DNA of 64,000 nucleotides from assembly GCF_002019695.1 (NCBI RefSeq), contig NZ_KV917376.1, forward strand, positions 792,369 to 856,368, written 5' to 3'. Positions 1 to 64,000 of this stretch are shown here, piece by piece. Positions within the stretch are counted from its first letter, which is position 1. Each line of letters starts with the position of its first letter. The stretch is from Evansella clarkii (GTDB lineage Bacteria > Bacillota > Bacilli > Bacillales > Salisediminibacteriaceae). The position numbers and the translations under genes are program-made. Under the pieces are notes generated by a model. That model was not told the origin of the DNA. It saw only the letters and a list, made by a program, of their open reading frames with translations, and did not search any database.

Positions 1-613
1 TTTCAATGAACTCTTCCTGTCCGAAAATATCGCCAAGGAGTCTCATATTATCTGAGAAAGATTCCATATAGTTTGAGTTATCGATTTGTACAAAAACAGT
101 TGGGCCGATTTTTGAAAACTCGTCATATAATTCCATCTGTCTGCCGGAAATGATGATTAAGTCAGGGTGAATTTCGCTGATTTTTTCAAAGTCTGGCTCT
201 TTCAGGCTTCCAGTGTTTTCATATGCAGAATCCCCGTATGCTTCCAGGTAAGAAGGTAGGTTCGCCTGTGGGAGACCTGCTACTTCAACGCCCATTTTGT
301 CTAAAGAATCAAGGATGCCGAAATCAAATACAACTACTGATTCAGGGTTTTTAGCGACAGTTGTTTCGCCTAATTGATGCTCGATTACAATCTCGCCAGC
401 ATCTTCTTCTGCAGCTTCCGCATTATTGTTAGCTTCGTTTTCTTCATTTGCTTCATTTGCTTCATTTGCTTCATTTGCTTCATTATTATTTTCTTCTGCT
501 GCGTTTGCAGCTCCGTCTGCACCGTTATTGTCTGAAGCGCTGTCTGCTGCGCCGCATGCTGCTAATGTAGCGATTAAAACTAAAGCAGCTATGATCAGAA
601 TAAATTTCTTCAT
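1..613 (-). CDS. yclQ: Siderophore (petrobactin-type) ABC transporter substrate-binding lipoprotein, C-terminus outside window
   Basis: This is the lipid-anchored receptor that would bind a ferric siderophore outside the membrane and pass it to the permease pair encoded upstream. The ATG at 613 opens a signal peptide with a lipobox ending in LAAC, followed by a linker of five Asn-Glu-Ala-type triplets made of 9-bp DNA repeats (about 430-490). The mature part contains VVVFDFG, GSLKEPDF and PDLIIISGRQ blocks that closely resemble B. subtilis YclQ, the petrobactin receptor. About 204 codons are visible and the gene runs off the left edge. It is the last gene of a permease-permease-ATPase-receptor operon, the same order as yclNOPQ. 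The substrate is inferred from family resemblance; another catecholate or citrate siderophore is possible. Confidence 0.9.
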   Translation of the reverse strand, partial: MKKFILIIAALVLIATLAACGAADSASDNNGADGAANAAEENNNEANEANEANEANEENEANNNAEAAEEDAGEIVIEHQLGETTVAKNPESVVVFDFGILDSLDKMGVEVAGLPQANLPSYLEAYGDSAYENTGSLKEPDFEKISEIHPDLIIISGRQMELYDEFSKIGPTVFVQIDNSNYMESFSDNMRLLGDIFGQEEFIE

Positions 614-750
614 GTTAAAATTCACTCCTGTTTTTTAGAATTGTGCCGGCTCCAGCTCATCAGGCACAGGGGTTCAGATTTACGCTCCCGGGTAAATATC
701 GCAAACTATGAAAACTCCTGCCCTTCTTCACCTTGCCAGTTTGTATAACA

Positions 751-779
751 CTTGCCTGAGGAGTCTCGCCTCAGGCAAG
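751..779 (-). terminator. Hairpin between the ATPase and receptor genes
   Basis: A perfect 10-bp inverted repeat (CTTGCCTGAG at 751-760, its complement at 770-779) with a 9-nt loop lies just after the yclP stop codon. No T-run follows on the minus strand, so it is more likely an mRNA-stabilising or partial-readthrough hairpin that adjusts receptor level relative to the membrane subunits than a full terminator. Confidence 0.5.
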
Positions 780-791
780 TTGATGCCTCAT

Positions 792-1547
792 TTAGAAATA
801 AATACAGATATTTTTATCATTGATGCACTTAATATCAATGTCCATATCGTAAATCTCTTTCAGGACAGGGCTGTGGATGATCTCGCATGCCGGCCCTTTT
901 TTCACGACCCTGCCATCCTTCAAAGCTACGATATTATCGGAATAGCAGGATGCAAAGTTAATATCGTGAATCACGATGACGATTGTTTTTCCAAGCTCAT
1001 CAACAAGTCTGCGAAGTACTTTCATAATCTGCACGGAATGCTTCATGTCGAGATTGTTCAAAGGCTCATCGAGGAGAATGTATTCTGTATCCTGGGCAAG
1101 AACCATGGCGATAAACGCTCTCTGCTTCTGTCCGCCACTGAGCTGGTCAAGATACTTGTTCTCCATATCCTTTAGCTCCATATAGTTGATTGCTTCCTCA
1201 ATGTGGCGCTTATCTTCCTTGTTAAGCCTTCCTTGTGAATACGGGAAGCGCCCGAAAGAAACAAGTTCTTTCACTGTCAAACGTACGCTGATATCATTTG
1301 CCTGCTTAAGGATAGAGATTTTCTTTGCAAGCTCATTGTTCTTTGATTTGGTAATATCCTGTCCGTCGATAAGGATTTCACCAGTGTCCTGTGCGATCAG
1401 TCTGCTGATCATAGAAAGGAGCGTACTCTTACCAGCACCGTTCGGCCCTATAAAAGAAGTGATCTTTCCTTTTTCAATGTTCAGAGAAACGTCTTCCACC
1501 ACTGCTTTAGATCCATACACTTTTGATAATCCAGTTACTTCGACCAT
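792..1547 (-). CDS. yclP: Siderophore ABC transporter ATP-binding protein
   Basis: This cytoplasmic ATPase (251 aa) powers ferric-siderophore import. It shows a Walker A motif GPNGAGKST near residue 36, the ABC signature LSGGQKQR near 137, Walker B YILLDEP with a D-loop near 157, and the switch histidine in VIVIHD. Length and motifs fit the FepC/FecE/YclP class. The start codon touches the stop of the upstream permease (shared base 1547), which implies translational coupling. It sits in the Fur-controlled operon, so it should be made under iron starvation. No abnormal residues were seen. Confidence 0.93.
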   Translation of the reverse strand: MVEVTGLSKVYGSKAVVEDVSLNIEKGKITSFIGPNGAGKSTLLSMISRLIAQDTGEILIDGQDITKSKNNELAKKISILKQANDISVRLTVKELVSFGRFPYSQGRLNKEDKRHIEEAINYMELKDMENKYLDQLSGGQKQRAFIAMVLAQDTEYILLDEPLNNLDMKHSVQIMKVLRRLVDELGKTIVIVIHDINFASCYSDNIVALKDGRVVKKGPACEIIHSPVLKEIYDMDIDIKCINDKNICIYF

Positions 1548-2494
1548 TATCTTTTCCCCCTTAATAACAGATAGATGAAGTACACGCCGCCGACAAAGTT
1601 GATGATGACACTGAGCGTCGTGGAGAAAGTAAACACTCTGTCCACGATGAGCTGTCCGCCCACAAGCGCGATAATGCTGATGAATATTGAACCCCAGATT
1701 AACTGGCTGTGCTTATATGTTTTTAAAAATTCGTATGTGACGTTCGCTACGAGAAGCCCAAGGAAAGTAATCGGGCCAACCAATGCTGTTGAGATGGAAA
1801 CAAGTATTGCGATGATGACAAGGAGCCTTTTGACCACATAATCGTAATCCACCCCAAGGTTTACTGCTTGTTCCTTCCCGAGTGATAATACATCGAGATA
1901 CTTTACAAATCTTAAAAAGTAGATAACTACCAGGACTATCATGACGATGGCTACCATCAGGATGTCTGTGTTCACATTATTAAAGCTTGCAAACATCCTG
2001 TCCTGAATGATCATAAATTCATTCGGGTCGATGAGCACCTGCATAAAGGTGGACAAGCTACCGAAAAACGTTCCGAGAATAATCCCTACAAGGAGAAGGA
2101 AATATATATTCCTTGCCCCCTGCCCCCGGAACAGGAGCTTAAAGAACACACCTGCAAAGAGCACCATGATCCCTACTGAAAGGAAAAAGTTTATATTTTT
2201 ATCCGCGGCCGTTAAGCTCGTGGATCCAAAACTGAAAATAATTACTGTCTGGATCAGCAGGTAAAGCGAATCCAGCCCGAGAATACTCGGTGTTAAAATC
2301 CGGTTGTTCGTAATTGTCTGGAAGATTATCGTTGAAAATGCGATCGTTGCGCCAGTCAGCACGATTGCGAGGACGATCATCCCCCGCCTCGGTAAAATAT
2401 AGCTTAAGTTCGTCCCGAGGTTAGTGAACATGAAAACAGCGATCAGTACGACAGAAAAGACTGCGAGTAAAGTAATTTTTATCCGGTTACTCAT
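1547..2494 (-). CDS. yclO: Siderophore ABC transporter permease (second subunit)
   Basis: This is a polytopic FecCD-family permease (315 aa) that forms half of the import channel with the product of the upstream gene. Hydrophobic segments span the whole length, and the ATPase-coupling region with GPITFLGLLVAN near residue 245 is typical of the family. Its start at 2494 overlaps the end of the preceding permease by 8 bp, and its stop adjoins yclP, as expected in a tightly coupled operon. The family normally has about 10 transmembrane helices, and the length agrees. The match to YclO rather than another iron-siderophore permease rests on gene order and the receptor's similarity. Confidence 0.92.
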   Translation of the reverse strand: MSNRIKITLLAVFSVVLIAVFMFTNLGTNLSYILPRRGMIVLAIVLTGATIAFSTIIFQTITNNRILTPSILGLDSLYLLIQTVIIFSFGSTSLTAADKNINFFLSVGIMVLFAGVFFKLLFRGQGARNIYFLLLVGIILGTFFGSLSTFMQVLIDPNEFMIIQDRMFASFNNVNTDILMVAIVMIVLVVIYFLRFVKYLDVLSLGKEQAVNLGVDYDYVVKRLLVIIAILVSISTALVGPITFLGLLVANVTYEFLKTYKHSQLIWGSIFISIIALVGGQLIVDRVFTFSTTLSVIINFVGGVYFIYLLLRGKR

Positions 2495-3437
2495 ACGATT
2501 TCCTCCTCAGCAGCAAGTAGAGGAAGATACCGCTTCCAAGCACTCCGACAGTCATTCCAATCGGTATCTCGTACGGGTAAATTATCACCCGGCCGAGGAT
2601 GTCGCAGAACAGAACGAATACTGCTCCAAGCAAAGCTGTGTGAGGAATGCTGTTTCTTAAATTATCTCCTCTGTAAATGGAGACGATGTTCGGGATAATC
2701 AGACCGAGAAACGGTATGATCCCGACGGTGAGAATGACCACCGATGTTACTAGTGCTACAAGGATAAGTCCGAGATGGACAATCCGTTTATGGTTCAGCC
2801 CGAGGTTCGTGGCGAATTCCTCGCCCATTCCGGCAACCGTAAACTTATTGGCATACATATAAACGATGACTAAAACCGGAATACTTATATATAAAAGCTC
2901 ATATCTCCCGCTGATAATCAGGGAGAAGTTGCCTTGCAGCCAGGATGACATATTCTGTACAAGGTCTTCGCGGAGGGCGAAAAACGTTGTAATTGACCCG
3001 ATAATATTCCCGAACATGAGTCCTACAAGAGGAATAAATATCGCATCCTTGTACCTTACTTTATCAAGTATTTTCATAAAAATAAGCGTCCCTGCGAGAG
3101 CGAAGGCAAAAGCGACCAGCGCTTTCACAAATGGGCTGGCCGATGCGAAAAGCATTAAGGAAACTAACACACCGAGCCTGGCGGAATCCATTGTCCCTGC
3201 TGTCGTAGGAGATACAAATTTATTTCTCGTAAGCTGCTGCATGATGAGTCCGCAAATACTCATCCCCATGCCGGCGATAATAATACTGATCAGCCTGGGC
3301 AGTCTGCTTACAAGCAGAATCTCCCTCTGTTCCTCTGTTAACTGGAAAATGTCCAGGGGTGAAATGTTATGTACACCGAGAAACAGAGAAATGAACGACA
3401 TTATTATTAGTGCAGCGACTAGATACCATAATCTCAT
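2487..3437 (-). CDS. yclN: Siderophore ABC transporter permease (first subunit)
   Basis: This is the first gene of the iron importer operon, a 316-aa FecCD-type permease. It has the characteristic early segment SRLPRLISIIIAGMGMSICG and the coupling region GIIPFLGLIIPNIVS, both standard for this family. The ATG at 3437 is preceded by an AGGA-type ribosome binding site about 8 bases upstream. A near-consensus sigma-A promoter flooded with Fur-type palindromes lies directly upstream (3494-3570). Partners are the overlapping yclO-type permease, the ATPase and the lipoprotein receptor. Role assigned by family and operon order. Confidence 0.92.
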   Translation of the reverse strand: MRLWYLVAALIIMSFISLFLGVHNISPLDIFQLTEEQREILLVSRLPRLISIIIAGMGMSICGLIMQQLTRNKFVSPTTAGTMDSARLGVLVSLMLFASASPFVKALVAFAFALAGTLIFMKILDKVRYKDAIFIPLVGLMFGNIIGSITTFFALREDLVQNMSSWLQGNFSLIISGRYELLYISIPVLVIVYMYANKFTVAGMGEEFATNLGLNHKRIVHLGLILVALVTSVVILTVGIIPFLGLIIPNIVSIYRGDNLRNSIPHTALLGAVFVLFCDILGRVIIYPYEIPIGMTVGVLGSGIFLYLLLRRKSYE

Positions 3438-3493
3438 GTCAAAAACGTCCTTTGAAAACCAAGTTGTGTAAGACAGATTAGTAACTTACCAGA

Positions 3494-3570
3494 TTAGAAT
3501 CATTCTAATTGAGAACGATTCTCGTTACTAACTAACTCGTATTATAGCCGTCATTGAGAATCATTGTCAA
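3494..3570 (-). promoter_or_regulatory. Sigma-A promoter with three Fur boxes for the yclNOPQ-type operon
   Basis: On the minus strand TTGACA (3570-3565) and TATAAT (3546-3541) are separated by 18 bp. Three 7-1-7 palindromes of Fur type surround it: 3555-3569 overlaps the -35 and spacer, while 3510-3524 and 3494-3508 lie downstream of the -10. The last one is a perfect palindrome (TTAGAAT-C-ATTCTAA). Fur-Fe(II) is known to repress siderophore uptake genes from sites like these; three sites suggest tight repression. Not tested. Confidence 0.85.
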
Positions 3571-3708
3571 TGGAGTTTTTTTAAATTTATTTGTTTAAAC
3601 AACTATTTTGTTTAAAAAAATTCACAATTTAGCCATTTGTTAAAGGGGTTCCGGTGTTTTGTTTTAATTGAAAAGTATTATCATTGTCTGGACAACCTTT
3701 AAGAACGC

Positions 3709-3744
3709 AAAAAAAGCACTCTGCTTCTCTGTAAGCTGAGCACT
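3709..3744 (-). terminator. Intrinsic terminator of the MarR gene
   Basis: Just beyond the MarR stop codon the minus strand forms a stem with several G-U pairs and a GCTT/AAGC inner helix, followed by a run of seven T residues. It separates the MarR gene from the iron operon promoter. Confidence 0.65.
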
Positions 3745-3755
3745 GTCATGTTTCT

Positions 3756-4205
3756 TTATTTTTCTTTCCTTAAGTTTTTATCAATCTGGTCTAAAACAGA
3801 AAGAAAAGTTTTCATATCCTCGTCAGGAATATTTTCTGAGATGTCCTCAATTGTTTTCTGGGCCTGTTCAATAAGCCCCACCTGCATTTTCTTTCCCGTT
3901 GCCGTTAAAAAAATTAGTTTTGTCCGTTTATCAACCGGATGTGGCATTCGTGTTACAAGGTCATTCTTTTCCATATTATTAATAAGCCGCGAAACACTTG
4001 GCTGATCTTTCCCAGTCAGCTCCGAGAGCTTGTTCTGGGTAAGTCCGTCTTCTTCCCATAAACGAATCATAATCGCCCATTGTTCATTGGTAACAGGGTA
4101 ATTCCTCGCCTTAAAGTTATTATTCAGCCGGTTTATCACCAGCCTCGCAGTCGCAGTAATCCGGTAGCCTACTGATTCTGCAAGCACATATTTCCGGTAA
4201 TCCAT
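3756..4205 (-). CDS. MarR-family transcriptional regulator
   Basis: A 149-aa winged-helix regulator of the MarR type. The recognition region reads LTQNKLSELTGKDQPSVSRL, followed by a wing containing HPVDKRTKLIFLT, both standard for dimeric MarR proteins that respond to small molecules or oxidants. I chose the ATG at 4205 because AGGAG lies 7 bases before it; an in-frame start at 4283 would add 26 residues without a ribosome binding site. The gene is single, ends in its own terminator, and lies beside the siderophore operon, but nothing shows that it regulates that operon. Its ligand and targets are unknown. Confidence 0.85.
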   Translation of the reverse strand: MDYRKYVLAESVGYRITATARLVINRLNNNFKARNYPVTNEQWAIMIRLWEEDGLTQNKLSELTGKDQPSVSRLINNMEKNDLVTRMPHPVDKRTKLIFLTATGKKMQVGLIEQAQKTIEDISENIPDEDMKTFLSVLDQIDKNLRKEK

Positions 4206-4275
4206 CGTTTTCTCCTGTTCTCGTAAAAATTTATTTCCTGAATCAATTTCATAATTCAAGATTTTCATCATTAAT

Positions 4276-4571
4276 ACGAACATTATCTTAAAATGTTACT
4301 TTGTTGTTCGATTTACGCTGCTGACTGATGCGTTCTGCGGGCACGGCTTCAACTAATTTTTTCCGGCTGAACGCCGTCAAAAATGGATTTTCAGCTTTTC
4401 ATGCTTTTCCCGCAAGAACGAGCATCTTCTTCACCGCAAATACGTCGAGTTGTCTCGACGGATAATCTACGGAGCTAAGCTGGCAAAACTCTTTTTGCGA
4501 CGAGTAACCGCAGGAGCAGAGGAAGAGACAACCACCGCCGTCTTACGCTGCAATCGAAAAATAATGTTCGT
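4276..4571. repeat. Candidate miniature inverted-repeat element, about 296 bp
   Basis: This gene-poor stretch between the MarR gene and the DUF6944 gene is bounded by a perfect 11-bp inverted repeat, ACGAACATTAT at 4276-4286 and its complement at 4561-4571. An inner TTCGATT/AATCGAA pair (4308-4314, 4552-4558) and a perfect hairpin CGTCGAG-TTGT-CTCGACG (4443-4460) lie inside. No coding potential and no clear target-site duplication were seen. A MITE is one reading; a regulatory region is another. Confidence 0.35.
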
Positions 4572-4702
4572 CCTTTTTTAATGCAAAGTCTATATATGAA
4601 ATTCATACCCTATGTTAAATATACCATAGATACAAGTCTTATTTGCATGGAAATCAGTCTATGGCGAGTGGTTCCGGACTTTGTTGGATAATCTGGGATT
4701 AC

Positions 4703-4769
4703 TTCGGGAATTGAATGCCTGATTTCGAGAATTAGCCCCCTGGTTTCGAGAATGGAAGCACTGATTTCG
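4703..4769. repeat. Four-copy 21-bp-pitch TTCG repeat
   Basis: TTCG begins at 4703, 4724, 4745 and 4766, exactly 21 bp apart each time, usually inside TGATTTCGAGAAT-like units. The same pitch and the same TGATTTCG flavour recur at 8936-8981 and 56033-56161. It lies in the leader region upstream of the DUF6944 gene. Function unknown. Confidence 0.7.
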
Positions 4770-4898
4770 AGAATTGAACCGCCGTTTTCCATCGCCATAA
4801 TTAACAAACCTCGGCCATCTTTTAATAATACAGGCAAAATAATTTTACCTTCATACTTTATTAACAGCAGACTTTTTACCAAAGGATGGCGAGACGGC

Positions 4899-5474
4899 AT
4901 GCCACACGAGGGGCTCTATATACTGGGTAACTGGATCGAGGCAATCGGTGCTAACCTTGCTGCACTGGGAGTGGATATTGAAATACGGGACAGCGATCAG
5001 GGCAAAAGGCTCCGTATTTTAGGGGACGCTGTACAGGGAGCGGGAAACTTTCTTATTGCGGAAACAACACCTTCCGATGGACTTGCTGTACTCGGAAACC
5101 GGCTTCAGGCCATCGCTTCCACAGGAAATGCGATCTTAGCCCACAGGGAAATGTATGTGGATGAACTCATTAATGACCAGTTGGAAATTATAAGTGACTC
5201 CCTGCAGGCGATCGGCTCTTATGTAACTGCAATTGCCCGGCTGGATGACAACCCGCCAAAAGCAGCGGGGAACTTCATTCAGGCAGTTGGCGCAATCATT
5301 GAAGCGGCCGGAGTACTGAATATAATACTCTCAGATAAAGAAAAAGGAGATTTAATGAGAAGCTCCGGCAAATGGGTGCAAGGATTCGGAACGATTATTC
5401 AGGCGATCTCCGTTACTCCGGGTCTGAGAGAACTTGTCGGCCAAAGCGGCGACCAGGAAGATGGTAACAGCTGA
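4899..5474 (+). CDS. DUF6944-type repetitive protein
   Basis: A 191-aa protein built from about six degenerate copies of a roughly 16-residue amphipathic motif, for example LGNWIEAIGANLAALG, AGNFIQAVGAIIEAAG and SGKWVQGFGTIIQAIS. This pattern resembles the Bacillus DUF6944 repetitive family, whose function is not known. No signal peptide or membrane helix is evident, although the repeats would pack as helical hairpins. The start at 4899 is preceded by AAAGGATGG about 12 bases upstream; the frame stays open back to 4752, but that part runs through the 21-bp repeats and is probably not translated. The neighbour downstream is a DUF421 membrane protein on the same strand, 111 bp away. Confidence 0.75.
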   Translation: MPHEGLYILGNWIEAIGANLAALGVDIEIRDSDQGKRLRILGDAVQGAGNFLIAETTPSDGLAVLGNRLQAIASTGNAILAHREMYVDELINDQLEIISDSLQAIGSYVTAIARLDDNPPKAAGNFIQAVGAIIEAAGVLNIILSDKEKGDLMRSSGKWVQGFGTIIQAISVTPGLRELVGQSGDQEDGNS

Positions 5475-5585
5475 CAGTCCCCCTTTAAGCAACTCCTTTC
5501 CTGCAAAAAGGCCCGCCATCACATTTGTTTTTAAAAATTAAAGCGGGGAATATATTAGGCAAGCAGCCAGGAAAGGAGATATAAC

Positions 5586-6293
5586 ATGTTATATTTATCT
5601 ATCCTAAAAGGTATGTTTATTGGATTGCTGGGAGTTGTCGTAATTACCCGCTTCCTTGGGAAAAAACAGCTGTCCCAGGTAACGACGCTTGATTTCGTAT
5701 ACATTCTCGTACTTGGCGGCATTGTTCAGCAGGCAATCTATGAGCCTCACATCCGGACCCATCATATGCTGTTTGCTTTCTTAGTATGGGGAGGATTCAT
5801 CTGGATTGTGGAAACATGCGCCCAGAGATTTGATAAATTCAGGACTATTATAAAAGGTCCTAATTCCATCCTGGTGCAGAACGGAAAAGTGAATGTAAAA
5901 GCTCTGGAAAAAAGCAAACTGGAAATGGGCCAGCTCAGGACCTTACTGCGGGAGCAGGGTGTATTTTCCGTAAAGGACGTAAAACATGCCGTCCTTGAAA
6001 CAAGCGGCATGCTGAGTGTAATGACGTACGCAAGTAAAGAACCAGTCACTAAAGAAGACATACTGGAAGACTATCCGGAAAATGACCCTACTTATTTACT
6101 GGTGGAAGAAAAAGATATTAACTATCGTAATCTTAAGCATATAGGAAAAACAAAAGACTGGCTGCTTAAGGAACTCGAAAAAGAAGGCCATAAGCTGGAG
6201 AATCTTTATTTTGCAGAATGGAACAAGCTGAACGGTTTCTATTTCCAGACATACGATGAAAAAGAAAGCGAAGGGGCGTTTTATACAAAATAA
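5586..6293 (+). CDS. DUF421 (YetF-like) membrane protein
   Basis: A 235-aa protein of the DUF421/YetF family. Three hydrophobic segments in the first about 85 residues (ending around GGFIWIVE) anchor it in the membrane. The soluble C-terminal half carries the family hallmarks ILVQNGKVN and LRTLLREQGVFSVKDVKHAVLE. The ribosome binding site GAAAGGAG lies 8 bases before the ATG. Members of this family are common in sporulating Bacilli (YdfS and YrbG type), some in the spore membrane, but the biochemical activity is not established. It is followed by a bidirectional terminator, so it is probably monocistronic or cotranscribed only with the DUF6944 gene. Confidence 0.9.
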   Translation: MLYLSILKGMFIGLLGVVVITRFLGKKQLSQVTTLDFVYILVLGGIVQQAIYEPHIRTHHMLFAFLVWGGFIWIVETCAQRFDKFRTIIKGPNSILVQNGKVNVKALEKSKLEMGQLRTLLREQGVFSVKDVKHAVLETSGMLSVMTYASKEPVTKEDILEDYPENDPTYLLVEEKDINYRNLKHIGKTKDWLLKELEKEGHKLENLYFAEWNKLNGFYFQTYDEKESEGAFYTK

Positions 6294-6296
6294 AAA

Positions 6297-6345
6297 GAGG
6301 AGTACCCCAGGCTGGCCCTGGAAGGCCGCCTCTACTGTACTCCTC
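6297..6345. terminator. Bidirectional terminator between DUF421 and thiolase genes
   Basis: GAGGAGTAC (6297-6305) pairs with its complement at 6337-6345, with a second small CCAGG/CCTGG hairpin inside. It directly follows the DUF421 stop and faces the convergent thiolase gene. Confidence 0.65.
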
Positions 6346-6399
6346 CTTATTTATCTGCCGGGGCTGTCCTGGGATTCCGCAACCCCGCCCAGGATTAAT

Positions 6400-7581
6400 C
6401 TACTCCCGTTCTACAATCAACGAGGTACCCTGGCCCCCGCCAATACATAGAGTGGCAAGACCAGTTTTTGCCTCGCGCTTAACCATTTCATGCAGGAGAG
6501 TTACGAGAATCCTCGTACCTGAAGCTCCTACCGGGTGGCCGAGTGCAATTGCCCCTCCGTTTACGTTCACCTTCTCCGGGTCGAATCCTAAGTCCTTCAC
6601 AACAGCTAATGACTGGGCTGCGAAAGCTTCATTCGCTTCCACTAAATCAATGTCTTCCACTGATAAACCAGCATTCTCAAGTGCTTTCTTCGTTGCCGGC
6701 ACAGGACCGTAACCCATGATTTTCGGATCAAGTGCCGCGGAACCGTACGATTTAATTACCGCTAACGGTTTTACCCCCAGTTCTTCCGCTTTTTCCCTGG
6801 ACATGAGTACGACCATAGCTGCACCATCATTAATACCGGACGCGTTACCTGCAGTTACTGTACCGTCCTTCTTAAATGCCGGCCTTAGTTTTCCAAGCTT
6901 CTCCGCAGTTGTCCCGTGTTTCGGATACTCATCTTTGTCAACTACAACCGGGTCGCCTTTTCGCTGCGGGATTTCCACAGAAACAATCTCATCCGCAAAA
7001 CGCCCCTCCTGCTGAGCCTTTTCTGCCTTCTGCTGGCTTTTCGCGGCAAATTCATCCTGCTCTTCCCTTGAAAGGTTCCACTGTTCAGCAATATTTTCCG
7101 CTGTGATACCCATATGTGTACCGTCAAATGCATCGGTCAGCGCATCATTAATCATCGTATCAACAATTTTACCGTCGCCCATCCGCTGGCCCCAGCGTGC
7201 TTTTGGCATAACATACGGAGCATTGCTCATACTCTCCGAACCGCCTGCTAAAACAACGTCTGCATCGCCGAGCATAATAAACTGAGCTCCCATGCTCACA
7301 GTTCTCAGCCCGGAACCGCACAGCTTATTGATCGTCATAGATGGAGTCGTATTTGGTATACCCGCATGAATCGCAATCTGCCTTGCCAGGTTCTGGCCAA
7401 GCCCTGCTGATAGAATATTTCCTACTAAAACTTCCTGGACTGCGTCCGCTTCAATCCCGGCACGTTTAATAGCTTCCTTTGCCGCCACAGTACCAAGCTC
7501 CACCGCCGACAAAGAACTTAAAGCTCCTCCAAAGCTGCCAACCGGAGTTCTGACAGCGCTTGCAATAACAACTTCCCGCAT
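6400..7581 (-). CDS. Acetyl-CoA C-acetyltransferase (thiolase)
   Basis: A 393-aa thiolase of the degradative/biosynthetic acetoacetyl-CoA type. It condenses or cleaves acetoacetyl-CoA in the cytoplasm. All catalytic residues are present: the nucleophile Cys88 in NKLCGSG, His349 in [10 protein letters not shown], and the proton donor Cys379 in CIGGGQG. Length equals that of the B. subtilis thiolases MmgA and YhfS. The ATG at 7581 follows AAGGAGG by 9 bases. The gene stands alone, with no other fatty-acid or polyhydroxyalkanoate gene next to it, so the pathway (branched fatty acid degradation, mevalonate or PHB) is undecided. Confidence 0.92.
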
Positions 7582-7859
7582 AATGTAAATTCCTCCTTTT
7601 ATGTCTTCTATTACTATTCTATTGCAAAACTATTTAGAAAACTACTAAACTTATGCTGAGTTTTACCTGTTTTTTGCGGAAAATAATAGTTTAACTCTGC
7701 GCAATCTAAGGTATAAGAACTAGACGAGCAGACAAACAGAAGTATCCAAATGCTTAAATTCATTTAATGCTGTTTAATAATTTTGAATTTACTTTCAATT
7801 AGTTTTACACTATAAATGATACATACAAACCGGATTTTAACAAAAAAGAAGGACGATGC

Positions 7860-8882
7860 GTGATGATAAATGTTTTAGTAACAGGAATTGGCGGACCTAC
7901 TGCCCAGGGTATTATGCGCGGTTTAGCCGACATTGAGAATATTCATATCATCGGCGTAGACCGGCGGGAAATAAACAGTGGCACCCCTCTTTGTGACACC
8001 TTCTATAAGGTGCCAAGTGTCAGGGATGAGGAAGACGCATACAAAAATGCTGTAAAGAATATTGTTGAAAAAGAAAATGTCGATGTTATTTTTCCATCAT
8101 TACACGAGGAAATTAGTATTTACCATAAGTTCCGAAAACAGCTTTCCGCAGTTGTGGCTTCTCCGGAAAGCGAGATTTTACCTGCACTTACTAATAAAAT
8201 CGAGACGTACCGTTTTCTTGAGGAAACACCTTTAAAGGAATATGTTCCAAAATATTTTGGATTTAAGAGCAGTGAAGAACTGAAGGAAATCATCGAGGAA
8301 CATTTCAGCGATGAGAAGTACATTGCAGCAAAACAAACTTCCGCCCATGGCGCTTTAGGATTTGCTCTTTTAACAGACAGGGAGACTTATCTGAAAGGCC
8401 TGGAAGAGGGTAACAAACACCTCGTTCCAGTGGAAGATTATCTTCAGTTACAGCATTCCGGCGGAGAAATGGTCATGGAATACCTGGACGGCCAGGAATT
8501 CAGTGTCGATATCTACGTTTATGAAGGGGATGTAATAGCAACTGTCCCCCGTGAAAGATCCGGTGTGGCAAGCGGGATCGTTCTTGACGGTAAAGTAGTT
8601 TACAACGAAGAGCTGATCCACATCTCTTCTGCTGTTGCCCGGGAGCTTATCCGCACAGGATTTATAAACCTGCAGTTTATCACAAAAGGAAAATCCTACA
8701 AACTGACAGATGTTAACCCACGATTTTGCGGCAGCCAGATTATGAGTGTTGGCGCAGGGGTAAACTTCCCTTACCTGCTCATCCAGTATCAGCTGCTAAA
8801 TGAATACCCGGCTGTTGAACCTGAGTGGGGTACAAGAATGATCCGGTTCAGGGATCAGTTTTTTATTAAAGAAAAAACTTGA
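7860..8882 (+). CDS. Stand-alone ATP-grasp domain protein
   Basis: A 340-aa ATP-grasp enzyme. The N-terminal pre-ATP-grasp fold begins with VLVTGIGGPTAQGIMRGL, followed by an ATP-binding region and a metal-binding block KLTDVNPRFCGSQIM with the Asn and Arg expected for Mg-ATP coordination. The closest general pattern is the carbamoyl-phosphate-synthase-like (CarB/PylC) class of carboxylate-amine ligases, but the substrate cannot be read. The start is either GTG at 7860 or ATG at 7863, with AGGACG 8 bases before the ATG. No partner gene is adjacent: it has its own terminator and then a tandem repeat array. Possible roles include peptide-like or cell-surface amide bond formation; this is speculation. 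Confidence 0.8.
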   Translation: MMINVLVTGIGGPTAQGIMRGLADIENIHIIGVDRREINSGTPLCDTFYKVPSVRDEEDAYKNAVKNIVEKENVDVIFPSLHEEISIYHKFRKQLSAVVASPESEILPALTNKIETYRFLEETPLKEYVPKYFGFKSSEELKEIIEEHFSDEKYIAAKQTSAHGALGFALLTDRETYLKGLEEGNKHLVPVEDYLQLQHSGGEMVMEYLDGQEFSVDIYVYEGDVIATVPRERSGVASGIVLDGKVVYNEELIHISSAVARELIRTGFINLQFITKGKSYKLTDVNPRFCGSQIMSVGAGVNFPYLLIQYQLLNEYPAVEPEWGTRMIRFRDQFFIKEKT

Positions 8883-8890
8883 GATTAATT

Positions 8891-8926
8891 GGGGACGGGT
8901 GCTGCTGCAGCACCCGTCCTTTTTTT
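8891..8926 (+). terminator. Strong intrinsic terminator of the ATP-grasp gene
   Basis: A GC-rich stem (GGACGGGTGC with its complement GCACCCGTCC) starts 9 bases after the stop codon and is followed by eight T residues. Confidence 0.9.
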
Positions 8927-8935
8927 GTGTCACTT

Positions 8936-8981
8936 TTCGTTGATTGACCAGCAGGTTTCGTTGATTAAAATCCCTGATTTC
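8936..8981. repeat. Short 21-bp-pitch TTCG repeat
   Basis: TTCGTTGATT occurs at 8936 and 8957, and a decayed TTC follows at 8979. The pitch of 21-22 bp and the TTGATTGAC flavour match the longer array at 56033-56161. It lies directly before the 52-bp array. Confidence 0.5.
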
Positions 8982-8989
8982 TCCAGTCT

Positions 8990-9535
8990 GGGCACGCGAG
9001 ACACTCTTGCGTTACCGCTCCCCTATTTTTTTCCCCGAGCGGGCATGCGAGACACTCTCGTGTTACCGCTTCCCTATTATTTTTCCCCAAGCGGGCACGC
9101 GAGACACTCTTGCGTTACCGCTCCCCTATTTTTTTCCCCGAGTGGGCATGCAAGAACCTCTTGCGTTACCGCTCTCTACTTTTTTTGCCCCGAGCGGGCA
9201 TGCAAAGCCCTCTTGCGTTACCGCTCTCTACTGATTTTTCCCCAAGCGGGCACGCGAGACACTCTTGCGTTACCGCTCTCCTATTTTTTTTCCCCGAGCG
9301 GGCATGCAAGGACCTCTTGCGTTACCGCTCCCCTATTTTTTTTTCCCGAGCGGGCATGCGAGACACTCTCGCGTTACCGCTCCCCCATTATTTTTCCTCA
9401 AGCGGGCACGCGAGACACTCTTGCGTTACCGCTCCCCTATTATTTTCCTCCAAGCGGGCACGCGAGACCTTCTTGCGTTACCGCTCCCCTATTATTTTCC
9501 TCCAAGCGGGCACGCAACACCCTCTCATCTTACCT
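8990..9535. repeat. Tandem 52-bp repeat array 1 (ten full units plus a decayed one)
   Basis: The box GGGCA starts at 8990, 9041, 9093, 9144, 9196, 9248, 9300, 9352, 9404, 9456 and 9508, so the pitch is 51-52 bp. Each unit reads GGGCAYGCRAGA-n-CTCTTGCGTTACCGCT, a quasi-palindrome, then a pyrimidine-rich tail with a run of T. Since 52 is not a multiple of 3, open frames across it are artefacts. The array fills the space between the convergent ATP-grasp and murJ genes. No unique spacers, so it is not CRISPR. Confidence 0.95.
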
Positions 9536-9640
9536 CAATCCTCTTCCAACTCAGACACACCATACCCTCCCTCCCCAACCACACAAAAAAGAGCATCCAA
9601 AAGCCAGAACCTGCCCCCGGATGCTCTCCTATATTCTAAA

Positions 9641-11164
9641 TTAACTTCGCTTTACCAGTCTTCTTTTAATTGCAGCCATTCCATTATCAAGGGCTTCCAC
9701 TTTCATAAAATACAACAGAACAAAATAGATAACAGCTGCCAGGAAAATTGTCAGCAGAAGAGCTGCTGCGAAAGCCAGCACACCAAGTAAATAATTGTAT
9801 AGATAGTAAGCTGCCAGCGCCATAACGGCAGAAGCAGCAACAATTTTACCAAAGGCCAGCCCCATTTTCCGGAACTGCAGTGATCCGATTCGTTTTCGCA
9901 AATTAAAGAAGAGGAGAATCGCGCAGAAGATTCCTGATATACTCGTTGCCAGTGCCAGGCCGTTGATTCCCATCACCGGAGCAAGGAGAAAGTTCAGTAC
10001 AATGTTCAATCCCATGGCAATGGCAGCATTAATCATCGGTGTCCTTGTGTCCTGAAGGGAGTAAAACGCCTGTGACAGCACGACCCGGAGCCCAGCTCCC
10101 AGCATACCGATCGAATAAAAGAAAAATGCTCCTGCTGTCATCACTAAAGCAGTACTGTCAAAAGCTCCTCTGCCGAAAAGAAGCCGTACTACCGGCTCGG
10201 CAAAAACCAGTGCCCCCGCTGTTGCGGGTATAGTCAAAAGTGCAACTCCAACTACCGACTGATGGAGCGCATATTTCATGCTGGCTGTATTTCCCTTAGA
10301 AGCCATCCTCGACAAAGAAGGGAACATCACTGTTGAGATGGACATGACAAACACACCATGAACAAAGTTAGTAAGCGTATGAGCGTAATTTAATGCCGAT
10401 ATACCCCCGATTGCCACCTGGGAGGCCAGTGTCCGGTCTACAAGCTTGTTGATCTGATGCACTGCAGACCCTAATATAACCGGAACCGCCAGGATTAACA
10501 TTCTCCGGAGATGTTCATCCTTTACATCAAATACCTTTTTGTACTTAAAGTCCTTCCGGTAAGAGAAAAACATAAGGATTACCCACTGGACAAACAGCGC
10601 TGCGACAAAACCGTATGGCAGTATCGCAGGTTCTCCCATTTCTGAGCTCACAACGATGGAAGCAATTACAATCAGGCTCATTGGAATACCAAGGAGATTC
10701 GGCACAGCAAAAAGCTTTTGATAATTTAAGTAAGCACTCAGCACCCGGATAAAAATGGTGAAATAAATACCTGCGAGAGTGACCCTTGTAAAATAAACAG
10801 CGGTGTCAAAGATCTCTCCCTCAAAGCCGCTGGCGAACAGCATCACTAACTGTTCAGCAAAAATCATTCCTAAACCGACTATCAATGTACTGAAAACGAG
10901 CAGAACATTGATTAAATTATTTGTGAACCTCAGAGCGTGCGCAGGGCCATTATTCTCTTCAATTCTGCTGTACATTGGTATGTAGCCGGTGGCAATCCCT
11001 CTGGCAACTACCCCGAAGATTACAACAGGAATCGTCAGAGCGATTAAGTATGCATCACTGATTCCTGAAGCACCGTAAAAGTATGCGAGGGTCACATCTC
11101 TTAAGAAACCTACTATTTTTGAAAGAAAAGTTAATATCATTAAAACGATAATTGCTTTTTTCAT
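9641..11164 (-). CDS. murJ: Lipid II flippase MurJ
   Basis: A 507-aa integral membrane protein of the MurJ/MviN family of the MOP superfamily, which flips the peptidoglycan precursor lipid II across the membrane. Hydrophobic segments run through the whole protein, consistent with 14 helices, and the N-terminal FLRDVTLAYFYGASGISDAYL motif is characteristic. The ATG at 11164 follows AGGAG by 6 bases. Many Bacillaceae carry more than one paralogue of this family (for example SpoVB-, YtgP- and YtgP-like proteins), so a role with another polyprenyl-linked substrate is possible. It is monocistronic, convergent with array 1. Confidence 0.85.
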   Translation of the reverse strand: MKKAIIVLMILTFLSKIVGFLRDVTLAYFYGASGISDAYLIALTIPVVIFGVVARGIATGYIPMYSRIEENNGPAHALRFTNNLINVLLVFSTLIVGLGMIFAEQLVMLFASGFEGEIFDTAVYFTRVTLAGIYFTIFIRVLSAYLNYQKLFAVPNLLGIPMSLIVIASIVVSSEMGEPAILPYGFVAALFVQWVILMFFSYRKDFKYKKVFDVKDEHLRRMLILAVPVILGSAVHQINKLVDRTLASQVAIGGISALNYAHTLTNFVHGVFVMSISTVMFPSLSRMASKGNTASMKYALHQSVVGVALLTIPATAGALVFAEPVVRLLFGRGAFDSTALVMTAGAFFFYSIGMLGAGLRVVLSQAFYSLQDTRTPMINAAIAMGLNIVLNFLLAPVMGINGLALATSISGIFCAILLFFNLRKRIGSLQFRKMGLAFGKIVAASAVMALAAYYLYNYLLGVLAFAAALLLTIFLAAVIYFVLLYFMKVEALDNGMAAIKRRLVKRS

Positions 11165-11320
11165 TAGAAACTCCTATGAATTTTAGCGGCTTTCTACAGT
11201 GTATCTGATAAGATTTCCTGTAAAAGGCCTTAATTTTCTTCATCTTCTGCTTATTATCTTATTATCAGCAGCGAGAAACAACTAAGAGCCTGCGTCATTA
11301 AGCTGCTGCCGCAAAGAATA

Positions 11321-11355
11321 AAACCGCAGACTCCCGTTAGAGAACCATGCGGTTT
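11321..11355 (-). terminator. Intrinsic terminator of the SnoaL-like gene
   Basis: AAACCGCA (11321-11328) pairs with TGCGGTTT (11348-11355). On the minus strand the stem is followed by TTTTATTCTTT, shortly after the stop codon at 11370. Confidence 0.75.
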
Positions 11356-11369
11356 GCCGCTTAATATCA

Positions 11370-11756
11370 TTAAATCTGGTTTTTTTTACTGGCGTCCAGA
11401 GTTACAGGGATATAATAGCTCGTTATCTCTGTAATTTTCCCCGGCTCGAATTTATCAAACTTGTAAACATCACAAAAAGCTGTTGTTTCCACGTTTCCGG
11501 CCGGGCATATAATTTTCATAATCCCATTACAGGAAGCCGTAAGTTCATGAGTGATAATATGTGAAATCTTTAATTCAATTATATTTTCTTCTTTCATCTT
11601 TCTGAATTCTTCCATTACTTCTTTTTTTCCGCGAAATGTTTCCTTCCCCATCAATGTCCAGATTACGTCTTCTATCATATGATCTGTTATAAATTCTGCA
11701 TCATTAACTGTAAAGGCCTTGTTGAACTTCTCAATAAACTCCCGTTTTTGCGGCAT
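11370..11756 (-). CDS. SnoaL-like / NTF2-fold small protein
   Basis: A 128-aa protein with the pattern of the NTF2-like SnoaL fold: an N-terminal helix pair (EFIEKFNKAFTVNDAEFITDHM), the VIWTLMGKETFRGKKEV stretch, and then alternating beta strands ending near TSYYIPV. Such proteins are small alpha+beta barrels used as enzymes, ligand binders or accessory domains; no catalytic assignment is possible here. A ribosome binding site AGGAGG lies before the ATG at 11756. It is single and has its own terminator. Confidence 0.7.
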   Translation of the reverse strand: MPQKREFIEKFNKAFTVNDAEFITDHMIEDVIWTLMGKETFRGKKEVMEEFRKMKEENIIELKISHIITHELTASCNGIMKIICPAGNVETTAFCDVYKFDKFEPGKITEITSYYIPVTLDASKKNQI

Positions 11757-11894
11757 AAGCCGGGACCTCCTTTATCTGTCTCTCTAACATAATCTTAACA
11801 CTGCCGAAACGCCGTTTATATCTTTTTTTGTTCAAAGAGAGATTCATATTACTGATGAAACTGCAGAAACTAAAGAAAAAAGGAGGCGCAGTGT

Positions 11895-12206
11895 ATGAGT
11901 GCAAAAGATTTTGAAGGCATCTACAATGAGTACAAAGCCCAGAGCGTCGACGTTACGAACTCTGCATTTGAAAATATGGAGAAAGGTAAGGAAGCAATTG
12001 CAGCTGTAAGGAAAAATGAAGATGGAGATTTAATCGCATTTAAAACAAATACAGGGAGGGAGCTTGATTATGTGACGGCTCTAAATGAAGCGAAGGCTGG
12101 GAAGCTAGCTCATATAGATGTTTTCCATAAGTATGGCAGAGATATTATCCGCAGTGAGCCAGACGGCATCCGCGAAAATAATCTGGATGAACTTCCTGAG
12201 TTTTAA
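11895..12206 (+). CDS. DUF3892 domain protein
   Basis: A 103-aa protein whose second half matches the DUF3892 pattern: AAVRKNEDGDLIAFKTNTGR, then DYVTALNEAKAGK, and IRSEPDG...NNLDELP at the end. In Bacilli this short domain of unknown function usually forms the whole protein. AAAAAAGGAGGCG before the ATG is a strong ribosome binding site. The N-terminal 35 residues are charged and helical. Its presence beside the next small gene suggests general stress or housekeeping, but no function is known. Confidence 0.8.
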   Translation: MSAKDFEGIYNEYKAQSVDVTNSAFENMEKGKEAIAAVRKNEDGDLIAFKTNTGRELDYVTALNEAKAGKLAHIDVFHKYGRDIIRSEPDGIRENNLDELPEF

Positions 12207-12329
12207 GGTACAATAGAAGTGCAGACTATTTTTAACAACACACCCTTTTTAAATCTGTATATGGAGGGTACAAGGATGAATAGCATAGTAAGTATGTGAA
12301 TATGTACAGTTTGCAGAAGGGGTGAAAAA

Positions 12330-12512
12330 ATGAAAAAAAATCTGTATACAACAGGGGACCAAGTACAAATCAGAGCTACCGGGGAAACTGTGACTATCAT
12401 GAAAGCCCAATACGTAAAAAATATGAAAAGGTATTCCTACACGGTGAACCAGTATCCAAATACCTTTTACTTTGAAGAAGAGCTTGCTGATTTGCCTGAA
12501 GGTGAAGAATAG
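12330..12512 (+). CDS. Small conserved-looking protein (60 aa), SH3-like
   Basis: A 60-aa basic-then-acidic protein starting with AAGGGGTG 6-7 bases upstream of the ATG. The sequence alternates short beta strands (YTTGDQVQIRATGETVTIMK, then YSYTVNQYPNTFYFEEEL), a pattern typical of small SH3-like barrels such as those in Bacillus YodN-like or KOW-type proteins. I do not recognise a defined family. A bidirectional terminator follows. Confidence 0.6.
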   Translation: MKKNLYTTGDQVQIRATGETVTIMKAQYVKNMKRYSYTVNQYPNTFYFEEELADLPEGEE

Positions 12513-12528
12513 AAAATCAGTGATACAG

Positions 12529-12566
12529 AAAAAACAGCGGGGACTCCTCTGAGCCTCCGCTGTTTT
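12529..12566. terminator. Bidirectional terminator
   Basis: AAAACAGCGG (12531-12540) pairs with CCGCTGTTTT (12557-12566), with A residues before and T residues after. It serves the plus-strand 60-aa gene and, on the other strand, the small minus-strand gene ending at 12576. Confidence 0.8.
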
Positions 12567-12575
12567 GTGCTGCAT

Positions 12576-12692
12576 CTAATTTGTAAAGTATGGAACAAGA
12601 TAATTTATAATCTGATAGCCGCAATAAACCAGGACAGCTGCAACAAGAATGATTAAAGCCCACACCAGTAACCTGACAGCTATCCTTCCCAT
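12576..12692 (-). CDS. Putative 38-aa single-span membrane peptide
   Basis: An ATG at 12692 is preceded by GGTGATC, which pairs with the extreme 3' end of 16S rRNA, 4 bases away. The peptide MGRIAVRLLVWALIILVAAV... has two N-terminal arginines, one hydrophobic helix and a short tail ending YFTN, so it would sit in the membrane with its N-terminus inside. The bidirectional terminator just after its stop supports transcription on this strand. No family recognised. Confidence 0.45.
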   Translation of the reverse strand: MGRIAVRLLVWALIILVAAVLVYCGYQIINYLVPYFTN

Positions 12693-12929
12693 TTCAGATC
12701 ACCATCCCATATTTATTTCCATCATCCCATACCCCCGCACTTGCAGCACCCTTTCTTAATACTATTTTGAAAAAAGAAGATGTATTACTGTTTTTCAGAA
12801 GGATATTTAACACCGCACTGTTTAAAAACAACAGAGTGCTTAAAATACATGATCAAATTGTCCCGAAAAAAAGGATTACGGAACTTTAGCAGGAATATAT
12901 AATCATCTGAACAGACAGGGGAGTTTGCT

Positions 12930-13397
12930 ATGGTTTTATTGAATGGTGTATCTGGCTCCAATGGCCCTGATTCGAGGTCCGACGGTTTGTTATTTCAGAA
13001 GATATGTTATCTTGCCGCCGCTGAAGCCCAAGGGAGAGTCTTGTCTTTTCATGAGACGGAGGTTGCCAGAAATTATTATAAAGCTGAAGTTGAACTCTCC
13101 GGTAAGTCTGTATATAACCTGCTCAACAGCACTTACCCATTTGTCGCCTTTGCTGAGTTTGTTGATCTCACAAAACTGGTGTTCATTGATAACGACTGGC
13201 TTAGCAGAAAGTTCAAGCCATATTTTCAGGTGTTATCATCTGCTGAGCTCCATGAACCCATCCGCACCAGAGAGGGCAAAGGAAAAATTATTCTGTTAAA
13301 TAACAATGAATTAAATGATGCAGAATTAAACATGCTGGAATACTACCGGTCTGTTACTTCCATTGTCGGGGATATTGTATTTAATTTCTGGGATTAG
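12930..13397 (+). CDS. Hypothetical protein (155 aa)
   Basis: A soluble 155-aa protein with no recognised domain. An AGGGGAG-like ribosome binding site lies about 9 bases before the ATG. The sequence is mixed alpha/beta, with LLFQKICYLAAAEAQGRVLSFHETEVARNYY near the start and KIILLNNNELNDAELNMLEYY near the end; the latter resembles a helical recognition element but no regulator family is evident. Its 3' end overlaps the convergent membrane gene by 17 bp, which implies that transcription of one may interfere with the other. The 237 bp upstream contain no other feature except a possible promoter. Confidence 0.6.
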   Translation: MVLLNGVSGSNGPDSRSDGLLFQKICYLAAAEAQGRVLSFHETEVARNYYKAEVELSGKSVYNLLNSTYPFVAFAEFVDLTKLVFIDNDWLSRKFKPYFQVLSSAELHEPIRTREGKGKIILLNNNELNDAELNMLEYYRSVTSIVGDIVFNFWD

Positions 13398-14058
13398 TTC
13401 CAGCACTGCCCGCACGCCTGCTCTGAAACAATTGCGTGGCAAACAGAGACAGAATCAGAACTAACTCGGTTATATTTCCTGCGGCCTTACTCTCAAAGGG
13501 AATAGAAAGAACGCCAACAACTCCCATGCCAATTAATCCTGCAATGAGCCATATCCACCTTTGCCTTCTCCAGAGGATAATGGAGGCAATTAGTATGGAG
13601 AGTGAGACTGCCATCATCATGAGAGGGCCACCGGAGGAACTCACCCGTTTATAGCTTAAAACACCTTGCTGCCATACTGGTTCAAGGGACAGTCCGAAAA
13701 GAGGGAGGGCTTCGATAATAATAATGACTCCTGTTAAAAAGACCACCCCGTATGTTCCCAATCTATTCAACGCCCATGTCACCCCTGCTGCCCTTAAAGT
13801 TTGCCAGGCAAAAAGGATGAGTAACGGGGTAAAAAAAACGTGCATCCAGTATCTCAGGAAATTTAACGATTCTAATAGCGTTCCTTCTCCAATATAACGC
13901 CCGGTGGTAAGTATGCCGTTATCATAAAGTAAAGCTGCGATAACAATTAACAGAAAGGCAGAAAATATATGCCAGCGGTCCTTAATTGCAAAGTATATTC
14001 CAGCTGCTAATAACAGAGCATACATAACCGACAGGGAAAAATAAATAACTGTATCCAT
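13381..14058 (-). CDS. Hypothetical polytopic membrane protein (225 aa)
   Basis: A 225-aa protein with about seven hydrophobic segments, for example residues 5-24, 30-46, 70-90, 100-120, 145-160, 168-185 and 190-210, separated by short loops. No conserved active-site motif was recognised. The ATG at 14058 follows a GAAGCGAG-type ribosome binding site. A repeated structured element (14181-14280) lies about 120 bp upstream, and the same element lies upstream of another small minus-strand membrane gene at 45893-46198. Its end overlaps the convergent 155-aa gene. Confidence 0.65.
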   Translation of the reverse strand: MDTVIYFSLSVMYALLLAAGIYFAIKDRWHIFSAFLLIVIAALLYDNGILTTGRYIGEGTLLESLNFLRYWMHVFFTPLLILFAWQTLRAAGVTWALNRLGTYGVVFLTGVIIIIEALPLFGLSLEPVWQQGVLSYKRVSSSGGPLMMMAVSLSILIASIILWRRQRWIWLIAGLIGMGVVGVLSIPFESKAAGNITELVLILSLFATQLFQSRRAGSAGTNPRN

Positions 14059-14180
14059 CCGAAATCACTCGCTTCTTCATATAATGTTTATAGAATGCCC
14101 TTTGGTTGCAGATTCATGTGGGTTGGAATTCTGGCAGGCATCAAACGATATATTAACAGAAGCAAAATACAGTGAACCTT

Positions 14181-14285
14181 CAATCAGTGGCGTCCCCTCT
14201 GATTGTTAGTTGAACCATTCGGGATGTTAGCGTCCGTTATCCCCCGCCTAAACATCTTCGCTTCCACTCAGGAATTTTACGGACG
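14181..14285. repeat. Dispersed element, copy A (about 100 bp)
   Basis: This intergenic element shares with 46235-46345 the blocks CTGATTGTTAGTT, TTAGCGTCCGTTATCCCC, CTTCCACTCA and TTTTACGG in the same order and spacing. An inverted repeat CAATCAG/CTGATTG opens it. It may be a miniature mobile element or a structured RNA in the leader of the minus-strand gene. Confidence 0.7.
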
Positions 14286-14295
14286 GTTACCAGGA

Positions 14296-14480
14296 TAAAC
14301 GGAGGTTTTCCGTTTATATGGAGTTTGTAGCTCGTTTCGGGGTGATATAAGCGGAGGATATCCGGTTAGGCAAAACAAAATCTCCTATTTTCGGATTTTT
14401 TGAGTCAATTGGCGGAATTTCTCCGCCTATTTAAGCGTTTTTTTATAATAATTACGAATTAACCGGAATTCTTCCGTCTA
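14296..14480. repeat. Array of CGGA/TCCG palindromes
   Basis: Four short palindromes, AAACGGAGG-TTTTCCGTTT (14298), GCGGAGGATATCCG (14351), GGCGGAATTTCTCCGCC (14411) and CCGGAATTCTTCCG (14463), are spaced about 50-60 bp apart. No coding potential. With copy A of the dispersed element it fills most of the 625-bp gap between the membrane gene and the operon terminator. Confidence 0.6.
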
Positions 14481-14593
14481 TATGAACCCAGGAAAGAATT
14501 CTGTGCGCTCTAGGGATGAATCACACTCATTCAGGAAATGAAATCTGTTGCTTAACCTGAGCCCACATACTCTTTAAATCCTGAAAGCTTAAT

Positions 14594-14628
14594 AAAAAAA
14601 GACGTATGCAAATTCATACGTCTTTTTT
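14594..14628. terminator. Terminator of the eight-gene MoxR/VWA operon
   Basis: GACGTATG (14601-14608) pairs with CATACGTC (14615-14622), flanked by seven A residues before and six T residues after. It is symmetrical and lies 56 bp beyond the final operon gene on the minus strand. Confidence 0.9.
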
Positions 14629-14683
14629 GTCCCTGCTAGTAAGAAATTACCCGATACCTGCTGTTTTGGTAAGTTCCCTTAAA

Positions 14684-17545
14684 TTACAATCCCCTTCGTT
14701 TTTTCGCTTCTAGTAGCCGTTTCATTCGATCCTGAGAACTTTCTTCCGTACTGGCAGTGTCTTTACCCTTTGTCTTTTCAGAGGAATACTGTAAACCTGC
14801 GGCTCCGGCCTTCTTCCCAAGCCCCTTTTTCCCGCCTGTCCCAGGATTTTCCGTTGAAATTACTTTCTCAGCTTCACTCCTCATCCGGCTCTCTGTTCCC
14901 TTCCCTGCCTTCCTACTAAACGAAGCAGCTTTCCGGCTCTTAAGCTCTCCAATTGTCCCTGCCCTCCCAGTTGTTCCTTCTTCTGCCCAGGCCCCTGAGT
15001 TCCCTCGCAATCTGGCGAAAGAAAACCTTGGAACACCAAATCTTCTGAGACCCACCTCTGTGAAAAACAACAGGAAGGCGGCTAAAATAAGCCAGTGAGC
15101 GATACTTTGTTTTGCAGACGGCGGCTCAGCAAGCGGACGGAAAGCTTCCGAAGCTTCACCGATTACCGCCCCATCTCCCCGGTCTGCCAGTTCCTCCAAA
15201 AACCGATCGTTCAATGGCTTTAGTTCGTACTCCTCGGGATAGGAAACAGTTACCCCAGTCTGAAACAGAGGAGTCTGTTCTTCATTCCGCTCTGTAAGCT
15301 GCACGAAATGCATTCCCTCATTACCTTCAAAACTCACTTCGTATTCCCCTGGTTTAGTCATACGCACACTGGCTTCCAGTTCGCTGCCCCGCTCATCAAC
15401 CACTGCGGCATCCAGCGGTTTCGAGGTAGTTTCTTCAGCGGTAAATGTGAGGACACTAGTCATCCCGTCACGGCGCTGAGCCAGCTCGAATGGATCCTGT
15501 GTTCCAGCTGAGAATGTCCAGGTGACGATATCATTCCAGAGGGGAGCCCAATTTTCCCAGGCTGCCCAGTCACCAGACCACGCCCCATCCACATCGGATG
15601 TCCAGGCGACCGTTTTTCCAAGCCCGTACTGCCACCTGGAAAGAACGGGATCTTCTTTTTCGCTCGTTAACACATTTGTCGCCCGACCCTTTGGCGTTGT
15701 TGCGATATAAGCATTCATCCGGGGCACCCCGTTCATAAAAGCAGGTGTCCAGTCTGAGGTGCCTGAACTAATCTTTGGGTAAAAAGGATTGTCCTCGATA
15801 TATGTCCTCGTCGCAAGCATCGTCTCTCTTGAGAGAATACTCGGCATAGTTGATTCATCGAAAACAGCGTAAAACCGCCCTGCACCATACTCAGCAAGCT
15901 CTTCAAGAAGATAGTGGTCTGCATCCGCCCCAACTGCAACGGCAGAAAGAGTAATATTATCCTCTAATCCCCCCTCGATTAAAGCTTTGTAGTCTCCGGT
16001 TTCCGGCGACTCCCCGTCTGTAAGGAGAATAATGTGCCGCCGCTGAAGTTCATGGGTCTCAAGCTGCCGGTACCCTTCTGCAAGACCCGGGTAAATATCT
16101 GTTCCTCCTCCTGCCGTAATCCCGAGGATTTTTTCCGTTACCTCTCCGATATCCTCCATTGGAGCTGTCTCCACAACCGGCCAGATCTGATCATCAAAGG
16201 CGACAACCCCGACTGTGTCCCCTTCCCGAAGAAGTTCAACAGATCTTGCTGCAGCTTCCTTCGCAAGCTCCAGCCGTTGGCCCATCATACTTCCTGACCT
16301 GTCAATAACAAATACCATTCCAAGGGACGGAAGCTCTTCTTCACTCTTGATCTCCATTTCAACAGGGAGAATTGTTTCGATCGGGGTGTCCTTGTAGCCG
16401 CCAAGTGCAAAACTGTTCATTCCCCCTGTCATAATAAAACCTACTCCAAAATCACGGACAGCTTTTTCAATAATCTCCATTTGTTGAGGGGATATACTCA
16501 TTGCTGGTACATTGCTGAAAATGATAGATTCATACTGCAAATAATTGTTAAGTTCACCAGGGAGAAAATCAGCCGACACCCTTTCCACATCAAGCTCACT
16601 GGAAACAAGTGCATCATAAAGCGCATTTCCCGCCTGATATCTGTCTCCTTCCACAAGCAGCACTTTTGCTGAACCTCCCACGATGGTCATTGCAGAAAGC
16701 TGATTATTTTCCGGAATACTGTCTTCGTCGGTAAAAACCTCTGCGCGAATGTGATGTGTCCCGCTTTCTGTAACAGGATGGGTAAAGCTGAAAGAATTCG
16801 TCCCCTCCTTCAGCTCCACTACCTCCTCCAGGACCGCTTCTTGATTAATCATCACCTGGAGCAAAGCAGCTGCTTCTTCCGTACTTTCCACCGTAACGGA
16901 AATTCTGGCCTTCTCCCCTTTAAACATCTGCCGGGGCACCTGCAGATCCTTCATGGATACATCCTTCATTCCCTGAGAAAAGAACGGTACTGTGTCCACA
17001 GTGATCCCTTGTTCCCTTACAATACTCGCCTGATGCAATGCATCTCCTGCCGTTTCATTCCCATCACTCATAATGACAATTCTGCCGCCGCCTTTTTCAG
17101 CTAAAAGGCTCGTACTGAGCTGCAGTGCCGATTCCAGGTTTGTATAATCTCCGCTGATCCTGCTCCAGTCACTGCTGAAGCTGTTCTCTGAACTGATCAT
17201 CCGTTCAATGACAGCATCCCTGCCAACAGAAACAATTGCAAAGGCATCCTCTTCCCCTTTCGCTGAAACAGCCTCCCTTATAAAAGAAGTCATTTCATTG
17301 TTCGCCCTGGTGTTTGAGTCAGAACGATCCATAATAAAAACGGTGTGAACTTCTTTTGCCGTAAATACAAGGTTTGGCATTGCCAATGCAACAGCCAGCA
17401 AGGTAAAAATAAGTATTCTCAGTGGAACAATAACAAGTTTTTCCCTTGAAGAAAGATGAAGCTTTGACCGTACAAACACTATTACAGCAATCAATACCGG
17501 TATAAATAACAATAAAGCGAGAGGCTGTTCAAGTTCGAATCCCAC
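14684..17545 (-). CDS. Large membrane protein with two von Willebrand A domains and a GATase-like domain
   Basis: A 953-aa protein and the last gene of the operon. Two N-terminal membrane helices (about 6-24 and 38-58) precede a first VWA domain with the metal site DRSDS, a beta-sandwich region, a class I glutamine-amidotransferase-like domain around 290-390 (KVLLVEGDRYQ, IIFSNVPA), and a second VWA domain with DRSGSM around 410. A further helix near 825-845 (IAHWLILAAFLLFF) is followed by a basic cytoplasmic tail. The amidotransferase-like domain has no evident catalytic cysteine. Two MIDAS sites suggest metal-dependent protein binding outside the membrane, probably with the overlapping 603-aa partner (17-bp overlap). 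Function is unknown in this context. Confidence 0.85.
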   Translation of the reverse strand: MGFELEQPLALLLFIPVLIAVIVFVRSKLHLSSREKLVIVPLRILIFTLLAVALAMPNLVFTAKEVHTVFIMDRSDSNTRANNEMTSFIREAVSAKGEEDAFAIVSVGRDAVIERMISSENSFSSDWSRISGDYTNLESALQLSTSLLAEKGGGRIVIMSDGNETAGDALHQASIVREQGITVDTVPFFSQGMKDVSMKDLQVPRQMFKGEKARISVTVESTEEAAALLQVMINQEAVLEEVVELKEGTNSFSFTHPVTESGTHHIRAEVFTDEDSIPENNQLSAMTIVGGSAKVLLVEGDRYQAGNALYDALVSSELDVERVSADFLPGELNNYLQYESIIFSNVPAMSISPQQMEIIEKAVRDFGVGFIMTGGMNSFALGGYKDTPIETILPVEMEIKSEEELPSLGMVFVIDRSGSMMGQRLELAKEAAARSVELLREGDTVGVVAFDDQIWPVVETAPMEDIGEVTEKILGITAGGGTDIYPGLAEGYRQLETHELQRRHIILLTDGESPETGDYKALIEGGLEDNITLSAVAVGADADHYLLEELAEYGAGRFYAVFDESTMPSILSRETMLATRTYIEDNPFYPKISSGTSDWTPAFMNGVPRMNAYIATTPKGRATNVLTSEKEDPVLSRWQYGLGKTVAWTSDVDGAWSGDWAAWENWAPLWNDIVTWTFSAGTQDPFELAQRRDGMTSVLTFTAEETTSKPLDAAVVDERGSELEASVRMTKPGEYEVSFEGNEGMHFVQLTERNEEQTPLFQTGVTVSYPEEYELKPLNDRFLEELADRGDGAVIGEASEAFRPLAEPPSAKQSIAHWLILAAFLLFFTEVGLRRFGVPRFSFARLRGNSGAWAEEGTTGRAGTIGELKSRKAASFSRKAGKGTESRMRSEAEKVISTENPGTGGKKGLGKKAGAAGLQYSSEKTKGKDTASTEESSQDRMKRLLEAKKRRGL

Positions 17546-19340
17546 GCCGGAACACCTCCCACTCGATTACCAAAACGAAAAATCCTGCAAGGAGCAGCCA
17601 GGTCCACCATTCCGTTCTTGCAGATTCTGCCGGCAGTCCGTTCCCGCTTCCTTCTATGGAAAACGAAGCTGCCGCAACTGCCTCCTTCTCCCTGTCATCC
17701 AGGTTCACTGCAAAATAGGTGTACTGCTCCTCGCTATCAGCTAAATAATACAAACCTGGTTCACGAGGAGCCTGAAAAGTCTCTTCATCACGGTCAAACA
17801 TCCCAATTTCCACGCCTTCCTCATCTATGATCCGGTGTGTGCCTCCTGTCTCCAGCTGTAACGGCCGGGATTCACCAGGGGAAAAATATCCAAGATGACC
17901 TGTTTCCCCTTGAAGAAACTCCAGTGCATTATAGACAAACACTGGAAAACTGGGCTGCAGCGGCCAGTCGGAATCCTGGATTTGGAAGAACATCTGCACA
18001 TAGGGCTGTCCTCTGACCAGGCCCTTCTCCATTAAAGGGATCCCGCCACTTTCCATGATCGTCTCTCCTGACGCAGAAGCCATTGGAGTTGTTCCATCGG
18101 TTTTATATGCCTGGCTTATATAAAGCTCCCTCAAGTCCGCATATTCAAACAGCTCTTCCCCGCGTCTTGTTACAATATCTCCTTCGAGAGAAGCGAATTC
18201 CTCTTCCGGATCAGCAAGAAGGAGGAACGGACGCTCACCTTCTGTCACCTTTGGGTCTGAAGTTACCAAAATACTGCCGGACGCCGGATCATGAACATCA
18301 GACAGCTCCTCCGCCTGGACAATTTCATGCCCAAGCTGAAGCAGTACTTTATGTAAAAAAGGGTTAATATCCCCGATTAAATACAGTACAGATGCCTGCT
18401 CAGAAGACGCAAAAGCGAAGGCTGTGTTATCAAGAGCGTAACTGTCCTCCGTTTTTATTTCCGCTTTATAGTATATTCCATTGGGGATCTCTTCCACAGA
18501 AATGACAGTCTCCTCTCCTGCAGGCAGTGCCACAGTCTCTGAGTAGCTCGGCACTCCGTCGGCAAAAACCGTTAACTCAGCTGCCTCCGCTTCACCGCCT
18601 TCATTTTTTAAAGTAATCACCGCCTCTGCCGTATGCCTGCCAGTACTGACCCCAAACGTCGTAACTGCAATATTCCCTTCTGTCATCGTGTCGTAATTTA
18701 CTACATGCACAGGCTGTCCTGGCGAAGCTTCCTCTATCATATCTTCCGTAACCTGGTCGCTGAATATATGGATACTGGCCGACTGCTGCTGGCTGAGCGC
18801 TCTCGCTAATGACAATGCCTGGCTGAAATTGCTGTGCTCGTACGTTAAATCCAGAGCTTCAATTTGATTTTTTACCAGATCTTTATCAAACTCCCGTGCA
18901 ACAGCCAGTTCAGGAGATGCACCAGCAGAAATCACACTGACTGCCTGTTCCCGGCTTAGCTTGTCTGCCAGCTCCAGCATATCTGCTTTCGCCTGGCCGA
19001 ACCTCGTTGTTTCTTCGTCTGTAAAGGCTGCCATCGTTGCCGAACTGTCCACGATAAAAATAACATGATCTCCTTCTACTCCTTCTGCATATAAAAACGG
19101 CCGGGCAAGAGCGAACATGAGCAGGAGAAGAATAAGAATCTGCAGCAATAAAAGCAGCTGGCGCTGAAGCTTTTTCCACCATTTAGACGCCTGTCTTTCA
19201 TTCATCACTTGATCCCATAATATATTCGAGGAAACGATCTCCTCGTCGTACTGTTTCCGGAACATATAGAAGATTACCAATCCGCCAATAAATAAAGAAA
19301 GCCCGAAAAATGCAGGCGCTAGTAAACCCATTGCTGTCAC
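17529..19340 (-). CDS. BatA-like membrane protein with VWA domain
   Basis: A 603-aa protein. The N-terminus shows the aerotolerance-regulator (BatA) signature: a first helix (LLAPAFFGLSLFIGGLVIFY), a basic WWKKLQRQ stretch and a second helix ending ALARPFL. A VWA domain follows with VDSSATM in the metal-site position, a DxSxT variant. The middle is beta-rich, then a GATase-like segment (residues about 300-380), and a last helix near the C-terminus (WTWLLLAGFFVLVIEW). It belongs to the same operon as MoxR and DUF58, the usual partners of Bat-type VWA proteins, where MoxR ATPases are thought to act as chaperones for VWA proteins. It overlaps the next gene by 17 bp. Confidence 0.85.
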   Translation of the reverse strand: MTAMGLLAPAFFGLSLFIGGLVIFYMFRKQYDEEIVSSNILWDQVMNERQASKWWKKLQRQLLLLLQILILLLLMFALARPFLYAEGVEGDHVIFIVDSSATMAAFTDEETTRFGQAKADMLELADKLSREQAVSVISAGASPELAVAREFDKDLVKNQIEALDLTYEHSNFSQALSLARALSQQQSASIHIFSDQVTEDMIEEASPGQPVHVVNYDTMTEGNIAVTTFGVSTGRHTAEAVITLKNEGGEAEAAELTVFADGVPSYSETVALPAGEETVISVEEIPNGIYYKAEIKTEDSYALDNTAFAFASSEQASVLYLIGDINPFLHKVLLQLGHEIVQAEELSDVHDPASGSILVTSDPKVTEGERPFLLLADPEEEFASLEGDIVTRRGEELFEYADLRELYISQAYKTDGTTPMASASGETIMESGGIPLMEKGLVRGQPYVQMFFQIQDSDWPLQPSFPVFVYNALEFLQGETGHLGYFSPGESRPLQLETGGTHRIIDEEGVEIGMFDRDEETFQAPREPGLYYLADSEEQYTYFAVNLDDREKEAVAAASFSIEGSGNGLPAESARTEWWTWLLLAGFFVLVIEWEVFRRGIRT

Positions 19341-19365
19341 CTTCTCCCCTCCGGCCGCTGCAGCT

Positions 19366-20229
19366 TTATGCCAGCCAGCCTTTTTTCCTCATTCTGCTGA
19401 AAAGAATTTCATCTATGGACTGGCCAGTGCTTACCTGCTCATACCCGATTCCCCGGTCCATGCATGTCTTTTCTATCAGGCGGCAATGCTCCCTTAACCG
19501 CTCCTTGTAGGAGGAAATTACTCCTCTTGTAACACTTACCTGCACTGTATCTGTCTCCTGCTCCACATTAATAAGCTTTACATCTCCAGACAGTTCCGGA
19601 TTCATTTCTTTTTCGCTGAGCAAGTGAATGACTCTGAGCTGCTGGTTCGTCTGAAGAAGCTTCAGCCGGTCCGCCACCTGCTCCACTGGTTCAAGAAAAT
19701 CGCTGATAATGAAGCTCAAAGCAGTCTTCTGCTGCCGGTACCGGGGGAGTTTCTCTGTGAAACTGCCACTCTCTCCCGCCTCAAAGCTTTCCATTTGCCG
19801 GAGCATCTGATTTGCGAAGACAACCCCTTTTTTCCGTGAAAAAGCAAGCCCCTTCTCTGAAACAGGAATCACCGAAACTCTGTCGTCGTTTACTAATCCT
19901 GTATAGCCAATAGCTGCAGCTAATGATTTAGCCATCTGCCACTTCTCTTTTTCCAGGCCCATAGAAAGGGAACAGTCCAGATAGACTGCCAGAGACAATT
20001 CCTGCTCATCTAAATAACGTTTAATATAATGGCGGTTGGTTCTCGCGTACACATTCCAGTCAATTTGCCGCACATCATCACCTGGCTGGTAAGCCCTGAA
20101 GTCGGAGAAGTCCAGGGAGCTTCCAAAAGCTGCTGAACGTCTCTTTCCTTTTTGCATCCCCCGCTTGAGCTGCGCAGTCTGCCAGTGATACTGACTGAGC
20201 CTTGTCCGTAAACCGGAAGACAGCAGCAT
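19366..20229 (-). CDS. DUF58 domain protein
   Basis: A 287-aa cytoplasmic protein with the DUF58 signature FRAYQPGDDVRQIDWNVYAR near residues 45-65 followed by a VWA-like fold (LAVYLDCSLSMG with a DxSxS metal-type site). DUF58 proteins nearly always follow a moxR gene and are thought to be adaptors for the MoxR ATPase. The MoxR stop at 20232 lies 2 bp before this start, so the two are translationally coupled. It lacks the N-terminal helices found in some longer DUF58 proteins. Confidence 0.88.
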   Translation of the reverse strand: MLLSSGLRTRLSQYHWQTAQLKRGMQKGKRRSAAFGSSLDFSDFRAYQPGDDVRQIDWNVYARTNRHYIKRYLDEQELSLAVYLDCSLSMGLEKEKWQMAKSLAAAIGYTGLVNDDRVSVIPVSEKGLAFSRKKGVVFANQMLRQMESFEAGESGSFTEKLPRYRQQKTALSFIISDFLEPVEQVADRLKLLQTNQQLRVIHLLSEKEMNPELSGDVKLINVEQETDTVQVSVTRGVISSYKERLREHCRLIEKTCMDRGIGYEQVSTGQSIDEILFSRMRKKGWLA

Positions 20230-20231
20230 CG

Positions 20232-21230
20232 TTAAACTGCCTCCGCCACAGACACAGCCTCTACTGCATCCTTAATCAGTTCATCGGTGGAAATCCCCGC
20301 TGCTTCCCCTTCAAAGTTCAGGAAGATTCTGTGCCTGAGCACCGGAAGTGCCGCATGTTTCATATCACCGATAGATACATGATAGCGCCCCTCCATTAAG
20401 GCTCTAACCTTGGCAACTTTTACCAAACTTTGCAGCCCCCTTGGTCCGGAACCGAACCTGACATACTGGCGGACTGATTCCGGAGCCAGTTCATTATCGC
20501 TATGTGTCGCCATAATCAGATTTACGGCAAAGTCCAGCATCTCATCTGCCACAAGTATGCCGCTGGCAAGCCGCTGTATATGCAGCATATCTTCTCCTGT
20601 AATAACAGGGCGGACTTTTTCCTGCTCCTTTGTCACTGTACGCTCAACAATCATCTTCAGCTCATCCCTGCCAGGATAGGAGATGTTTATTTTACAGAGA
20701 AAACGGTCCATCTGTGCTTCAGGAAGGGGATACGTCCCTTCGAGATCGATGGGGTTCTGTGTAGCCAGCACGAAAAACGGTCCTGGAAGCTCCTTCGTTT
20801 CCCCGATCACTGTCACTGTTTTTTCCCCCATTGCCTCCAGCAAAGCACTCTGTGTTTTTGGCGTTGCCCGGTTAATCTCGTCTGCGAGAACGATATTTGC
20901 AAAAACAGGGCCCTTGTGAAAAATAAACTGCTGTTTTCCATGCTCATCCGGTTCAATCATCATCGTACCGGTAATATCCGCCGGCATGAGGTCAGGAGTA
21001 AACTGTATTCTTGAGAAACGAAGTTCCAGTGCTTCGGAGATCGTTCTTATCATCATTGTTTTTCCCACTCCCGGCAATCCTTCCAGAAGAGCGTGTCCGC
21101 CGGCAAACATCGCCCATAAAGTCTCGTTTAATGCTTCCTCCTGGCTGACGATGAAAGACTGTACTGCTGATTTCACTGCCTGAAGCCGTTCACGAGCCTG
21201 TTCATATTCTGTTTCCTCCACTTTTTTCAC
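20232..21230 (-). CDS. MoxR-family AAA+ ATPase
   Basis: A 332-aa AAA+ ATPase of the MoxR branch. Walker A is GLPGVGKT, Walker B is VLADEINRATPKTQSALLEAM, and the sensor region reads LATQNPIDLEGTYPLPEAQMDRF, all diagnostic of MoxR. These hexameric ATPases are chaperone-like and activate VWA-domain partners, for example by metal insertion or remodelling. It sits between the coiled-coil membrane protein (4-bp overlap) and DUF58. No regulatory signal specific to this gene was found. Confidence 0.95.
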   Translation of the reverse strand: MKKVEETEYEQARERLQAVKSAVQSFIVSQEEALNETLWAMFAGGHALLEGLPGVGKTMMIRTISEALELRFSRIQFTPDLMPADITGTMMIEPDEHGKQQFIFHKGPVFANIVLADEINRATPKTQSALLEAMGEKTVTVIGETKELPGPFFVLATQNPIDLEGTYPLPEAQMDRFLCKINISYPGRDELKMIVERTVTKEQEKVRPVITGEDMLHIQRLASGILVADEMLDFAVNLIMATHSDNELAPESVRQYVRFGSGPRGLQSLVKVAKVRALMEGRYHVSIGDMKHAALPVLRHRIFLNFEGEAAGISTDELIKDAVEAVSVAEAV

Positions 21231-22810
21231 TCCTCTTCCACATTCAATTCGCTAAAATAATCCCGGACGACCCCTTCTAAATAGCCCGGCAGCTGCATAC
21301 GGTCCACACTTTCCCGGTAATTGGCTTCATATTCTCCGATCACTTCCCGATAAGGCCTCACTGTGCCTTTCAGTACCGGAGCAGTTTCCGACTCATATCG
21401 CTCTCCGCTCCCGGATCCTGTCTCCCCCTGGTCTCCTTCCACATTTTCCTGTCCGGATATTCTTTCTGGTACAGTGACCAATTCCCTTGGCCCCTGGCCA
21501 GAACCTGCACCCCGGCCTCCAGCTCCGGAGCCGATGCCCCCTGAGCCAGAGCCGCCGCTCTGGCCTTGTCCCTGCCCGTTTCCGGAACCGCTGCCCTCTC
21601 CTGCTGAACCGTTGTTCCCGCCGGAGCCGCTTCCTTCAGTACCTGACTCACCATTACTGCTTCCCTGGCCAGCAGACGGGTTCACTCCCGCCGAAGGGCT
21701 CCCTGAAGAGGCACTGGCGAAAGTGAGGGGCCGATTTTCAGACAGACCTGCATTTGCCATACTTGCATTCAGCGAGGTCGCTGCCTGCTGCAGCTGTTCC
21801 TGAAGGCTCTCCAGATCTGAAAGTGTGCGGCCTGCAAACAGTTGCTCCAATAATTGTTCTTCCAGCTTCTCCAGCATCTCGAAAAGCTCCTCATCGGTAA
21901 GTTCTGCCGGAGAACCTGCTGATTCGCCGCTGAGCTGTTCAAATAAGTCTGCCAGTGCCTGCCTTTCTTCCTGTGTGAGTTCTCCAATTTCATTTCTTAT
22001 ATCTGCAGCAGCTTCATTTAATGCCGACTCATGAAGGGTCTTCAATGCCTCGGCCAGTTCATTAAACCCAGACTTCTCCAGCTCCTCCGTATGATGCTGC
22101 AGTTGTTCTTCTGACATTTCCAGTTCCAGTTTCATTTCTTCCAGAAGCGCTTCCGCCAGAAGCAATTCCTCTAAGGCTGCCTCCGCCGTTTCCATTTCTT
22201 CCAGCTGCTCCTTTAAGTCGTTAACGATTTTTTCAAGCTGATCATCTTCCTGCTCTTCCAGCTTCTCCAAATTTTCTCCAACCTTTTTGAGCATCTGCTT
22301 ATTTGCCTGCAAATCTCCTGCAACAAGCATTTGCCCTCCTGGAAATAAAACAGAAGCTGTAGTTCCGCAAACGAGGAGCAGTGCAGCCCCGCACTCTTTC
22401 CAGTGAAACCTCAGCTTCCTGCTGTCGAGCACTTCCTGTTTTTTCTTCTTCATTTTTGTTACTGCTTCCTGACGCTGCAGCAAGGCAAGGCCATTTGTAT
22501 CCTCAAGAAAATCATATGCTGTCGCCACACGGTTTTCTCTCACTGCCTGATCGTATAAATGAACAGCCTTCTTGTCCCCCGGCCTGTTTTTTACCCAGTA
22601 ATACAATACAGCTGCTGCTGTGAGTACAGCGGGGACCAGGACCCACCAGATAAAATTCATCATTATAAACCAGCGTGCCGCAAGACTAACAAGAAAGATT
22701 ACAGCAGCTGTAAAGAAAAACACGTACTGAACTGCACTGAAAAAATGCTGCTTCACCAGCTTTCGTTTCACTTCTCTGATCAGCATCAGAAACTGATTTC
22801 TTCCTTTCAC
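21227..22810 (-). CDS. Coiled-coil membrane protein with Gly/Ser-rich linker (DUF4175-like)
   Basis: A 527-aa protein. I start it at GTG 22810, because GGAGG lies 7 bases before it; the frame stays open to 22837. Two N-terminal membrane helices (about residues 25-70) precede a third around 140-160, then a long acidic coiled coil (about 170-330, rich in Glu and Leu), a Gly/Ser/Asn-rich flexible linker (about 355-450) and a conserved-looking C-terminal segment with YREVIGEYEANYRESVDRM and LPGYLEGVVRDYF. That last motif resembles the C-terminus of DUF4175-like partners of MoxR/VWA operons. A role as a stretched extracytoplasmic or cytoplasmic scaffold is inferred. Confidence 0.75.
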   Translation of the reverse strand: MKGRNQFLMLIREVKRKLVKQHFFSAVQYVFFFTAAVIFLVSLAARWFIMMNFIWWVLVPAVLTAAAVLYYWVKNRPGDKKAVHLYDQAVRENRVATAYDFLEDTNGLALLQRQEAVTKMKKKKQEVLDSRKLRFHWKECGAALLLVCGTTASVLFPGGQMLVAGDLQANKQMLKKVGENLEKLEEQEDDQLEKIVNDLKEQLEEMETAEAALEELLLAEALLEEMKLELEMSEEQLQHHTEELEKSGFNELAEALKTLHESALNEAAADIRNEIGELTQEERQALADLFEQLSGESAGSPAELTDEELFEMLEKLEEQLLEQLFAGRTLSDLESLQEQLQQAATSLNASMANAGLSENRPLTFASASSGSPSAGVNPSAGQGSSNGESGTEGSGSGGNNGSAGEGSGSGNGQGQGQSGGSGSGGIGSGAGGRGAGSGQGPRELVTVPERISGQENVEGDQGETGSGSGERYESETAPVLKGTVRPYREVIGEYEANYRESVDRMQLPGYLEGVVRDYFSELNVEEE

Positions 22811-22880
22811 CTGATCCCCTCCTTCCCTTGCTTTCACAGATTTTTATCGCAGCAGCCCGCAAGATATTTGCCGTAAAGCT

Positions 22881-23744
22881 TCACCCCATCTTTTCCGCGG
22901 GCTTTCCTTTCGTCTTCATCCTTGGCCGGAGCTTGCGGACAGCGATCAAAAGGCATCCGGCGATAATTACTCCGTAGAAGATAAAGAAAGTAATCCATGG
23001 GGAAAAGCTTGTTCCCGCCATTGTCTGCAGTTCCTGCATCACTGACCCTTCGAAAACAGAAAAGAACATCACCGGTATATTCACAGAAGCGAAAACATAC
23101 GGCCAAATATAATCCGTCCCCTGAGAATAATAAGCATAGTTGAAATTAGTGAGCATCATTGCAATGACAGCAATTCCGCCAGTAAGGAAAAACGCCACGC
23201 TGTATGTTGTCACCATCGCGAGTATCGTCCGGCGGATAAGTGTTGACATAAGCACACCGATACTGCCGACAACAAGCATTGTAAATACATAAAGGGCAAA
23301 ACTTGCCAAAATGCTCACAGGCGATATTCCTCCAAAAAGGAAAACGATCATATATAAAGGAGCCGATGCAAAAACAATGAGTAATAAATAAGAAAGAGAC
23401 GATGCAAGCTTGCTCAATATAATCGAACTGGAAGACTGGGCAGTTGTAAGGAGAATCGGCAGTGTCTGCCTCTCCCTCTCACTGCTGATTACTCCTGCAG
23501 TCAGGCCGGGTGTGATAAATATAACGAGAGCAAGCTGAAGCATACTGATCATCAAAAACATACTCCGGCTCTCTTCCGGGCGGAATACCCCAGCATAATC
23601 AAAGCTTAGTGTCATACCGATGAAACCGAGTGAGATTAACCCGAGAATCCCAAGGTAAGCGGCGATTCCAAGAAAGCTTTTCGCCGAACGGAACCGCAGA
23701 CGAATCTCTTTATTAAGCACAGGATTTAAGAGTGCAGACTTCAT
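22881..23744 (-). CDS. ABC-2 type transporter permease
   Basis: A 287-aa membrane protein with six hydrophobic segments of the ABC-2 family. The N-terminus NPVLNKEIRLRFRSAKSF and the block GVISSERERQTLPILLTT are the usual features of multidrug/polymer ABC-2 permeases and of the gliding-type GldF relatives. The ATPase gene overlaps its start by 4 bp. The partner ATPase and the exported protein upstream suggest that the complex acts on a cell-envelope substrate. The substrate is unknown. Confidence 0.88.
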   Translation of the reverse strand: MKSALLNPVLNKEIRLRFRSAKSFLGIAAYLGILGLISLGFIGMTLSFDYAGVFRPEESRSMFLMISMLQLALVIFITPGLTAGVISSERERQTLPILLTTAQSSSSIILSKLASSLSYLLLIVFASAPLYMIVFLFGGISPVSILASFALYVFTMLVVGSIGVLMSTLIRRTILAMVTTYSVAFFLTGGIAVIAMMLTNFNYAYYSQGTDYIWPYVFASVNIPVMFFSVFEGSVMQELQTMAGTSFSPWITFFIFYGVIIAGCLLIAVRKLRPRMKTKGKPAEKMG

Positions 23745-24673
23745 GCTTTTTCCACCTCTTTCGTAATTTCCATAAAAACATCTTCCAGGTTTTTCTCTAT
23801 TGGGCGGAAACTCAGCAGAGGGATATCATCCAGAACAGCTTTTTTCAGAAGAACCTGCTGTTTTTCATCTGACCCTTTATAGCCGAACTGAATTGTCCCA
23901 TTCGGTCCCTTCTGCACGTTAATTACGTCCGGATCGTCTTCAAAAAACCTCACTGATTTCTCCAGCTCCCTTGAAACCGTGACAACAATTTCTTTCTGTT
24001 GCTGCAGTTGTTCCTGAATGTCGGAAACAGATCCAGTAGCAATGAGCTTCCCATGGTCGATAACGCCAATCTCATCGCACATTTCTGCGAGCTCCGGGAG
24101 AATATGGGAAGAAATAATAATTGTTTTTCCCATCGTCTTTAACTCTTTAAGGATTTCTCTCATCTCTATCCTCGCCCGCGGATCAAGCCCTGAGGCAGGT
24201 TCATCAAGTATAAGCACCTTTGGATCGTGGATAAGTGACCTGGCCAGACAAAGCCGCTGCTTCATTCCTCTCGAAAGAAGATCAACATAGGAATCATGCT
24301 TATGAGACAGATTGACCAGCTCCAGAAGCTGTGGAATTACCTCGGAACGTTCTCTCTGTGAGAGGCCGTAGCTGCTCCCGTAAAAATCAAGGTACTCGCT
24401 CGCTTTAAACTGATCGTATACTCCGAAGAAATCAGGCATATAGCCGATAACCCGCCTTACTTTTTCCGGATCCTTCGTCACTTCAAGTCCATTAATATAA
24501 GCCGTTCCGTAAGTTGGAGCCATCAAGGTGGCTAATATCTGAAATGTCGTGGATTTCCCTGCACCGTTCTGTCCTACAAAACCGAAGACCGTCCCTTCAG
24601 AGACAGTGAGGTTCAAGTCATCCAGGGCAGTAAATGCACCGTATTTTTTTGTTAAATTAACTGTCTCAATCAC
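23741..24673 (-). CDS. ABC transporter ATP-binding protein
   Basis: A 310-aa ATPase with Walker A GQNGAGKST near residue 36, signature LLSRGMKQRLCLARSL, Walker B VLILDEPASGLD and a C-terminal extension typical of ABC-2 exporters (PIEKNLEDVFMEIT). The signature begins LSRG rather than LSGG, a variant seen in this subfamily. It overlaps the upstream exported-protein gene by 8 bp and the permease gene by 4 bp. It supplies energy for the ABC-2 pump of this operon, in the arrangement also seen in the gliding-type GldA/GldF/GldG systems. Confidence 0.92.
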   Translation of the reverse strand: MIETVNLTKKYGAFTALDDLNLTVSEGTVFGFVGQNGAGKSTTFQILATLMAPTYGTAYINGLEVTKDPEKVRRVIGYMPDFFGVYDQFKASEYLDFYGSSYGLSQRERSEVIPQLLELVNLSHKHDSYVDLLSRGMKQRLCLARSLIHDPKVLILDEPASGLDPRARIEMREILKELKTMGKTIIISSHILPELAEMCDEIGVIDHGKLIATGSVSDIQEQLQQQKEIVVTVSRELEKSVRFFEDDPDVINVQKGPNGTIQFGYKGSDEKQQVLLKKAVLDDIPLLSFRPIEKNLEDVFMEITKEVEKA

Positions 24674-27053
24674 GTTTCATTTCTCCTTTCAGGGACAACT
24701 CAGGAACGAAAACTTCATCAGGCATCTCGCCTTTTGAAATTTGGATACGAATCTGGCCATATTCCTCAATATATTTCTCAGGGCTCTTAAACGTATTGTT
24801 CTCATCAAGGGAATCGAAGGTTTCTGTTTCAACGTTAAATACCTCATACGTAAAACCTCCGCTGTGGCGGATTTTAATTCCAAGTTCCGAGAACGCGGCC
24901 TTATTTTCCAGAAGTTCAACAGGCACTGTATAACTGAACTCATACTTCCCTGCCGGGGCGTAAACCGTCCGTTCTCCAGGATGCAATTCAAAATCGTAAG
25001 ATCCAATATGCCCGTCTACAGAATAAAAGTATGGTAAAAAATCTTCCCCCTTAAGCTCAAATGGACCTGATAAGTGGCCTTTAAAATCAAGCGGATGAAC
25101 AATGAGGCCCGTTCGTTCTGTCAGAGCCTCCCTGCCTGAAATGCTGCTGTTCAGTAACTGATCACCTGTAAAAGCGGCCAAAACAGGCTTTCCTTTTTCA
25201 AACATGTCAAATTCATGCATCGTGCGCATTAAATCTTCTTTTTTCCGCTCCGCCAGCTCCATATCATTCGAATAATTATAATAGTAGTCAGCCACGGGGG
25301 CCTGCAGCAGCGATCCTGTCAGCTCTATATTTACTTCGATTGTTTCACCAGGTCCTAACGAGCCTAATGATTCTTTCTGCCTTCCTGACAGGAAAACAAG
25401 GTCATCGATCCGTAATTCTGTTGGATTCGTAACCGTGCCTGAAATTTCCTGTTCGCCGCTAATTTCCAGATCCGTTTCAAGCTCACCTATATCAATCTTT
25501 GAAATCGGTCCGGAAGCATTTCGTATAGACCAGTATTCAACGTCCTTAAATAGGATATCCAGCTGATCCCCTTGCTGCCTGATCCCTCCGTCCGGCTCAT
25601 CAGGTGTACTGCCCATTGAATAATTACTTCGGATTGGAAATGCTGCAAATCCTGCTGTTGCCACATTAAGTTCGTAGTCCCCGCTATTATTGCTTAAGAC
25701 AGAAACACTTCCGTAACCCCGGCCTTCGCCTTGTTCATCGACAGTTACCACGAGAGATTCATTAATCTGCGGCTGGGCGATTCTGTCCTTGCCGCCAAAC
25801 CCGAATATTCCGGCGGATATTAAGAGAGATATAGCAGGAAGGATCCACCACGAGTGCTCCCGCTTATCTATTTTTTTCAACAGGAAGTAAATGACCGGGA
25901 AAATTATAAGTACGTAAACTATGAAAATCGTAACGAGCACTGAAAACGGCAGAAAGGATGACGGGAATAAACTTGTCGTTTCTGCCAGACCCCAGTTTAA
26001 TCTGTCATACACAGACTCATAGTCCATATAGTTTGGGGTTATCACTGACTGGAATGTTTCCGTCCAGTAAGATTCAGCCCCATCCCACTCTGCAAATGAT
26101 TTAGCCCCTGGGGAGAACGCCAGCTGCACTACCTGCCCGCTTCCATGGAAGGCCCTTGCCGCAACTGGGGTGCCTGATTCAGCCCTCTGCAGGATATTAG
26201 CTCCGTCTGAAACAGCTCCGGCTGTCAGATCTATTGTTTTAGCAGGGTATTTACGGTCACCTTTATTAAAAAAATCAGCATCTTCTTTTTTCGTATTCAT
26301 CTCTAATCCCATAGGCAGGAGTACTGCAAGACTGTCAAGCTTCTGCTGTAATCCCGGGTCAGCCCCTATAACGAGTGTGCCTCCAAAATCCACCCAGGCT
26401 TCCACCGCATCCTGCTGCTCCGGGCTCAGTGCCTCCGCCACAGAATACTGATCGATGATGATTGTATTAAACATCGTTAACCCAGCGGAATCGTTCGGAA
26501 GCTGCTTAGGATCGACCGGAACTATACGCATGGAATTCCCATGGGCAGCCCGGGCGTTTTTCAGGTAATTAAACGCATCGGGGTTATCTGTTAACAGCCC
26601 GACAACAATATCCTCCTCGTTTATATGGGCCGGGGTTAATTTTGTCTGTCCCCCAAGTTTTACTTTTTTCCCATTTTGCCAGCCGCCTTCATAAAAGTGG
26701 ATATCGTCAGGTACTGGTCCGGGACCGCCATAATGCATATTACTGTACCCAGGAAGGCTCAGCAGGAATGTTTTTTCACTGTTTGCCGGCAGGTCTGCCT
26801 GTGTGATGACCATGCCATTATTCCAGTTGTACCCTGGCATGACCGAGATTGCCAGTTCCCCTGAAATATCCTCGCCATTGTTCTTCAGGGTGACAGCAAT
26901 TGGGAAACCCTGGTTGGCCTTTATCAAGTTATTAAAGCCTACCTCCGTTGAGACTGTAATACGCTCTTCTTCATCAGCTGACACTGCATAGAACGGCAGT
27001 GCGAAACTTAATAGAAAAAGAGTTAAAGCTGCTATTGATAATTTTCTGATCAT
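24666..27053 (-). CDS. Large exported protein with GATase-like and membrane domains (first operon gene)
   Basis: A 795-aa protein with a signal peptide ending near YAVSADEE, an N-terminal beta domain, a class I GATase-like fold around 150-330 (IVVGLLTDNPDAF, FGGTLVIGADPG), two membrane helices near 375-397 and 405-420, and a long beta-rich extracytoplasmic C-terminal half. It overlaps the ABC ATPase gene by 8 bp. The architecture loosely recalls GldG-like partners of ABC-2 permeases, but I do not recognise a named family. It opens the operon, with CAGGGGGAG before its ATG. Confidence 0.7.
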   Translation of the reverse strand: MIRKLSIAALTLFLLSFALPFYAVSADEEERITVSTEVGFNNLIKANQGFPIAVTLKNNGEDISGELAISVMPGYNWNNGMVITQADLPANSEKTFLLSLPGYSNMHYGGPGPVPDDIHFYEGGWQNGKKVKLGGQTKLTPAHINEEDIVVGLLTDNPDAFNYLKNARAAHGNSMRIVPVDPKQLPNDSAGLTMFNTIIIDQYSVAEALSPEQQDAVEAWVDFGGTLVIGADPGLQQKLDSLAVLLPMGLEMNTKKEDADFFNKGDRKYPAKTIDLTAGAVSDGANILQRAESGTPVAARAFHGSGQVVQLAFSPGAKSFAEWDGAESYWTETFQSVITPNYMDYESVYDRLNWGLAETTSLFPSSFLPFSVLVTIFIVYVLIIFPVIYFLLKKIDKREHSWWILPAISLLISAGIFGFGGKDRIAQPQINESLVVTVDEQGEGRGYGSVSVLSNNSGDYELNVATAGFAAFPIRSNYSMGSTPDEPDGGIRQQGDQLDILFKDVEYWSIRNASGPISKIDIGELETDLEISGEQEISGTVTNPTELRIDDLVFLSGRQKESLGSLGPGETIEVNIELTGSLLQAPVADYYYNYSNDMELAERKKEDLMRTMHEFDMFEKGKPVLAAFTGDQLLNSSISGREALTERTGLIVHPLDFKGHLSGPFELKGEDFLPYFYSVDGHIGSYDFELHPGERTVYAPAGKYEFSYTVPVELLENKAAFSELGIKIRHSGGFTYEVFNVETETFDSLDENNTFKSPEKYIEEYGQIRIQISKGEMPDEVFVPELSLKGEMKRD

Positions 27054-27353
27054 GACTCCCCCTGCTTTCTCTTTTTTCTGAACTACTGTTTTTACCGATA
27101 GTTATTAGAAAATGAAACTGCGTGTCCAGCTCCTTCCTATTTAATATATCTAATATACATTTTTTTCCTTGAAAAATGCATATATTTTTTTGAAAATTTA
27201 CAAGAAATAAATTACTTCACTCTTCCTTAGACGAAACTCCCGCCAAAATAGTTTCTTCCCCTCCAAAAAATGTTCAGGGGCCAAAATGTTCAGGGGCCAG
27301 ACCCCGCACGATTTTGTGAACATAGTAAAAGCCGGCCTCACAATGAGACCGGC
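27054..27353. other. Operon leader region with tandem 16-bp repeat and a terminator for the DUF3231 gene
   Basis: This 313-bp gap contains the leader and probable sigma-A promoter of the MoxR operon (AT-rich 27130-27200). Two perfect 16-bp copies of AAAATGTTCAGGGGCC lie at 27267-27282 and 27283-27298, followed by AGACCCC, so GGGGCCAGACCCC forms a palindrome that recurs inverted at 56632-56650. A GCCGG-type stem at 27331-27353, followed by TTTTACT on the minus strand, terminates the DUF3231 gene. Confidence 0.6.
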
Positions 27354-27366
27354 ACTATATGATGAA

Positions 27367-27927
27367 TTATGTGCTTTCCTGCGGGGAGCCTGGAGTGTAA
27401 TAGTACGGGGGCACTTTAAGCCAGCCCCGCTTCCTCATCAACGCTTTCAAAGTAGCTCCAAAAGTTACCCATTCAGAGAAAAACTGAAGCCAGAGCATAC
27501 CGATATCATATCGAATGGCATCTGCCTGGCCTTTTGCGCAATGCTGGGCGCATAATACCATTTTAAATGCAATTCCGTTTGCGATTTCATCATCAGTAAG
27601 TTTAACTCCAAGAGGAATTTCATTAGGGTTGGAGACCGGCTTCGCGGAAGTAACATCTGGTAAAGGTATTCCTTCCTGTTTCATAAACTTCGAAAGCCTT
27701 TCTGCCTGTGATTCACACACTTTAATCACATCGTTCAGCATTTCTCTTATTTCGTCATCTGTAGATGTATTCATCCCCGTTTCCTCATAACGGAGAAAGT
27801 TCTCTACCATCGTCATGTATTTCCAGCAGTCACCTGCCTCTATAATATTCAGCGGAGCGGTTGGTTCATCTGCAGAATCCACTCCAACCTTCAACATATT
27901 CCATACAGCCTCAAAAGGATTTGGCAT
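27367..27927 (-). CDS. DUF3231 family protein
   Basis: A 186-aa protein of the Bacillus DUF3231 family, usually a helical bundle related to ferritin-like or spore-coat-associated proteins. Clear family features are the helical runs with GVKLTDDEIANGI, the ALCAQHC-type stretch with paired cysteine and histidine, and the DIGMLWLQFFSEW segment. The ATG at 27927 follows GAGGTG by 6 bases; the frame is open to 27948 but without a ribosome binding site. Paralogues in Bacilli are often about 330 aa and hold two copies of the domain; this one has a single copy. A terminator follows. Confidence 0.8.
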   Translation of the reverse strand: MPNPFEAVWNMLKVGVDSADEPTAPLNIIEAGDCWKYMTMVENFLRYEETGMNTSTDDEIREMLNDVIKVCESQAERLSKFMKQEGIPLPDVTSAKPVSNPNEIPLGVKLTDDEIANGIAFKMVLCAQHCAKGQADAIRYDIGMLWLQFFSEWVTFGATLKALMRKRGWLKVPPYYYTPGSPQEST

Positions 27928-28096
27928 TCCTGGCACCTCACTTTCCATAGTTAGGTTTTCAAATTAACTGGAAAAAATGTATGTATGATAAAAATAATTT
28001 CCCTGCTCTTCCATCAAAGCATTTTAGTGCCCCGCAACTCCTGGTCCAGAAACCGTGCACCTGCTCAGGTAACAGCGTAATATTTCTTTATAAATC

Positions 28097-28125
28097 TGAA
28101 ACCTTCACCCATTGCTTTCCGTATA
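28097..28125 (+). promoter_or_regulatory. Sigma-W-like promoter of htpX
   Basis: TGAAAC (28097-28102), a 17-bp spacer and CGTATA (28120-28125) match the ECF sigma-W consensus TGAAAC-N16-CGTA. A similar element precedes pspA and the TPM/EzrA-like gene. The start codon is at 28240, leaving a leader of about 105 nt. Not verified experimentally. Confidence 0.7.
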
Positions 28126-28239
28126 AAACAATTGGCAGAAAAAATCTGGTTAGTTGTCTCTTTTACAGGGACAATAACCTGACCAGCCTGCGAAAACGTG
28201 ATAAAATATATTACTATACTATAGATATGGAGGACTACG

Positions 28240-29157
28240 ATGGGGAAAAGAGTTTTATTTTTTATTTTGACGAACATTCTCGTTATGACCACGATTGTTA
28301 TTGTCTGGGGGCTTATCGTTTCATTCACAGACATTGGAGGCACATTTGATACCGGCGGCGCTGGTCTGGGAATAGATTTAGTTGCTCTTGGTGTATTCAG
28401 TCTTTTAGTTGGTTTTACTGGTTCCTTTATCTCTCTTGCCATGTCCAGGTGGATGGCAAAGAAGATGATGAAAGTAAAAGTGCTCGACCCGAACGACAAC
28501 TTAACTTCACAGGAGCGTGCAGTAGTTGAAAAGGTGCACCGCCTTTCCCGTGCTGCAGGGCTTCCTCACATGCCGGAAGTCGGGATTTACCAGTCACCTG
28601 AAGTAAACGCATTTGCAACAGGACCTTCGAAAAAGCGTTCCCTCGTGGCTGTATCATCAGGCCTGCTTAATTCCATGGATGATGATGCCGTCGAAGGTGT
28701 TATTGCACACGAGGTTGCTCACGTTGCCAACGGTGACATGGTTACAATGACACTGCTTCAGGGAGTAGTTAACACCTTTGTTGTTTTCTTCTCCAGAATA
28801 GCTGCAATCCTCGTATCCAGACTCGTGCGTTCTGAAATGCAGACTGTCGTACGGTTCGCAGCAATTATCATTTTCCAGATCCTGTTCTCAATTCTTGGAA
28901 GTATCGTGGTTATGGCTTTCTCCCGTTACCGTGAATTCCATGCGGACCGTGGCGGAGCCGACCTGGCAGGCCGTGATAAAATGGCACACGCCCTTCGTTC
29001 TCTTAAAAGACATGTTGACCGTGCGAATGTTAACAATGACCGCACTGACGACGCAGCAATCGCTACAATGAAAATCAGCGGAAAAGGCGGAGTAGCCAAA
29101 CTGTTCGCCTCCCACCCTGATCTCGACGAGCGGATTGCCCGCCTTGAAGAGCGTTAA
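28240..29157 (+). CDS. htpX: HtpX membrane protease
   Basis: A 305-aa zinc metalloprotease of the HtpX/M48 family, which removes damaged membrane proteins. Two N-terminal helices (about 8-30 and 45-68) precede the zinc site HEVAH near residue 160, two further helices (about 175-195 and 205-225), and the third zinc ligand in [12 protein letters not shown]. The start is supported by GGAGG 6 bases upstream. B. subtilis HtpX (YkrL) responds to envelope stress; the sigma-W-like promoter above suggests the same here. A clean terminator follows, so it is monocistronic. Confidence 0.95.
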
Positions 29158-29168
29158 CAGAAAAAATT

Positions 29169-29203
29169 AAGCAACTGCCCATTTATACAGGCAGTTGCTT
29201 TTT
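29169..29203 (+). terminator. Terminator of htpX
   Basis: AAGCAACTGCC (29169-29179) pairs with GGCAGTTGCTT (29190-29200), then TTT. Confidence 0.85.
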
Positions 29204-29353
29204 ACATAGTTAAAAACCAGGTGTTTCCGAAAATACAAAGTGATCGTGTGAACCCTGTAAAAAGAATCACGATCCGCCAGTTTTATTTTCGTTTAATATT
29301 TTTCATCACAATATGGCTTTCCGGGACACTTGGCATATCTACCATGCTGAAGC

Positions 29354-30538
29354 TTAGATCCTGCTCCGGAATCTCGTAGAAAGTTTGTTAACAAGATGAT
29401 CGAGGCTCACCTTCATTATATCCATAGTGATCCATTCCCCGGCACAGCGATGCCCAATTTCAAATTCTCCTCCTCCTTGAGGAATAAAGTCAAATGGGCT
29501 TCCACTCCATTCCGCAAACCGCTCCGGTTCAAAACGATCAGGATTCTCCCAGTATTCCGGATGATGATTTGTCCCGTATAAATCCAGCAAAGTAAGTGTG
29601 TCTTCTTCAAATTCATACCCTCTCCAGCTGAAATTATCTTTCACTCGTGCCGCAGTAAACGGAAAGAAAGGATAAAAACGGCGTACTTCCTGCATAAACC
29701 AATGCAGCCGCTCACTGTCATTATTCTTTAGCTTATCTGCCTCTTCTTTATTAAAATAGACGGCATGCGCCGTAAAACAAATATAAACAGTAATCGCAAC
29801 CATAGGACGCAGTAAGTTCAGAATCTCTACCGCCACAATACTTTTATCGAGGAGATTTCCATCGAGATCCCGATGCCAGGAAAATGTATAAAGAGGCTTA
29901 TTTTCCGGCGGATTCACTTTTCCTTCTCTGACCTTTTCCACAAGTTCTTCAATCCAGTCTTCTCCCCTTGAGCGGGCTATCCTTCCTTTCCAGTGTGCCG
30001 GCCCAATAGCTGCCGAGGCTTCAAACATGTTGCTTAACTGATCTGCCAGATCTTCCACCTCATCATCTTCCAGCGGTACCCCTGTCCATTCGCAGGCAAC
30101 CTTCGTAAGTATTTTTTTGGCTTCTTCATACAAAACAATTTCGTCCTTTGTTTCCCACCTGGCAGCAAACAAATCCCATTGTTTTTCCGTAAGATCAATA
30201 ATTTCCTGCAGACTTTCTTTAGACATCACAGACATAAACATTTCTTTCCGATGCTTATGAGCCTCACCATCAAGGCCCTGGACGCCCCCTTCGCCAAAGA
30301 GTGTTTTTTTCACCCTCCCAGGCGCTGCTTCACTACGCTCAAATTTACTATTATCATAGAATATTTCAGCAGCATCCTTTCCAGTTAAGCAAATTGCCTT
30401 CTCACCGAGCAGCCTTGTTTCAAATACATCTGTCTGATATCTGTGCTGCCGGTTTAAAATATACTCATACCCTTCTTTTAACAGCTTCAGGCTATTGTCC
30501 AGCCCTTCGTCCTTCGGCAGGTTTCTTTCGCCTCCCAT
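29354..30538 (-). CDS. cypC: CYP152-type cytochrome P450 fatty-acid peroxygenase
   Basis: A 394-aa cytochrome P450 close to B. subtilis CypC (YbdT, P450BSbeta), which uses hydrogen peroxide to hydroxylate long-chain fatty acids at the alpha or beta carbon. The heme loop reads [19 protein letters not shown], with axial Cys365. The EVRRFYPF block contains the Arg and Pro that in CYP152 bind the fatty-acid carboxylate and replace the usual acid-alcohol pair. The protein is about 20 residues shorter than CypC, mostly at the C-terminus. GGAGG lies 10 bases before the ATG. It needs no redox partner, and none is encoded here. Confidence 0.92.
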
Positions 30539-30653
30539 ATACTAAATCCCTCCATTTTCTGGATATTAGTGTGTCATTGCACTAGTAAACGAATTTTGCT
30601 GTCCCTAAACGTCAATTTTTTACACCCTGGTATGAAATAATCAGTATCATATC

Positions 30654-30682
30654 TTGACTAGCATAGTGGGAATATATAATAT
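30654..30682 (+). promoter_or_regulatory. Sigma-A promoter of dbpA
   Basis: TTGACT (30654-30659) and TAATAT (30677-30682) are separated by 17 bp; an overlapping TATAAT lies at 30675-30680. The start codon is 40 bp downstream. Confidence 0.6.
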
Positions 30683-30722
30683 AAGCTCAATAAACTATCA
30701 GGAAAAATGAGGTTGTTAATAG

Positions 30723-32174
30723 ATGAATACAAGTAATTTTAAAGATTTTAAATTAAGCGGGGAAATCATCGAAGCACTGGAACAGCTGCATTATAAAAAA
30801 CCAACCGAAGTACAGCAAAAAGTGATACCTGTTTTTCTCCAGAAAAAAGATCTGATTGTAAAATCTCAGACAGGCACTGGCAAAACAGCTTCCTTCGGTA
30901 TTCCTCTCTGTGAACTGGCAGAATGGGAAGAGAACAGGCCCCGGGCACTCGTACTTACACCAACAAGGGAGCTCGCCGCTCAGGTCAAAGAGGACATCAC
31001 TCATATCGGCAGGTATAAGCGGATCAAAGCAGCAGCCATTTACGGGAAAGAGCCGTTCGACAGGCAAAAACTCGAATTAAAGCAGAAAAATCATGTAGTG
31101 GTGGGCACACCTGGCCGTACCCTTGACCATATTCAGAAAGGGACGCTGCCAGTGGATAAGATCGAATACCTCGTAATTGATGAAGCTGATGAGATGCTGA
31201 ATATGGGCTTCATCGACCAGGTGGAAGCAATTATAAATGAGCTGCCGGATGGCAGAATGACCGCTGTTTTTTCCGCAACTATACCCGAAGATGTGCAGAA
31301 GCTCTGCGGTAGATACATGACCGATCCTCAGGAGGTGGAAATTGCCGGTACAGGAGTAACAACGGAAAAAATCAGCCACGAACTACTTGAAGTCATGGAG
31401 GAAAATAAGTTTTCTCTGCTAAAAGATATAACCGTTGCTGAGAATCCCGACAGCTGTATCATTTTCTGCAACACTCAGGAAAAAGTGGACAAACTGTTCA
31501 GCCAGCTGAAACGCGCAGGTTACCCGTGTGAAAAGCTGCACGGCGGCCTCGTTCAAAAAGACAGATTCTCTGTTATGAATGCCTTTAAACAAGGAAATTT
31601 CCGTTATTTAGCAGCTACAGATGTGGCTGCCCGGGGAATTGACGTGGAGAACATTTCCCTGGTTGTTAATTACGATACTCCTATGGAAAAAGAGAGTTAT
31701 GTACATCGTACCGGCAGAACGGGCCGTGCTGGCAACACTGGAAAAGCAATTACGTTCGCAACGCCTCGGGACATTAGATTTGTAGAGGAAATCCAGGAAT
31801 ACATCGGCTTTTCGATTCCGGTCAGGGAGGCACCCGCTCAAGAAGAAGTATCAGCAAATAAGGATTCCTTTAATCAGAAAATCAGTACAAAAGCTCCAGA
31901 GAAAAAAGACAAAAGTGCAGCAGTTAATAAAAATATAATGAAACTCTATTTCAACGGCGGCAAGAAAAAGAAGCTCCGGGCAGTCGACTTCGTTGGCACC
32001 ATAACGAGTATTCCAGGGGTTACAGGCGATGACATCGGGATTATAACCATTCAGGAATCTGCTACTTATGTTGAGATCCTCAACGGAAAGGGTTCCCTGG
32101 TTCTTCAGGAAATGAAGGACAAAACGATAAAAGGTAAACAACTGAAGGTTCATAAAGCTAAAACGAGGAAATAA
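30723..32174 (+). CDS. dbpA: DEAD-box RNA helicase DbpA (YxiN type)
   Basis: A 483-aa DEAD-box helicase. All motifs are present: Q motif ([11 protein letters not shown]... PTEVQQ), Walker [13 protein letters not shown] in [12 protein letters not shown], and [10 protein letters not shown]. The C-terminal 75 residues ([20 protein letters not shown]... to KHKA) form the DbpA/YxiN RNA-binding domain, which targets 23S rRNA hairpin 92 in ribosome assembly. No conventional terminator was found after the stop; the gene runs into array 2. Single gene with its own promoter. Confidence 0.94.
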
Positions 32175-32361
32175 AGGGGTGTGCATATCGGCAATAATCT
32201 GGGCAAAGTAGGAACACCTTGTCTAAGTCTCTGTCTCTGCTGGCATCTCTGCGGGGGCTGTTGGGGTATCTTGTCTTCTTAAGTCTTATCATTAGAGGAT
32301 AAGAGAGGGAGGGGGAAATCCGTCGCCTTTCGTTCCCTCAGTTGATGGGATTCCCTTCCTC
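32175..32361. other. Spacer after dbpA without a clear terminator
   Basis: Only a 7-bp stem TCTTATC/GATAAGA (about 32285-32305) without a T-run is seen. Otherwise nothing identified before array 2. Confidence 0.4.
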
Positions 32362-33095
32362 AGATACCGCAAGAGCCTCTTGCATCCCTTGAGCAGTAAC
32401 CTTTCCCATTCTCAAGTACCGCAAGAGCCTCTTGCATCCCTTGAGCAGCAATCTCTTCCCTTCTCATGTACCGCAAGAACCTCTTGCATCCCTTGAACAG
32501 CAACCTTTCCCCTTCCTCATGTACCGCAAGAGCCTCTTGCATCCCTTGAGCAGCAACCTTTCCCTTCCTCAAGTACCGCAAGAGCCTCTTGCATCCCTTG
32601 AGCAGTAACCTTTCCCTTCCTCAAGTACCGCAAGAGCCTCTTGCATCCCTTGAGCAGTAACCTTTCCCATTCTCAAGTACCGCAAGAGCCTCTTGCATCC
32701 CTTGAACAGCAACCTTTCCCATTCTCAATTCCCGCAAGAGCCTCTTGCATCCCTTGAGCAGTATCCTTTCCCCTTCTCAAGTACCGCAAGAGCGTCTTGC
32801 ATCCCTTGAGCAGTATCCTTTCCCCTTCTCAAGTACCGCAAGAGCCTCTTGCATCCCTTGAGCAGTATCCTTTCCCCTTCTCAAGTACCGCAAGAGCCTC
32901 TTGCATCCCTTGAGCAGTATCCTTTCCCATTCTCAAGTACCGCAAGAGCCTCTTGCATCCCTTGACCAGCAACCTTTCCCATTCTCAATTCCCGCAAGAG
33001 CCTCTTGCATCCCTTGAGAAGTAAGCTTTCTCCTTCTCAAATAGCGCAAGACTCTCTTGCATCCCTTGTACACCAATGTTGTTCCTATTCAAGCA
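32362..33095. repeat. Tandem 52-bp repeat array 2 (14 units plus decayed ends)
   Basis: CCGC starts at 32367, 32419, 32471, 32524, 32576, 32628, 32680, 32732, 32784, 32836, 32888, 32940 and 32992, then decayed at 33044 and 33096, a pitch of 52 bp with one 53. Each unit has the core CCGCAAGAGCCTCTTGCA, which contains the perfect palindrome GCAAGAG-C-CTCTTGC, then TCCCTTGAGCAG and a pyrimidine-rich tail. Read in reverse, GGGATGCAAGAG-CTCTTGCGG aligns with GGGCATGCAAGA-CTCTTGCG of array 1. It fills most of the gap between convergent dbpA and wrbA. Further decayed pieces continue to about 33220. Confidence 0.95.
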
Positions 33096-33240
33096 CCGTA
33101 AGTCATTTTTGTGGTATTTCGCTACTTCTGAAGCTACACTTCAAGAACCCCATGACACTCTTCCGGTACCTCAGTAGATGGATGGCATCCCCTCAAGGAC
33201 CGCATGCATCTCTTGCGGTTCCAACTAACTCGACAGGTGC

Positions 33241-33272
33241 AAAAAAACCAGCAGGCAAATAAATGCCCGCTG
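33241..33272 (-). terminator. Terminator of the WrbA gene
   Basis: CCAGC-A-GGCA and TGCC-C-GCTGG form a stem with one mismatch around an AATAAA loop. On the minus strand it is followed by seven T residues. Confidence 0.8.
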
Positions 33273-33295
33273 GCTGATACCCATAAACTATCTTA

Positions 33296-33907
33296 TTACT
33301 GCTTGCCCTGCTTAACCCACTCTGCAACTTGCACTGTACGTTTAGCCTGGTGTTTTGCAGCTTCTTCTACGTCTTCCTGCATTTGGCCGTCCTGGCCTAC
33401 TGTAACACTCACACCGTAAGGATTACCTCCTGAAGCGAACTGTACTGGGTCGGTATATCCTGGTCCGGCGATGATTGCTCCCCAGTGGAACATGGATGTA
33501 TAAAGAGAAAGAATAGTTGCTTCCTGTCCGCCATGAGCGTTGCTTGCTGAAGACATTGCGCTCACAACTTTGTTTACCAGCTTGCCTTCTGCCCACAGTC
33601 CGCCTGTTGTATCAATGAACTGTCTCATTTGTGCAGGCATGTTACCGAAACGCGTCGGTACGCTGAAGATAATTGCGTCTGCCCACTCAAGATCTTCATG
33701 AGCTGCAGTTGGTACATCTTTTGTTTCCTCAAGATGTTTTTCCCAGGCAGGATTTGAAGCGATCGCTTCTTTTGGTGCAAGCTCAGGAACCTTAACAAGT
33801 TTTACTTCTGCGCCAGCATTCTTCGCGCCTTCTTCCGCCCACTTTGCCAGCTGATAGTTCGTACCTGTAGAACTGTAATAAATTACTGCTAAATTAACTT
33901 TTGCCAT
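33296..33907 (-). CDS. wrbA: WrbA-type NAD(P)H:quinone oxidoreductase
   Basis: A 203-aa flavodoxin-like protein of the WrbA family, which reduces quinones to quinols by two electrons with FMN and NAD(P)H. The FMN phosphate loop is YYSSTGTNYQLAKWAEEGA, followed by the WrbA-typical SVPTRFGNMPAQMRQFID and SNAHGGQEATILSLY. I start at ATG 33907 because AAGGAG lies 9 bases upstream; the open frame reaches 33916. A MhqR-type operator lies 320 bp upstream (34227-34244), and the mhqR-like gene follows upstream on the same strand. The long leader contains an inserted hairpin element. Confidence 0.93.
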   Translation of the reverse strand: MAKVNLAVIYYSSTGTNYQLAKWAEEGAKNAGAEVKLVKVPELAPKEAIASNPAWEKHLEETKDVPTAAHEDLEWADAIIFSVPTRFGNMPAQMRQFIDTTGGLWAEGKLVNKVVSAMSSASNAHGGQEATILSLYTSMFHWGAIIAGPGYTDPVQFASGGNPYGVSVTVGQDGQMQEDVEEAAKHQAKRTVQVAEWVKQGKQ

Positions 33908-33947
33908 TCTCGTCATCTCCTTTTTTTAGGCTATGTTCTTTGCTGCT

Positions 33948-34073
33948 GATTGCGATAAAAGAAGATCGCTTGCCTCTGGACATTGCTTCAGCTGCCCCGA
34001 AAGCAAACATCGCTTTCGAGGGAAACTTCAGCTGATGCTATTCCCGAAGGCGCTCGCGCTTTTATCTCAAATC
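33948..34073. repeat. Candidate miniature hairpin element in the wrbA leader
   Basis: GATAAAAG (33954-33961) and CTTTTATC (34059-34066) form a terminal inverted repeat flanked by GATT/AATC. Inside, GAAAGC/GCTTTC makes a second stem, and CTTCAGCTG is repeated directly at 33986 and 34026. The pattern of a 126-bp foldable unit without coding potential suggests a miniature inserted element. Confidence 0.45.
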
Positions 34074-34084
34074 AACATAATTGT

Positions 34085-34107
34085 TTAAAAGTAACAATTA
34101 CTTTTAA
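34085..34107. promoter_or_regulatory. Perfect inverted repeat, candidate operator
   Basis: TTAAAAGTAA (34085-34094), CAA, TTACTTTTAA (34098-34107). The TTAC...GTAA pattern recalls operators of redox-sensing DUF24/HxlR regulators such as YodB and CatR, which respond to quinones. Low confidence without the cognate regulator. Confidence 0.4.
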
Positions 34108-34226
34108 CAAAGCCTTTTTTAAACATTCCTCATACAATTGACTCCGTATACTGCTTCCCTTTAAGCATTCCTATCATTCCGGAAAATTCCTGCTTTCATA
34201 CATTACACAAATCTCTCAAATTAATT

Positions 34227-34244
34227 TATCTTTAATTCGAGATA
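34227..34244. promoter_or_regulatory. MhqR-like operator near wrbA
   Basis: TATCTTTAATTCGAGATA matches the MhqR box I recall for B. subtilis (TATCTCGAATTCGAGATA) at 16 of 18 positions, with a perfect right half. A second such box lies at mhqR itself. Confidence 0.65.
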
Positions 34245-34452
34245 TAATAGCAGAGTACCGCTCAAAAAAGAATCTTTCGTACTCAACCACGTTTTCAGAA
34301 TATATGAAAGTCTTTGAATTTCCTTCAATAAAATATTAACATATCGTTTATTACTAATTCAAGTTAAATAACTTTATTTTTGTAAGTTAGTAAAGAATCC
34401 CCCAAATTAACAGTGCAACAATGCAGAACATACTATGCCCGGGGCTGTTAAC

Positions 34453-34899
34453 TTACAGCTCCTGGGCATAGTACCCCAGTTTTTTCAGGAGTAAAATCAG
34501 CTGTTCCTTTTCCTTTATATCCGCACCTTTAAATATCTCCCCGATAGCTTCCTGATGCTTGGGAAATATTTCATCCATTAAAGCAGTCCCTTCCTCTGTT
34601 ATTGTAGCGTGTGTGATACGCCGATCCTTCGGGCAGGGCCTTCTTCTCAGATAATTCTTCTTTTCCAGTTTATCAACGACATAGGTAGTACTGCTGCTTG
34701 CAATAAGCACCTTATCACCAATTTTCTGGATCGGCTGGTCTCCCTTATTATAAAGAAGCTCCAGAACAGCGAACTCAGTAGGGTTGAGCCCATGTTTTCT
34801 GATATCTTCCTCCACACGTTTCTTTACTGACTGCATTGCACGTGTTAAGACGACGAACAATTTCAAAGAGAGTTCTTCTTCATTAATTTCCTTATCCAT
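34453..34899 (-). CDS. mhqR: MarR-family quinone-responsive repressor (MhqR type)
   Basis: A 148-aa winged-helix MarR protein: KLFVVLTRAMQSVKKRVEEDIRKH, then IGDKVLIASSSTTYVVDKLEKK and a wing with CPKDRRITHATIT. This matches the MhqR/YkvE kind. MhqR is known to repress dioxygenase, azoreductase and quinone-reductase genes and to be released by quinones. The ATG at 34899 has AAGGA 10 bases upstream; a TTG at 34926 would lie inside the operator and is rejected. The MhqR-type box directly before it indicates autorepression. There is no cysteine-based switch obvious in the sequence. Confidence 0.78.
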   Translation of the reverse strand: MDKEINEEELSLKLFVVLTRAMQSVKKRVEEDIRKHGLNPTEFAVLELLYNKGDQPIQKIGDKVLIASSSTTYVVDKLEKKNYLRRRPCPKDRRITHATITEEGTALMDEIFPKHQEAIGEIFKGADIKEKEQLILLLKKLGYYAQEL

Positions 34900-34927
34900 A
34901 GTGATCAAATCCTTTTTTCCTGCCAAT

Positions 34928-34985
34928 TAATTCGAATTCGAGATAATTTATAATTACTATATTATACCCTTTTACCGCCTGTCAA
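34928..34985 (-). promoter_or_regulatory. mhqR promoter with MhqR-like operator
   Basis: TTGACA (34985-34980), an 18-bp spacer and TATAGT (34961-34956) form the promoter. TAATTCGAATTCGAGATA (34928-34945), 16 of 18 matches to the MhqR box, overlaps the early transcribed region. Confidence 0.65.
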
Positions 34986-35001
34986 CACACCGATAAAATA
35001 C

Positions 35002-35035
35002 GAAGGTCTGATACTGCCATCAGTACCAGACCTTC
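35002..35035 (-). terminator. Terminator of the Cache-PAS kinase gene
   Basis: GAAGGTCTG (35002-35010) pairs with CAGACCTTC (35027-35035), with an inner TACTG/CAGTA extension. It starts 4 bp beyond the kinase stop. Confidence 0.8.
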
Positions 35036-35038
35036 CGC

Positions 35039-37219
35039 TTACGCTCCTTTAAGTCCTGCATCCTTCAGTTTCACAGGAAGCCTTACAGTAAACACAGTTC
35101 CTTTGCCTGGTTCACTTTCAACTTTGATTTCGCCGCCTAATTCTTCAATAATCATATAACATGTAGGCATCCCCAGGCCTGTGCCTGTCTCTTTTGTAGT
35201 AAAGAATGGCTTTCTTAAATTTTCCAATGTGTCCGCATCCATGCCGATGCCGGTGTCTGTAAAAATAATGTCCACTGTTTCCAGGTTTACATTGTAAGAA
35301 GTCCTGATCATCAGGCTTCCTCCATCTGGCATAGCTTCAAAAGCGTTTTTGATTATATTAATAAAAACTTGTTTAAGCTTGCTTCCAAACGTAAGGAATG
35401 TCGGGACATTCTCATCCAGCTCTTTTTCAATAGCAACTTTTGAGCTGGAAACCTGTCCGTCATAAAGAAGGGTAATATCTTCAAGAAGCTCATTTACATC
35501 GGCTTCCATCAGCTGAGTATTCCCGTTAGGCCGGACAAGATTCATTAAATCTCCTACTATACCATTGATCCGGTCAATCTCCTGAAGGATAATCTGGTAG
35601 TAGTTTCTGCTATTTCCCTGTTCCCCTATCCCTCTCGCTTCCATGAGCTGAATAAAGCCCCGGATTGTGGTAAGAGGGTTCCTGATTTCATGGGCAAAGC
35701 TTGCTGCAAGCTCTCCCGCGGCTTTTACCTTTTCAGACTGGATAAGCTGCTTTAACATCATCCTGTTTTCAGTAACATCCGATATGATGACAAGTATTTC
35801 TTTTTTGTCTTCATTTTCAGATGCCGGAAGCTGATTAAACAGGATATAAAAATACCGCTCTTCCCCGTCGATTGGACAGGTAAACTCGAAATCTTCCAGG
35901 CTCGTTTCAGTCTCTAAACGTTTTATTAAGCCAGAATGTTCCTCAATGGATCTGAAAGACTCTGATGACTCGTTTAAATCCTTCACTGTAGCACCAATTA
36001 CATCCGATTTATTTTTCCTAAACATAGTTTCACATTTTTTGTTAAACGTAGTAACTTCAAGTGTATCAGTATTGACTGCAAACACTGCGTTATCTGTTGC
36101 TTCAAGAATTAATGTGGATTTTTTATGGATGTTTTCCCGCTCCACCGCTTTAGCCATCGTTACGTTAAATTCACTGGAGAGCTGATTGATCTCCTGATAG
36201 GAATCAACCGGCACAGGATCGGGCTTATGACCTTCCGAAAACTCAGCCTGAGCTTTAAGCAGCCTTTCTACAGGTGATACGAGATAATTAGAAAAATGAA
36301 TAATTGCAAGCCACATTGCTGCTAATACAAATAAAAAAATCATTAAATACTGAGTGAGAAGATTTTTCAGCGGACTCATTAGTTCAGCTTCAGGCACCGC
36401 CACTCCAAGATACCAGTTATGGGTGAAGATGTCTGTATGCGGAATCTGCCTGACCATGCCAACTTCCCCATTTTGACCGTTATAAAACAGCCCGTCCGAG
36501 GCAGCCAGTTCCGGCAAAATACTTTCTGAAAGATTAAAATCCCTTAAATAATTTCGTGTTAAAATCTGCTCCTCCTCAGGGTGGCCGATAACGTCTCCCT
36601 GTTCATTCAGAAGGAAAGCATAAGCGTGATTGCCTATTTCCTTCTGCAGTTCAGAAAAAGCGTAAACATAGTCCCATAAGTGGACCAAATCATAATAGGG
36701 GCTGAGGATACCCACTAAATTTCCTTCATTGTCAGTTACAGGAACAGCAATAACTGAAACGGGCTTTTCTAAAAGAGAAGAAAAGTAAATCTCCGCAAAG
36801 TTTGCTTCACCGTTCAGAGCCCGGCCAAACCATTCCCGGTCTTTCACATTATAGCCAATAAATCTCCCGTCAGCTATATCAGCGACTACCGTACCATCCA
36901 GATCCAGCAAAACCACATGTTCAAATATTGAAAAATAGGTGACGAATTCTTCTAACTGCTCCTTGATTTCTTCCGTTGAAGCATCTGGGTTTTTCAGGAC
37001 AGGATTAGCAGACAGATAACCTACATCTCTGCTGACTTCATCGATAATATTATGCACACTGGTGATCAGCCCCTGAGCATACAGCTGAAATGATCTTTCA
37101 AGCTGGGTCTCCATGGCTTCCTTTTGCGAATTATAGGAAACAAACGCAATAACAAATAAGGAAAAAAAGGTAATAGTCATAAAGAACAGAAGTAATTTCG
37201 ACCGAAGTGTTTTCATCAT
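35039..37219 (-). CDS. Cache-PAS sensor histidine kinase, sporulation-kinase type
   Basis: A 726-aa kinase. I place the start at ATG 37219 (AGGT 9 bases upstream), since the open frame to 37444 lacks a good site and the first helix starts here. Helix 1 (about 8-30) and helix 2 (about 280-300) enclose a large double-Cache sensor domain (about 40-275, with YFSSLLEKPVSVIAVPV). A PAS domain follows (about 385-500), then HisKA with phosphorylatable His510 in SFAHEIRNPLTTIRGFIQLM, and a HATPase domain with the N, G1 (DTGIGM) and G2 (GTGLGM) boxes. The HEIRNPL...GFIQL box is typical of KinA-E, so it may feed Spo0F; no response regulator gene is adjacent. Inferred ligand: a small extracellular molecule. 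Confidence 0.88.
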   Translation of the reverse strand: MMKTLRSKLLLFFMTITFFSLFVIAFVSYNSQKEAMETQLERSFQLYAQGLITSVHNIIDEVSRDVGYLSANPVLKNPDASTEEIKEQLEEFVTYFSIFEHVVLLDLDGTVVADIADGRFIGYNVKDREWFGRALNGEANFAEIYFSSLLEKPVSVIAVPVTDNEGNLVGILSPYYDLVHLWDYVYAFSELQKEIGNHAYAFLLNEQGDVIGHPEEEQILTRNYLRDFNLSESILPELAASDGLFYNGQNGEVGMVRQIPHTDIFTHNWYLGVAVPEAELMSPLKNLLTQYLMIFLFVLAAMWLAIIHFSNYLVSPVERLLKAQAEFSEGHKPDPVPVDSYQEINQLSSEFNVTMAKAVERENIHKKSTLILEATDNAVFAVNTDTLEVTTFNKKCETMFRKNKSDVIGATVKDLNESSESFRSIEEHSGLIKRLETETSLEDFEFTCPIDGEERYFYILFNQLPASENEDKKEILVIISDVTENRMMLKQLIQSEKVKAAGELAASFAHEIRNPLTTIRGFIQLMEARGIGEQGNSRNYYQIILQEIDRINGIVGDLMNLVRPNGNTQLMEADVNELLEDITLLYDGQVSSSKVAIEKELDENVPTFLTFGSKLKQVFINIIKNAFEAMPDGGSLMIRTSYNVNLETVDIIFTDTGIGMDADTLENLRKPFFTTKETGTGLGMPTCYMIIEELGGEIKVESEPGKGTVFTVRLPVKLKDAGLKGA

Positions 37220-37480
37220 ATTACTAATACCTGCTTTTTTATAATTTTGGCAATAAAATTCTGTTATGTAAAAGATACCATATAATTGCGAAAATAATGT
37301 AAAATTCTTGAGATTTTTTTGCCAAACTTTCTCGTATTTTATTAGATTGCAAATTGCCTGGTTCTTTCCCCAGTTCCCCCAGGGTCTTTTTACCACGAAA
37401 AAGGAAATTAATGTTAATATCTGAGTAGTTGCTCTTAAAAACATTGTTCCATTTACATCTGCATTTAGTTACAATTTTAA

Positions 37481-37496
37481 TTAAACATTTGTTTAA
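37481..37496. promoter_or_regulatory. Inverted repeat in the divergent kinase/GNAT region
   Basis: TTAAAC-ATTT-GTTTAA is a perfect 6-4-6 inverted repeat in the 309-bp gap between the divergent kinase (start 37219) and GNAT gene (start 37529). Otherwise the gap is AT-rich and shows nothing else. A regulator site is a guess. Confidence 0.35.
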
Positions 37497-37528
37497 CAAA
37501 TAATTCAGACAAAAAAAGGGGAATGTAT

Positions 37529-38074
37529 ATGTTTACCTGTAAAATTGACGAGAAAGTTTCATTGAAGCTGGTGGATTTGAGAGACAGAGATGCGATTTTC
37601 CAGCTTACTGACAGCAGCCGGGAATATCTCCGTGAATGGCTGCCGTGGGTTGACTTCACCACAAAGCCTGAAGATACAGAGCAGTTTATAAAATCAAGCC
37701 TCAAAAGCTTCGCCGAAAATAAAAGTTTAACTTCTGTCATTTTATATGAGGGAAAAGCCGTGGGGATTGCCGGGTTTAATAAGCTGGACTGGCAAAACAA
37801 GACAGCGAAAATAGGCTACTGGCTTGGAGAGGGATATCAGGGAAAAGGGATTATGACAAAAACGGTGAAGGCACTCACCAGTTATGCCATCAAAGATTTA
37901 AAAATGAATAAAGTGGAAATCTGGGCCGGAGTAGAAAATAAAAAAAGCCGGAGTATACCTGAACGTCTCGGCTTTGTTAAAGAAGGCGTGATCCGGCAGG
38001 CTGAATGGCTTAATGACCGCTATACCGACCATGCAGCCTACGGTATGTTAGCTGAAGAGTGGAAGGAAGATTAA
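37529..38074 (+). CDS. GNAT acetyltransferase, YdaF/RimL type
   Basis: A 181-aa acetyltransferase closely matching B. subtilis YdaF: it begins MFTCK, has the motif A region IGYWLGEGYQGKGIMTKTV, and ends with a PERLGF motif. These enzymes transfer acetyl from acetyl-CoA to the amino group of small molecules or ribosomal proteins. I prefer the ATG at 37529 over 37523 because GGGG lies 7 bases before it and YdaF begins with the same MFTC. Its stop overlaps the convergent lipoprotein gene by 4 bp. Confidence 0.85.
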   Translation: MFTCKIDEKVSLKLVDLRDRDAIFQLTDSSREYLREWLPWVDFTTKPEDTEQFIKSSLKSFAENKSLTSVILYEGKAVGIAGFNKLDWQNKTAKIGYWLGEGYQGKGIMTKTVKALTSYAIKDLKMNKVEIWAGVENKKSRSIPERLGFVKEGVIRQAEWLNDRYTDHAAYGMLAEEWKED

Positions 38075-38526
38075 ATTTCCTCCTCTTCAAAAACGAGCTT
38101 CTCTATCATATGCTCACCGTCTTCAGACCAGTGAACTTCCGTCTTCCATTTCTGTCCGATAGAGTAACCTCGTGCGAATTCCCTTTCCTCGAAAGTTTTT
38201 TCGTACGGGTTACCGGGGGTCGGCAAAAAGTCGCCAATAATTACCATGGCTGGCTCTTCTTCCGCCCAGTCCTGCATATGCCTGTATGTAACTCTCTGAT
38301 TTTCATCAGCTGTGCCGGCGGTATATACATACTCGATTGTAATATCAAAGTACTCCTCCGGCGGAGCCGGTGTAACCACTGTCATGGAAGCGTGCCAGCA
38401 CTCTGTTTCCGCAGAAAAATGACGTAATTTTTCGTCACCTTCTGATGTGGTTATTGAGGCTGAACAAGCTGGCAGGAAAATTATCAATATAAGCAAGTAA
38501 AGCAAATAAGGCAGTTTTTTACCCAT
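38071..38526 (-). CDS. Small lipoprotein (151 aa)
   Basis: A predicted lipoprotein: the signal helix MGKKLPYLLYLLILIIFLPAC carries the lipobox LPAC, and the ATG at 38526 follows GGAGG by 5 bases (the open frame to 38568 has no good site). The mature part is acidic, with a conserved-looking core CWHASMTVVTP and repeated Glu-Tyr pairs. I do not recognise a family. It is convergent with the GNAT gene and divergent from the MFS gene; its target and function are unknown. Confidence 0.65.
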   Translation of the reverse strand: MGKKLPYLLYLLILIIFLPACSASITTSEGDEKLRHFSAETECWHASMTVVTPAPPEEYFDITIEYVYTAGTADENQRVTYRHMQDWAEEEPAMVIIGDFLPTPGNPYEKTFEEREFARGYSIGQKWKTEVHWSEDGEHMIEKLVFEEEEI

Positions 38527-38673
38527 AACATCCTCCTTTGGCGGCACTTCACGTGAAAATATTTTCATACTTTATATTTGATTATTATACCATAAAATTG
38601 GAAATTTAGGGAAATTTACACTGATCTATTTATTTACGAAAGCTTTCAGAAAAAGGGAAGGTGTATCAGCAAT

Positions 38674-39912
38674 ATGACATACATAACAAAAGACCAGCCT
38701 GCCTTTAAAAAAGCGAATCTGGCACTTTTTTCAGGGAGCTTTATTACATTTATGATTTTATATTCTGTACAGACCCTCTTCCCCCTTTTTTCGGAAGAAT
38801 TTGATGTAACGCCTGCTGCATCAAGCCTGAGTTTATCTGTCACCACAGGGTTTCTAGCCATTACTATGCTGTTTGCTTCCCTGATGTCAGACTCCTTCGG
38901 AAGAAAAAGGATAATGAGTATCTCCTTAACGTTTTCAGCTCTTCTTTGCATCCTGGCTGCATTCAGCCCGAATTTTTCCACTTTGCTAGCCATTCGTGTT
39001 CTCCAGGGGATCGTCCTTGCAGGATTTCCCGCTATTGCTATGACGTATGTGAGCGAAGAATTCCATCCAAAGCATTTAGGGATCGCCATGGGAATCTATG
39101 TAAGCGGGACAACGGTTGGCGGGCTGGCAGGGAGAATGGCAACAGGAATTATAACAAGTTATTTTTCCTGGCAGACCGCATTGCTGGCCATCGGGGCAGT
39201 CAGCCTGCTCCTCAGTCTCTGGTTCTGGAGATCCCTGCCTGCACCTAAAAACTCAGCACCTAATAAAAAGGATAATAGCAGTGTCAGAACACCATTGATA
39301 AAATCATTCGCCCACAATCTGAGAAACCCCCGGCTGCTCTGTCTGTACGGAATCTCTTTTTTACTCATGGGCGGATTCGTCACTATATATAATTACTTAG
39401 GATACCGGTTAATGGCCCCGCCGTATTTTTTAAGCCAGGCAGTTATCGGTTCCTTGTTCATCGTTTACCTGGTGGGCACCTTCAGCTCCACTTTTATGGG
39501 AAAAATGAGCGACTCTTTCGGCAAACCTAAGACACTCCCCCTCAGCATTTTGCTTATGCTTAGCGGGGTGCTCCTGACCTTGAATGACAGCCTTCTGCTG
39601 ATTATTACCGGCATCGCAGTCCTTACATTCGGTTTCTTCGGAAGCCATTCCATTGCGAGCAACTGGGTAGGGGAACTTGCTTCTGATTACCGGGCGCAAG
39701 CAGCATCGCTCTATCTCCTCGCCTATTATCTTGGCTCAAGTATTGTTGGGACAAGCGGTGGAATCGTCTGGAAGCATCTTAACTGGGGTGGAATTGTCAC
39801 TATGACCGGGCTTCTCACTACAGCCTCCCTGGTGCTTGTGACAATTATCGTAGTAAAAACCAGGAAAAAAAGCCGCCTTCACCAGGAAAACAGTGCAGGT
39901 GCAGGCCGTTAA
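38674..39912 (+). CDS. MFS transporter (drug/metabolite exporter type)
   Basis: A 412-aa major facilitator with 12 hydrophobic segments. The loop between helices 2 and 3 carries the MFS signature MSDSFGRKRIMSIS, and VLQGIVLAGFPAIAMTYVSEEF at helix 4-5 fits DHA1-type antiporters. The sequence resembles B. subtilis YybF and the wider YnfM group. The basis for substrate is lacking. A GGAAGGTG ribosome binding site lies about 10 bases before the ATG. The next gene, a lipoprotein on the same strand, is 61 bp away and may be cotranscribed. Confidence 0.85.
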   Translation: MTYITKDQPAFKKANLALFSGSFITFMILYSVQTLFPLFSEEFDVTPAASSLSLSVTTGFLAITMLFASLMSDSFGRKRIMSISLTFSALLCILAAFSPNFSTLLAIRVLQGIVLAGFPAIAMTYVSEEFHPKHLGIAMGIYVSGTTVGGLAGRMATGIITSYFSWQTALLAIGAVSLLLSLWFWRSLPAPKNSAPNKKDNSSVRTPLIKSFAHNLRNPRLLCLYGISFLLMGGFVTIYNYLGYRLMAPPYFLSQAVIGSLFIVYLVGTFSSTFMGKMSDSFGKPKTLPLSILLMLSGVLLTLNDSLLLIITGIAVLTFGFFGSHSIASNWVGELASDYRAQAASLYLLAYYLGSSIVGTSGGIVWKHLNWGGIVTMTGLLTTASLVLVTIIVVKTRKKSRLHQENSAGAGR

Positions 39913-39972
39913 TCTATTATTCACGAAACTATTTAACCCCCACCTCGTCAAAGTAAATAAAGAGGTGAACCG

Positions 39973-40689
39973 ATGTACAGTAAAAGCAGTGTGCCTGTCA
40001 TTATTTTGCTGCTTTTGGCAGCCGGTTGTTCTGAGATAAACAGCACGTTAAGAAACTGTCCTGACGGAGCTATCGAGTGGGTGGACATACTAAAGTTTAA
40101 CGACGTGGAATACCACGGATATGTGGATGGTTCTGAGCAGGTTGACCCTGCCGGCAGAGGAAGCGTACTTGGTGAAGTGACGTTTAAAATGGCAGATAAC
40201 GCTTGTTCTGACCATAACCTGAGAAATGGGGATGCAGCCTATCTGCCGGAGGGAACGATAATTTATGAATACACCGGTTTCTCCCCTGATTTCCGGGTTC
40301 TAGCCGGCAATAAAGTTTATCAGGTTCAGCACAATGATGCTGCCCAAACCTTTGATGATTTATTCGATATACACGGTAACCTTGAGCAACTTAGTATAGA
40401 CAGCAGCTACGACGGACGGACGCTCACCTTTTTCCCGGAAGGAGAGGCAGCCCTGTTTATCGATGATTTTCTTACTCTCGATTATGAAGGATTTGATGAA
40501 ATTTATCCTGTAATAGAAACAGAGTCTGGTCCTGGTGTATTCATTGGTTTTCACCTGACGGACGGTACTTCTTTTCAGCTCACATACTGGGTGGAAGAAA
40601 ACGTTATAAATCCCGGTGGTTTTGCTACAGAAAGAATGCAGGAAATCATCCTTTCATTGAAGGAGGGGCTGGAACTGGAAGAGGAGTGA
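39973..40689 (+). CDS. Lipoprotein (238 aa) of unknown function
   Basis: The signal peptide MYSKSSVPVIILLLLAAGC carries the lipobox LAAGC, so the product is anchored outside the membrane. The mature domain is beta-rich and acidic, with CPDGAIEWVDILKFNDVEY near the N-terminus; the rest shows no domain I recognise. The ribosome binding site AAAGAGGTG lies about 7 bases before the ATG. It follows the MFS gene on the same strand. The C-terminal tail is mostly Glu-Leu, and its 3' end is 9 bp from the convergent holin gene. Confidence 0.65.
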   Translation: MYSKSSVPVIILLLLAAGCSEINSTLRNCPDGAIEWVDILKFNDVEYHGYVDGSEQVDPAGRGSVLGEVTFKMADNACSDHNLRNGDAAYLPEGTIIYEYTGFSPDFRVLAGNKVYQVQHNDAAQTFDDLFDIHGNLEQLSIDSSYDGRTLTFFPEGEAALFIDDFLTLDYEGFDEIYPVIETESGPGVFIGFHLTDGTSFQLTYWVEENVINPGGFATERMQEIILSLKEGLELEEE

Positions 40690-40698
40690 GATACTAAC

Positions 40699-41118
40699 TT
40701 ATTCTTTTTTCTTTTTCTCTTTTTTGAATACGTGAACCGCCCTTTTAAGAAGGTCCGGAACCGGAACCCCTGCTCTGCCGGCATTTTCTATGATGCTCAA
40801 AGCTTCATTTGCGATGTAAAAAAAGATGACCGCTTCTCTTATGAAATGGCTGTTTCCGAGAATTTTATCAATAAGGTGTCCTGCGGCAACCAAAGCAAAA
40901 ATGAGCAGTTTCCTCGCAATCCCTGTAAAACCTGCTTTGCTGCTAAGCTTAGTCGTTCCAGTCTTTTTCCCTTCTATATATGCAGCGAGTAACCCTGTTA
41001 TATAATCAAGCATTACAAAAGCAACGAGAATTGTAAGCAGCCCTGTCCATCCTCCAAATAAAAAGGACAGGGCTGCGCCTCCGATGCCTATTAAAGTTTT
41101 CATCACCGTTTCCACCAT
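40699..41118 (-). CDS. Orphan phage-holin family protein
   Basis: A 139-aa membrane protein of the Phage_holin_4_1 (toxin secretion/phage lysis) family, seen in the segment LDYITGLLAAY (the family hallmark) and in three hydrophobic helices (about residues 8-38, 78-96). The C-terminus is a lysine-rich tail. Bacilli often carry isolated chromosomal members, such as YtkC/YqxH-like proteins. No endolysin or other phage gene is present within the window, so it is not part of a visible prophage. Its role could be lysis, protein export or sporulation. Confidence 0.8.
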   Translation of the reverse strand: MVETVMKTLIGIGGAALSFLFGGWTGLLTILVAFVMLDYITGLLAAYIEGKKTGTTKLSSKAGFTGIARKLLIFALVAAGHLIDKILGNSHFIREAVIFFYIANEALSIIENAGRAGVPVPDLLKRAVHVFKKEKKKKE

Positions 41119-41237
41119 TACCCTCTCCCTTCCCTCACTTCTTTTCCTAGTATTATTAGATGATGTCTGCGCCAGGTTCTCCTGTATGTATGCCTGCTTA
41201 TTGTTAAAATAGAGGATTGTCCATGCCTTGCCAACAC

Positions 41238-41276
41238 AAAAAAAAGCCTGGCCCCCATACTTTCAAAGGACCAGGC
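41238..41276 (-). terminator. Terminator of the YeeI gene
   Basis: GCCTGG (41246-41251) pairs with CCAGGC (41271-41276), and the minus strand continues with a run of eight or more T residues. It lies 20 bp beyond the stop. Confidence 0.8.
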
Positions 41277-41296
41277 ACTAAATTTAGTATATCCCA

Positions 41297-42010
41297 TTAA
41301 TCTTCCACATTATGATAGACCTGCTGTACGTCTTCTAAATCTTCAAGAGCGTCCACCAGTTTTTCAAACTGCTCCTTTGCATCTTCCGGTAGTGCTGCTT
41401 CGTTCTGGGGAAGCATCGTGAGTTCCGCTGCTGTGAACTCTTCAATTCCTGCATTTCTCAACGCTTCCTGCACAGCATGAAACTGATCAGGTTCAGCGTA
41501 CACAATGACATTATCCTCTTCCTCAATAATGTCCCTTGCATCCACATCTGCTTCCATCAAGATTTCCAGCACCTCTTCAGCCGTTTTACCTTCTGTCCCT
41601 ATTACCGCCGTTGCATCAAACATATAGGAAACAGAGCCGCTCACGCCCATGTTCCCGCCGTTTTTCGTAAAGGCAGAACGCACTTCCGCAGCCGTCCGGT
41701 TCACATTGTTTGTAAGAGCATCAACGATAAGCATGGAGCCGCCAGGCCCGAAGCCTTCATAGCGTAGTTCATCAAAACTTTCTTCTCCTCCGCCTTTTGC
41801 TTTCTCTATCGCCCGGTCAATTATATGCTTTGGCACATTGTAAGTTTTCGCCTGCTCAAGAACGAATTTCAAAGGCTGGTTTGCTTCAGGATCAGGTTCC
41901 CCCTGCTTTGCAACAGAATATATCTTTCTGCCGAATTTGGCATATATGCGGCTGACGTTTTTATCCCGTGCCGCCTTCTTTTCCTTAATATTACTCCACT
42001 TACGTCCCAT
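41297..42010 (-). CDS. yeeI: YebC/PmpR family protein, YeeI type
   Basis: A 237-aa protein nearly identical in pattern to B. subtilis Yee[43 protein letters not shown], and a C-terminus ending [10 protein letters not shown]. YebC-family proteins were first described as transcription regulators; more recent work links the YeeI branch to relief of ribosome stalling at polyproline runs. That second role comes from literature recall and not from this sequence. The protein is full length. The gene is single, with a terminator and about 200 bp of AT-rich DNA upstream. Confidence 0.93.
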
Positions 42011-42272
42011 GAATACTCAACTCTCTTTCTGTGAAACTTTCATTCCGCTGGCAATAAAGAAACTTACCCGCTGAAAAACCGGAAGGGGCTGTTCCCTGCC
42101 TCTAATGGATTAATCTGTATTTGTTATTATACATCAGTTTACGGAAAGCGTGGAGCTATGCCTGAAAACGAAGCTCAATTATTGAGAAACTTATATTTTT
42201 TTTGTTTTGAGGGATGATATGTTCATAAATAGGAAATTTCCGCGCAGACACTCCACCTGGGAGGCTTATTAT

Positions 42273-43178
42273 ATGACTTATAATACTTACATATATATTT
42301 CACTTGCTTTCCTGGCCTCATTATTATTTCTCTGTACACTTGCCAAACAGAAGGATTTTAGAATTATATTGCTTTACTTTATAATGGCCGGCCATACATT
42401 TTTGTTTGAGTATGTGATATTCACCCTCCTGGACAGTTATGTTTATTACCCCAAAATCCTGCAAAACCCCTTTTACGACAGTATTATGGGAGCAATTGTT
42501 TCAAATGGCTTCGTTATTCCAATGGTTTCCGTTTCCATGGCGGCATTTTATGTAAGCTGGAAAAACAGATTCTTAACTGCCTTCTATATTATGGCTATTG
42601 AAGTACTGTTTCTTAGTCTAGGCATTTATGAACACAACTGGTACCGGACCATTTATACAGGATTCGGTGTCCTCGGAGCCTTTCTGATTGCAGATTTTTG
42701 GCATAGCACCCTAAGAGGCAAACCTGGCAGGCTGGCCAGATTCTTCAGTCTGTTTATCCCTGCTTATACCTTCAAAGCAAGTGCGCAATTTTTTGCCTCA
42801 GGAGTATTTAATAAATTTATCTATACAGCGGGCTGGTTTGAAAATCCATACCGGGACTCCATTGCTTACGCCACCCCTTCAGCAATATTCTGCAGTCTGA
42901 TCCTTGCCTATACTTTTACCTATTACAAAAGATGGGCTGTATTACTGCTAAGCCTGATTTTCTTGTGTCTAACAGATTATCTTCAGTACTATTTCGGCTT
43001 CATACAGCTATATGACTGGTCATTGTGGATGTATTTCCTGCTGACCCCGGCTGCACTAGCTTTCATTTGGCTCCTGGATGCCATTCTTTCCGCAGGTGAT
43101 TCCTTTTTTAGATGTCAGCCCTCTCCTGAAAAATTAATCCACTCTCCCTTTCCGATAATTGATATACTATATATGTAA
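42273..43178 (+). CDS. Hypothetical polytopic membrane protein (301 aa)
   Basis: A protein with about nine hydrophobic segments and a tail PSPEKLIHSPF. I start at ATG 42273 because GGGAGG lies 8 bases upstream and the membrane segment begins there; the open frame back to 42207 has no ribosome binding site. No defined domain recognised. The gene downstream (TPM/EzrA-like) has its own sigma-W-like promoter that overlaps the spacer, so the two are probably separate units. Confidence 0.6.
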   Translation: MTYNTYIYISLAFLASLLFLCTLAKQKDFRIILLYFIMAGHTFLFEYVIFTLLDSYVYYPKILQNPFYDSIMGAIVSNGFVIPMVSVSMAAFYVSWKNRFLTAFYIMAIEVLFLSLGIYEHNWYRTIYTGFGVLGAFLIADFWHSTLRGKPGRLARFFSLFIPAYTFKASAQFFASGVFNKFIYTAGWFENPYRDSIAYATPSAIFCSLILAYTFTYYKRWAVLLLSLIFLCLTDYLQYYFGFIQLYDWSLWMYFLLTPAALAFIWLLDAILSAGDSFFRCQPSPEKLIHSPFPIIDILYM

Positions 43179-43192
43179 ACAATTGGCAACTT

Positions 43193-43220
43193 TGCAACCA
43201 TTTCGTTAACTATACGTATA
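43193..43220 (+). promoter_or_regulatory. Sigma-W-like promoter of the TPM/EzrA-like gene
   Basis: TGCAAC (43193-43198), exactly 16 bp, CGTATA (43215-43220) match the sigma-W consensus with one mismatch in the -35. The start codon is at 43278. A third example beside those of htpX and pspA. Confidence 0.6.
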
Positions 43221-43277
43221 TTTAATTATCGATTACATACCTCAGCCTCAAGCTGCAGGTTTTGGGAGGGGATAGTT

Positions 43278-45854
43278 TTGAAACTCATGCTTAAATGGGT
43301 TGTCAGCGCGCTTATTGTATTATTCATATTCGGCCCGGAAATCGTCCACGCAGATATAACCGTTGATGACGAAGGGAATTTTTTGTCCCTGGAAGAAATA
43401 CAGGAACTTGAAACACGTTTTTCAGATACTGTTTTTGACTATTATGTGAGTACGGTTGAAAGCCTTAACGGGACGCCGATAAGGGATGCTTCCCTCAGTT
43501 TGTTTCGTTCAGTGAGTGATGAAGGCTTTGACACAGCAATTCTGATTTCAGCCGCTGAAGGAGAAATCCATATGAATGTGGCTCCTGGATCGGAAATTGA
43601 TGAAGCAATCAGCCAGCTCTCCTCCACTGACCCGTTTGGAGAACTGATCGATAGTACGTTCCTGCCGGCCGCCTATGATGAAAGGTTCGCTGACGGCATT
43701 GCAGATCTTGTTCTCAAAGTAGAAGAGCTGGAAGAAATGCGCCTGGAAGCCTCAGGTTCAGAAGCTGCCCCTTCTGCCCCTGCAGCTGAAGCATCGGAAG
43801 AAAATTCAAACGAAGGGGCAGTTGGTACTGCCCCGGCATCAGGCGGTTTTGGCGGGGGATTTCTTTATGCCATTCTCGTTTTGTTCCTGGTTGTTATTGG
43901 GGGGCGTATCATTTATTTATTAAGCAGCGCTAAAAAAGTTAACAAGGAACTGCAGGCAGTGAAGGATGCGCATAATTCCCTCCTTGCAAATGTCCTCACT
44001 CCATATTCTGAGGCTAAAGACCGCAGTGAATTGAGCAGAGGACTTACCCAGCAGCAGTTCATTGCTTTAAAAGAAAACTTCTTCAGCTTACTAAACCATG
44101 TAAAAGACAGAGAAACTGCCCTTGATAAACTTCAGCTGTCTTTATCAAAGCAGAAATTCCGGACATTAAGTGCTTCATTTTTACCAGCAGGTAAGAAAAA
44201 AGGCCAGGAAACAACTTCAATGTCGCTGTCCTCTGTAAAACAGGAAATAAGCAAACTTGGAAAATGGACGAAGGAACAAGGCGGGGAACTTGAAGCCTTG
44301 AGTGGGGAGCTCAAATTATTATCCAGTAAAGAGCTTGAAACAACCCAGAAAATCAGCAGCATGAAAGAGACACTGGCCCGTTCTTCTGCGGCTGTAAGCA
44401 TGCTTCAGGAAGAGACTTCTATGCCTTTCAGCCATTTAAAAGAAAAACTTGGCGAAGCCGCTTCGGCTCTGGAAGAAGTCGTTAAGCTTGATGAGTCGTT
44501 TGACTTCGCAGCAGCATACGAAGGCATCGCCGGAGCGGAAAACAGGATAGCAGAAGTCTCTAAGGATTCTGAAGCGATTAAAACTCTCGCTGAAGAGAAG
44601 AGTGATCTTCAGGAACAAATTAGAGAAAGAGATGCTGAGATTAGAAGACTGGCAGCGGAAGAAAAACTCCTGCTTGCAGACGAAGATCCTTATTCTGTTA
44701 TCGAAGAAGCACGGCATTATTTTTCCCAGTTTGAAGCAACTCTTGCAGAAGGCGATGCAGCCAGGGCACAAAACACTAAAACTGCTGTTCTCAACTCGCT
44801 TACCGCAGCTTTAGAGAAGACGGAAGCGCTTGTGAAATACAGGAACGAGACTAAACAGGCTTATGAAAATGTAAACAGTACCCTGCCTCAGTATAAAAAC
44901 CTGGATAGCAGTTTTGCTGCTGAGCTGGAAAAACTCCGGGTTTCTTTTACAGAAAATCACTGGGAGCATCTTAACCGAAGATTTTTTGATATGAAGAATC
45001 TCGTGCAGAATATTGAAGCTAAGCTGCCGTTCATTGCAGAAAACCTTAAGCCGGACGTTCAGCAGTACAAACAGGCATATGCAGAGATGAATGAAACTCT
45101 CCAGATGCTTGCTTCGGTGGAAAAGCTGCACAGCGAATGTTTCAGCACCTGTAACGACCTGACCGGGCAGCTGAAAGGGCTGAAAAAATCTGTTATTTCT
45201 TTAAATAATGACCTGCAGAGAGTGTTCAATGACAAGCAGAAACACGGTCTGCCGCTTGATATGCATCCTCTTACATCTTTAGAAAAGGAAATTAACTTCC
45301 TCCACGAGGAAGCAGATAAACAACCAGTAAACCTGGCTGAAATATCAGATCGCCTTTCGCATGAGCAGCAGCTCCTTCGTGAAGCAGACAATCAGATTCA
45401 GCAAATGATACGTGAAAAACAGAAAGTAACCCGTGAGCTGGACAGCCTGCAGGGCTCATACCGTGAAGCAGAAAGACGGCTTGGACTCCGTACAATGATG
45501 ACTTCCTACAAAAATCGTTTTCAGGCGTGCGAAGCACAAATCAGGAATTATATTAATACTGGAAATTACGAGCAGGCAATGCACGAAGTCAGCATTGGAA
45601 GAAGAATCGTGGATGAAATGCGCGAAGAATATCGCCGGATTCAACACCGAAGGCAAATGGAAGCAGCAAGACGGGCGGCACGTACTGCCCAGCGAAATAA
45701 CACCTTTGGAGGCGGTGGCGGTTTCGGCGGTGGCTTTGGCGGCGGAAGCCGGGGCGGTGGTTCAGGCTTTGGTTCCAGAGGAGGCGGTGGCGGCTTTGGC
45801 GGCCGTGGCGGCGGTGGAAGCTTCGGCGGACGCGGAGGCGGACGGAAGTTTTAA
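43278..45854 (+). CDS. TPM-domain / EzrA-like coiled-coil membrane protein with Gly-rich tail
   Basis: A large protein (858 aa). A signal peptide (1-24) leads to an extracytoplasmic TPM-type domain (about 25-150, ending VLKVEELEEM), a low-complexity Ala/Glu/Ser linker, and a membrane helix around 190-215 (GGFLYAILVLFLVVIGGRIIYLL). The remaining about 600 residues form a long cytoplasmic coiled coil resembling the septation regulator EzrA, then a C-terminal tail of Gly-Gly-Phe and Gly-Arg-Gly repeats from about 815. Similar TPM proteins (YdjH/YgcG) with glycine-rich tails occur with pspA in B. subtilis. A role in membrane or division stress is inferred. Terminator follows. Confidence 0.75.
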   Translation: MKLMLKWVVSALIVLFIFGPEIVHADITVDDEGNFLSLEEIQELETRFSDTVFDYYVSTVESLNGTPIRDASLSLFRSVSDEGFDTAILISAAEGEIHMNVAPGSEIDEAISQLSSTDPFGELIDSTFLPAAYDERFADGIADLVLKVEELEEMRLEASGSEAAPSAPAAEASEENSNEGAVGTAPASGGFGGGFLYAILVLFLVVIGGRIIYLLSSAKKVNKELQAVKDAHNSLLANVLTPYSEAKDRSELSRGLTQQQFIALKENFFSLLNHVKDRETALDKLQLSLSKQKFRTLSASFLPAGKKKGQETTSMSLSSVKQEISKLGKWTKEQGGELEALSGELKLLSSKELETTQKISSMKETLARSSAAVSMLQEETSMPFSHLKEKLGEAASALEEVVKLDESFDFAAAYEGIAGAENRIAEVSKDSEAIKTLAEEKSDLQEQIRERDAEIRRLAAEEKLLLADEDPYSVIEEARHYFSQFEATLAEGDAARAQNTKTAVLNSLTAALEKTEALVKYRNETKQAYENVNSTLPQYKNLDSSFAAELEKLRVSFTENHWEHLNRRFFDMKNLVQNIEAKLPFIAENLKPDVQQYKQAYAEMNETLQMLASVEKLHSECFSTCNDLTGQLKGLKKSVISLNNDLQRVFNDKQKHGLPLDMHPLTSLEKEINFLHEEADKQPVNLAEISDRLSHEQQLLREADNQIQQMIREKQKVTRELDSLQGSYREAERRLGLRTMMTSYKNRFQACEAQIRNYINTGNYEQAMHEVSIGRRIVDEMREEYRRIQHRRQMEAARRAARTAQRNNTFGGGGGFGGGFGGGSRGGGSGFGSRGGGGGFGGRGGGGSFGGRGGGRKF

Positions 45855-45867
45855 CACCTCAAATGAT

Positions 45868-45904
45868 AAAAAGGCTTGGAGAGTTCAGCTCTCTAAGCCT
45901 TTTT
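45868..45904. terminator. Bidirectional terminator
   Basis: AAAAAGGCTTGGAGAG pairs with CTCTCTAAGCCTTTTT (one mismatch), serving the TPM/EzrA-like gene and the convergent TIGR04104 gene, whose stop codon lies inside the stem. Confidence 0.85.
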
Positions 45905-46198
45905 GCCTGAATGGTCCAACTCGTACCTTGTAATAAATGGAAATAATACAGAAATACAAAACCCGAAAACAAGAACAGATACGAATGCCGGAAAGGACGG
46001 CATTCCACTAAGGAATATACTAAAGAAAAAGATACCGGCTATAATTGTAATCACAGCAACAATTGTCTTCGAAACAGACTTCACCTCATGCCTGGCCCGG
46101 CAGTTCTCACAGACAATGGGCTTGTATGAAAATAATACAGATTTATATACCTGGCTCCATTTAAACCTTTCTTCACATATCTTACATTTCTGCAACAA
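45893..46198 (-). CDS. TIGR04104-type CxxC zinc-finger membrane protein
   Basis: A 101-aa protein in the TIGR04104 (cxxc_20_cxxc) family: QKCKICEERFKWSQVYKS ... IVCENCRA puts two CxxC pairs about 20 residues apart, a likely zinc ribbon, followed by two membrane helices. I place the start at TTG 46198, with GGAGG 8 bases upstream, because family members start a few residues before the first cysteine; the open frame to 46237 would add an unlikely tail over the hairpin. The dispersed element copy B lies directly upstream. Confidence 0.65.
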   Translation of the reverse strand: MLQKCKICEERFKWSQVYKSVLFSYKPIVCENCRARHEVKSVSKTIVAVITIIAGIFFFSIFLSGMPSFPAFVSVLVFGFCISVLFPFITRYELDHSGKKA

Positions 46199-46234
46199 AG
46201 CAATTTCCTCCTGGCTGTTTATAAAGTGCAACAT

Positions 46235-46345
46235 CAATCAGTGGAGGTTTTGTTTATCCCCCACTGATTGTTAGTTAATCTAAATTGGATATTAGCGTCC
46301 GTTATCCCCGCCTGGGCATCCTCACTTCCACTCATGTTTTACGGC
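46235..46345. repeat. Dispersed element, copy B (about 110 bp)
   Basis: The element begins with a perfect 10-bp hairpin CAATCAGTGG/CCACTGATTG (46235-46244, 46261-46270). It then shares CTGATTGTTAGTT, TTAGCGTCCGTTATCCCC, CTTCCACTCA and TTTTACGG with copy A at 14181-14285. Both copies lie upstream of a minus-strand membrane gene. Confidence 0.7.
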
Positions 46346-46398
46346 GGGGAGTTCCACGGAAGCTCGATCTGGATAGACGGTTTTGGAACAAAGCCGTC

Positions 46399-46590
46399 CT
46401 AATTTTCCCGTTTGTTCTCCGAGTTTCTGATCATCCTCATCAGCTTCACGACTCCTGCTATATTAAAAACCATACTTGCCGCAAGCATGATAACCAAAAC
46501 TATATTTGGAAGAGGAATAACGAAGGTCAGCATGATCAGAGCAAAGCCGCTTAAAATAAAAATGATTCCCATCTTCTTATCTTCCACCAA
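46399..46590 (-). CDS. Small two-helix membrane protein (63 aa)
   Basis: A 63-aa protein with two hydrophobic helices separated by a tight turn (GIIFILSGFALIMLTFVI and IVLVIMLAASMVFNIAGVV) and a charged C-terminus. The GTG start at 46590 follows AAGGGGGG. It lies between pspA and the zinc-finger protein on the same strand, so it may belong to the envelope-stress neighbourhood. No family recognised. Confidence 0.6.
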   Translation of the reverse strand: MVEDKKMGIIFILSGFALIMLTFVIPLPNIVLVIMLAASMVFNIAGVVKLMRMIRNSENKREN

Positions 46591-46671
46591 AATCCCCCCT
46601 TAATCTGTAGTAATTGTAGCAGATTTTCTTATTTAAAAGAAAGGCTGCCTGATATATAAAAAAAAAGAAAA

Positions 46672-46706
46672 GCGCACTGGATTTCTGAATTGAAAATCCA
46701 ATGCGC
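46672..46706 (-). terminator. Terminator of pspA
   Basis: GCGCA-CTGGATTT pairs with AAATCCA-ATGCGC. The minus strand continues with TTTTCTTTTTTTTT. It lies 33 bp after the pspA stop. Confidence 0.8.
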
Positions 46707-46738
46707 CTGTAATTTGTGTACCATACTCAGGCCGCCAC

Positions 46739-47419
46739 TTACTCAGCCTTTTTATCCTGGCCCAGCTTAGCCTTAAGAGCGGCGAGTTCACTGTCTACAG
46801 AGCTGCTCTGATCAAGTACTGCAAGCTCATCATCCAGTGTTTTGTTTTCGCTGCGCAGTTCCTCTGAAGCCTCAGCAGCTGCTTCATCCCCGAGAACTTT
46901 CTCCTCCATACGCTCAAAACCACTTTTAGCACCTGTTCCAATACCTGACAGCGTACGGTTCACCTTCGCACGGGCTTTCGCACTTTCTGAACGTGCCTTC
47001 AGGGAATCCTTCTTCATTCTCATTTCCTTCAGTTCGTCCTTCATCTCCCGAAGCTTTTCCTTCAGTTCCTCTGACAGCTTTACCGCTTCATCAAGCAGCT
47101 GTTTGAGAGAATCAGCCTGAGACTGCTGCTTATTTTTATCTTCCAGCACTCGTCTTGCCAGGCCTTCATCCCCTGCTTCCAGCGCTTTCACCGCTTGCTC
47201 TTCCCGCTTTGCCACCATAGCAGCAGCTTCTTCATACTGTTTATTCAGCATTTTTTCATTAGCGATCTGCTTTGCAACAGATGCTTCCACTTCGGAAATA
47301 TCCTTTTCCATATCAAGAATGAACTGGTCAAGCATTTTTCCGGGATCCTCCGCCTTATTCAATAATGAGTTCAGCTCAGACGACACTATTGTACGTACCC
47401 TGTTAAAGAACCTGAACAT
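46739..47419 (-). CDS. pspA: Phage shock protein A (PspA/IM30 family)
   Basis: A 226-aa coiled-coil peripheral membrane protein that binds stressed membranes. It starts MFRFFNRVRTIVSSELNSLL, the amphipathic membrane-binding helix of PspA/Vipp1, followed by a continuous heptad coiled coil and a charged tail. The ATG at 47419 follows GGAGGGG; an open frame from GTG 47434 would add five residues and is rejected. Length equals B. subtilis PspA (YdjF). A sigma-W-like promoter lies about 70 bp upstream, and the large TPM/EzrA-like protein is encoded about 900 bp away. It is monocistronic. Confidence 0.93.
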   Translation of the reverse strand: MFRFFNRVRTIVSSELNSLLNKAEDPGKMLDQFILDMEKDISEVEASVAKQIANEKMLNKQYEEAAAMVAKREEQAVKALEAGDEGLARRVLEDKNKQQSQADSLKQLLDEAVKLSEELKEKLREMKDELKEMRMKKDSLKARSESAKARAKVNRTLSGIGTGAKSGFERMEEKVLGDEAAAEASEELRSENKTLDDELAVLDQSSSVDSELAALKAKLGQDKKAE

Positions 47420-47486
47420 ACTAATCCCCTCCACTATTAGTTTCCTGTTTTAAAGATACCACACTTCATTGCCTGTTTTTCTTTTA

Positions 47487-47513
47487 TACGGAAATTAAAC
47501 TGGGAAAGTTTCA
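47487..47513 (-). promoter_or_regulatory. Sigma-W-like promoter of pspA
   Basis: On the minus strand TGAAAC (47513-47508), 17 bp, CGTA (47490-47487) matches the sigma-W consensus; B. subtilis pspA is known to be sigma-W dependent. Confidence 0.75.
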
Positions 47514-47565
47514 TATTTTGCATTGCTTTTTCATCTTGAACTGAATGGAAAAAAACAACGCAAGA

Positions 47566-47665
47566 CGGTTCCTCATTCCACTAAATGGCTAAAAAGCGTG
47601 CTCCAGGCAGGTGCATCGGTTCCTCGTTCCGTTAAGCGGCAAAAAACGCTGCTCTTCCCCGGACC
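47566..47665. repeat. Two degenerate 51-bp repeat units
   Basis: CGGTTCCTCATTCC at 47566 and CGGTTCCTCGTTCCG at 47617 begin units that share the following AAGCGGCAAAAAACGC-like stretch. Exactly 51 bp apart. They occupy much of the 343-bp gap upstream of pspA; no coding potential. Confidence 0.6.
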
Positions 47666-47703
47666 CAATCCGCAACTAAGCGCATCTCCCAGAGCCCAAA
47701 CAA

Positions 47704-47731
47704 AACGCCTGGATACTAAAACCCAGGCGTT
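47704..47731 (-). terminator. Terminator of the DoxX gene
   Basis: AACGCCTGG (47704-47712) and CCAGGCGTT (47723-47731) form a stem, followed by TTTGTTTGG on the minus strand. Confidence 0.7.
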
Positions 47732-47762
47732 AATGCTCCATTTTCTAGTCTTTCGCTTTTCC

Positions 47763-48303
47763 TTATGGTGTACCTAAAGCAGGAAGTGCCCAGCGGTCAA
47801 GACCATACCAGCCGGCAACCTTCCAGGCCAGTATCAGAAAAATTGCGATTGTAAACATGACAGGGTTTGTACTTACCGTACCGGCAAGTAAAAAAGACAT
47901 ATTCATCAGGGCTCCAAAGAATGCGGCTATGCCTGTCAGTAAGCCGGCAATCAATCCTATTCCTACCAGTACTTCTCCCCATGCCACCATAAAACCAAAT
48001 GGTGCTGCGTTCGGTATGACTACACTTTCCAGAAACCAGGCATACCATCCTGCAACTTCACCAGCTTCTGCCCTTGCAAGTGCTCCCTGCATATACCCTT
48101 CGATTGCAGCTCCTGCATTTTCACCGGTCCATGCATCATCGGTTACCTTTTCCCCAGCCAGCAACGAGCCAGGAATATCCAAGATAAACCCTTAAAATGA
48201 GCCAAATCCACGCAGACTTCGTATTGCTGAACAGCCAGCTCGACACAGGGTTTTCCTGAATAACGATTTCTCCTTCAGGTGTTCTGAAGTTGTTACCAGC
48301 CAA
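47763..48303 (-). pseudogene. DoxX-family membrane protein disrupted by a one-base frameshift
   Basis: The N-terminal part (start TTG 48303 after GGAGG, or ATG 48345) reads ...SWLFSNTKSAWIW, LRVYLGYSWLVAGWGK. The downstream frame continues VTDDAWTGENAGAAIEGY ... and four hydrophobic segments to LPALGTP. The join needs removal of one A from GGAAAAGG at 48148-48151 on the minus strand. Corrected, the product is a typical about 180-aa DoxX membrane protein. Real mutation or sequencing error in a homopolymer: cannot tell. Confidence 0.75.
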
Positions 48304-48376
48304 AGCAGCCACCTCCATAAGAGTACTACTAGTAGGCTTCCTCATTTTTCCCAATTTAAACAAATAAGTTTGCCTG

Positions 48377-50680
48377 CTATCTAAGCCGGAAATTCCTCCA
48401 CTCGGCAGGAAGCAGCTGCTGATATTTAGGTGTAAGGAATCTGTCATCTATCAGAAGAAGCGTCCCTGTATCGGTCTCTGTTCTTATTAAACGTCCGCCT
48501 GCCTGAAGCACTTTGCTTATCCCTGGATAAACATACGCGTAATCATACCCATTTTTTCCGGCGGTCTGAAAATACTCTTTCATAATCTCCTGTTCTGTAT
48601 TAAACTGTGGCAGCCCGGTTCCTATAATTACTACTCCCCCAAGACGGTCCCCTTTCAGATCAATTCCTTCTGAAAATATTCCCCCAAGCACAGCGAAACC
48701 TGCAAGAACACCTTCGTTACCGCTCTTAAACTCCTGTAAAAAGCGTTCCCGTTCTTCTTCATTCATGGAACCTTCCTGAACGAGGACAGGCACGTCCGGA
48801 TACTTTTCCGTAAACTCTTCAAAAATAAGGTTCATATACTGATACGAAGGAAAGAACACAAGGGAATTACCTTTTCTCCCTTGCTCAGCCACGGTTTTAT
48901 AAATGAGATCCGCGATTTTCCCGCTCGTCCGTTCACGGTCTTTATACCTCACCGAAATACCGGCGATAGAAACATCAAGATTATCTTTATCAAACGGAGA
49001 TGTAAGCGCGAGGGTATAATCATCCTCTGTCCCTCCAAGCATGTCCTTATAATAGTGGCCTGGTATAAGAGTTGCCGAGAAAAAAACGGAGCCGCGGTAG
49101 TTCTTCGTGTATTCCTTCAGCAGCCTGGATGGATTCAGACAGAGAATTTTTACGATCACTTCACTCTTAAATTGTTCTAAATAAGTAATGAAGTGGTCGT
49201 CATACAGCCTGCATATTTTCATGTAATTGTTTGCGTTGAAATATACCTCGAGCAAATCTTCGTACAAATCACTGCCTCTGTTTTCAAGGAGCCACGCTTC
49301 ACAAGCCTCCAGAAAGCCTTCCAGCAGTTCCTCCAGTTCAGCCGGCTTCGTCTGCCTCGTTGTATACCGCTCATCAGGAATTTCTTCTTTTTTCAGTTTC
49401 AGCAAATAAGAGTTTATTTCCCCTGCAACCGTGGATATTCCTTTATCCTTCCCGGTGAATAGCCGTTTCACAGACAGGAAATCGGATTTATTTAATGAAG
49501 CGGAGTACATCGACCTGGCTCTGTCAACGAGATTATGAGCCTCGTCCACGAGCAGGGTATAGTTTTTCCGGTTACTGTCTGAAAGCCTCCTCAGGGCCAC
49601 CCGGGGATCAAATATATAGTTGTAATCACATATAATCCCGTCGGCAACCATGGAGAGATCAAGAGAAAACTCGAATGGGCAGACAGTATGCTTCCGGGCA
49701 TACCGCTCGATTGTCTCCCTGTCATACTTATCTTCGTTTTCAAATATATCAAGGATAGCACCGTTAATTCTGTCGTAATAGCCATCCGCGAATTCGCAGT
49801 AGTCCGGCTGGCAGATCGTTTCTTCTTTAAAACAGACTTTGTCCTTTGCAGTAATCGTACAGGTTTTCATCCGGAGGCCCTTTTCCCGGAGCAGATCAAA
49901 AGTCTCCTCTGCGACAGTGCGGGTGATTGTTTTGGCGGTAACATACACGACTTTACTAATTTTCCCTTCACCAATCGCTTTTACGGCTGGAAAAACAGTC
50001 GATATTGTTTTTCCAATACCTGTCGGAGCTTTTACATAAAGTTTCTTTTTATCGAGGATAGTCTGGTATACAGAGGCTGCGAGTTTCCTCTGTCCTTCTC
50101 TGTACTCTGCAAAAGGAAAGTTTAGCTGCTTTACTGAAGCCTGACGGACCTCTTCATAAGCTGCCTTCACACTTGCAAACTTGATGTATTCATCAAGCAC
50201 CTTATAAAGAAACATCTCAAGCTCTGTCAGTGTGAATACCTTTTTAGCGGATTTAATTTCATCACTATCCACATCTGCATATGTTACCTGCACAGCTATA
50301 TCTTCCAATCTATGATCCTTCGCATACATAAACCCGTACAGCTTTGCCTGAGCCCAGTGGACTTCATTTCCCTCCGCATTAATCTGGCCGACGCCCCGCT
50401 GAGAGGATTTAATTTCATCGATGGTCACCTTCCCTTCTTCATCCTTCAGAAGACCATCGCACCTGCCTTCAATCTGGAAGGTAAAATCCTTATATTCAAC
50501 AGTACATTCCAGAGGCACTTCCTTCCGGTCATTTACGCCGTACTGCCCCTGTACCCGCTGGTGAGTCTTCACGCCGTCCAGCAGAGCTGTATTTTTCACT
50601 TGTAACGCCGCATCAATACTGCCGCTCCGGAAAGCATATTCCACCAGCGGCCGGACCGATATTCGAATCTCCCTGCTCAT
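48377..50680 (-). CDS. PD-(D/E)XK nuclease fused to a DinG/XPD-type Fe-S DNA helicase
   Basis: A 767-aa fusion. Residues about 1-170 form a RecB-like nuclease domain: GRCDGLL, then VTIDEIKSS (the D-ExK core) and the QAKLY motif. The helicase begins with Walker A APTGIGKT near residue 220, motif II is VDEAHNLV (DEAH box), and the later motifs include VFFPSYQYM, FAVLGGIFSEGIDLKG and QAGGRLIRTETD (motif VI). Four cysteines (KVCF, ETICQPDYC, HTVCPFEF) fit the XPD/DinG iron-sulfur cluster. It probably repairs or processes branched DNA. Known related architectures exist in Bacilli; no neighbour suggests a defence or phage context. It lacks an obvious ribosome-binding conflict at 50680. Confidence 0.85.
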   Translation of the reverse strand: MSREIRISVRPLVEYAFRSGSIDAALQVKNTALLDGVKTHQRVQGQYGVNDRKEVPLECTVEYKDFTFQIEGRCDGLLKDEEGKVTIDEIKSSQRGVGQINAEGNEVHWAQAKLYGFMYAKDHRLEDIAVQVTYADVDSDEIKSAKKVFTLTELEMFLYKVLDEYIKFASVKAAYEEVRQASVKQLNFPFAEYREGQRKLAASVYQTILDKKKLYVKAPTGIGKTISTVFPAVKAIGEGKISKVVYVTAKTITRTVAEETFDLLREKGLRMKTCTITAKDKVCFKEETICQPDYCEFADGYYDRINGAILDIFENEDKYDRETIERYARKHTVCPFEFSLDLSMVADGIICDYNYIFDPRVALRRLSDSNRKNYTLLVDEAHNLVDRARSMYSASLNKSDFLSVKRLFTGKDKGISTVAGEINSYLLKLKKEEIPDERYTTRQTKPAELEELLEGFLEACEAWLLENRGSDLYEDLLEVYFNANNYMKICRLYDDHFITYLEQFKSEVIVKILCLNPSRLLKEYTKNYRGSVFFSATLIPGHYYKDMLGGTEDDYTLALTSPFDKDNLDVSIAGISVRYKDRERTSGKIADLIYKTVAEQGRKGNSLVFFPSYQYMNLIFEEFTEKYPDVPVLVQEGSMNEEERERFLQEFKSGNEGVLAGFAVLGGIFSEGIDLKGDRLGGVVIIGTGLPQFNTEQEIMKEYFQTAGKNGYDYAYVYPGISKVLQAGGRLIRTETDTGTLLLIDDRFLTPKYQQLLPAEWRNFRLR

Positions 50681-50983
50681 TTAATCAACACCTGTCTGTC
50701 TGAATACGTGATTAGTTCTCTTTCTCCCGCAAAATTAATTAATCTAATTTTAGCACGTACGTTCGCTAAGAAGAAGACATTATCTTTTTACCCTGCCCTG
50801 TCTAATTTTTACCGTAAAAATAAATAGCTCTTTTTGAAGCACCGTTGTAATATACAAGTATACAAACGGGAAGGGGCCAGGACTATGATTGCTTTAAACC
50901 TGTCAGATGCAAAAGAGGCGAAAAAAATTTAAACTGCCAGACCATTCGTTCAGGCTGAGCCTGGCGGGAAAAAGGAGAAGAAC
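50681..50983. other. 303-bp gap with a possible leader peptide
   Basis: This gap between the helicase and the GNAT gene is mostly AT-rich. At 50885-50932 a 15-codon frame (MIALNLSDAKEAKKI) has AAGGGG 8 bases upstream. Immediately after it GCCAG/CTGGC (50936-50940, 50961-50965) and CAGGC/GCCTG (50951-50955, 50959-50963) can form competing stems. It resembles a leader with an attenuator, at low confidence. Confidence 0.3.
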
Positions 50984-51430
50984 ATGGAACTGCAAACACA
51001 AAGATTAAGATTAATCCCTTGTACGGAAGAAACTGTCGCTGCCGCAGAATATGAGGCCGGTCCGCATATTAAAATGCATCTGGAGGAAATGAAGGAAAAC
51101 CCTCATCTTAAAGGATGGGGTGTCTGGTATGTCATCGACATTGAAACAGACAGGATCATCGGTGATATTGGCTTTAAAGGAAAGCCAACACTTGAGAAAA
51201 TGGTGGAAGTAGGCTACGGAATCCTGCCTTCCGCTCAGAACCGGGGATATGCCACGGAAGCTGTTGGAGAACTTATCAGGTGGGCGTTTACTTCCCCCGA
51301 GGTAGACAAAGTGACAGCTGAATGCCTTGATGATAATTCCCCCTCCATTAAAGTTTTGGAGAAACTAAAGATGGTCCCCATCGGAAAAGAAAATAATATG
51401 CTGAAATGGGAACTGGCAAGACAGCCTTAA
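50984..51430 (+). CDS. GNAT acetyltransferase (148 aa)
   Basis: A typical GNAT fold: the N-terminal LRLIPCTEETVAAAEYEA, GDIGFKGKP, the acetyl-CoA motif VGYGILPSAQNRGYATEAVG, and a late strand-helix ENSPSIKVLEKLKM. It resembles the RimJ/RimL-like ribosomal-protein or small-molecule acetyltransferases of Bacilli. AAAGGAG lies 6 bases before the ATG. A terminator follows, shared with the convergent staygreen gene. Confidence 0.8.
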   Translation: MELQTQRLRLIPCTEETVAAAEYEAGPHIKMHLEEMKENPHLKGWGVWYVIDIETDRIIGDIGFKGKPTLEKMVEVGYGILPSAQNRGYATEAVGELIRWAFTSPEVDKVTAECLDDNSPSIKVLEKLKMVPIGKENNMLKWELARQP

Positions 51431-51453
51431 ACAGCGGAAATATAAGATTATAG

Positions 51454-51493
51454 AAAAAGCATGTGGTCCCCGGGAGGATTCACATGCTTTTTT
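51454..51493. terminator. Bidirectional terminator
   Basis: AAAAAGCATGTG (51454-51465) pairs with CACATGCTTTTT (51481-51492). It overlaps the stop codon of the staygreen gene on the minus strand. Confidence 0.85.
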
Positions 51494-51956
51494 ACCTGGC
51501 TCTGCTCTTAAAGTCAGCAAAGCTTCCCCAGTTTTCTCTCCTGTTTAACTTTCGGTAAGAAGACTTAAAGTGAACAATAACAGGAGCGTAATCAAGCTGG
51601 GGGTAACTGCTGAAAAAATTGCTGTCACCATACCTGACCGCTTCTAAAGCCAGGGGAAGTTCCCGGATAAATACCTGATTTCTGATGGAAGCTTCTTCAA
51701 GGGTAAACTGCCTTTCATCCACATGCAAATAAACACAGTAAATATATCCTCTGTCGTTCTGCAGCCATTCTCCAAGAACTTCGTCCCGCATCTTCAGGTC
51801 CACTTTATCATAGGCAAACTGGTGCCCTGTGGTAAGAAAAAGCTCTCCGGTTATATCTGAATGAGTAAGGGTGTGCCGCCTTCCGGAAACAGGTGATGAA
51901 TAACCGGCTCCGTCCCTGTACTCCCTAAAAAGCTTAGCAGGGTCTAATTTGCCCAT
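51492..51956 (-). CDS. Staygreen-family protein
   Basis: A 154-aa protein with the bacterial staygreen (SGR) pattern: PAKLFREYRDG, RRHTLTHSDITGELFLT, the AYDKVDLKMRDEVLGEW block and a C-terminal PVIVHFKSSYRKLNR. In plants staygreen removes magnesium from chlorophyll; the bacterial role in a non-photosynthetic Bacillus is unknown. The catalytic assignment cannot be transferred. The GGAGAGGT-type ribosome binding site lies upstream. Confidence 0.75.
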   Translation of the reverse strand: MGKLDPAKLFREYRDGAGYSSPVSGRRHTLTHSDITGELFLTTGHQFAYDKVDLKMRDEVLGEWLQNDRGYIYCVYLHVDERQFTLEEASIRNQVFIRELPLALEAVRYGDSNFFSSYPQLDYAPVIVHFKSSYRKLNRRENWGSFADFKSRAR

Positions 51957-52058
51957 ATAACCTCTCCTTTTGGCCTGAAATTATATCGTATGAATATTTT
52001 ATGCTTTGATACATGTTTCAGGACCTTTTCCGAAGAGACCTCGAAGCGGAGATAATTG

Positions 52059-52496
52059 TTAGTCTAACGTGTGCTTAAAGACATAGCTTACTTTATCATA
52101 GGACATTTTTTCTTCATAAAATCGATGGGCTGCTGTACGCTGGAGGCCGGAGGAAAGTGCCACACTTTCAAAGTTATTATTCCTTGCCCAATCATGCACA
52201 AAGGAGAGCAGCTTTTCTCCATAACCTTCCGAACGCTTTGCAGAATCTGTAACAAGGTCGCATATCCAGATAAACCGGCCATAGTATAATGTAGTCATCG
52301 GCTGAAACCCGGTCACTGCCGCCAGCTCCCCATCAGTAAAAAGACCGTACATCACATATCCGGCATTTTCTTTAGCCTCTGTTACAAGCTCAAGATAAGA
52401 TGCTTCATCAAGATGGCTTCTCAGCTGTCTCATCACCTGAAAAGCTTCCAGAATTTCATGTCGATCAGACAGTTCTCTAATTATAATATTTCCCAT
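52059..52496 (-). CDS. GNAT acetyltransferase (145 aa)
   Basis: A GNAT-family protein: IIIRELSDRHEILEAFQVM at the N-terminus, DLVTDSAKRSEGYGEKLLSFV as the acetyl-CoA motif, and ALSSGLQRTAAHRFYE as the final strand-helix. The substrate is unknown. It is the third GNAT enzyme in the window, and the last plus-strand-facing gap before the acidic exported protein starts beyond it. Confidence 0.75.
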   Translation of the reverse strand: MGNIIIRELSDRHEILEAFQVMRQLRSHLDEASYLELVTEAKENAGYVMYGLFTDGELAAVTGFQPMTTLYYGRFIWICDLVTDSAKRSEGYGEKLLSFVHDWARNNNFESVALSSGLQRTAAHRFYEEKMSYDKVSYVFKHTLD

Positions 52497-52829
52497 TGTT
52501 ATTAACTCCCTTCACGTGCAGTACGGTATTGGAATATCTTTTCTCCTTTCATACTACCACTCACCCAAGCTATTCGTCTTCCCTTCCTGCAGCACATGTA
52601 ATTTCCGGAATTAACCAGGCTTGCGCCACATAATAATAAAGCAAATACAGCCTTTAATAATCACATTTTTTCAGGAGGTCTTATGAACTTTTCACCCACT
52701 TTCGCTAAAAAAGGTCCTCCTTAAAAATCCAAAAAGGTACTTTATACCTAGTTAAAAAGAGCAATAAGAACTATGACTTTTGTGAGACAATACTTTTGGA
52801 AATATTATCAATATTAAGGATGTGGAAAT
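52497..52829. other. Gap with little content
   Basis: A 333-bp AT-rich gap between divergent genes. A 13-codon frame at about 52683 has CAGGAGG before its ATG, and the AGGAGG can pair with CCTCCT near 52720, so a small leader is possible. A -10 near the start of the next gene is likely. Nothing else seen. Confidence 0.3.
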
Positions 52830-54224
52830 ATGAGTTTGAAAAAAGCTGTTATAAGTATAGCGGTTCTCGCTGTACTGATAATTGGCGGGTTCCTGAGTTA
52901 TTCAGCATTTGCTTCTCCGGAACTCAAGCTGGCTAAAGCTGTGAATGACATTATGGAAGAGGATGTCGTGCAGGTTAACACTGATTTTTCTATGACAATA
53001 GATTTTAGCGGATCACCTGAAGATCTCTATTTATCTCCGGATGAAGAAATCTATTTCGATATTTTGAGAGATTTACTGCAAAATATCGAGGGCAGTAATT
53101 CCGTAATAGTAGATTCAGAAGCTAAAGTTATTGAGATGATTGGTTCCTATGGAATTAGCGGAGATATTCAGGGAGAGAATATCAACTTACAGTTGCCGTT
53201 TGGTTTATACATAGATGAAGAAGCTGACGAACTGGCAATTGATTTAGACCCATATGCAGACTTTTTCCCTGAATTAGTAGATATTTTTGCATTTAATATT
53301 CTTCCTTATATTCCTGAAATAGAACAAGAGCTTCTTATTTTTACGAATGGTGAAGATACAGGAGAGTGGGTTTCAAGAGAAGTGAATACTTTGTTGGGCC
53401 CTGTACTGGAAAATACTTTAAGGGGTGCAAAATTCACAGACTCACTTGACCTGGAAGAAAGCATTTTTCCTGAAGATGGAGAAGAGGAATATTTAGCTCA
53501 ATTCATGCTGGAGCATATTTTTGATTACCTGAATGAGCACGGCGGTGATTCTTTAGTTACTGAAAGAGACGACAGAATTTATTTGGAGCTTGATGAGGAC
53601 TTGATGCTCCACTCTATCCTTCATTCTCTTCAGGAAGTTGAAGCTGACGAAGAAGCCAGAGAAGCTTTTGAAAAAGGAAGCGACGAATCTATTGAGTCGG
53701 TAATCAGCGATTTTGAAGAAATGATTGATGAGATCGAAAAGCTGTCTGTTTCCTTTGTTTCCGGGTTCAAAATTGAAAGTGGAAGAATAGTGGAATCTGA
53801 TACAGAAGCCGTTATTTCCATTACAGAGGATGGCGTAACTGTAGACATGAGTGTAACTGCAGACAGCTCATATATATATGACAGAGCAGAATTCTCCTTC
53901 TACGGACATGACAGAGTCGTCTTTACGGAAAGCGACTTTGATGAGGTAGCATATGAACTGGAAATGCAGTTTGAGAGCCGTATGGGTGAGATTTTCCTTG
54001 AGATGGAGGAAGACTTTTACTTTGATGAAGATTATGACGACTCCGCTTACGATTATGACTATGATCTTACTGACGAAGACTTGGAATTCATCGCAATGAT
54101 TGAAGCCCAGGAAGTCAGCCATGAAGATTTTGGTTTCACTCCTGAAGAAATGTATGAGCTGGTCCTTGAGCTTGAACTATCAGGGCTGGTGGAGCCAGGT
54201 ACATCTGACTTGTACCTCGATTAA
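52830..54224 (+). CDS. Highly acidic exported protein of unknown function
   Basis: A 464-aa protein with an N-terminal signal segment (LKKAVISIAVLAVLIIGGFLSY). The remainder is strongly acidic (Asp and Glu), with tandem Tyr-Asp-rich stretches near residue 405-425 (SAYDYDYDLTDEDLEF). The pattern fits exported proteins of salt-tolerant or alkaliphilic organisms. No domain recognised. GGATG precedes the ATG about 8 bases upstream. A strong terminator follows. Confidence 0.6.
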   Translation: MSLKKAVISIAVLAVLIIGGFLSYSAFASPELKLAKAVNDIMEEDVVQVNTDFSMTIDFSGSPEDLYLSPDEEIYFDILRDLLQNIEGSNSVIVDSEAKVIEMIGSYGISGDIQGENINLQLPFGLYIDEEADELAIDLDPYADFFPELVDIFAFNILPYIPEIEQELLIFTNGEDTGEWVSREVNTLLGPVLENTLRGAKFTDSLDLEESIFPEDGEEEYLAQFMLEHIFDYLNEHGGDSLVTERDDRIYLELDEDLMLHSILHSLQEVEADEEAREAFEKGSDESIESVISDFEEMIDEIEKLSVSFVSGFKIESGRIVESDTEAVISITEDGVTVDMSVTADSSYIYDRAEFSFYGHDRVVFTESDFDEVAYELEMQFESRMGEIFLEMEEDFYFDEDYDDSAYDYDYDLTDEDLEFIAMIEAQEVSHEDFGFTPEEMYELVLELELSGLVEPGTSDLYLD

Positions 54225-54276
54225 TTCCGATCCGGCAGATTATTCTGCAAGAGCGGACTAATGGTTTTGAGGGGCC

Positions 54277-54309
54277 AAAAGGCTGCAGGCGAATTGCCTG
54301 CAGCCTTTT
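54277..54309 (+). terminator. Terminator of the acidic exported protein gene
   Basis: AAAAGGCTGCAGGC (54277-54290) and GCCTGCAGCCTTTT (54296-54309) form a perfect 14-bp stem around a GAATT loop. Confidence 0.9.
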
Positions 54310-54372
54310 CTTATGCAGCCCGCTCCGCTCCCGACCCGGCAATTGGCTGTAAGCTTTTATGAACATCCTGCT

Positions 54373-54888
54373 TCAAGCCGAAGCGTCTGATACTCGCAGC
54401 AGCTCGGCAGCTTTTTCGTTCATCTGTTCCTCTGCCAGTTCCAGGGCAGTCTTTCCCCCTGCAGCTCTTCCGTTAACCTCTGCCCCGTGATCAATTAACA
54501 GCTTGATTAGTTCCGGATTATCCGCATGATAAGCGGCAGTATGAAGGGCGGTATGCCCGTTGCTGTCAAAAATCACAGTTTTAGCCCCATTGGATAAGAG
54601 CAGTTTAATAACATCCATATCCCTCTCGCCGGCAATTGCGGCATGTAATGCTGTATTTGAAGGTATGTATTCTATTTTAGAATGGGAAAGCGCGTTGATA
54701 TCTGCCCCGAAATCCAGTAACACCTGTACAGCCTCTTTTCTGCCAAAGTGAGCTGCAAACCCTAATGGTGTCAATCCATCCTTGTTTTCTTCGTTTACAA
54801 GCTCCCCGTTTACCGAAAGTATTTTTTTCAGCCTCTCAGCATCCCCCGACTGTGCTGCCTGAAAAACTTCATTGATCAATCTCATCAC
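54373..54888 (-). CDS. Ankyrin-repeat protein
   Basis: A 171-aa protein of four to five ankyrin repeats: DGLTPLGFAAHFGRKEAVQVLL, IPSNTALHAAIAGERDMDVI, NGHTALHTAAYHADNPELIK and GKTALELAEEQ. Such repeats bind protein partners. The product has no signal peptide, so it should be cytoplasmic. The gene is single and no partner is evident. The 159-bp gap after it shows nothing. Confidence 0.88.
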   Translation of the reverse strand: MMRLINEVFQAAQSGDAERLKKILSVNGELVNEENKDGLTPLGFAAHFGRKEAVQVLLDFGADINALSHSKIEYIPSNTALHAAIAGERDMDVIKLLLSNGAKTVIFDSNGHTALHTAAYHADNPELIKLLIDHGAEVNGRAAGGKTALELAEEQMNEKAAELLRVSDASA

Positions 54889-55047
54889 TCCGTTCTGGTT
54901 TTATTACTAATTAATTCCAGATCGATCTGCGATTTCCTTTGAGAAAATTAATTTTTATCTATGAGGCTTGGCTGTCTTTGCTTTACGGTTAACAAGGCTA
55001 AAGCAGTAGGCATGCTGGCTTACATCAGGAACTACCCTCATAGGCTG

Positions 55048-56004
55048 CTAAAAAAACTTTTTATATTCCCCGTATCCTTCCTTTTCCAGCTTCTCTACAG
55101 GTATGAACCGAAGTGCTGCAGAGTTTATACAGTAACGGAGTCCACCTTCCTTTACCGGGCCATCCTGGAACAGATGTCCAAGATGAGAGTCAGCTTCCCG
55201 ACTCCGCACCTCCGTTCTGACCATATCGTGGCTTACATCCATTTCTTCTTTAATACTGTTTTTATTTACCGGACTTGTAAAGCTTGGCCACCCGCAGCCA
55301 GCATCGTACTGATCTTTAGTGGAAAACAGCGGCTCTCCTGAAACAATATCAACATACAGTCCCTCTCTTTCGTTATCCCAGTACTCATTTTCATATGGCA
55401 TTTCTGTTTTGTTAAGCTGAGTCACATTATACTGTGTGGTGGTCAGACGCTTTCTTAACTCCCTGTCTTTTTCGGTGTCCTTCCAGATTTCTTTAAGGGC
55501 TGCCTCCCGTTTGGATCGTTCAACAAGAAGCTTGTAGCGGAAAGGATGCTTTTTGTAAAAATACTGATGGAACTCACTTGCATAGGAGAAGTGTTCCAGC
55601 TGAAGTATTTCAACAGCTATAGAGGTTTGGAACCGGCCGCTGTTTTTCAGATCCCGCTTTGTTTTCCCGGCCTGGAGCTTCTGTTCTTCATTATGGTAAA
55701 ACACTGCAGGTGCATAGCGTTGTCCCCTGTCGTTAAACTGTCCTCCACCATCAGTGGGATCGATCTGGTGCCAGAAAACATGCAGGAGATTATTATAGGA
55801 GGTAATGCCTGGATCATATTTTATCTGTACTGCTTCCCGGTAGTTGCCGTTATGGCGATCGTTATGTTCTCCCCCGTCTGCATCTGATGCCGGATAAGCA
55901 TAACCCGAAATAACTTCTTTCGTTCCCTCCAACTCAATGAATGGCCGGACAAGATACAAGAATCGCCCTCCTGCAAAGGTCGCTGTTTTATAGTGATTGG
56001 TCAT
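55048..56004 (-). CDS. msrAB: MsrA-MsrB fusion with the MsrA catalytic cysteine missing
   Basis: A 318-aa fused methionine sulfoxide reductase. The N-terminal domain is MsrA-like ([11 protein letters not shown]... FYHNEEQK), but the catalytic GCFWC motif reads GRFLY: the nucleophilic cysteine is Arg. The codons are GGG CGA TTC TTG TAT, so three positions differ. The C-terminal MsrB domain keeps its core: [13 protein letters not shown] and [11 protein letters not shown] with the catalytic cysteine, specific for methionine-R-sulfoxide. So only the R-form should be repaired. The gene starts after AGGAGG. The start at 56004 is followed by the 21-bp repeat array upstream. Confidence 0.85.
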
Positions 56005-56032
56005 TTTGATTCCTCCTTTCTCAGTTAGTTTT

Positions 56033-56161
56033 TTCGCAGGTTGGCCTGCTGGTTTCGCAAGCAGAAGCTCTATTTTCGCTGATTGACACGCTGATTTCGC
56101 AGGTTGGATACTGGTTCGCTGGTTAGCGTGCTAATTTCGCAAATAGATCTTCTCTTTTCGC
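56033..56161. repeat. Seven-copy 21-bp-pitch TTCGC array
   Basis: TTCGC starts at 56033, 56054, 56075, 56096, 56115, 56136 and 56157, a pitch of 21 bp with one 19. The common form is TTTCGCAGGTTGG or GCTGATTTCGC. It lies in the leader of the MsrA-MsrB gene. See 4703 and 8936 for relatives. Confidence 0.8.
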
Positions 56162-56237
56162 AGGTTGGCTCCTCCACTTCCATCCGGGCAGCTTATTTCC
56201 CACTTTTAATTGACTAAACTATCCCATCGCAAGTAAA

Positions 56238-56267
56238 CAAGCATGAGCCCGGGCAGGCTCATGCTTG
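56238..56267 (-). terminator. Terminator of the HMA-like gene
   Basis: CAAGCATGAGCC and GGCTCATGCTTG form a 12-bp stem around CGGGCA directly beyond the stop. Confidence 0.85.
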
Positions 56268-56504
56268 TTATGCGTTTATATCTCCGCCCTGGTTCGGTCC
56301 TTTAAGAGTGAAGCCTTCCTGCTTAATCTTATCAATAATTTCTTCCTGAGAAACCGTTTCTTCATTGTAAGTCAATTTAACCTCCCCGTCATCCGTATCG
56401 ACGAGTGCTCTTTCAATGCCCTCAATATTCATCAAAACTGATTCCAGCTCCTGTATCGGCTGCTGCTCAGTAGCTTCGCTCACAATAAGTGTAGTTTCAA
56501 CCAT
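56268..56504 (-). CDS. HMA-like small protein lacking the metal-binding CxxC
   Basis: A 78-aa protein with the ferredoxin-like HMA pattern: LESVLMNIEGIERALVDTDDG then KLTYNEETVSQEEIIDKIKQEGF. Typical copper chaperones carry MTCxxC in the first loop; here that place reads IVSEATEQQP, so copper binding by that motif is not possible. It may be a partner-binding or regulatory relative. GAAGGTG lies before the ATG. Confidence 0.7.
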   Translation of the reverse strand: MVETTLIVSEATEQQPIQELESVLMNIEGIERALVDTDDGEVKLTYNEETVSQEEIIDKIKQEGFTLKGPNQGGDINA

Positions 56505-56805
56505 TTTGAATTCACCTTCCTCAGATTATATTTTTTTACACTCTATGTTTTTTCTATACCCTCCACGAGGAAGATTGACCCTAAACAATTTTCTATTCAG
56601 GCAAGAGCAATTATACCCATCCTCAAAAAAGTTCGGGGGTCTGGCCCTATGTGAAAGTTTACACAAAACAAAAACAAGGTAAATAATTTAGCAGAAGGTA
56701 CCCTTTTTGGGGCCTCATTGACTGCAGATCCCCCTCGTTGACGAGGAGAAGTAATTTAACACTTTTAACTGATTTTTATCAACGAAGAAGGAAGGGTGAG
56801 GCGAG

Positions 56806-57099
56806 ATGATAGAAGTAAATGTATATAACAGCGGAAGAAACGTGCTCAGTAAAGAGTATCCTGGCAAGTTCGTTCAGGAAGTTAAAGGCGTACTTGACGA
56901 AAAAAATGTAAGTTACGAGACTGATATTCCAAAGCAATATATTAAAGAATCGTCCGAGGAAAAGGGCAAAGAGCTAATAAGCATCGGAGTATACGCTGAA
57001 GAAGGAAAAGGACAAATCGACGACAACTACGTTGAAGGCTATTGCCTGGATTACAACGAAGAAGTATTAGAAGATCTGATGAGAAGATTAGACGTTTAA
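56806..57099 (+). CDS. Small hypothetical protein (97 aa)
   Basis: A 97-aa acidic protein with no recognised domain. AGGGTGAGG precedes the ATG. It has mixed strands and helices; the ...IKESSEEKGKELISIGVYAEEGKG stretch is charged and helix-forming. The start and the terminator downstream (57110-57139) support it as a real gene. The gap upstream contains an inverted copy of GGGGTCTGGCCC. Confidence 0.55.
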   Translation: MIEVNVYNSGRNVLSKEYPGKFVQEVKGVLDEKNVSYETDIPKQYIKESSEEKGKELISIGVYAEEGKGQIDDNYVEGYCLDYNEEVLEDLMRRLDV

Positions 57100-57109
57100 T
57101 ATAGTGATG

Positions 57110-57139
57110 AAACGGCATCCAGCTTTGAGGGTGCCGTTT
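57110..57139 (+). terminator. Terminator of the 97-aa gene
   Basis: AAACGGCA (57110-57117) and TGCCGTTT (57132-57139) form a stem 11 bp after the stop codon. Confidence 0.7.
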
Positions 57140-57280
57140 ATTTATGAATAAAAGAAGGTTCTCAACCTTATATGAGTACCCCCCTGGGTGGCAAAACTTA
57201 AATGTCAATTTTTTGACTCCCCTGCCGCGTTACGCTACATTGTAGGTAGATACATATCCTGAATTTAGGAGGAATGGAAA

Positions 57281-57739
57281 ATGAGCAAAAGTGATAATTT
57301 TGTAAACTACTTTTTATCTCACCGGAACGTAACGGATGAGCTGGCAGCAAAAATCAGCAAAGAGGATTATGACTATAAACCAACAGAAACGTCGATGAGC
57401 GCGAAGACCCTTGTAACCCACATGCTTACAAGCTTTTATCAGTTCGCTTCCGCAGCTGCAAAGCAGGAGGCAAAGAAACTCCACGACGAAAATGAAGAAG
57501 TGGATTTACAGCAGTTGACGAAACTTTATACTGATGAAACGGTTAAAGTTATTCAGTCCATGTCCGATGAAGATTTTGATGCCATGGTGGACATGACGAA
57601 AATGCTGGGAGCCGAACTCCCTGCAGGACAGCTTCTCCGCATTGCCATGGACCATGAGATAAACCATAAAGGGAATTTATTTGTTTATGTACGTGAGCTC
57701 GGCCATACGGACTTGCCGATGTTCGTGAGCAGAGGTTAA
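57281..57739 (+). CDS. DinB-family four-helix protein
   Basis: A 152-aa DinB-fold protein with a metal-binding triad of histidines suggested by LVTHMLTS and DHEINHKG. Such proteins are metal-dependent bundle enzymes of thiol-transferase or unknown kind; the founding B. subtilis DinB is damage-inducible. Function here is undetermined. TAGGAGGAA lies 6 bases before the ATG. A terminator follows. Confidence 0.85.
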   Translation: MSKSDNFVNYFLSHRNVTDELAAKISKEDYDYKPTETSMSAKTLVTHMLTSFYQFASAAAKQEAKKLHDENEEVDLQQLTKLYTDETVKVIQSMSDEDFDAMVDMTKMLGAELPAGQLLRIAMDHEINHKGNLFVYVRELGHTDLPMFVSRG

Positions 57740-57746
57740 TATCAAT

Positions 57747-57778
57747 AACGGGCTTTCCGGGTACGGAAGCCCGTTTTT
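57747..57778 (+). terminator. Terminator of the DinB gene
   Basis: ACGGGCTTtCCG and CGGaAGCCCGT form a stem followed by TTTTT. Confidence 0.85.
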
Positions 57779-57875
57779 ATTTATACTAAAGAATACTGTT
57801 ACCGGCGGACCACTGCCAGAAGGAGACGTCTGTTCTTTACAGGAGAATAAAGTTAATAATCAGGGGGATAACACG

Positions 57876-58391
57876 ATGACAAAAAAGAAAATAAGAGGGC
57901 TGAGCCGCAAAACCGAAGCGATCACCCGCCGCCTTAAACAGGAAACGGAACATTTTCCAGCCGAGTTTTATAATGGCTTCTGGCACTTGCACCTTCCTGC
58001 AGACTACAATTTTATAACTTCAAAGAAGGTCCCCCGGAAAGTAAAGCGTCAATGCATCCAGACATTAATAGACAGAGCGGCACATTTAATCAGCTGCAAG
58101 CCTGATGGGCCGGAAAAATACTATGTGTTTGTCTCCGCAGATTTACCTGCTCTTTGGAATGCTCAAATCATCATCTTTGAAGGAGCCGCCAATTTTGAAG
58201 GATTCTTTACACGGGACAATGAGTATCAGAAGTGGATCCCTCTCCCGGAGAACAGAAACCTGAAGGAGGAATGGGCACTGGCCGTGCCGGAAAAAATGCA
58301 GGTTTCAGGATATAAAGAAATCCTCGCTGACGAAACAGGGGCTTCAAGTGAAGGTGAGATATGGTTCTTCGGCGAGTTAGGAGAAGAATAA
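57876..58391 (+). CDS. DUF3916 family protein
   Basis: A 171-aa protein matching the Bacillus DUF3916 pattern: RGLSRKTEAITRRLKQ, FPAEFYNGFWHLHLP, the RVKRQCIQTLIDRAAHLI segment and the IIFEGAANFEGFFTRD block. Function unknown. GGGGGATAA lies before its ATG. It has no clear terminator; the 134/185-bp array with strong hairpins starts about 160 bp beyond its stop. Confidence 0.8.
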   Translation: MTKKKIRGLSRKTEAITRRLKQETEHFPAEFYNGFWHLHLPADYNFITSKKVPRKVKRQCIQTLIDRAAHLISCKPDGPEKYYVFVSADLPALWNAQIIIFEGAANFEGFFTRDNEYQKWIPLPENRNLKEEWALAVPEKMQVSGYKEILADETGASSEGEIWFFGELGEE

Positions 58392-58555
58392 TCTCTTGCG
58401 GTCGAGCTTATTAAATAGCCTGCCTGTGCCGGGGATATTTTACTACCAATGAGCCTTTATAAATTTATTCTGCTGAAGGAATATTGCTTGCTTGTAGGGA
58501 TTTGTTTAGGGGATTACCTTCAGAAGGGATTATTTTAAATTTTTCTGAGCGTTTT

Positions 58556-59110
58556 CTGGACAAACTTTCACCTTTAAAGGAAAATTTGTCCTGCAAATTC
58601 TTTTTGCTGGACATATTTCTCTTCCCGGGGCCAGATTTGTCCAGTAAATCTATTTTGCTGGACAAATCCAGCCTATTTTTCTGGAATTTGTCCAGGTATT
58701 CACCTTTAAAAGGAACTAAAGGAATTTTATGGAGCTTTTTTTGGACAAATCTTTGCCTTTAAGCGAATATTTGTCCTGCAAACCTTTTTTGCTGGACAAA
58801 TTTCCCTTCCTAGAACCAGATTTGTCCAGTAAATCTATTTTGCCGGACAAATCCAGCCTATTATTCTGGAATTTGTCCAGGTATTCACCTTTAAAAGGAA
58901 CTAAAGGAATTTTATGGAGCTTTTGCTGGACAAATTTCCCTTCCTAGAACCAGATTTGTCCAGTAAATCTATTTTGCCGGACAAATCCAGCCTATTATTC
59001 TGGAATTTGTCCAGGTATTCACCTTTAAAAGGAACTAAAGGAATTTTATGGAGCTTTTGCTGGACAAATCTCACTCGCCACAACCAAAACTGCCCTGAAA
59101 TTTCTAAATG
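58556..59110. repeat. 134/185-bp tandem array of CTGGACAAAT/ATTTGTCCAG hairpins
   Basis: Units start at 58556 (51-bp part), 58607 (134-bp part), 58741 (51-bp part), 58792 and 58926 (134-bp parts), so the array is 51-134-51-134-134 and decays after 59060. The two 134-bp copies at 58792 and 58926 look identical. Each 134-bp part holds two stems built from CTGGACAAAT and its complement. It separates the convergent DUF3916 and small 59205 genes. Not CRISPR. Confidence 0.92.
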
Positions 59111-59154
59111 CAGGACAAGCAAACTAAACTATCATAGTCTGCACTAAGTCAAAA

Positions 59155-59189
59155 GCCAGCCCCCGGAACGACACGCTCCGGAGGCTGGC
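59155..59189 (-). terminator. Terminator of the 46-aa gene
   Basis: GCCAGCC and GGCTGGC enclose a second CCGGA/TCCGG stem, with TTTTGACTT following on the minus strand. Confidence 0.8.
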
Positions 59190-59204
59190 ACCTTTACAAA
59201 AATA

Positions 59205-59345
59205 TTAACGGCCGCTGCCTTTTTTTGCACTCTGGGCAGCACGGTCTGCCTTCTTAAAATCAGCACTGTAGTGAACTTCCTGTGCTGAACTTAGTCCATT
59301 GTGTTTTTCGTTCATGTGTTTATGCGGTGAATGTTTTCTGTCCAT
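59205..59345 (-). CDS. Small basic protein (46 aa), YfhE-like
   Basis: MDRKHSPHKHMNEKHNGLSS then AQEVHYSADFKKADRAAQ. The second half resembles the small Bacillus YfhE proteins, and the gene has AAGGGGG about 9 bases before the ATG and a terminator after its stop. Function unknown, possibly sporulation-related. Confidence 0.6.
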   Translation of the reverse strand: MDRKHSPHKHMNEKHNGLSSAQEVHYSADFKKADRAAQSAKKGSGR

Positions 59346-59455
59346 TTCAGATAACCCCCTTCAAATTGTAAGAGTTATCTTCTTCTTTCCCGACATTCCC
59401 AATCTATAAACTACAGTGGAACAGCAGGCTGCCGTGACCTCGGGCCTGTATTTTC

Positions 59456-60535
59456 TTACTGCTCTTCCGAACTAAGAATCATTTTCTCAGCCATTTCGAG
59501 TATTACTTCTTTTTCCAGTTCTGGGTTCTCTATTATTAACGAGTATCTCAGCTCCTCTTCATCCCAGATAAGGCCTCTGATTAATTCTTCATACCCTGCC
59601 TGATTGCCTCTCACCTGGAGTTCGCTGTCCTTATAATCCTTTTCGGCTCCTTCAGGGGAGGGGAAAACTGTTAAATTAAAGGCTGGCAGGCCATCCATCA
59701 GATAATCAATCGAAATTTCCTCCCGATCCACTATCCCTGACATTGAGTATATTTCTATATTTGCGATTTCCGCTTTTTCATCAGAGAATAAATAAAATGA
59801 TTTGCCTAATGCTTTCTCGGCCTCATCTACCGTGCCTGACGTGCCGGAGGAAGTGACATCATCAAGAGAGGTGACCTCAATTTCTTCGGGAAGGGTTAAT
59901 ACAAATGTTCCGTCATCGAAATCAGGAGTGAAATCAATATCCGTATAAACCACTTCACTCATGAATTCCCCAGCAGCAGACTTTGTTTTTACCATGAACC
60001 ATGTTTTCTGGTCTACCCAGAACTCTATATCTCCAAGAAGAGAGCTCTCTGAGTCCGCCTTCATTTTCAGGTGATACGTCTGCATCCCGTTAATCTCTTC
60101 TTCCCCTATGACCTGGTACGTATGGGTATCCTTCATGGACTCCAGCATATTTGTAACCTGCTCCCGTGGGGCCATCATGCCGGGAAGCTCCATATTTTCA
60201 ATATTGATCGTATGGGCAGTTCCCCCCGCTTCCTCATAGATTAGTATTTGTTTTCCATCGTTTATGGAGATAGTCTTTTCCTTTGTGTCCATATCCATTA
60301 AGATAGTTTTCCTTTTGCCATCTTCAGCAGCATATTCCTGGAAGTACGACCTTTCTGAGGTATCCTCCCCGCTGTAAAAAATCATCTCGCCTTCCCCGTA
60401 ATAAGCATTAATCTCTTTATCTGATTCTAAAACATTGGTTACAATATCATCTGCAGATGCCGCCATTTCCCCAGCACACCCCGTTCCTGTTAATAATAAA
60501 AACAATGAAACTGCTAATAAATATATTTTTTTCAT
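59456..60535 (-). CDS. LolA-like lipoprotein, third gene of a two-component operon
   Basis: A 359-aa lipoprotein: MKKIYLLAVSLFLLLTGTGC carries the lipobox TGTGC. The mature part starts with a LolA/DUF4367-like beta region (VTNVLESDKEINAYYGEGEM, then QTYHLKMKA). It resembles B. subtilis YdcC-type LolA-fold lipoproteins. The ATG at 60535 follows AAGGAATAGG and lies 1 bp after the kinase stop, so it is coupled to the two-component system. It may be the sensor's partner or its target. Its ligand is unknown. Confidence 0.8.
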   Translation of the reverse strand: MKKIYLLAVSLFLLLTGTGCAGEMAASADDIVTNVLESDKEINAYYGEGEMIFYSGEDTSERSYFQEYAAEDGKRKTILMDMDTKEKTISINDGKQILIYEEAGGTAHTINIENMELPGMMAPREQVTNMLESMKDTHTYQVIGEEEINGMQTYHLKMKADSESSLLGDIEFWVDQKTWFMVKTKSAAGEFMSEVVYTDIDFTPDFDDGTFVLTLPEEIEVTSLDDVTSSGTSGTVDEAEKALGKSFYLFSDEKAEIANIEIYSMSGIVDREEISIDYLMDGLPAFNLTVFPSPEGAEKDYKDSELQVRGNQAGYEELIRGLIWDEEELRYSLIIENPELEKEVILEMAEKMILSSEEQ

Positions 60536-60536
60536 C

Positions 60537-61997
60537 CTATTCCTTCCTTTCCTCAAGACGGCAGGCAGCAAGAGTTCCATAGCCTTTTTTTGACCATATG
60601 CGTATTTTCCCGCCATGTAGCTCCATGATCATCTTAGAAATATTAAGGCCGAGTCCCGAGCTTCCACCTTTTCCCCTCGTATCTTCACCCTGGACAAATG
60701 GCTCAAAAATGCGTTCCAGCCATGCCTCCGGGACTGCTTCTCCTTCATTCTGAAAGATAAATACTGTCCCGTTGCGCCGCCATAATTCCAGTTCTTCTTT
60801 TATCCTAGGGAAAATCCACTCTGGCAATGGCTGATTTTCAGAAGCTGCGCCGATCCACAGCATACGCCCGGCATCTGTATGCCTCAGGGCGTTCCCTGCA
60901 AGGTTGTCAGCCACCCTGATCATCTGCTTCACATCAACCGAATATGTTCCTGATACTGCCTGCTCCACTGTTAAGCCAATTCCTTTTGCTGATGCCGCTT
61001 CCTCGTAGCCGGACAACAGCATGTCAAAAAACTCTTCCCCGTCCACCTGCACGAACTCCATATTGAGTCTCGCGGAGCTCAGGGCATTATACATTACCAG
61101 ATCATCGAGCATCTGCTTCATATAGTGCAATTTTTCGAATAAAACAGCTTTGTATTCCCGGCGCTCTTCCAGGGAGAGTTTCCCTCCGTTAAGTGCCTCG
61201 GTATATGCCTGAATGACGGTAAGGGGTGTTTTCAGGTCATGTGATAAAGAAGCTACAATAAACTCCTTCTCCTGCTGCTGTTTCAGTAATTCTTTCCTTG
61301 CACTGTCAATCTGAAGCCGCATCTCATCGAAGTGGCCCATCAGCTCGCCGATTTCGTCACCGGATCTCTTCGTCTCCGTTTCCACTGGATGCCCCTGAGC
61401 AAAAGCATCCATTTTCAAACGAAGTTTTTCCAGCGGCCGGTTCAGCTTTCGGTGAAGAAGGATGATAACAACCACGTAAATAACTAAAAATATCCCGCTG
61501 AAGATGATAAATAAAGTAGATGTTCTCTCATTAACTCCCTGCAGCCACTCTTCACGGCCTTTCACGATTTCATAAATGCCAACCACTGACCCATCCTGGA
61601 AAACTGGTTTCTTTAAGGAATATGTCCGGTGATTCATCTGTATCTCGTTCAGCCCCTGATACAGCTGATCAGGTTCCGCTGAGTAAAAATAACTCTGTTC
61701 CGGTGTTTCCAATGAAGAATAGAGTTTTAATCCATCGTGCCTGTACAAAGTAACCCGGAGCGATTCGTCTGTAAGCTGATTTACCGGTTCATAGTCTGCA
61801 CGAGGATTCGTCTGATAAAGAGATGCTTCTGCTAACTGCGGGGCAAGCTGTGAAAACAGCTGTGATACCTCCACATATTCCATAAAGCTTTGTTTCTGAT
61901 CGTAATTGGTCAGGCTGACGTAGATGCCGTAAAGGGCAGCAATAGGAAGAACCATTACGAGAAAGTAGCTGATCATAAGCCAGGAACGGATCTTCAT
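60537..61997 (-). CDS. Membrane sensor histidine kinase
   Basis: A 486-aa kinase. Two helices (7-27 and about 168-190) enclose an extracellular domain; then HAMP (RPLEKLRLKMDAFAQGH), HisKA with SLSHDLKTPLTVIQAY (H of the H-box), and a HATPase domain ending GGSSGLGLNISKMIME. An unusual insert ENQPLPEWIFPRIKEELEL stands in the HATPase region. I start it at ATG 61997 (GAGGAAACGAC upstream), since the open frame to 62036 lacks a site. It overlaps the regulator's stop by 4 bp (ATGA). Confidence 0.9.
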   Translation of the reverse strand: MKIRSWLMISYFLVMVLPIAALYGIYVSLTNYDQKQSFMEYVEVSQLFSQLAPQLAEASLYQTNPRADYEPVNQLTDESLRVTLYRHDGLKLYSSLETPEQSYFYSAEPDQLYQGLNEIQMNHRTYSLKKPVFQDGSVVGIYEIVKGREEWLQGVNERTSTLFIIFSGIFLVIYVVVIILLHRKLNRPLEKLRLKMDAFAQGHPVETETKRSGDEIGELMGHFDEMRLQIDSARKELLKQQQEKEFIVASLSHDLKTPLTVIQAYTEALNGGKLSLEERREYKAVLFEKLHYMKQMLDDLVMYNALSSARLNMEFVQVDGEEFFDMLLSGYEEAASAKGIGLTVEQAVSGTYSVDVKQMIRVADNLAGNALRHTDAGRMLWIGAASENQPLPEWIFPRIKEELELWRRNGTVFIFQNEGEAVPEAWLERIFEPFVQGEDTRGKGGSSGLGLNISKMIMELHGGKIRIWSKKGYGTLAACRLEERKE

Positions 61998-62707
61998 GTC
62001 GTTTCCTCGCCAATAAACCGGTACCCTGCTCCCCATACTGTCTGAATAAACTTCGGCGACTTGCTCACGTCCTTCAGTTTGGAACGGAGACCTTTAACAT
62101 GCACAGTAACTGTATTATTACCGTCCACATCCTCCAGCTGCCAGATATGCTCGTACAGCTCTGGCTTAGAAAAGGTCCGGAAAGGGTTTTTAGCCAGCAA
62201 AAACAATAGTTCAAGTTCCTTAGCCGTCAGAAGAACCTGATCGCCTTCCAGCTGCACAAGCCTGTTAGTAAAATCGATTGTAAGGCCATGCAGGTAGGTC
62301 GTTTTCCGGCCTCCTTCTCCTCCATTTTCATAGCGCCTGTACCTTCTTAAGTGAGAGTGAACTCTTGCAGTAAGCTCCTCCAGGCTGAATGGCTTTGTTA
62401 TATAATCGTCAGCCCCGGAATCCAGACCAAGCACTTTATTTTCGTCTTCATGTTTGGCACTGATAATGAGAAGAGGAACATCGCTTTCCAGCCGGATCAT
62501 CCTGGAAAGGCTGAATCCATCCATTTCCGGCATCATAAGATCAACTAGTACCAGGTCAAACGGCGTCCGCTTAAATTCTTCCCAGCCTTCCTTTCCGGTT
62601 GACGCCCAGACAGTATGGAAACCTGCTTTACGGAGATGATCAGCAACGATGCGGGCAATTTCCAGGTCATCTTCCACAATGAGAATATTTTGCTGTGGCA
62701 AATTCAT
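61994..62707 (-). CDS. OmpR-family response regulator
   Basis: A 237-aa regulator: receiver domain with phospho-acceptor Asp in DLVLVDLMMPEMDG, then a winged-helix DNA-binding domain (LTAKELELLFLLAKNPFRTFSKPELYEHIW). It acts with the overlapping kinase, presumably on the lipoprotein gene of the same operon and perhaps on the HtrA-like gene upstream; the target is inferred. No ribosome binding site conflict. Confidence 0.93.
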   Translation of the reverse strand: MNLPQQNILIVEDDLEIARIVADHLRKAGFHTVWASTGKEGWEEFKRTPFDLVLVDLMMPEMDGFSLSRMIRLESDVPLLIISAKHEDENKVLGLDSGADDYITKPFSLEELTARVHSHLRRYRRYENGGEGGRKTTYLHGLTIDFTNRLVQLEGDQVLLTAKELELLFLLAKNPFRTFSKPELYEHIWQLEDVDGNNTVTVHVKGLRSKLKDVSKSPKFIQTVWGAGYRFIGEETT

Positions 62708-62827
62708 CTTTAATACCTTCTTTCTGTCTTCATTATAGCTCCGCCATGTATGTATTTTTTTAATCTTTATATTTGCTTAATAATTACAGATCCCCGCCGG
62801 AAAAAGAAAATTCCGAAAACTCCACGA

Positions 62828-62855
62828 AGGCAACCAGAGTTTATTCTGGTTACCT
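62828..62855 (-). terminator. Terminator of the HtrA-like gene
   Basis: AGG-C-AACCAGA and TCTGGTT-A-CCT form a stem with one mismatch; TTTTCGG follows on the minus strand. It lies about 60 bp beyond the stop codon. Confidence 0.6.
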
Positions 62856-62917
62856 ACGTTATTTTCCAGGGGATTGATTATATGAAAAGTAAAAATCTGA
62901 TGAGCCAGCAGTGTTAT

Positions 62918-63766
62918 TTACTGGCCTTCTACGTATTCTGCAAAATACTCTGTCGGAACTGCAAGCCCGACCCGTTGTCTCGATCCGCCGTGTTCTATCC
63001 TCGTAGTAGCATAAACAACCGCCACTACCTCACCTTCATGATTTATGACTGGACTGCCGCTGTTCCCCTTGTAAATGGGAGCGTCAAGCATCAGCATTGG
63101 AGCTCCCTGGCCATGGTCTGGCCGGAGCCCGATTACTTCCCCTTTATTAGCTATATAATTAAAGAACAGCGGGTTACCAATAATATAAACCGGCATATCC
63201 GGCTCCCATGTATCAGTAAATTCCAGGGCTGGCCGTTCGGTATCCTCTGGATTTATCCGGAGTACTGAAATATCAATGTCAGGATCGCTTGAAACAACCT
63301 CCGCAAGATGGCTTTCTCCGCCGTCAAAAACAACGAGAATTTCAGGCGCATCTTCTATTACATGATGATTTGTCATAATGTAGCCGTCCTCCGAGAAATA
63401 AAAGCCTGTCCCTTTGCTGTCTCCTGCTCTTACGACCACAACTGACTCTTTATATAACTGGACGTCTTCATTTTGCGAAAGCTCTCTCGATACGGCTAAA
63501 AATTCAACCGTATCAAAATTAAACAGCTGGGGCCACATGCTTAACACACTGCTCAGCATTGCAACTGCTACAATGGAGGCAATCGTCGCCTTTATCCACT
63601 TTCTTTGTTTTTTCGGCTTGAGTTCTTCTTCTGCTTCGTCTTCAGGGGGGTTAAAAAATTCCTCTTTTGTATAATATCTTTCCCCGTCAAAAAACAGCTC
63701 TTCTTCCTGCCTCTCCGGCTTATCCTGCTTGTCCTCATTTTTCTCATCTTTATTATAATCAGTAAT
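62918..63766 (-). CDS. HtrA-like membrane serine protease with probable ATT start
   Basis: A 282-aa trypsin-fold protease. An acidic N-terminal tail (about 1-50) precedes a membrane helix (about 57-76, ATIASIVAVAMLSSVLSMW); the catalytic triad is His in MTNHHVIED, Asp in DIDISVLRI and Ser in GNSGSPVIN. No PDZ domain is present. The frame has no ATG, GTG or TTG before residue 70; a perfect GGAGG lies 8 bases before the ATT at 63766, and an in-frame TAA stands just upstream. ATT is a rare start used for infC. Alternatives are a sequencing error or a start at CTG. Confidence 0.8.
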   Translation of the reverse strand: MTDYNKDEKNEDKQDKPERQEEELFFDGERYYTKEEFFNPPEDEAEEELKPKKQRKWIKATIASIVAVAMLSSVLSMWPQLFNFDTVEFLAVSRELSQNEDVQLYKESVVVVRAGDSKGTGFYFSEDGYIMTNHHVIEDAPEILVVFDGGESHLAEVVSSDPDIDISVLRINPEDTERPALEFTDTWEPDMPVYIIGNPLFFNYIANKGEVIGLRPDHGQGAPMLMLDAPIYKGNSGSPVINHEGEVVAVVYATTRIEHGGSRQRVGLAVPTEYFAEYVEGQ

Positions 63767-63855
63767 CGTGTTCCCCTCCTGACTGCCCTTCCTGCTGCTA
63801 TAATTTTACCATGCGCCGCTTCATTAGTTACAGTCTTTAATCGAACTTCCCATTC

Positions 63856-63873
63856 TAAATAAACGTTTGTTTA
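63856..63873. promoter_or_regulatory. Inverted repeat in the divergent region
   Basis: TAAATAAAC and GTTTGTTTA form a 9-bp inverted repeat with one mismatch between the divergent HtrA-like and the last genes. Possible operator. Confidence 0.35.
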
Positions 63874-63956
63874 AATTTTATAAAAAAGCGATTGCCTTTA
63901 TGGCCTCTCTCAGTTACCCTTGGCTTAAATGGTGCAGGTAAGGGGGCGAGTAGTGT

Positions 63957-64000
63957 ATGGCTTATGTTAAAGTCAACGGGGTAAAGCTTTTTGTGAGAAC
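63957..64000 (+). CDS. Start of an unidentified gene (partial)
   Basis: Only 14 complete codons are visible (MAYVKVNGVKLFVR...), opened by an ATG with AGGGGGCGAG about 9 bases upstream. A beginning of this kind, with VNGVKL, is common in alpha/beta hydrolases, but the fragment is too short to name. The rest lies beyond the window. Confidence 0.4.
   Translation, partial: MAYVKVNGVKLFVR

Follow-up and report, generated by a model that had tools for sequence, protein, structure and literature searches.

Introduction

Bacterial minisatellites or VNTRs, such as the MLVA loci and the mycobacterial MIRUs, are tandem intergenic units of tens of base pairs whose lengths vary freely. The REP elements and BIMEs of enterobacteria are dispersed palindromic units that also form tandem arrays outside genes, with a sequence that is kept and a spacing that is variable. 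The arrays described here, found in 64,000 nucleotides of Evansella clarkii DNA (the whole stretch analysed, hereafter the window) and in other genomes, resemble both. Like minisatellites, they consist of head-to-tail intergenic units of 10–100 bp, vary in copy number between relatives and are homogenised within each array; their unit length, however, is not unconstrained but pinned at 51/52 bp, or at other whole turns of the helix, across unrelated sequences. They also differ in that long inverted repeats are common in the units, and in that the arrays are many and, in two species, polar with respect to strand. With REP elements and BIMEs they share the dispersal of a single conserved palindromic unit (family A below, at about 26 places, and likewise families B and C), but they hold the spacing and vary the sequence.

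As in operator- or parS-like arrays and the KOPS/SpoIIIE sequences, the sites look dimeric and stand in helical phase, with leading-strand polarity and, in some arrays, the octamer GAGAAGGG, which we take to be the SRS of B. subtilis. Unlike those systems, there are many families, no common gene nearby, and many tandem units rather than single sites; by eye, we recognised none of the parS, Noc or Ter consensuses in the arrays. The conserved monomer length, sequence turnover, species-specific families and concerted evolution recall eukaryotic satellite DNA with nucleosome-length monomers, although the present arrays are bacterial, short and dispersed, with units of 52 bp rather than nucleosome length. 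We know of no protein particle of 52-bp length. CRISPR arrays, too, combine palindromic repeats with spacers at a fixed pitch; here, however, the spacer is repeated inside each array, and the repeat families are unrelated between arrays of one genome. We rejected a CRISPR array for the two loci first noticed in the window, where unique spacers are absent and the 52-bp unit is repeated in full (86% and 92% matches).

Results

Array 1 (family B; 8990–9535, plus strand) contains about ten 52-bp units of GAGCGGGCAYGCRAG-N5-CTTGCGTTACCGCTC with a T-rich spacer, and was called by TRF at 8990–9515 (period 52, 10.2 copies, score 710, 86% matches). Array 2 (family A; 32351–33095, minus strand) contains about 14 units of 52 bp, each CTCAAG-N4-GCAAG-N5-CTTGC-N4-CTTGAG plus an array-specific spacer of about 17 bp (TRF: 32351–33068, period 52, 13.8 copies, score 1124, 92% matches). 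The minus strand of array 2 is purine-rich and, judged by GC skew, is the leading strand there. The nearly exact 52-bp pitch reported in the initial annotation was confirmed: core-to-core steps are 51–52 bp in array 1, with one step of 103 where one unit's core scores below threshold, and 52 bp in array 2, with a single 53. The palindromic core said to be common to the two arrays is indeed so, and reads GCAAG-N5-CTTGC; the outer arm differs (CTCAAG/CTTGAG in array 2, GAGCGG/CCGCTC in array 1). Outside the arrays, a single site in the window reaches 9 of 10 core positions. The arrays had also been described as lying in opposite orientation. Because the core is palindromic it cannot show this, and the claim depends on the 4-bp linkers, whose order does differ between the arrays (GCAC-type left and TAAC-type right in array 1, TACC left and GGAT right in array 2). 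An open TTG frame (8889–9644) spans array 1; we nevertheless take the array as noncoding, because 52 is not divisible by 3. Two AATCAACGAAA-type motif copies about 21–22 bp apart (8935–8967, minus strand) adjoin it. The window gave no match to Rfam 15 at the gathering threshold.

The initial annotation overlooked a third phased array (family C; 58558–59068, no strand assigned), in which palindromes of the form GGACAAAT-N18-ATTTGTCC stand at steps of 51, 51 and 83 bp and make up a 185-bp higher-order repeat; TRF reports it with periods 185 and 134.

Both of the arrays first noticed lie, as stated at the outset, between convergent genes. Array 1 is flanked by an ATP-grasp protein gene on the left (7860–8882, plus strand; carbamoyl-phosphate-synthase-like, below the curated cut-off) and a MurJ-type lipid II flippase gene on the right (9641–11164, minus strand). 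Array 2 stands between genes for a DEAD-box RNA helicase (30723–32174, plus strand; CshA/DbpA-like, below curated cut-offs) and a WrbA-type NAD(P)H:quinone oxidoreductase (33296–33916, minus strand), the latter gene having served as the anchor for finding relatives. Of the 22 arrays that could be called in this genome (G000), which occupy 21 distinct gaps, 12 (in 11 gaps) lie between convergent genes and none between divergent ones; the 197 background intergenic gaps include 29 convergent and 36 divergent. In genome G002, 4 arrays are convergent, 14 co-directional and 3 divergent (n=21), which is the same as background. A preference for convergent gaps is present in this genome and absent in G002. 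Of the three checks set in the initial annotation, that on gene orientation is thus passed by half, and those on core enrichment and pitch (below) are passed in full. We scanned 14 proteins encoded beside 8 arrays: they are ordinary enzymes and transporters, besides a protein with a YetF-type domain, with no gene common to the arrays and no transposase among them.

The core is enriched genome-wide: the paired-core pattern has 176 forward matches, not attributable to chance, and none for the reversed-pattern control. The GCAAG-N5-CTTGC core occurs at about 26 places, including a relative of array 2 at 2.23 Mb that is 92% identical, and is equally abundant in the sister species (G003). An exact-pattern search of 60 relatives and 398 genomes of the class returned no further arrays of this core. 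The genome belongs to the Bacillaceae, in the GTDB genus that holds Evansella vedderi and Litchfieldia alkalitelluris. Other members of this genus and other genera have 51/52-bp arrays with unrelated, often palindromic cores, and there are several array families per genome. The two arrays belong to a larger class of Bacillaceae intergenic arrays whose sequences change entirely with the family but whose spacing remains near whole turns, most often five.

We surveyed pitch in 3.83 Mb of partly chosen stretches. Among noncoding arrays with 40–70 bp units, 17 of 22 sequence clusters (48 of 54 arrays) have a pitch of 51/52 bp, so that pitch is kept even across unrelated sequences; only 3 of 26 coding-like arrays do, one of them being array 1, caught by the open-frame rule. 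Searches that left the spacing free gave the same picture. The family A pattern, allowing 37–67 bp, returned spacings of 50–53 among the matches listed; family B, allowing 36–66, returned 52 in 51 of 54 cases (the rest being 51, 51 and 53); and the ATGAAGACT family, from another bacterial family, allowing 43–68, returned 52 in 10 of 10. Irregular steps stay in phase, as with 51/51/83 in the window and 51, ~134 and ~185 at many loci. In arrays with a pitch of about 20.5 bp, steps of 21 are compensated by steps of 19, 20 or 40 to give an 82-bp repeat, and this holds for three unrelated short cores; two 21-bp arrays of genome G038 run at 84 and 105–126 bp (10.5 bp per turn) with no correction. 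At 10.2–10.5 bp per turn, 20.5–21 bp corresponds to 2 turns, 51/52 to 5, 82/83 to 8, 134 to 13 and 185 to 18. The independent 82-, 83-, 134- and 185-bp spacings strengthen the earlier argument that 52 bp represents five turns. Near-whole-turn B-DNA spacing persists, then, while the cores change completely between families and species, which suggests that spacing along the double helix is read by something in these cells.

The palindromic arms of family A are conserved between arrays and its spacer is free: in the consensuses, arm positions reach 2 bits, and 16 of 17 spacer positions carry 0.0–0.5 bits. Spacers of adjacent family A units differ by 968 substitutions and 23 indels in G000 (994 and 35 in G003), compared with 197 substitutions and 68 indels in 15 of 16 orthologous flanks (one at 75% identity was dropped); this depletion of indels is only indicative, because length differences at array edges inflate the flank indel rate. 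Orthologous arrays of G000 and G003 have 17/27, 8/9, 11/10, 17/11, 14/19, 14/16, 10/5 and 17/12 core units. At the site of array 1 the sister species has a long array of AATCAACGAAA-type motifs at about 20.5 bp instead, and one orthologous intergene holds unrelated 52-bp arrays in the two species.

Where the palindrome is significant, the inverted-repeat sites span 27–44 bp. In 18 of 40 arrays at 51–53 bp the consensus palindrome is not clearly above shuffles, because the scoring demands an unbroken stem; for array 2, 15 of 100 shuffles were equally good. Single units fold better than shuffles, with z scores on the two strands of −3.5/−2.2 (array 2), −4.6/−1.4 (array 1) and −4.9/−4.4 (a G002 unit). 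RNA hairpins are, however, not supported by covariation. Outer pairs are Watson–Crick in 157 of 192 cases (159.9 in shuffles) when array 1 is left out, and in 163 of 198 (157.5) when it is included; linker pairs match in 42 of 132, against 66 in shuffles, with 2000 of 2000 shuffles at least as high; and the inner pairs, being nearly invariant, are uninformative. Pairing in family A other than array 1 exceeds shuffles at none of four pair sets, and the sole compensated stem is the outer stem of array 1, replaced by a complementary one relative to the rest. In ten co-directional G000 arrays (summed by hand), wobble asymmetry in the expected direction was absent (G-T 16 and A-C 18 with genes on the plus strand, G-T 24 and A-C 14 with genes on the minus strand).

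The arrays show, on both chromosome arms, the leading-strand skew of KOPS/SRS-type sequences. Purines are skewed towards the leading strand in 23 of 27 arrays of G000 (mean 0.16, flanks 0.04), 19 of 19 of G003 (0.176, flanks 0.026) and 6 of the only 7 arrays of G007; the joint total for G000 and G003, 42 of 46, includes many orthologous pairs, which are not independent. In G002 the skew is weak: 16 of 23 arrays have it (p 0.09), and pairing the arrays with their flanks gives p 0.1. For family B, orientation agrees with the GC-skew arm at every locus counted, 10 of 10 in G000 and 13 of 13 in G003 (23 of 23 jointly), the G003 count being of loci where the skew sign is bracketed by measurements. 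The linker polarity of the family A core does not track the arm. In G000 arrays all 20 copies of the octamer GAGAAGGG are on the leading strand, and in G003 arrays all 15 are, compared with 12 leading and 3 lagging copies in a 400-kb sample; the octamer is present in 6 of the 27 G000 arrays and 3 of the 19 G003 arrays, and copies within one array are not independent.

Discussion

We tentatively favour, as plausible though far from assured, the reading that the arrays are rows of dimer binding sites, set in helical phase, for putative DNA-organising proteins. A dimer of a DNA-binding protein specific to the family would occupy each inverted repeat; with the sites a whole number of turns apart, adjacent dimers would lie on one face of the helix, where they could polymerise or bridge. 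The resulting compact protein–DNA patches might contribute to the organisation or insulation of the chromosome, and the replication arm would set their polarity. Co-evolution of site families with their binders, or replacement of one by another, would make the cores turn over fast, while pitch would persist as a physical requirement. The number of core families counts against binding arrays, as it demands either a large set of binders or a single binder that responds to shape alone. So do the lack of a shared neighbouring gene, the arrays whose palindrome is not clearly above shuffles, the two uncorrected G038 arrays, and the weak polarity and missing convergent preference of G002. The more specific proposal of a partition-type protein is unsupported, since the arrays are scattered over the chromosome and their cores differ between species. 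A bolder reading, which we consider rather unlikely, is that these are a bacterial satellite DNA with helical phase as the sole conserved property: many unrelated inverted-repeat families, each with numerous intergenic arrays, at 5 (or 2, 8, 13 or 18) turns, oriented by arm, in which position on the helix is read rather than sequence. The reader could be a family of polymerising architectural proteins with fast-changing specificity or, alternatively, dispersed arrays sharing cores but not spacers could pair directly in phase, which, if true, would tie distant chromosome loci together.

A serious rival to phased binding arrays, and a real possibility, is that these are neutral or selfish palindromic minisatellites, shaped by slippage, unequal crossing-over and gene conversion, with a pitch that comes from the mutational mechanism itself, as it would if strand pairing favoured duplication in phase. 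The unequal unit numbers of orthologous arrays (17 and 27, 10 and 5), the replacement of one site by a 20.5-bp array and of another by an unrelated 52-bp array, and the 92% identical relative of array 2 all speak for it, and the heterotypic linkers of 28 of 33 arrays are consistent with a single ancestral unit that dispersed. It is hard, however, to obtain from duplication bias the compensating steps (21s with 19s; 51, 51, 83), arms conserved across arrays with unrelated spacers, or a leading-strand skew above that of the flanks. Movement of BIME- or REP-like palindromes by a RAYT-type transposase, with binding of gyrase or IHF, would suit short intergenic palindromes that are dispersed in dozens of copies, form several families in each genome and stand in tandem arrays; constant pitch with variable sequence is the opposite of what REP elements and BIMEs show, the unit arms are long, and the 14 flanking proteins scanned included no transposase. 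We regard this reading as quite improbable.

The arrays might instead amplify a leading-strand purine-rich signal, polar like KOPS or SRS, that is read by a DNA translocase or serves to structure the chromosome. The purine skew of the G000 and G003 arrays (many of them orthologous pairs), the agreement of family B with the replication arm at every bracketed locus and the one-sided octamer would be expected of such a signal. Nevertheless, the octamer is confined to few arrays, with non-independent copies, family A linker polarity ignores the arm, the G002 skew is not significant, and the palindromes and whole-turn pitch are left without explanation, which makes this reading improbable. Chains of transcribed 3′ hairpins that terminate transcription, stabilise RNA or insulate convergent genes from each other would agree with the folding of single units, the complementary replacement of the outer stem of array 1 and the absence of the 22 callable G000 arrays from divergent gaps. 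Yet outer and linker pairs lack covariation once array 1 is set aside, the linker pairs falling below shuffles, which weakens the hairpin insulators proposed in the initial annotation; wobble asymmetry does not run in the expected direction, Rfam found no family in the window, three G002 arrays lie in divergent gaps, and a whole-turn pitch is meaningless for RNA. We regard RNA elements as quite improbable.

If the pitch of the arrays is under selection, they amount to a ruler experiment performed by nature on the bacterial chromosome: one spacing kept on many unrelated sequences would point to a protein or process acting on a single helix face over hundreds of base pairs, and would offer a testable way into a nucleoid-organising system of Bacillota not yet described. 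Should the cause be mutational, bacterial tandem duplication would itself be helically phased, a new rule for the birth of minisatellites. The sharp spike at 51/52 bp is easily checked in any Bacillaceae genome.

Repeat families and anatomy of the unit

Arrays 1 (8990-9535) and 2 (32351-33095) are tandem arrays of 52-bp units, as the initial annotation had claimed, with 10.2 and 13.8 copies, respectively, by TRF. They share the palindromic core GCAAG-N5-CTTGC, and each lies between convergent genes (array 1 between an ATP-grasp-like gene and MurJ, array 2 between a DEAD-box RNA helicase gene and WrbA), so that the common core and the convergent placement that had been read from the sequence were also right. 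The core is flanked by outer arms CTCAAG...CTTGAG in array 2 and GAGCGG...CCGCTC in array 1, and one site in the window outside the two arrays attains 9/10 core positions. A third phased array (58558-59068) has GGACAAAT...ATTTGTCC palindromes at steps of 51, 51 and 83 bp, for which TRF gives periods of 185/134 bp. We refer to the families of array 2, array 1 and the third array as A, B and C. The window also contains an ordinary coding repeat, glycine-rich-looking and of 27 bp (45780-45841, within a long ORF at 43278-45854), and two long ORFs (24666-27053, 795 aa; 52830-54224, 464 aa) with no NCBIfam match at E 0.001.

We searched for family A elsewhere. The genome of the window (G000) belongs to Bacillaceae, as a WrbA-anchored search of named genomes indicates. 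In it, array 2 as a BLASTn query gave 46 matches at ~26 places (three of them short), and TRF found a 51- or 52-bp array at 23/23 fetched places; the core is indeed enriched genome-wide, the outcome that would favour the initial proposal. A paired-core pattern allowing a pitch of 37-67 bp had 176 forward matches in G000 and 247 in its sister species G003 (amino-acid identity 98% for WrbA and 96% for MurJ), with a pitch of 50-53 bp among the matches listed. The 58 remaining relatives of the 60 searched, seven congeners among them, had none. Among 398 genomes of the class, the G000 matches were joined by two genomes with a single match at 42 bp; these searches used exact patterns, so diverged relatives may escape detection. 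The core had 0 matches in viral contigs, and array 2 had none in plasmids and phages.

We aligned 33 family A consensuses (24 from G000 and 9 from G003). Information content reaches 2 bits in the core and arms and is 0.0-0.5 bits at 16 of the 17 spacer positions. The 4-bp linkers begin either with G (mostly GGAY) or with T, and 28/33 arrays combine one of each kind, meaning that polarity is hidden within the palindrome; this mixture may be explicable by common ancestry. Between neighbouring spacers we counted 968 substitutions and 23 indels in G000 and 994 and 35 in G003; orthologous flanks (15 of 16) gave 197 and 68, a figure inflated at array edges. Among noncoding arrays of all families at 51-53 bp, the palindrome was matched by no more than 1/100 shuffles in 22/40; the other 18, array 2 included, fail this unbroken-stem score.

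The same pitch in unrelated sequences

We surveyed tandem arrays in 400-kb samples (20 stretches per genome) of G000, of its congener G002 and of G007, the sampling throughout being confined to Bacillota. Periods of 51/52 bp were found in 20/27 arrays of G002, in six sequence clusters; in 5/14 distinct arrays of G007, with two more at 104 bp; and in 2/9 arrays of G000, where two of the stretches (2.605 and 3.29 Mb) were sited on known BLAST hits and supply one 52-bp array. At 80 named WrbA loci (1.56 Mb, including two loci of G002), 14/41 arrays had this period, 3 of the 14 from G002 and the rest from Robertmurraya, Neobacillus, Rossellomorea, Litchfieldia salsa, Cohnella and several Bacillus-labelled strains. 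The phenomenon is patchy, as only two of the 16 arrays in 741 kb of the wider family and order had such a period, a noncoding one of 52 bp and a coding-like one of 51 bp.

When 3.83 Mb were pooled, 48/54 noncoding arrays with 40-70 bp units were at 51/52 bp. They form 22 sequence clusters, of which 17, unrelated in sequence, are at 51/52 bp (one also contains a 60-bp member), bearing out the expectation that the pitch would be conserved elsewhere; the remaining five are at 47, 53, 54, 56 and 61 bp. As the pool includes stretches selected for arrays (the window, the loci L083 and L084, and WrbA neighbourhoods), these counts tell which periods exist and not their frequency. The open-frame rule excluded array 1 from the pool as coding-like; it is one of the 3/26 coding-like arrays of the survey at 51/52 bp. 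A ATGAAGACT-family pattern allowing 43-68 bp gave 10/10 matches at 52 bp; they came from 3/299 genomes, which belong to a single genus in a different bacterial family. The query family of the G002 arrays was found in none of the eight remaining genus members.

Steps in whole helical turns

Forward matches to the GGACAAAT/ATTTGTCC family numbered 94 in G000 and 71 in G003; the seven remaining members of the genus gave 0. Among the matches listed, steps of 51, 133-135 and 184-187 bp occur at many loci, with a few of 49, 50 and 52 bp and one of 236 bp. In a second class, short cores stand ~20.5 bp apart (L148:13488-13994, L148:15239-15517, L084:5335-5743 and L084:9348-9529). Its three cores are unrelated: in TCGCAACAAG, steps of 21 bp are interspersed with 19s, 20s and 40s, and in TCAACGAAA and TCTCGAAA they are accompanied by 40s or 41s; all three have an autocorrelation peak at 82 bp, a higher-order repeat. 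Divided by whole numbers of turns, these steps give similar values of bp per turn: 51/5 = 10.2, 52/5 = 10.4, 82/8 = 10.25, 83/8 = 10.38, 134/13 = 10.31 and 185/18 = 10.28. In another genome, G038, one array has a plain 21-bp step (84, 105 and 126 bp; 10.5 per turn) and a second is nearly plain (104, 125 and 146 bp). Two 21-bp arrays (L278:980-1248 and L096:304-380), from two bacterial families, have cores, GATTCACACA and TGTGAAACGGGC, that look similar by eye.

The initial annotation had also suggested hairpin insulators and a check by RNA folding. Single units do fold well as RNA; however, covariation across the 33 consensuses gives no support to the stem. Outer pairs were Watson-Crick in 157/192 cases without array 1 (159.9 in shuffles) and 163/198 with it (157.5), and linker pairs in 42/132 (66 in shuffles). 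The asymmetry between G-T and A-C expected of RNA was not in the expected direction in a hand count. The whole-turn spacing favours double-stranded DNA.

Orientation relative to genes and replication

Gene orientation was scored with a simple home-made caller, which also supplied the genes for the comparison of spacers with flanks and for that of purine skew below, leaving out arrays lacking callable neighbours (three at edges and one overlap of 26 in G000; two at edges of 23 in G002). The proposed preference for convergent genes holds in G000, where 12/22 arrays are convergent and 0/22 divergent; the background of intergenic gaps has 29/197 and 36/197, respectively (binomial p 1.6e-5 and 0.012). 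Counting once two convergent arrays that share a gap gives 11/21 and 0/21 (p 5.9e-5 and 0.014). It fails in G002 (4 convergent, 14 co-directional and 3 divergent of 21). In G007 the corresponding numbers are 2, 2 and 3 of 7.

With the leading strand read from GC skew, the purine-rich strand is leading in 23/27 G000 arrays (sign test p 3e-4), with a mean purine skew of 0.16 against 0.04 in the flanks; arrays near the point where GC skew changes sign, such as L024 at 3.50 Mb, were assigned by an assumed boundary. The same holds for 19/19 arrays of G003 (0.176, flanks 0.026; paired p 1.3e-4), with arms settled by masked GC skew of the loci; the two sets are partly orthologous and hence non-independent. 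G007 gave 6/7 (paired p 0.016), and G002 only 16/23 (p 0.09, paired p 0.1). Family B orientation tracks the replication arm at 10/10 loci in G000 and at 13/13 G003 loci where measurements on either side fix the sign of the skew; two further G003 loci (2.146 and 4.493 Mb) fall in sign-change intervals and are compatible with either arm. Family A linker polarity, compared by hand, had no relation to the arm. The octamer GAGAAGGG, which we take to be the B. subtilis SpoIIIE signal, is on the leading strand 20:0 in G000 arrays, yet is confined to 6/27 of them (L002, L004, L005, L015, L016 and array 2), in each always on that strand.

Possible nature of the arrays

The pitch, the anatomy and turnover of the arrays, and their polarity in two species, are matters of observation. 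Our tentative reading, to which we would give somewhat less than an even chance, is that they are phased arrays of putative dimer binding sites for DNA-organising proteins. Dimers would bind the inverted-repeat sites, the bound proteins would polymerise along one face of the helix, and the whole might contribute to the structure of the chromosome. The chief alternative, only a little less probable, is that these are neutral minisatellites with an unexplained bias towards in-phase duplication. Intergenic minisatellites are the closest known kind, to which the present arrays add a constraint, the pitch; to our knowledge, such a constraint is known from no described family. That some steps bring the sites back into phase, after 63 or 102 bp, is difficult to account for unless phase matters. 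We found no description of similar arrays in the literature, which is weak evidence as most subscription journals lay outside the search, and titles and opening lines of abstracts on MLVA, satellites and STRs mentioned nothing resembling them.

Turnover at orthologous sites

Eight array pairs hold both place and sequence between G000 and G003. Elsewhere the occupant of a site has changed. The G003 family A array L092:1096-1816 faces, in the orthologous G000 intergene, an unrelated 52-bp array (L286:1002-1382; best local score 15, equalled by 50/300 shuffles); the flanks are 82% and 92% identical. At the array 1 site, G003 has a AATCAACGAAA array of ~20.5 bp, and two AATCAACGAAA copies adjoin array 1 itself. 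A clean empty site, sought for target duplication, was not found, the G000 counterparts of L085 and L092 both being occupied. The counterpart of L085 (L285; G000:C1 2869578-2873176) carries a transposase that reads as IS3-type. The G003 family A array at the corresponding site adjoins a gene that, from its sequence, looks NFACT/FbpA-like.
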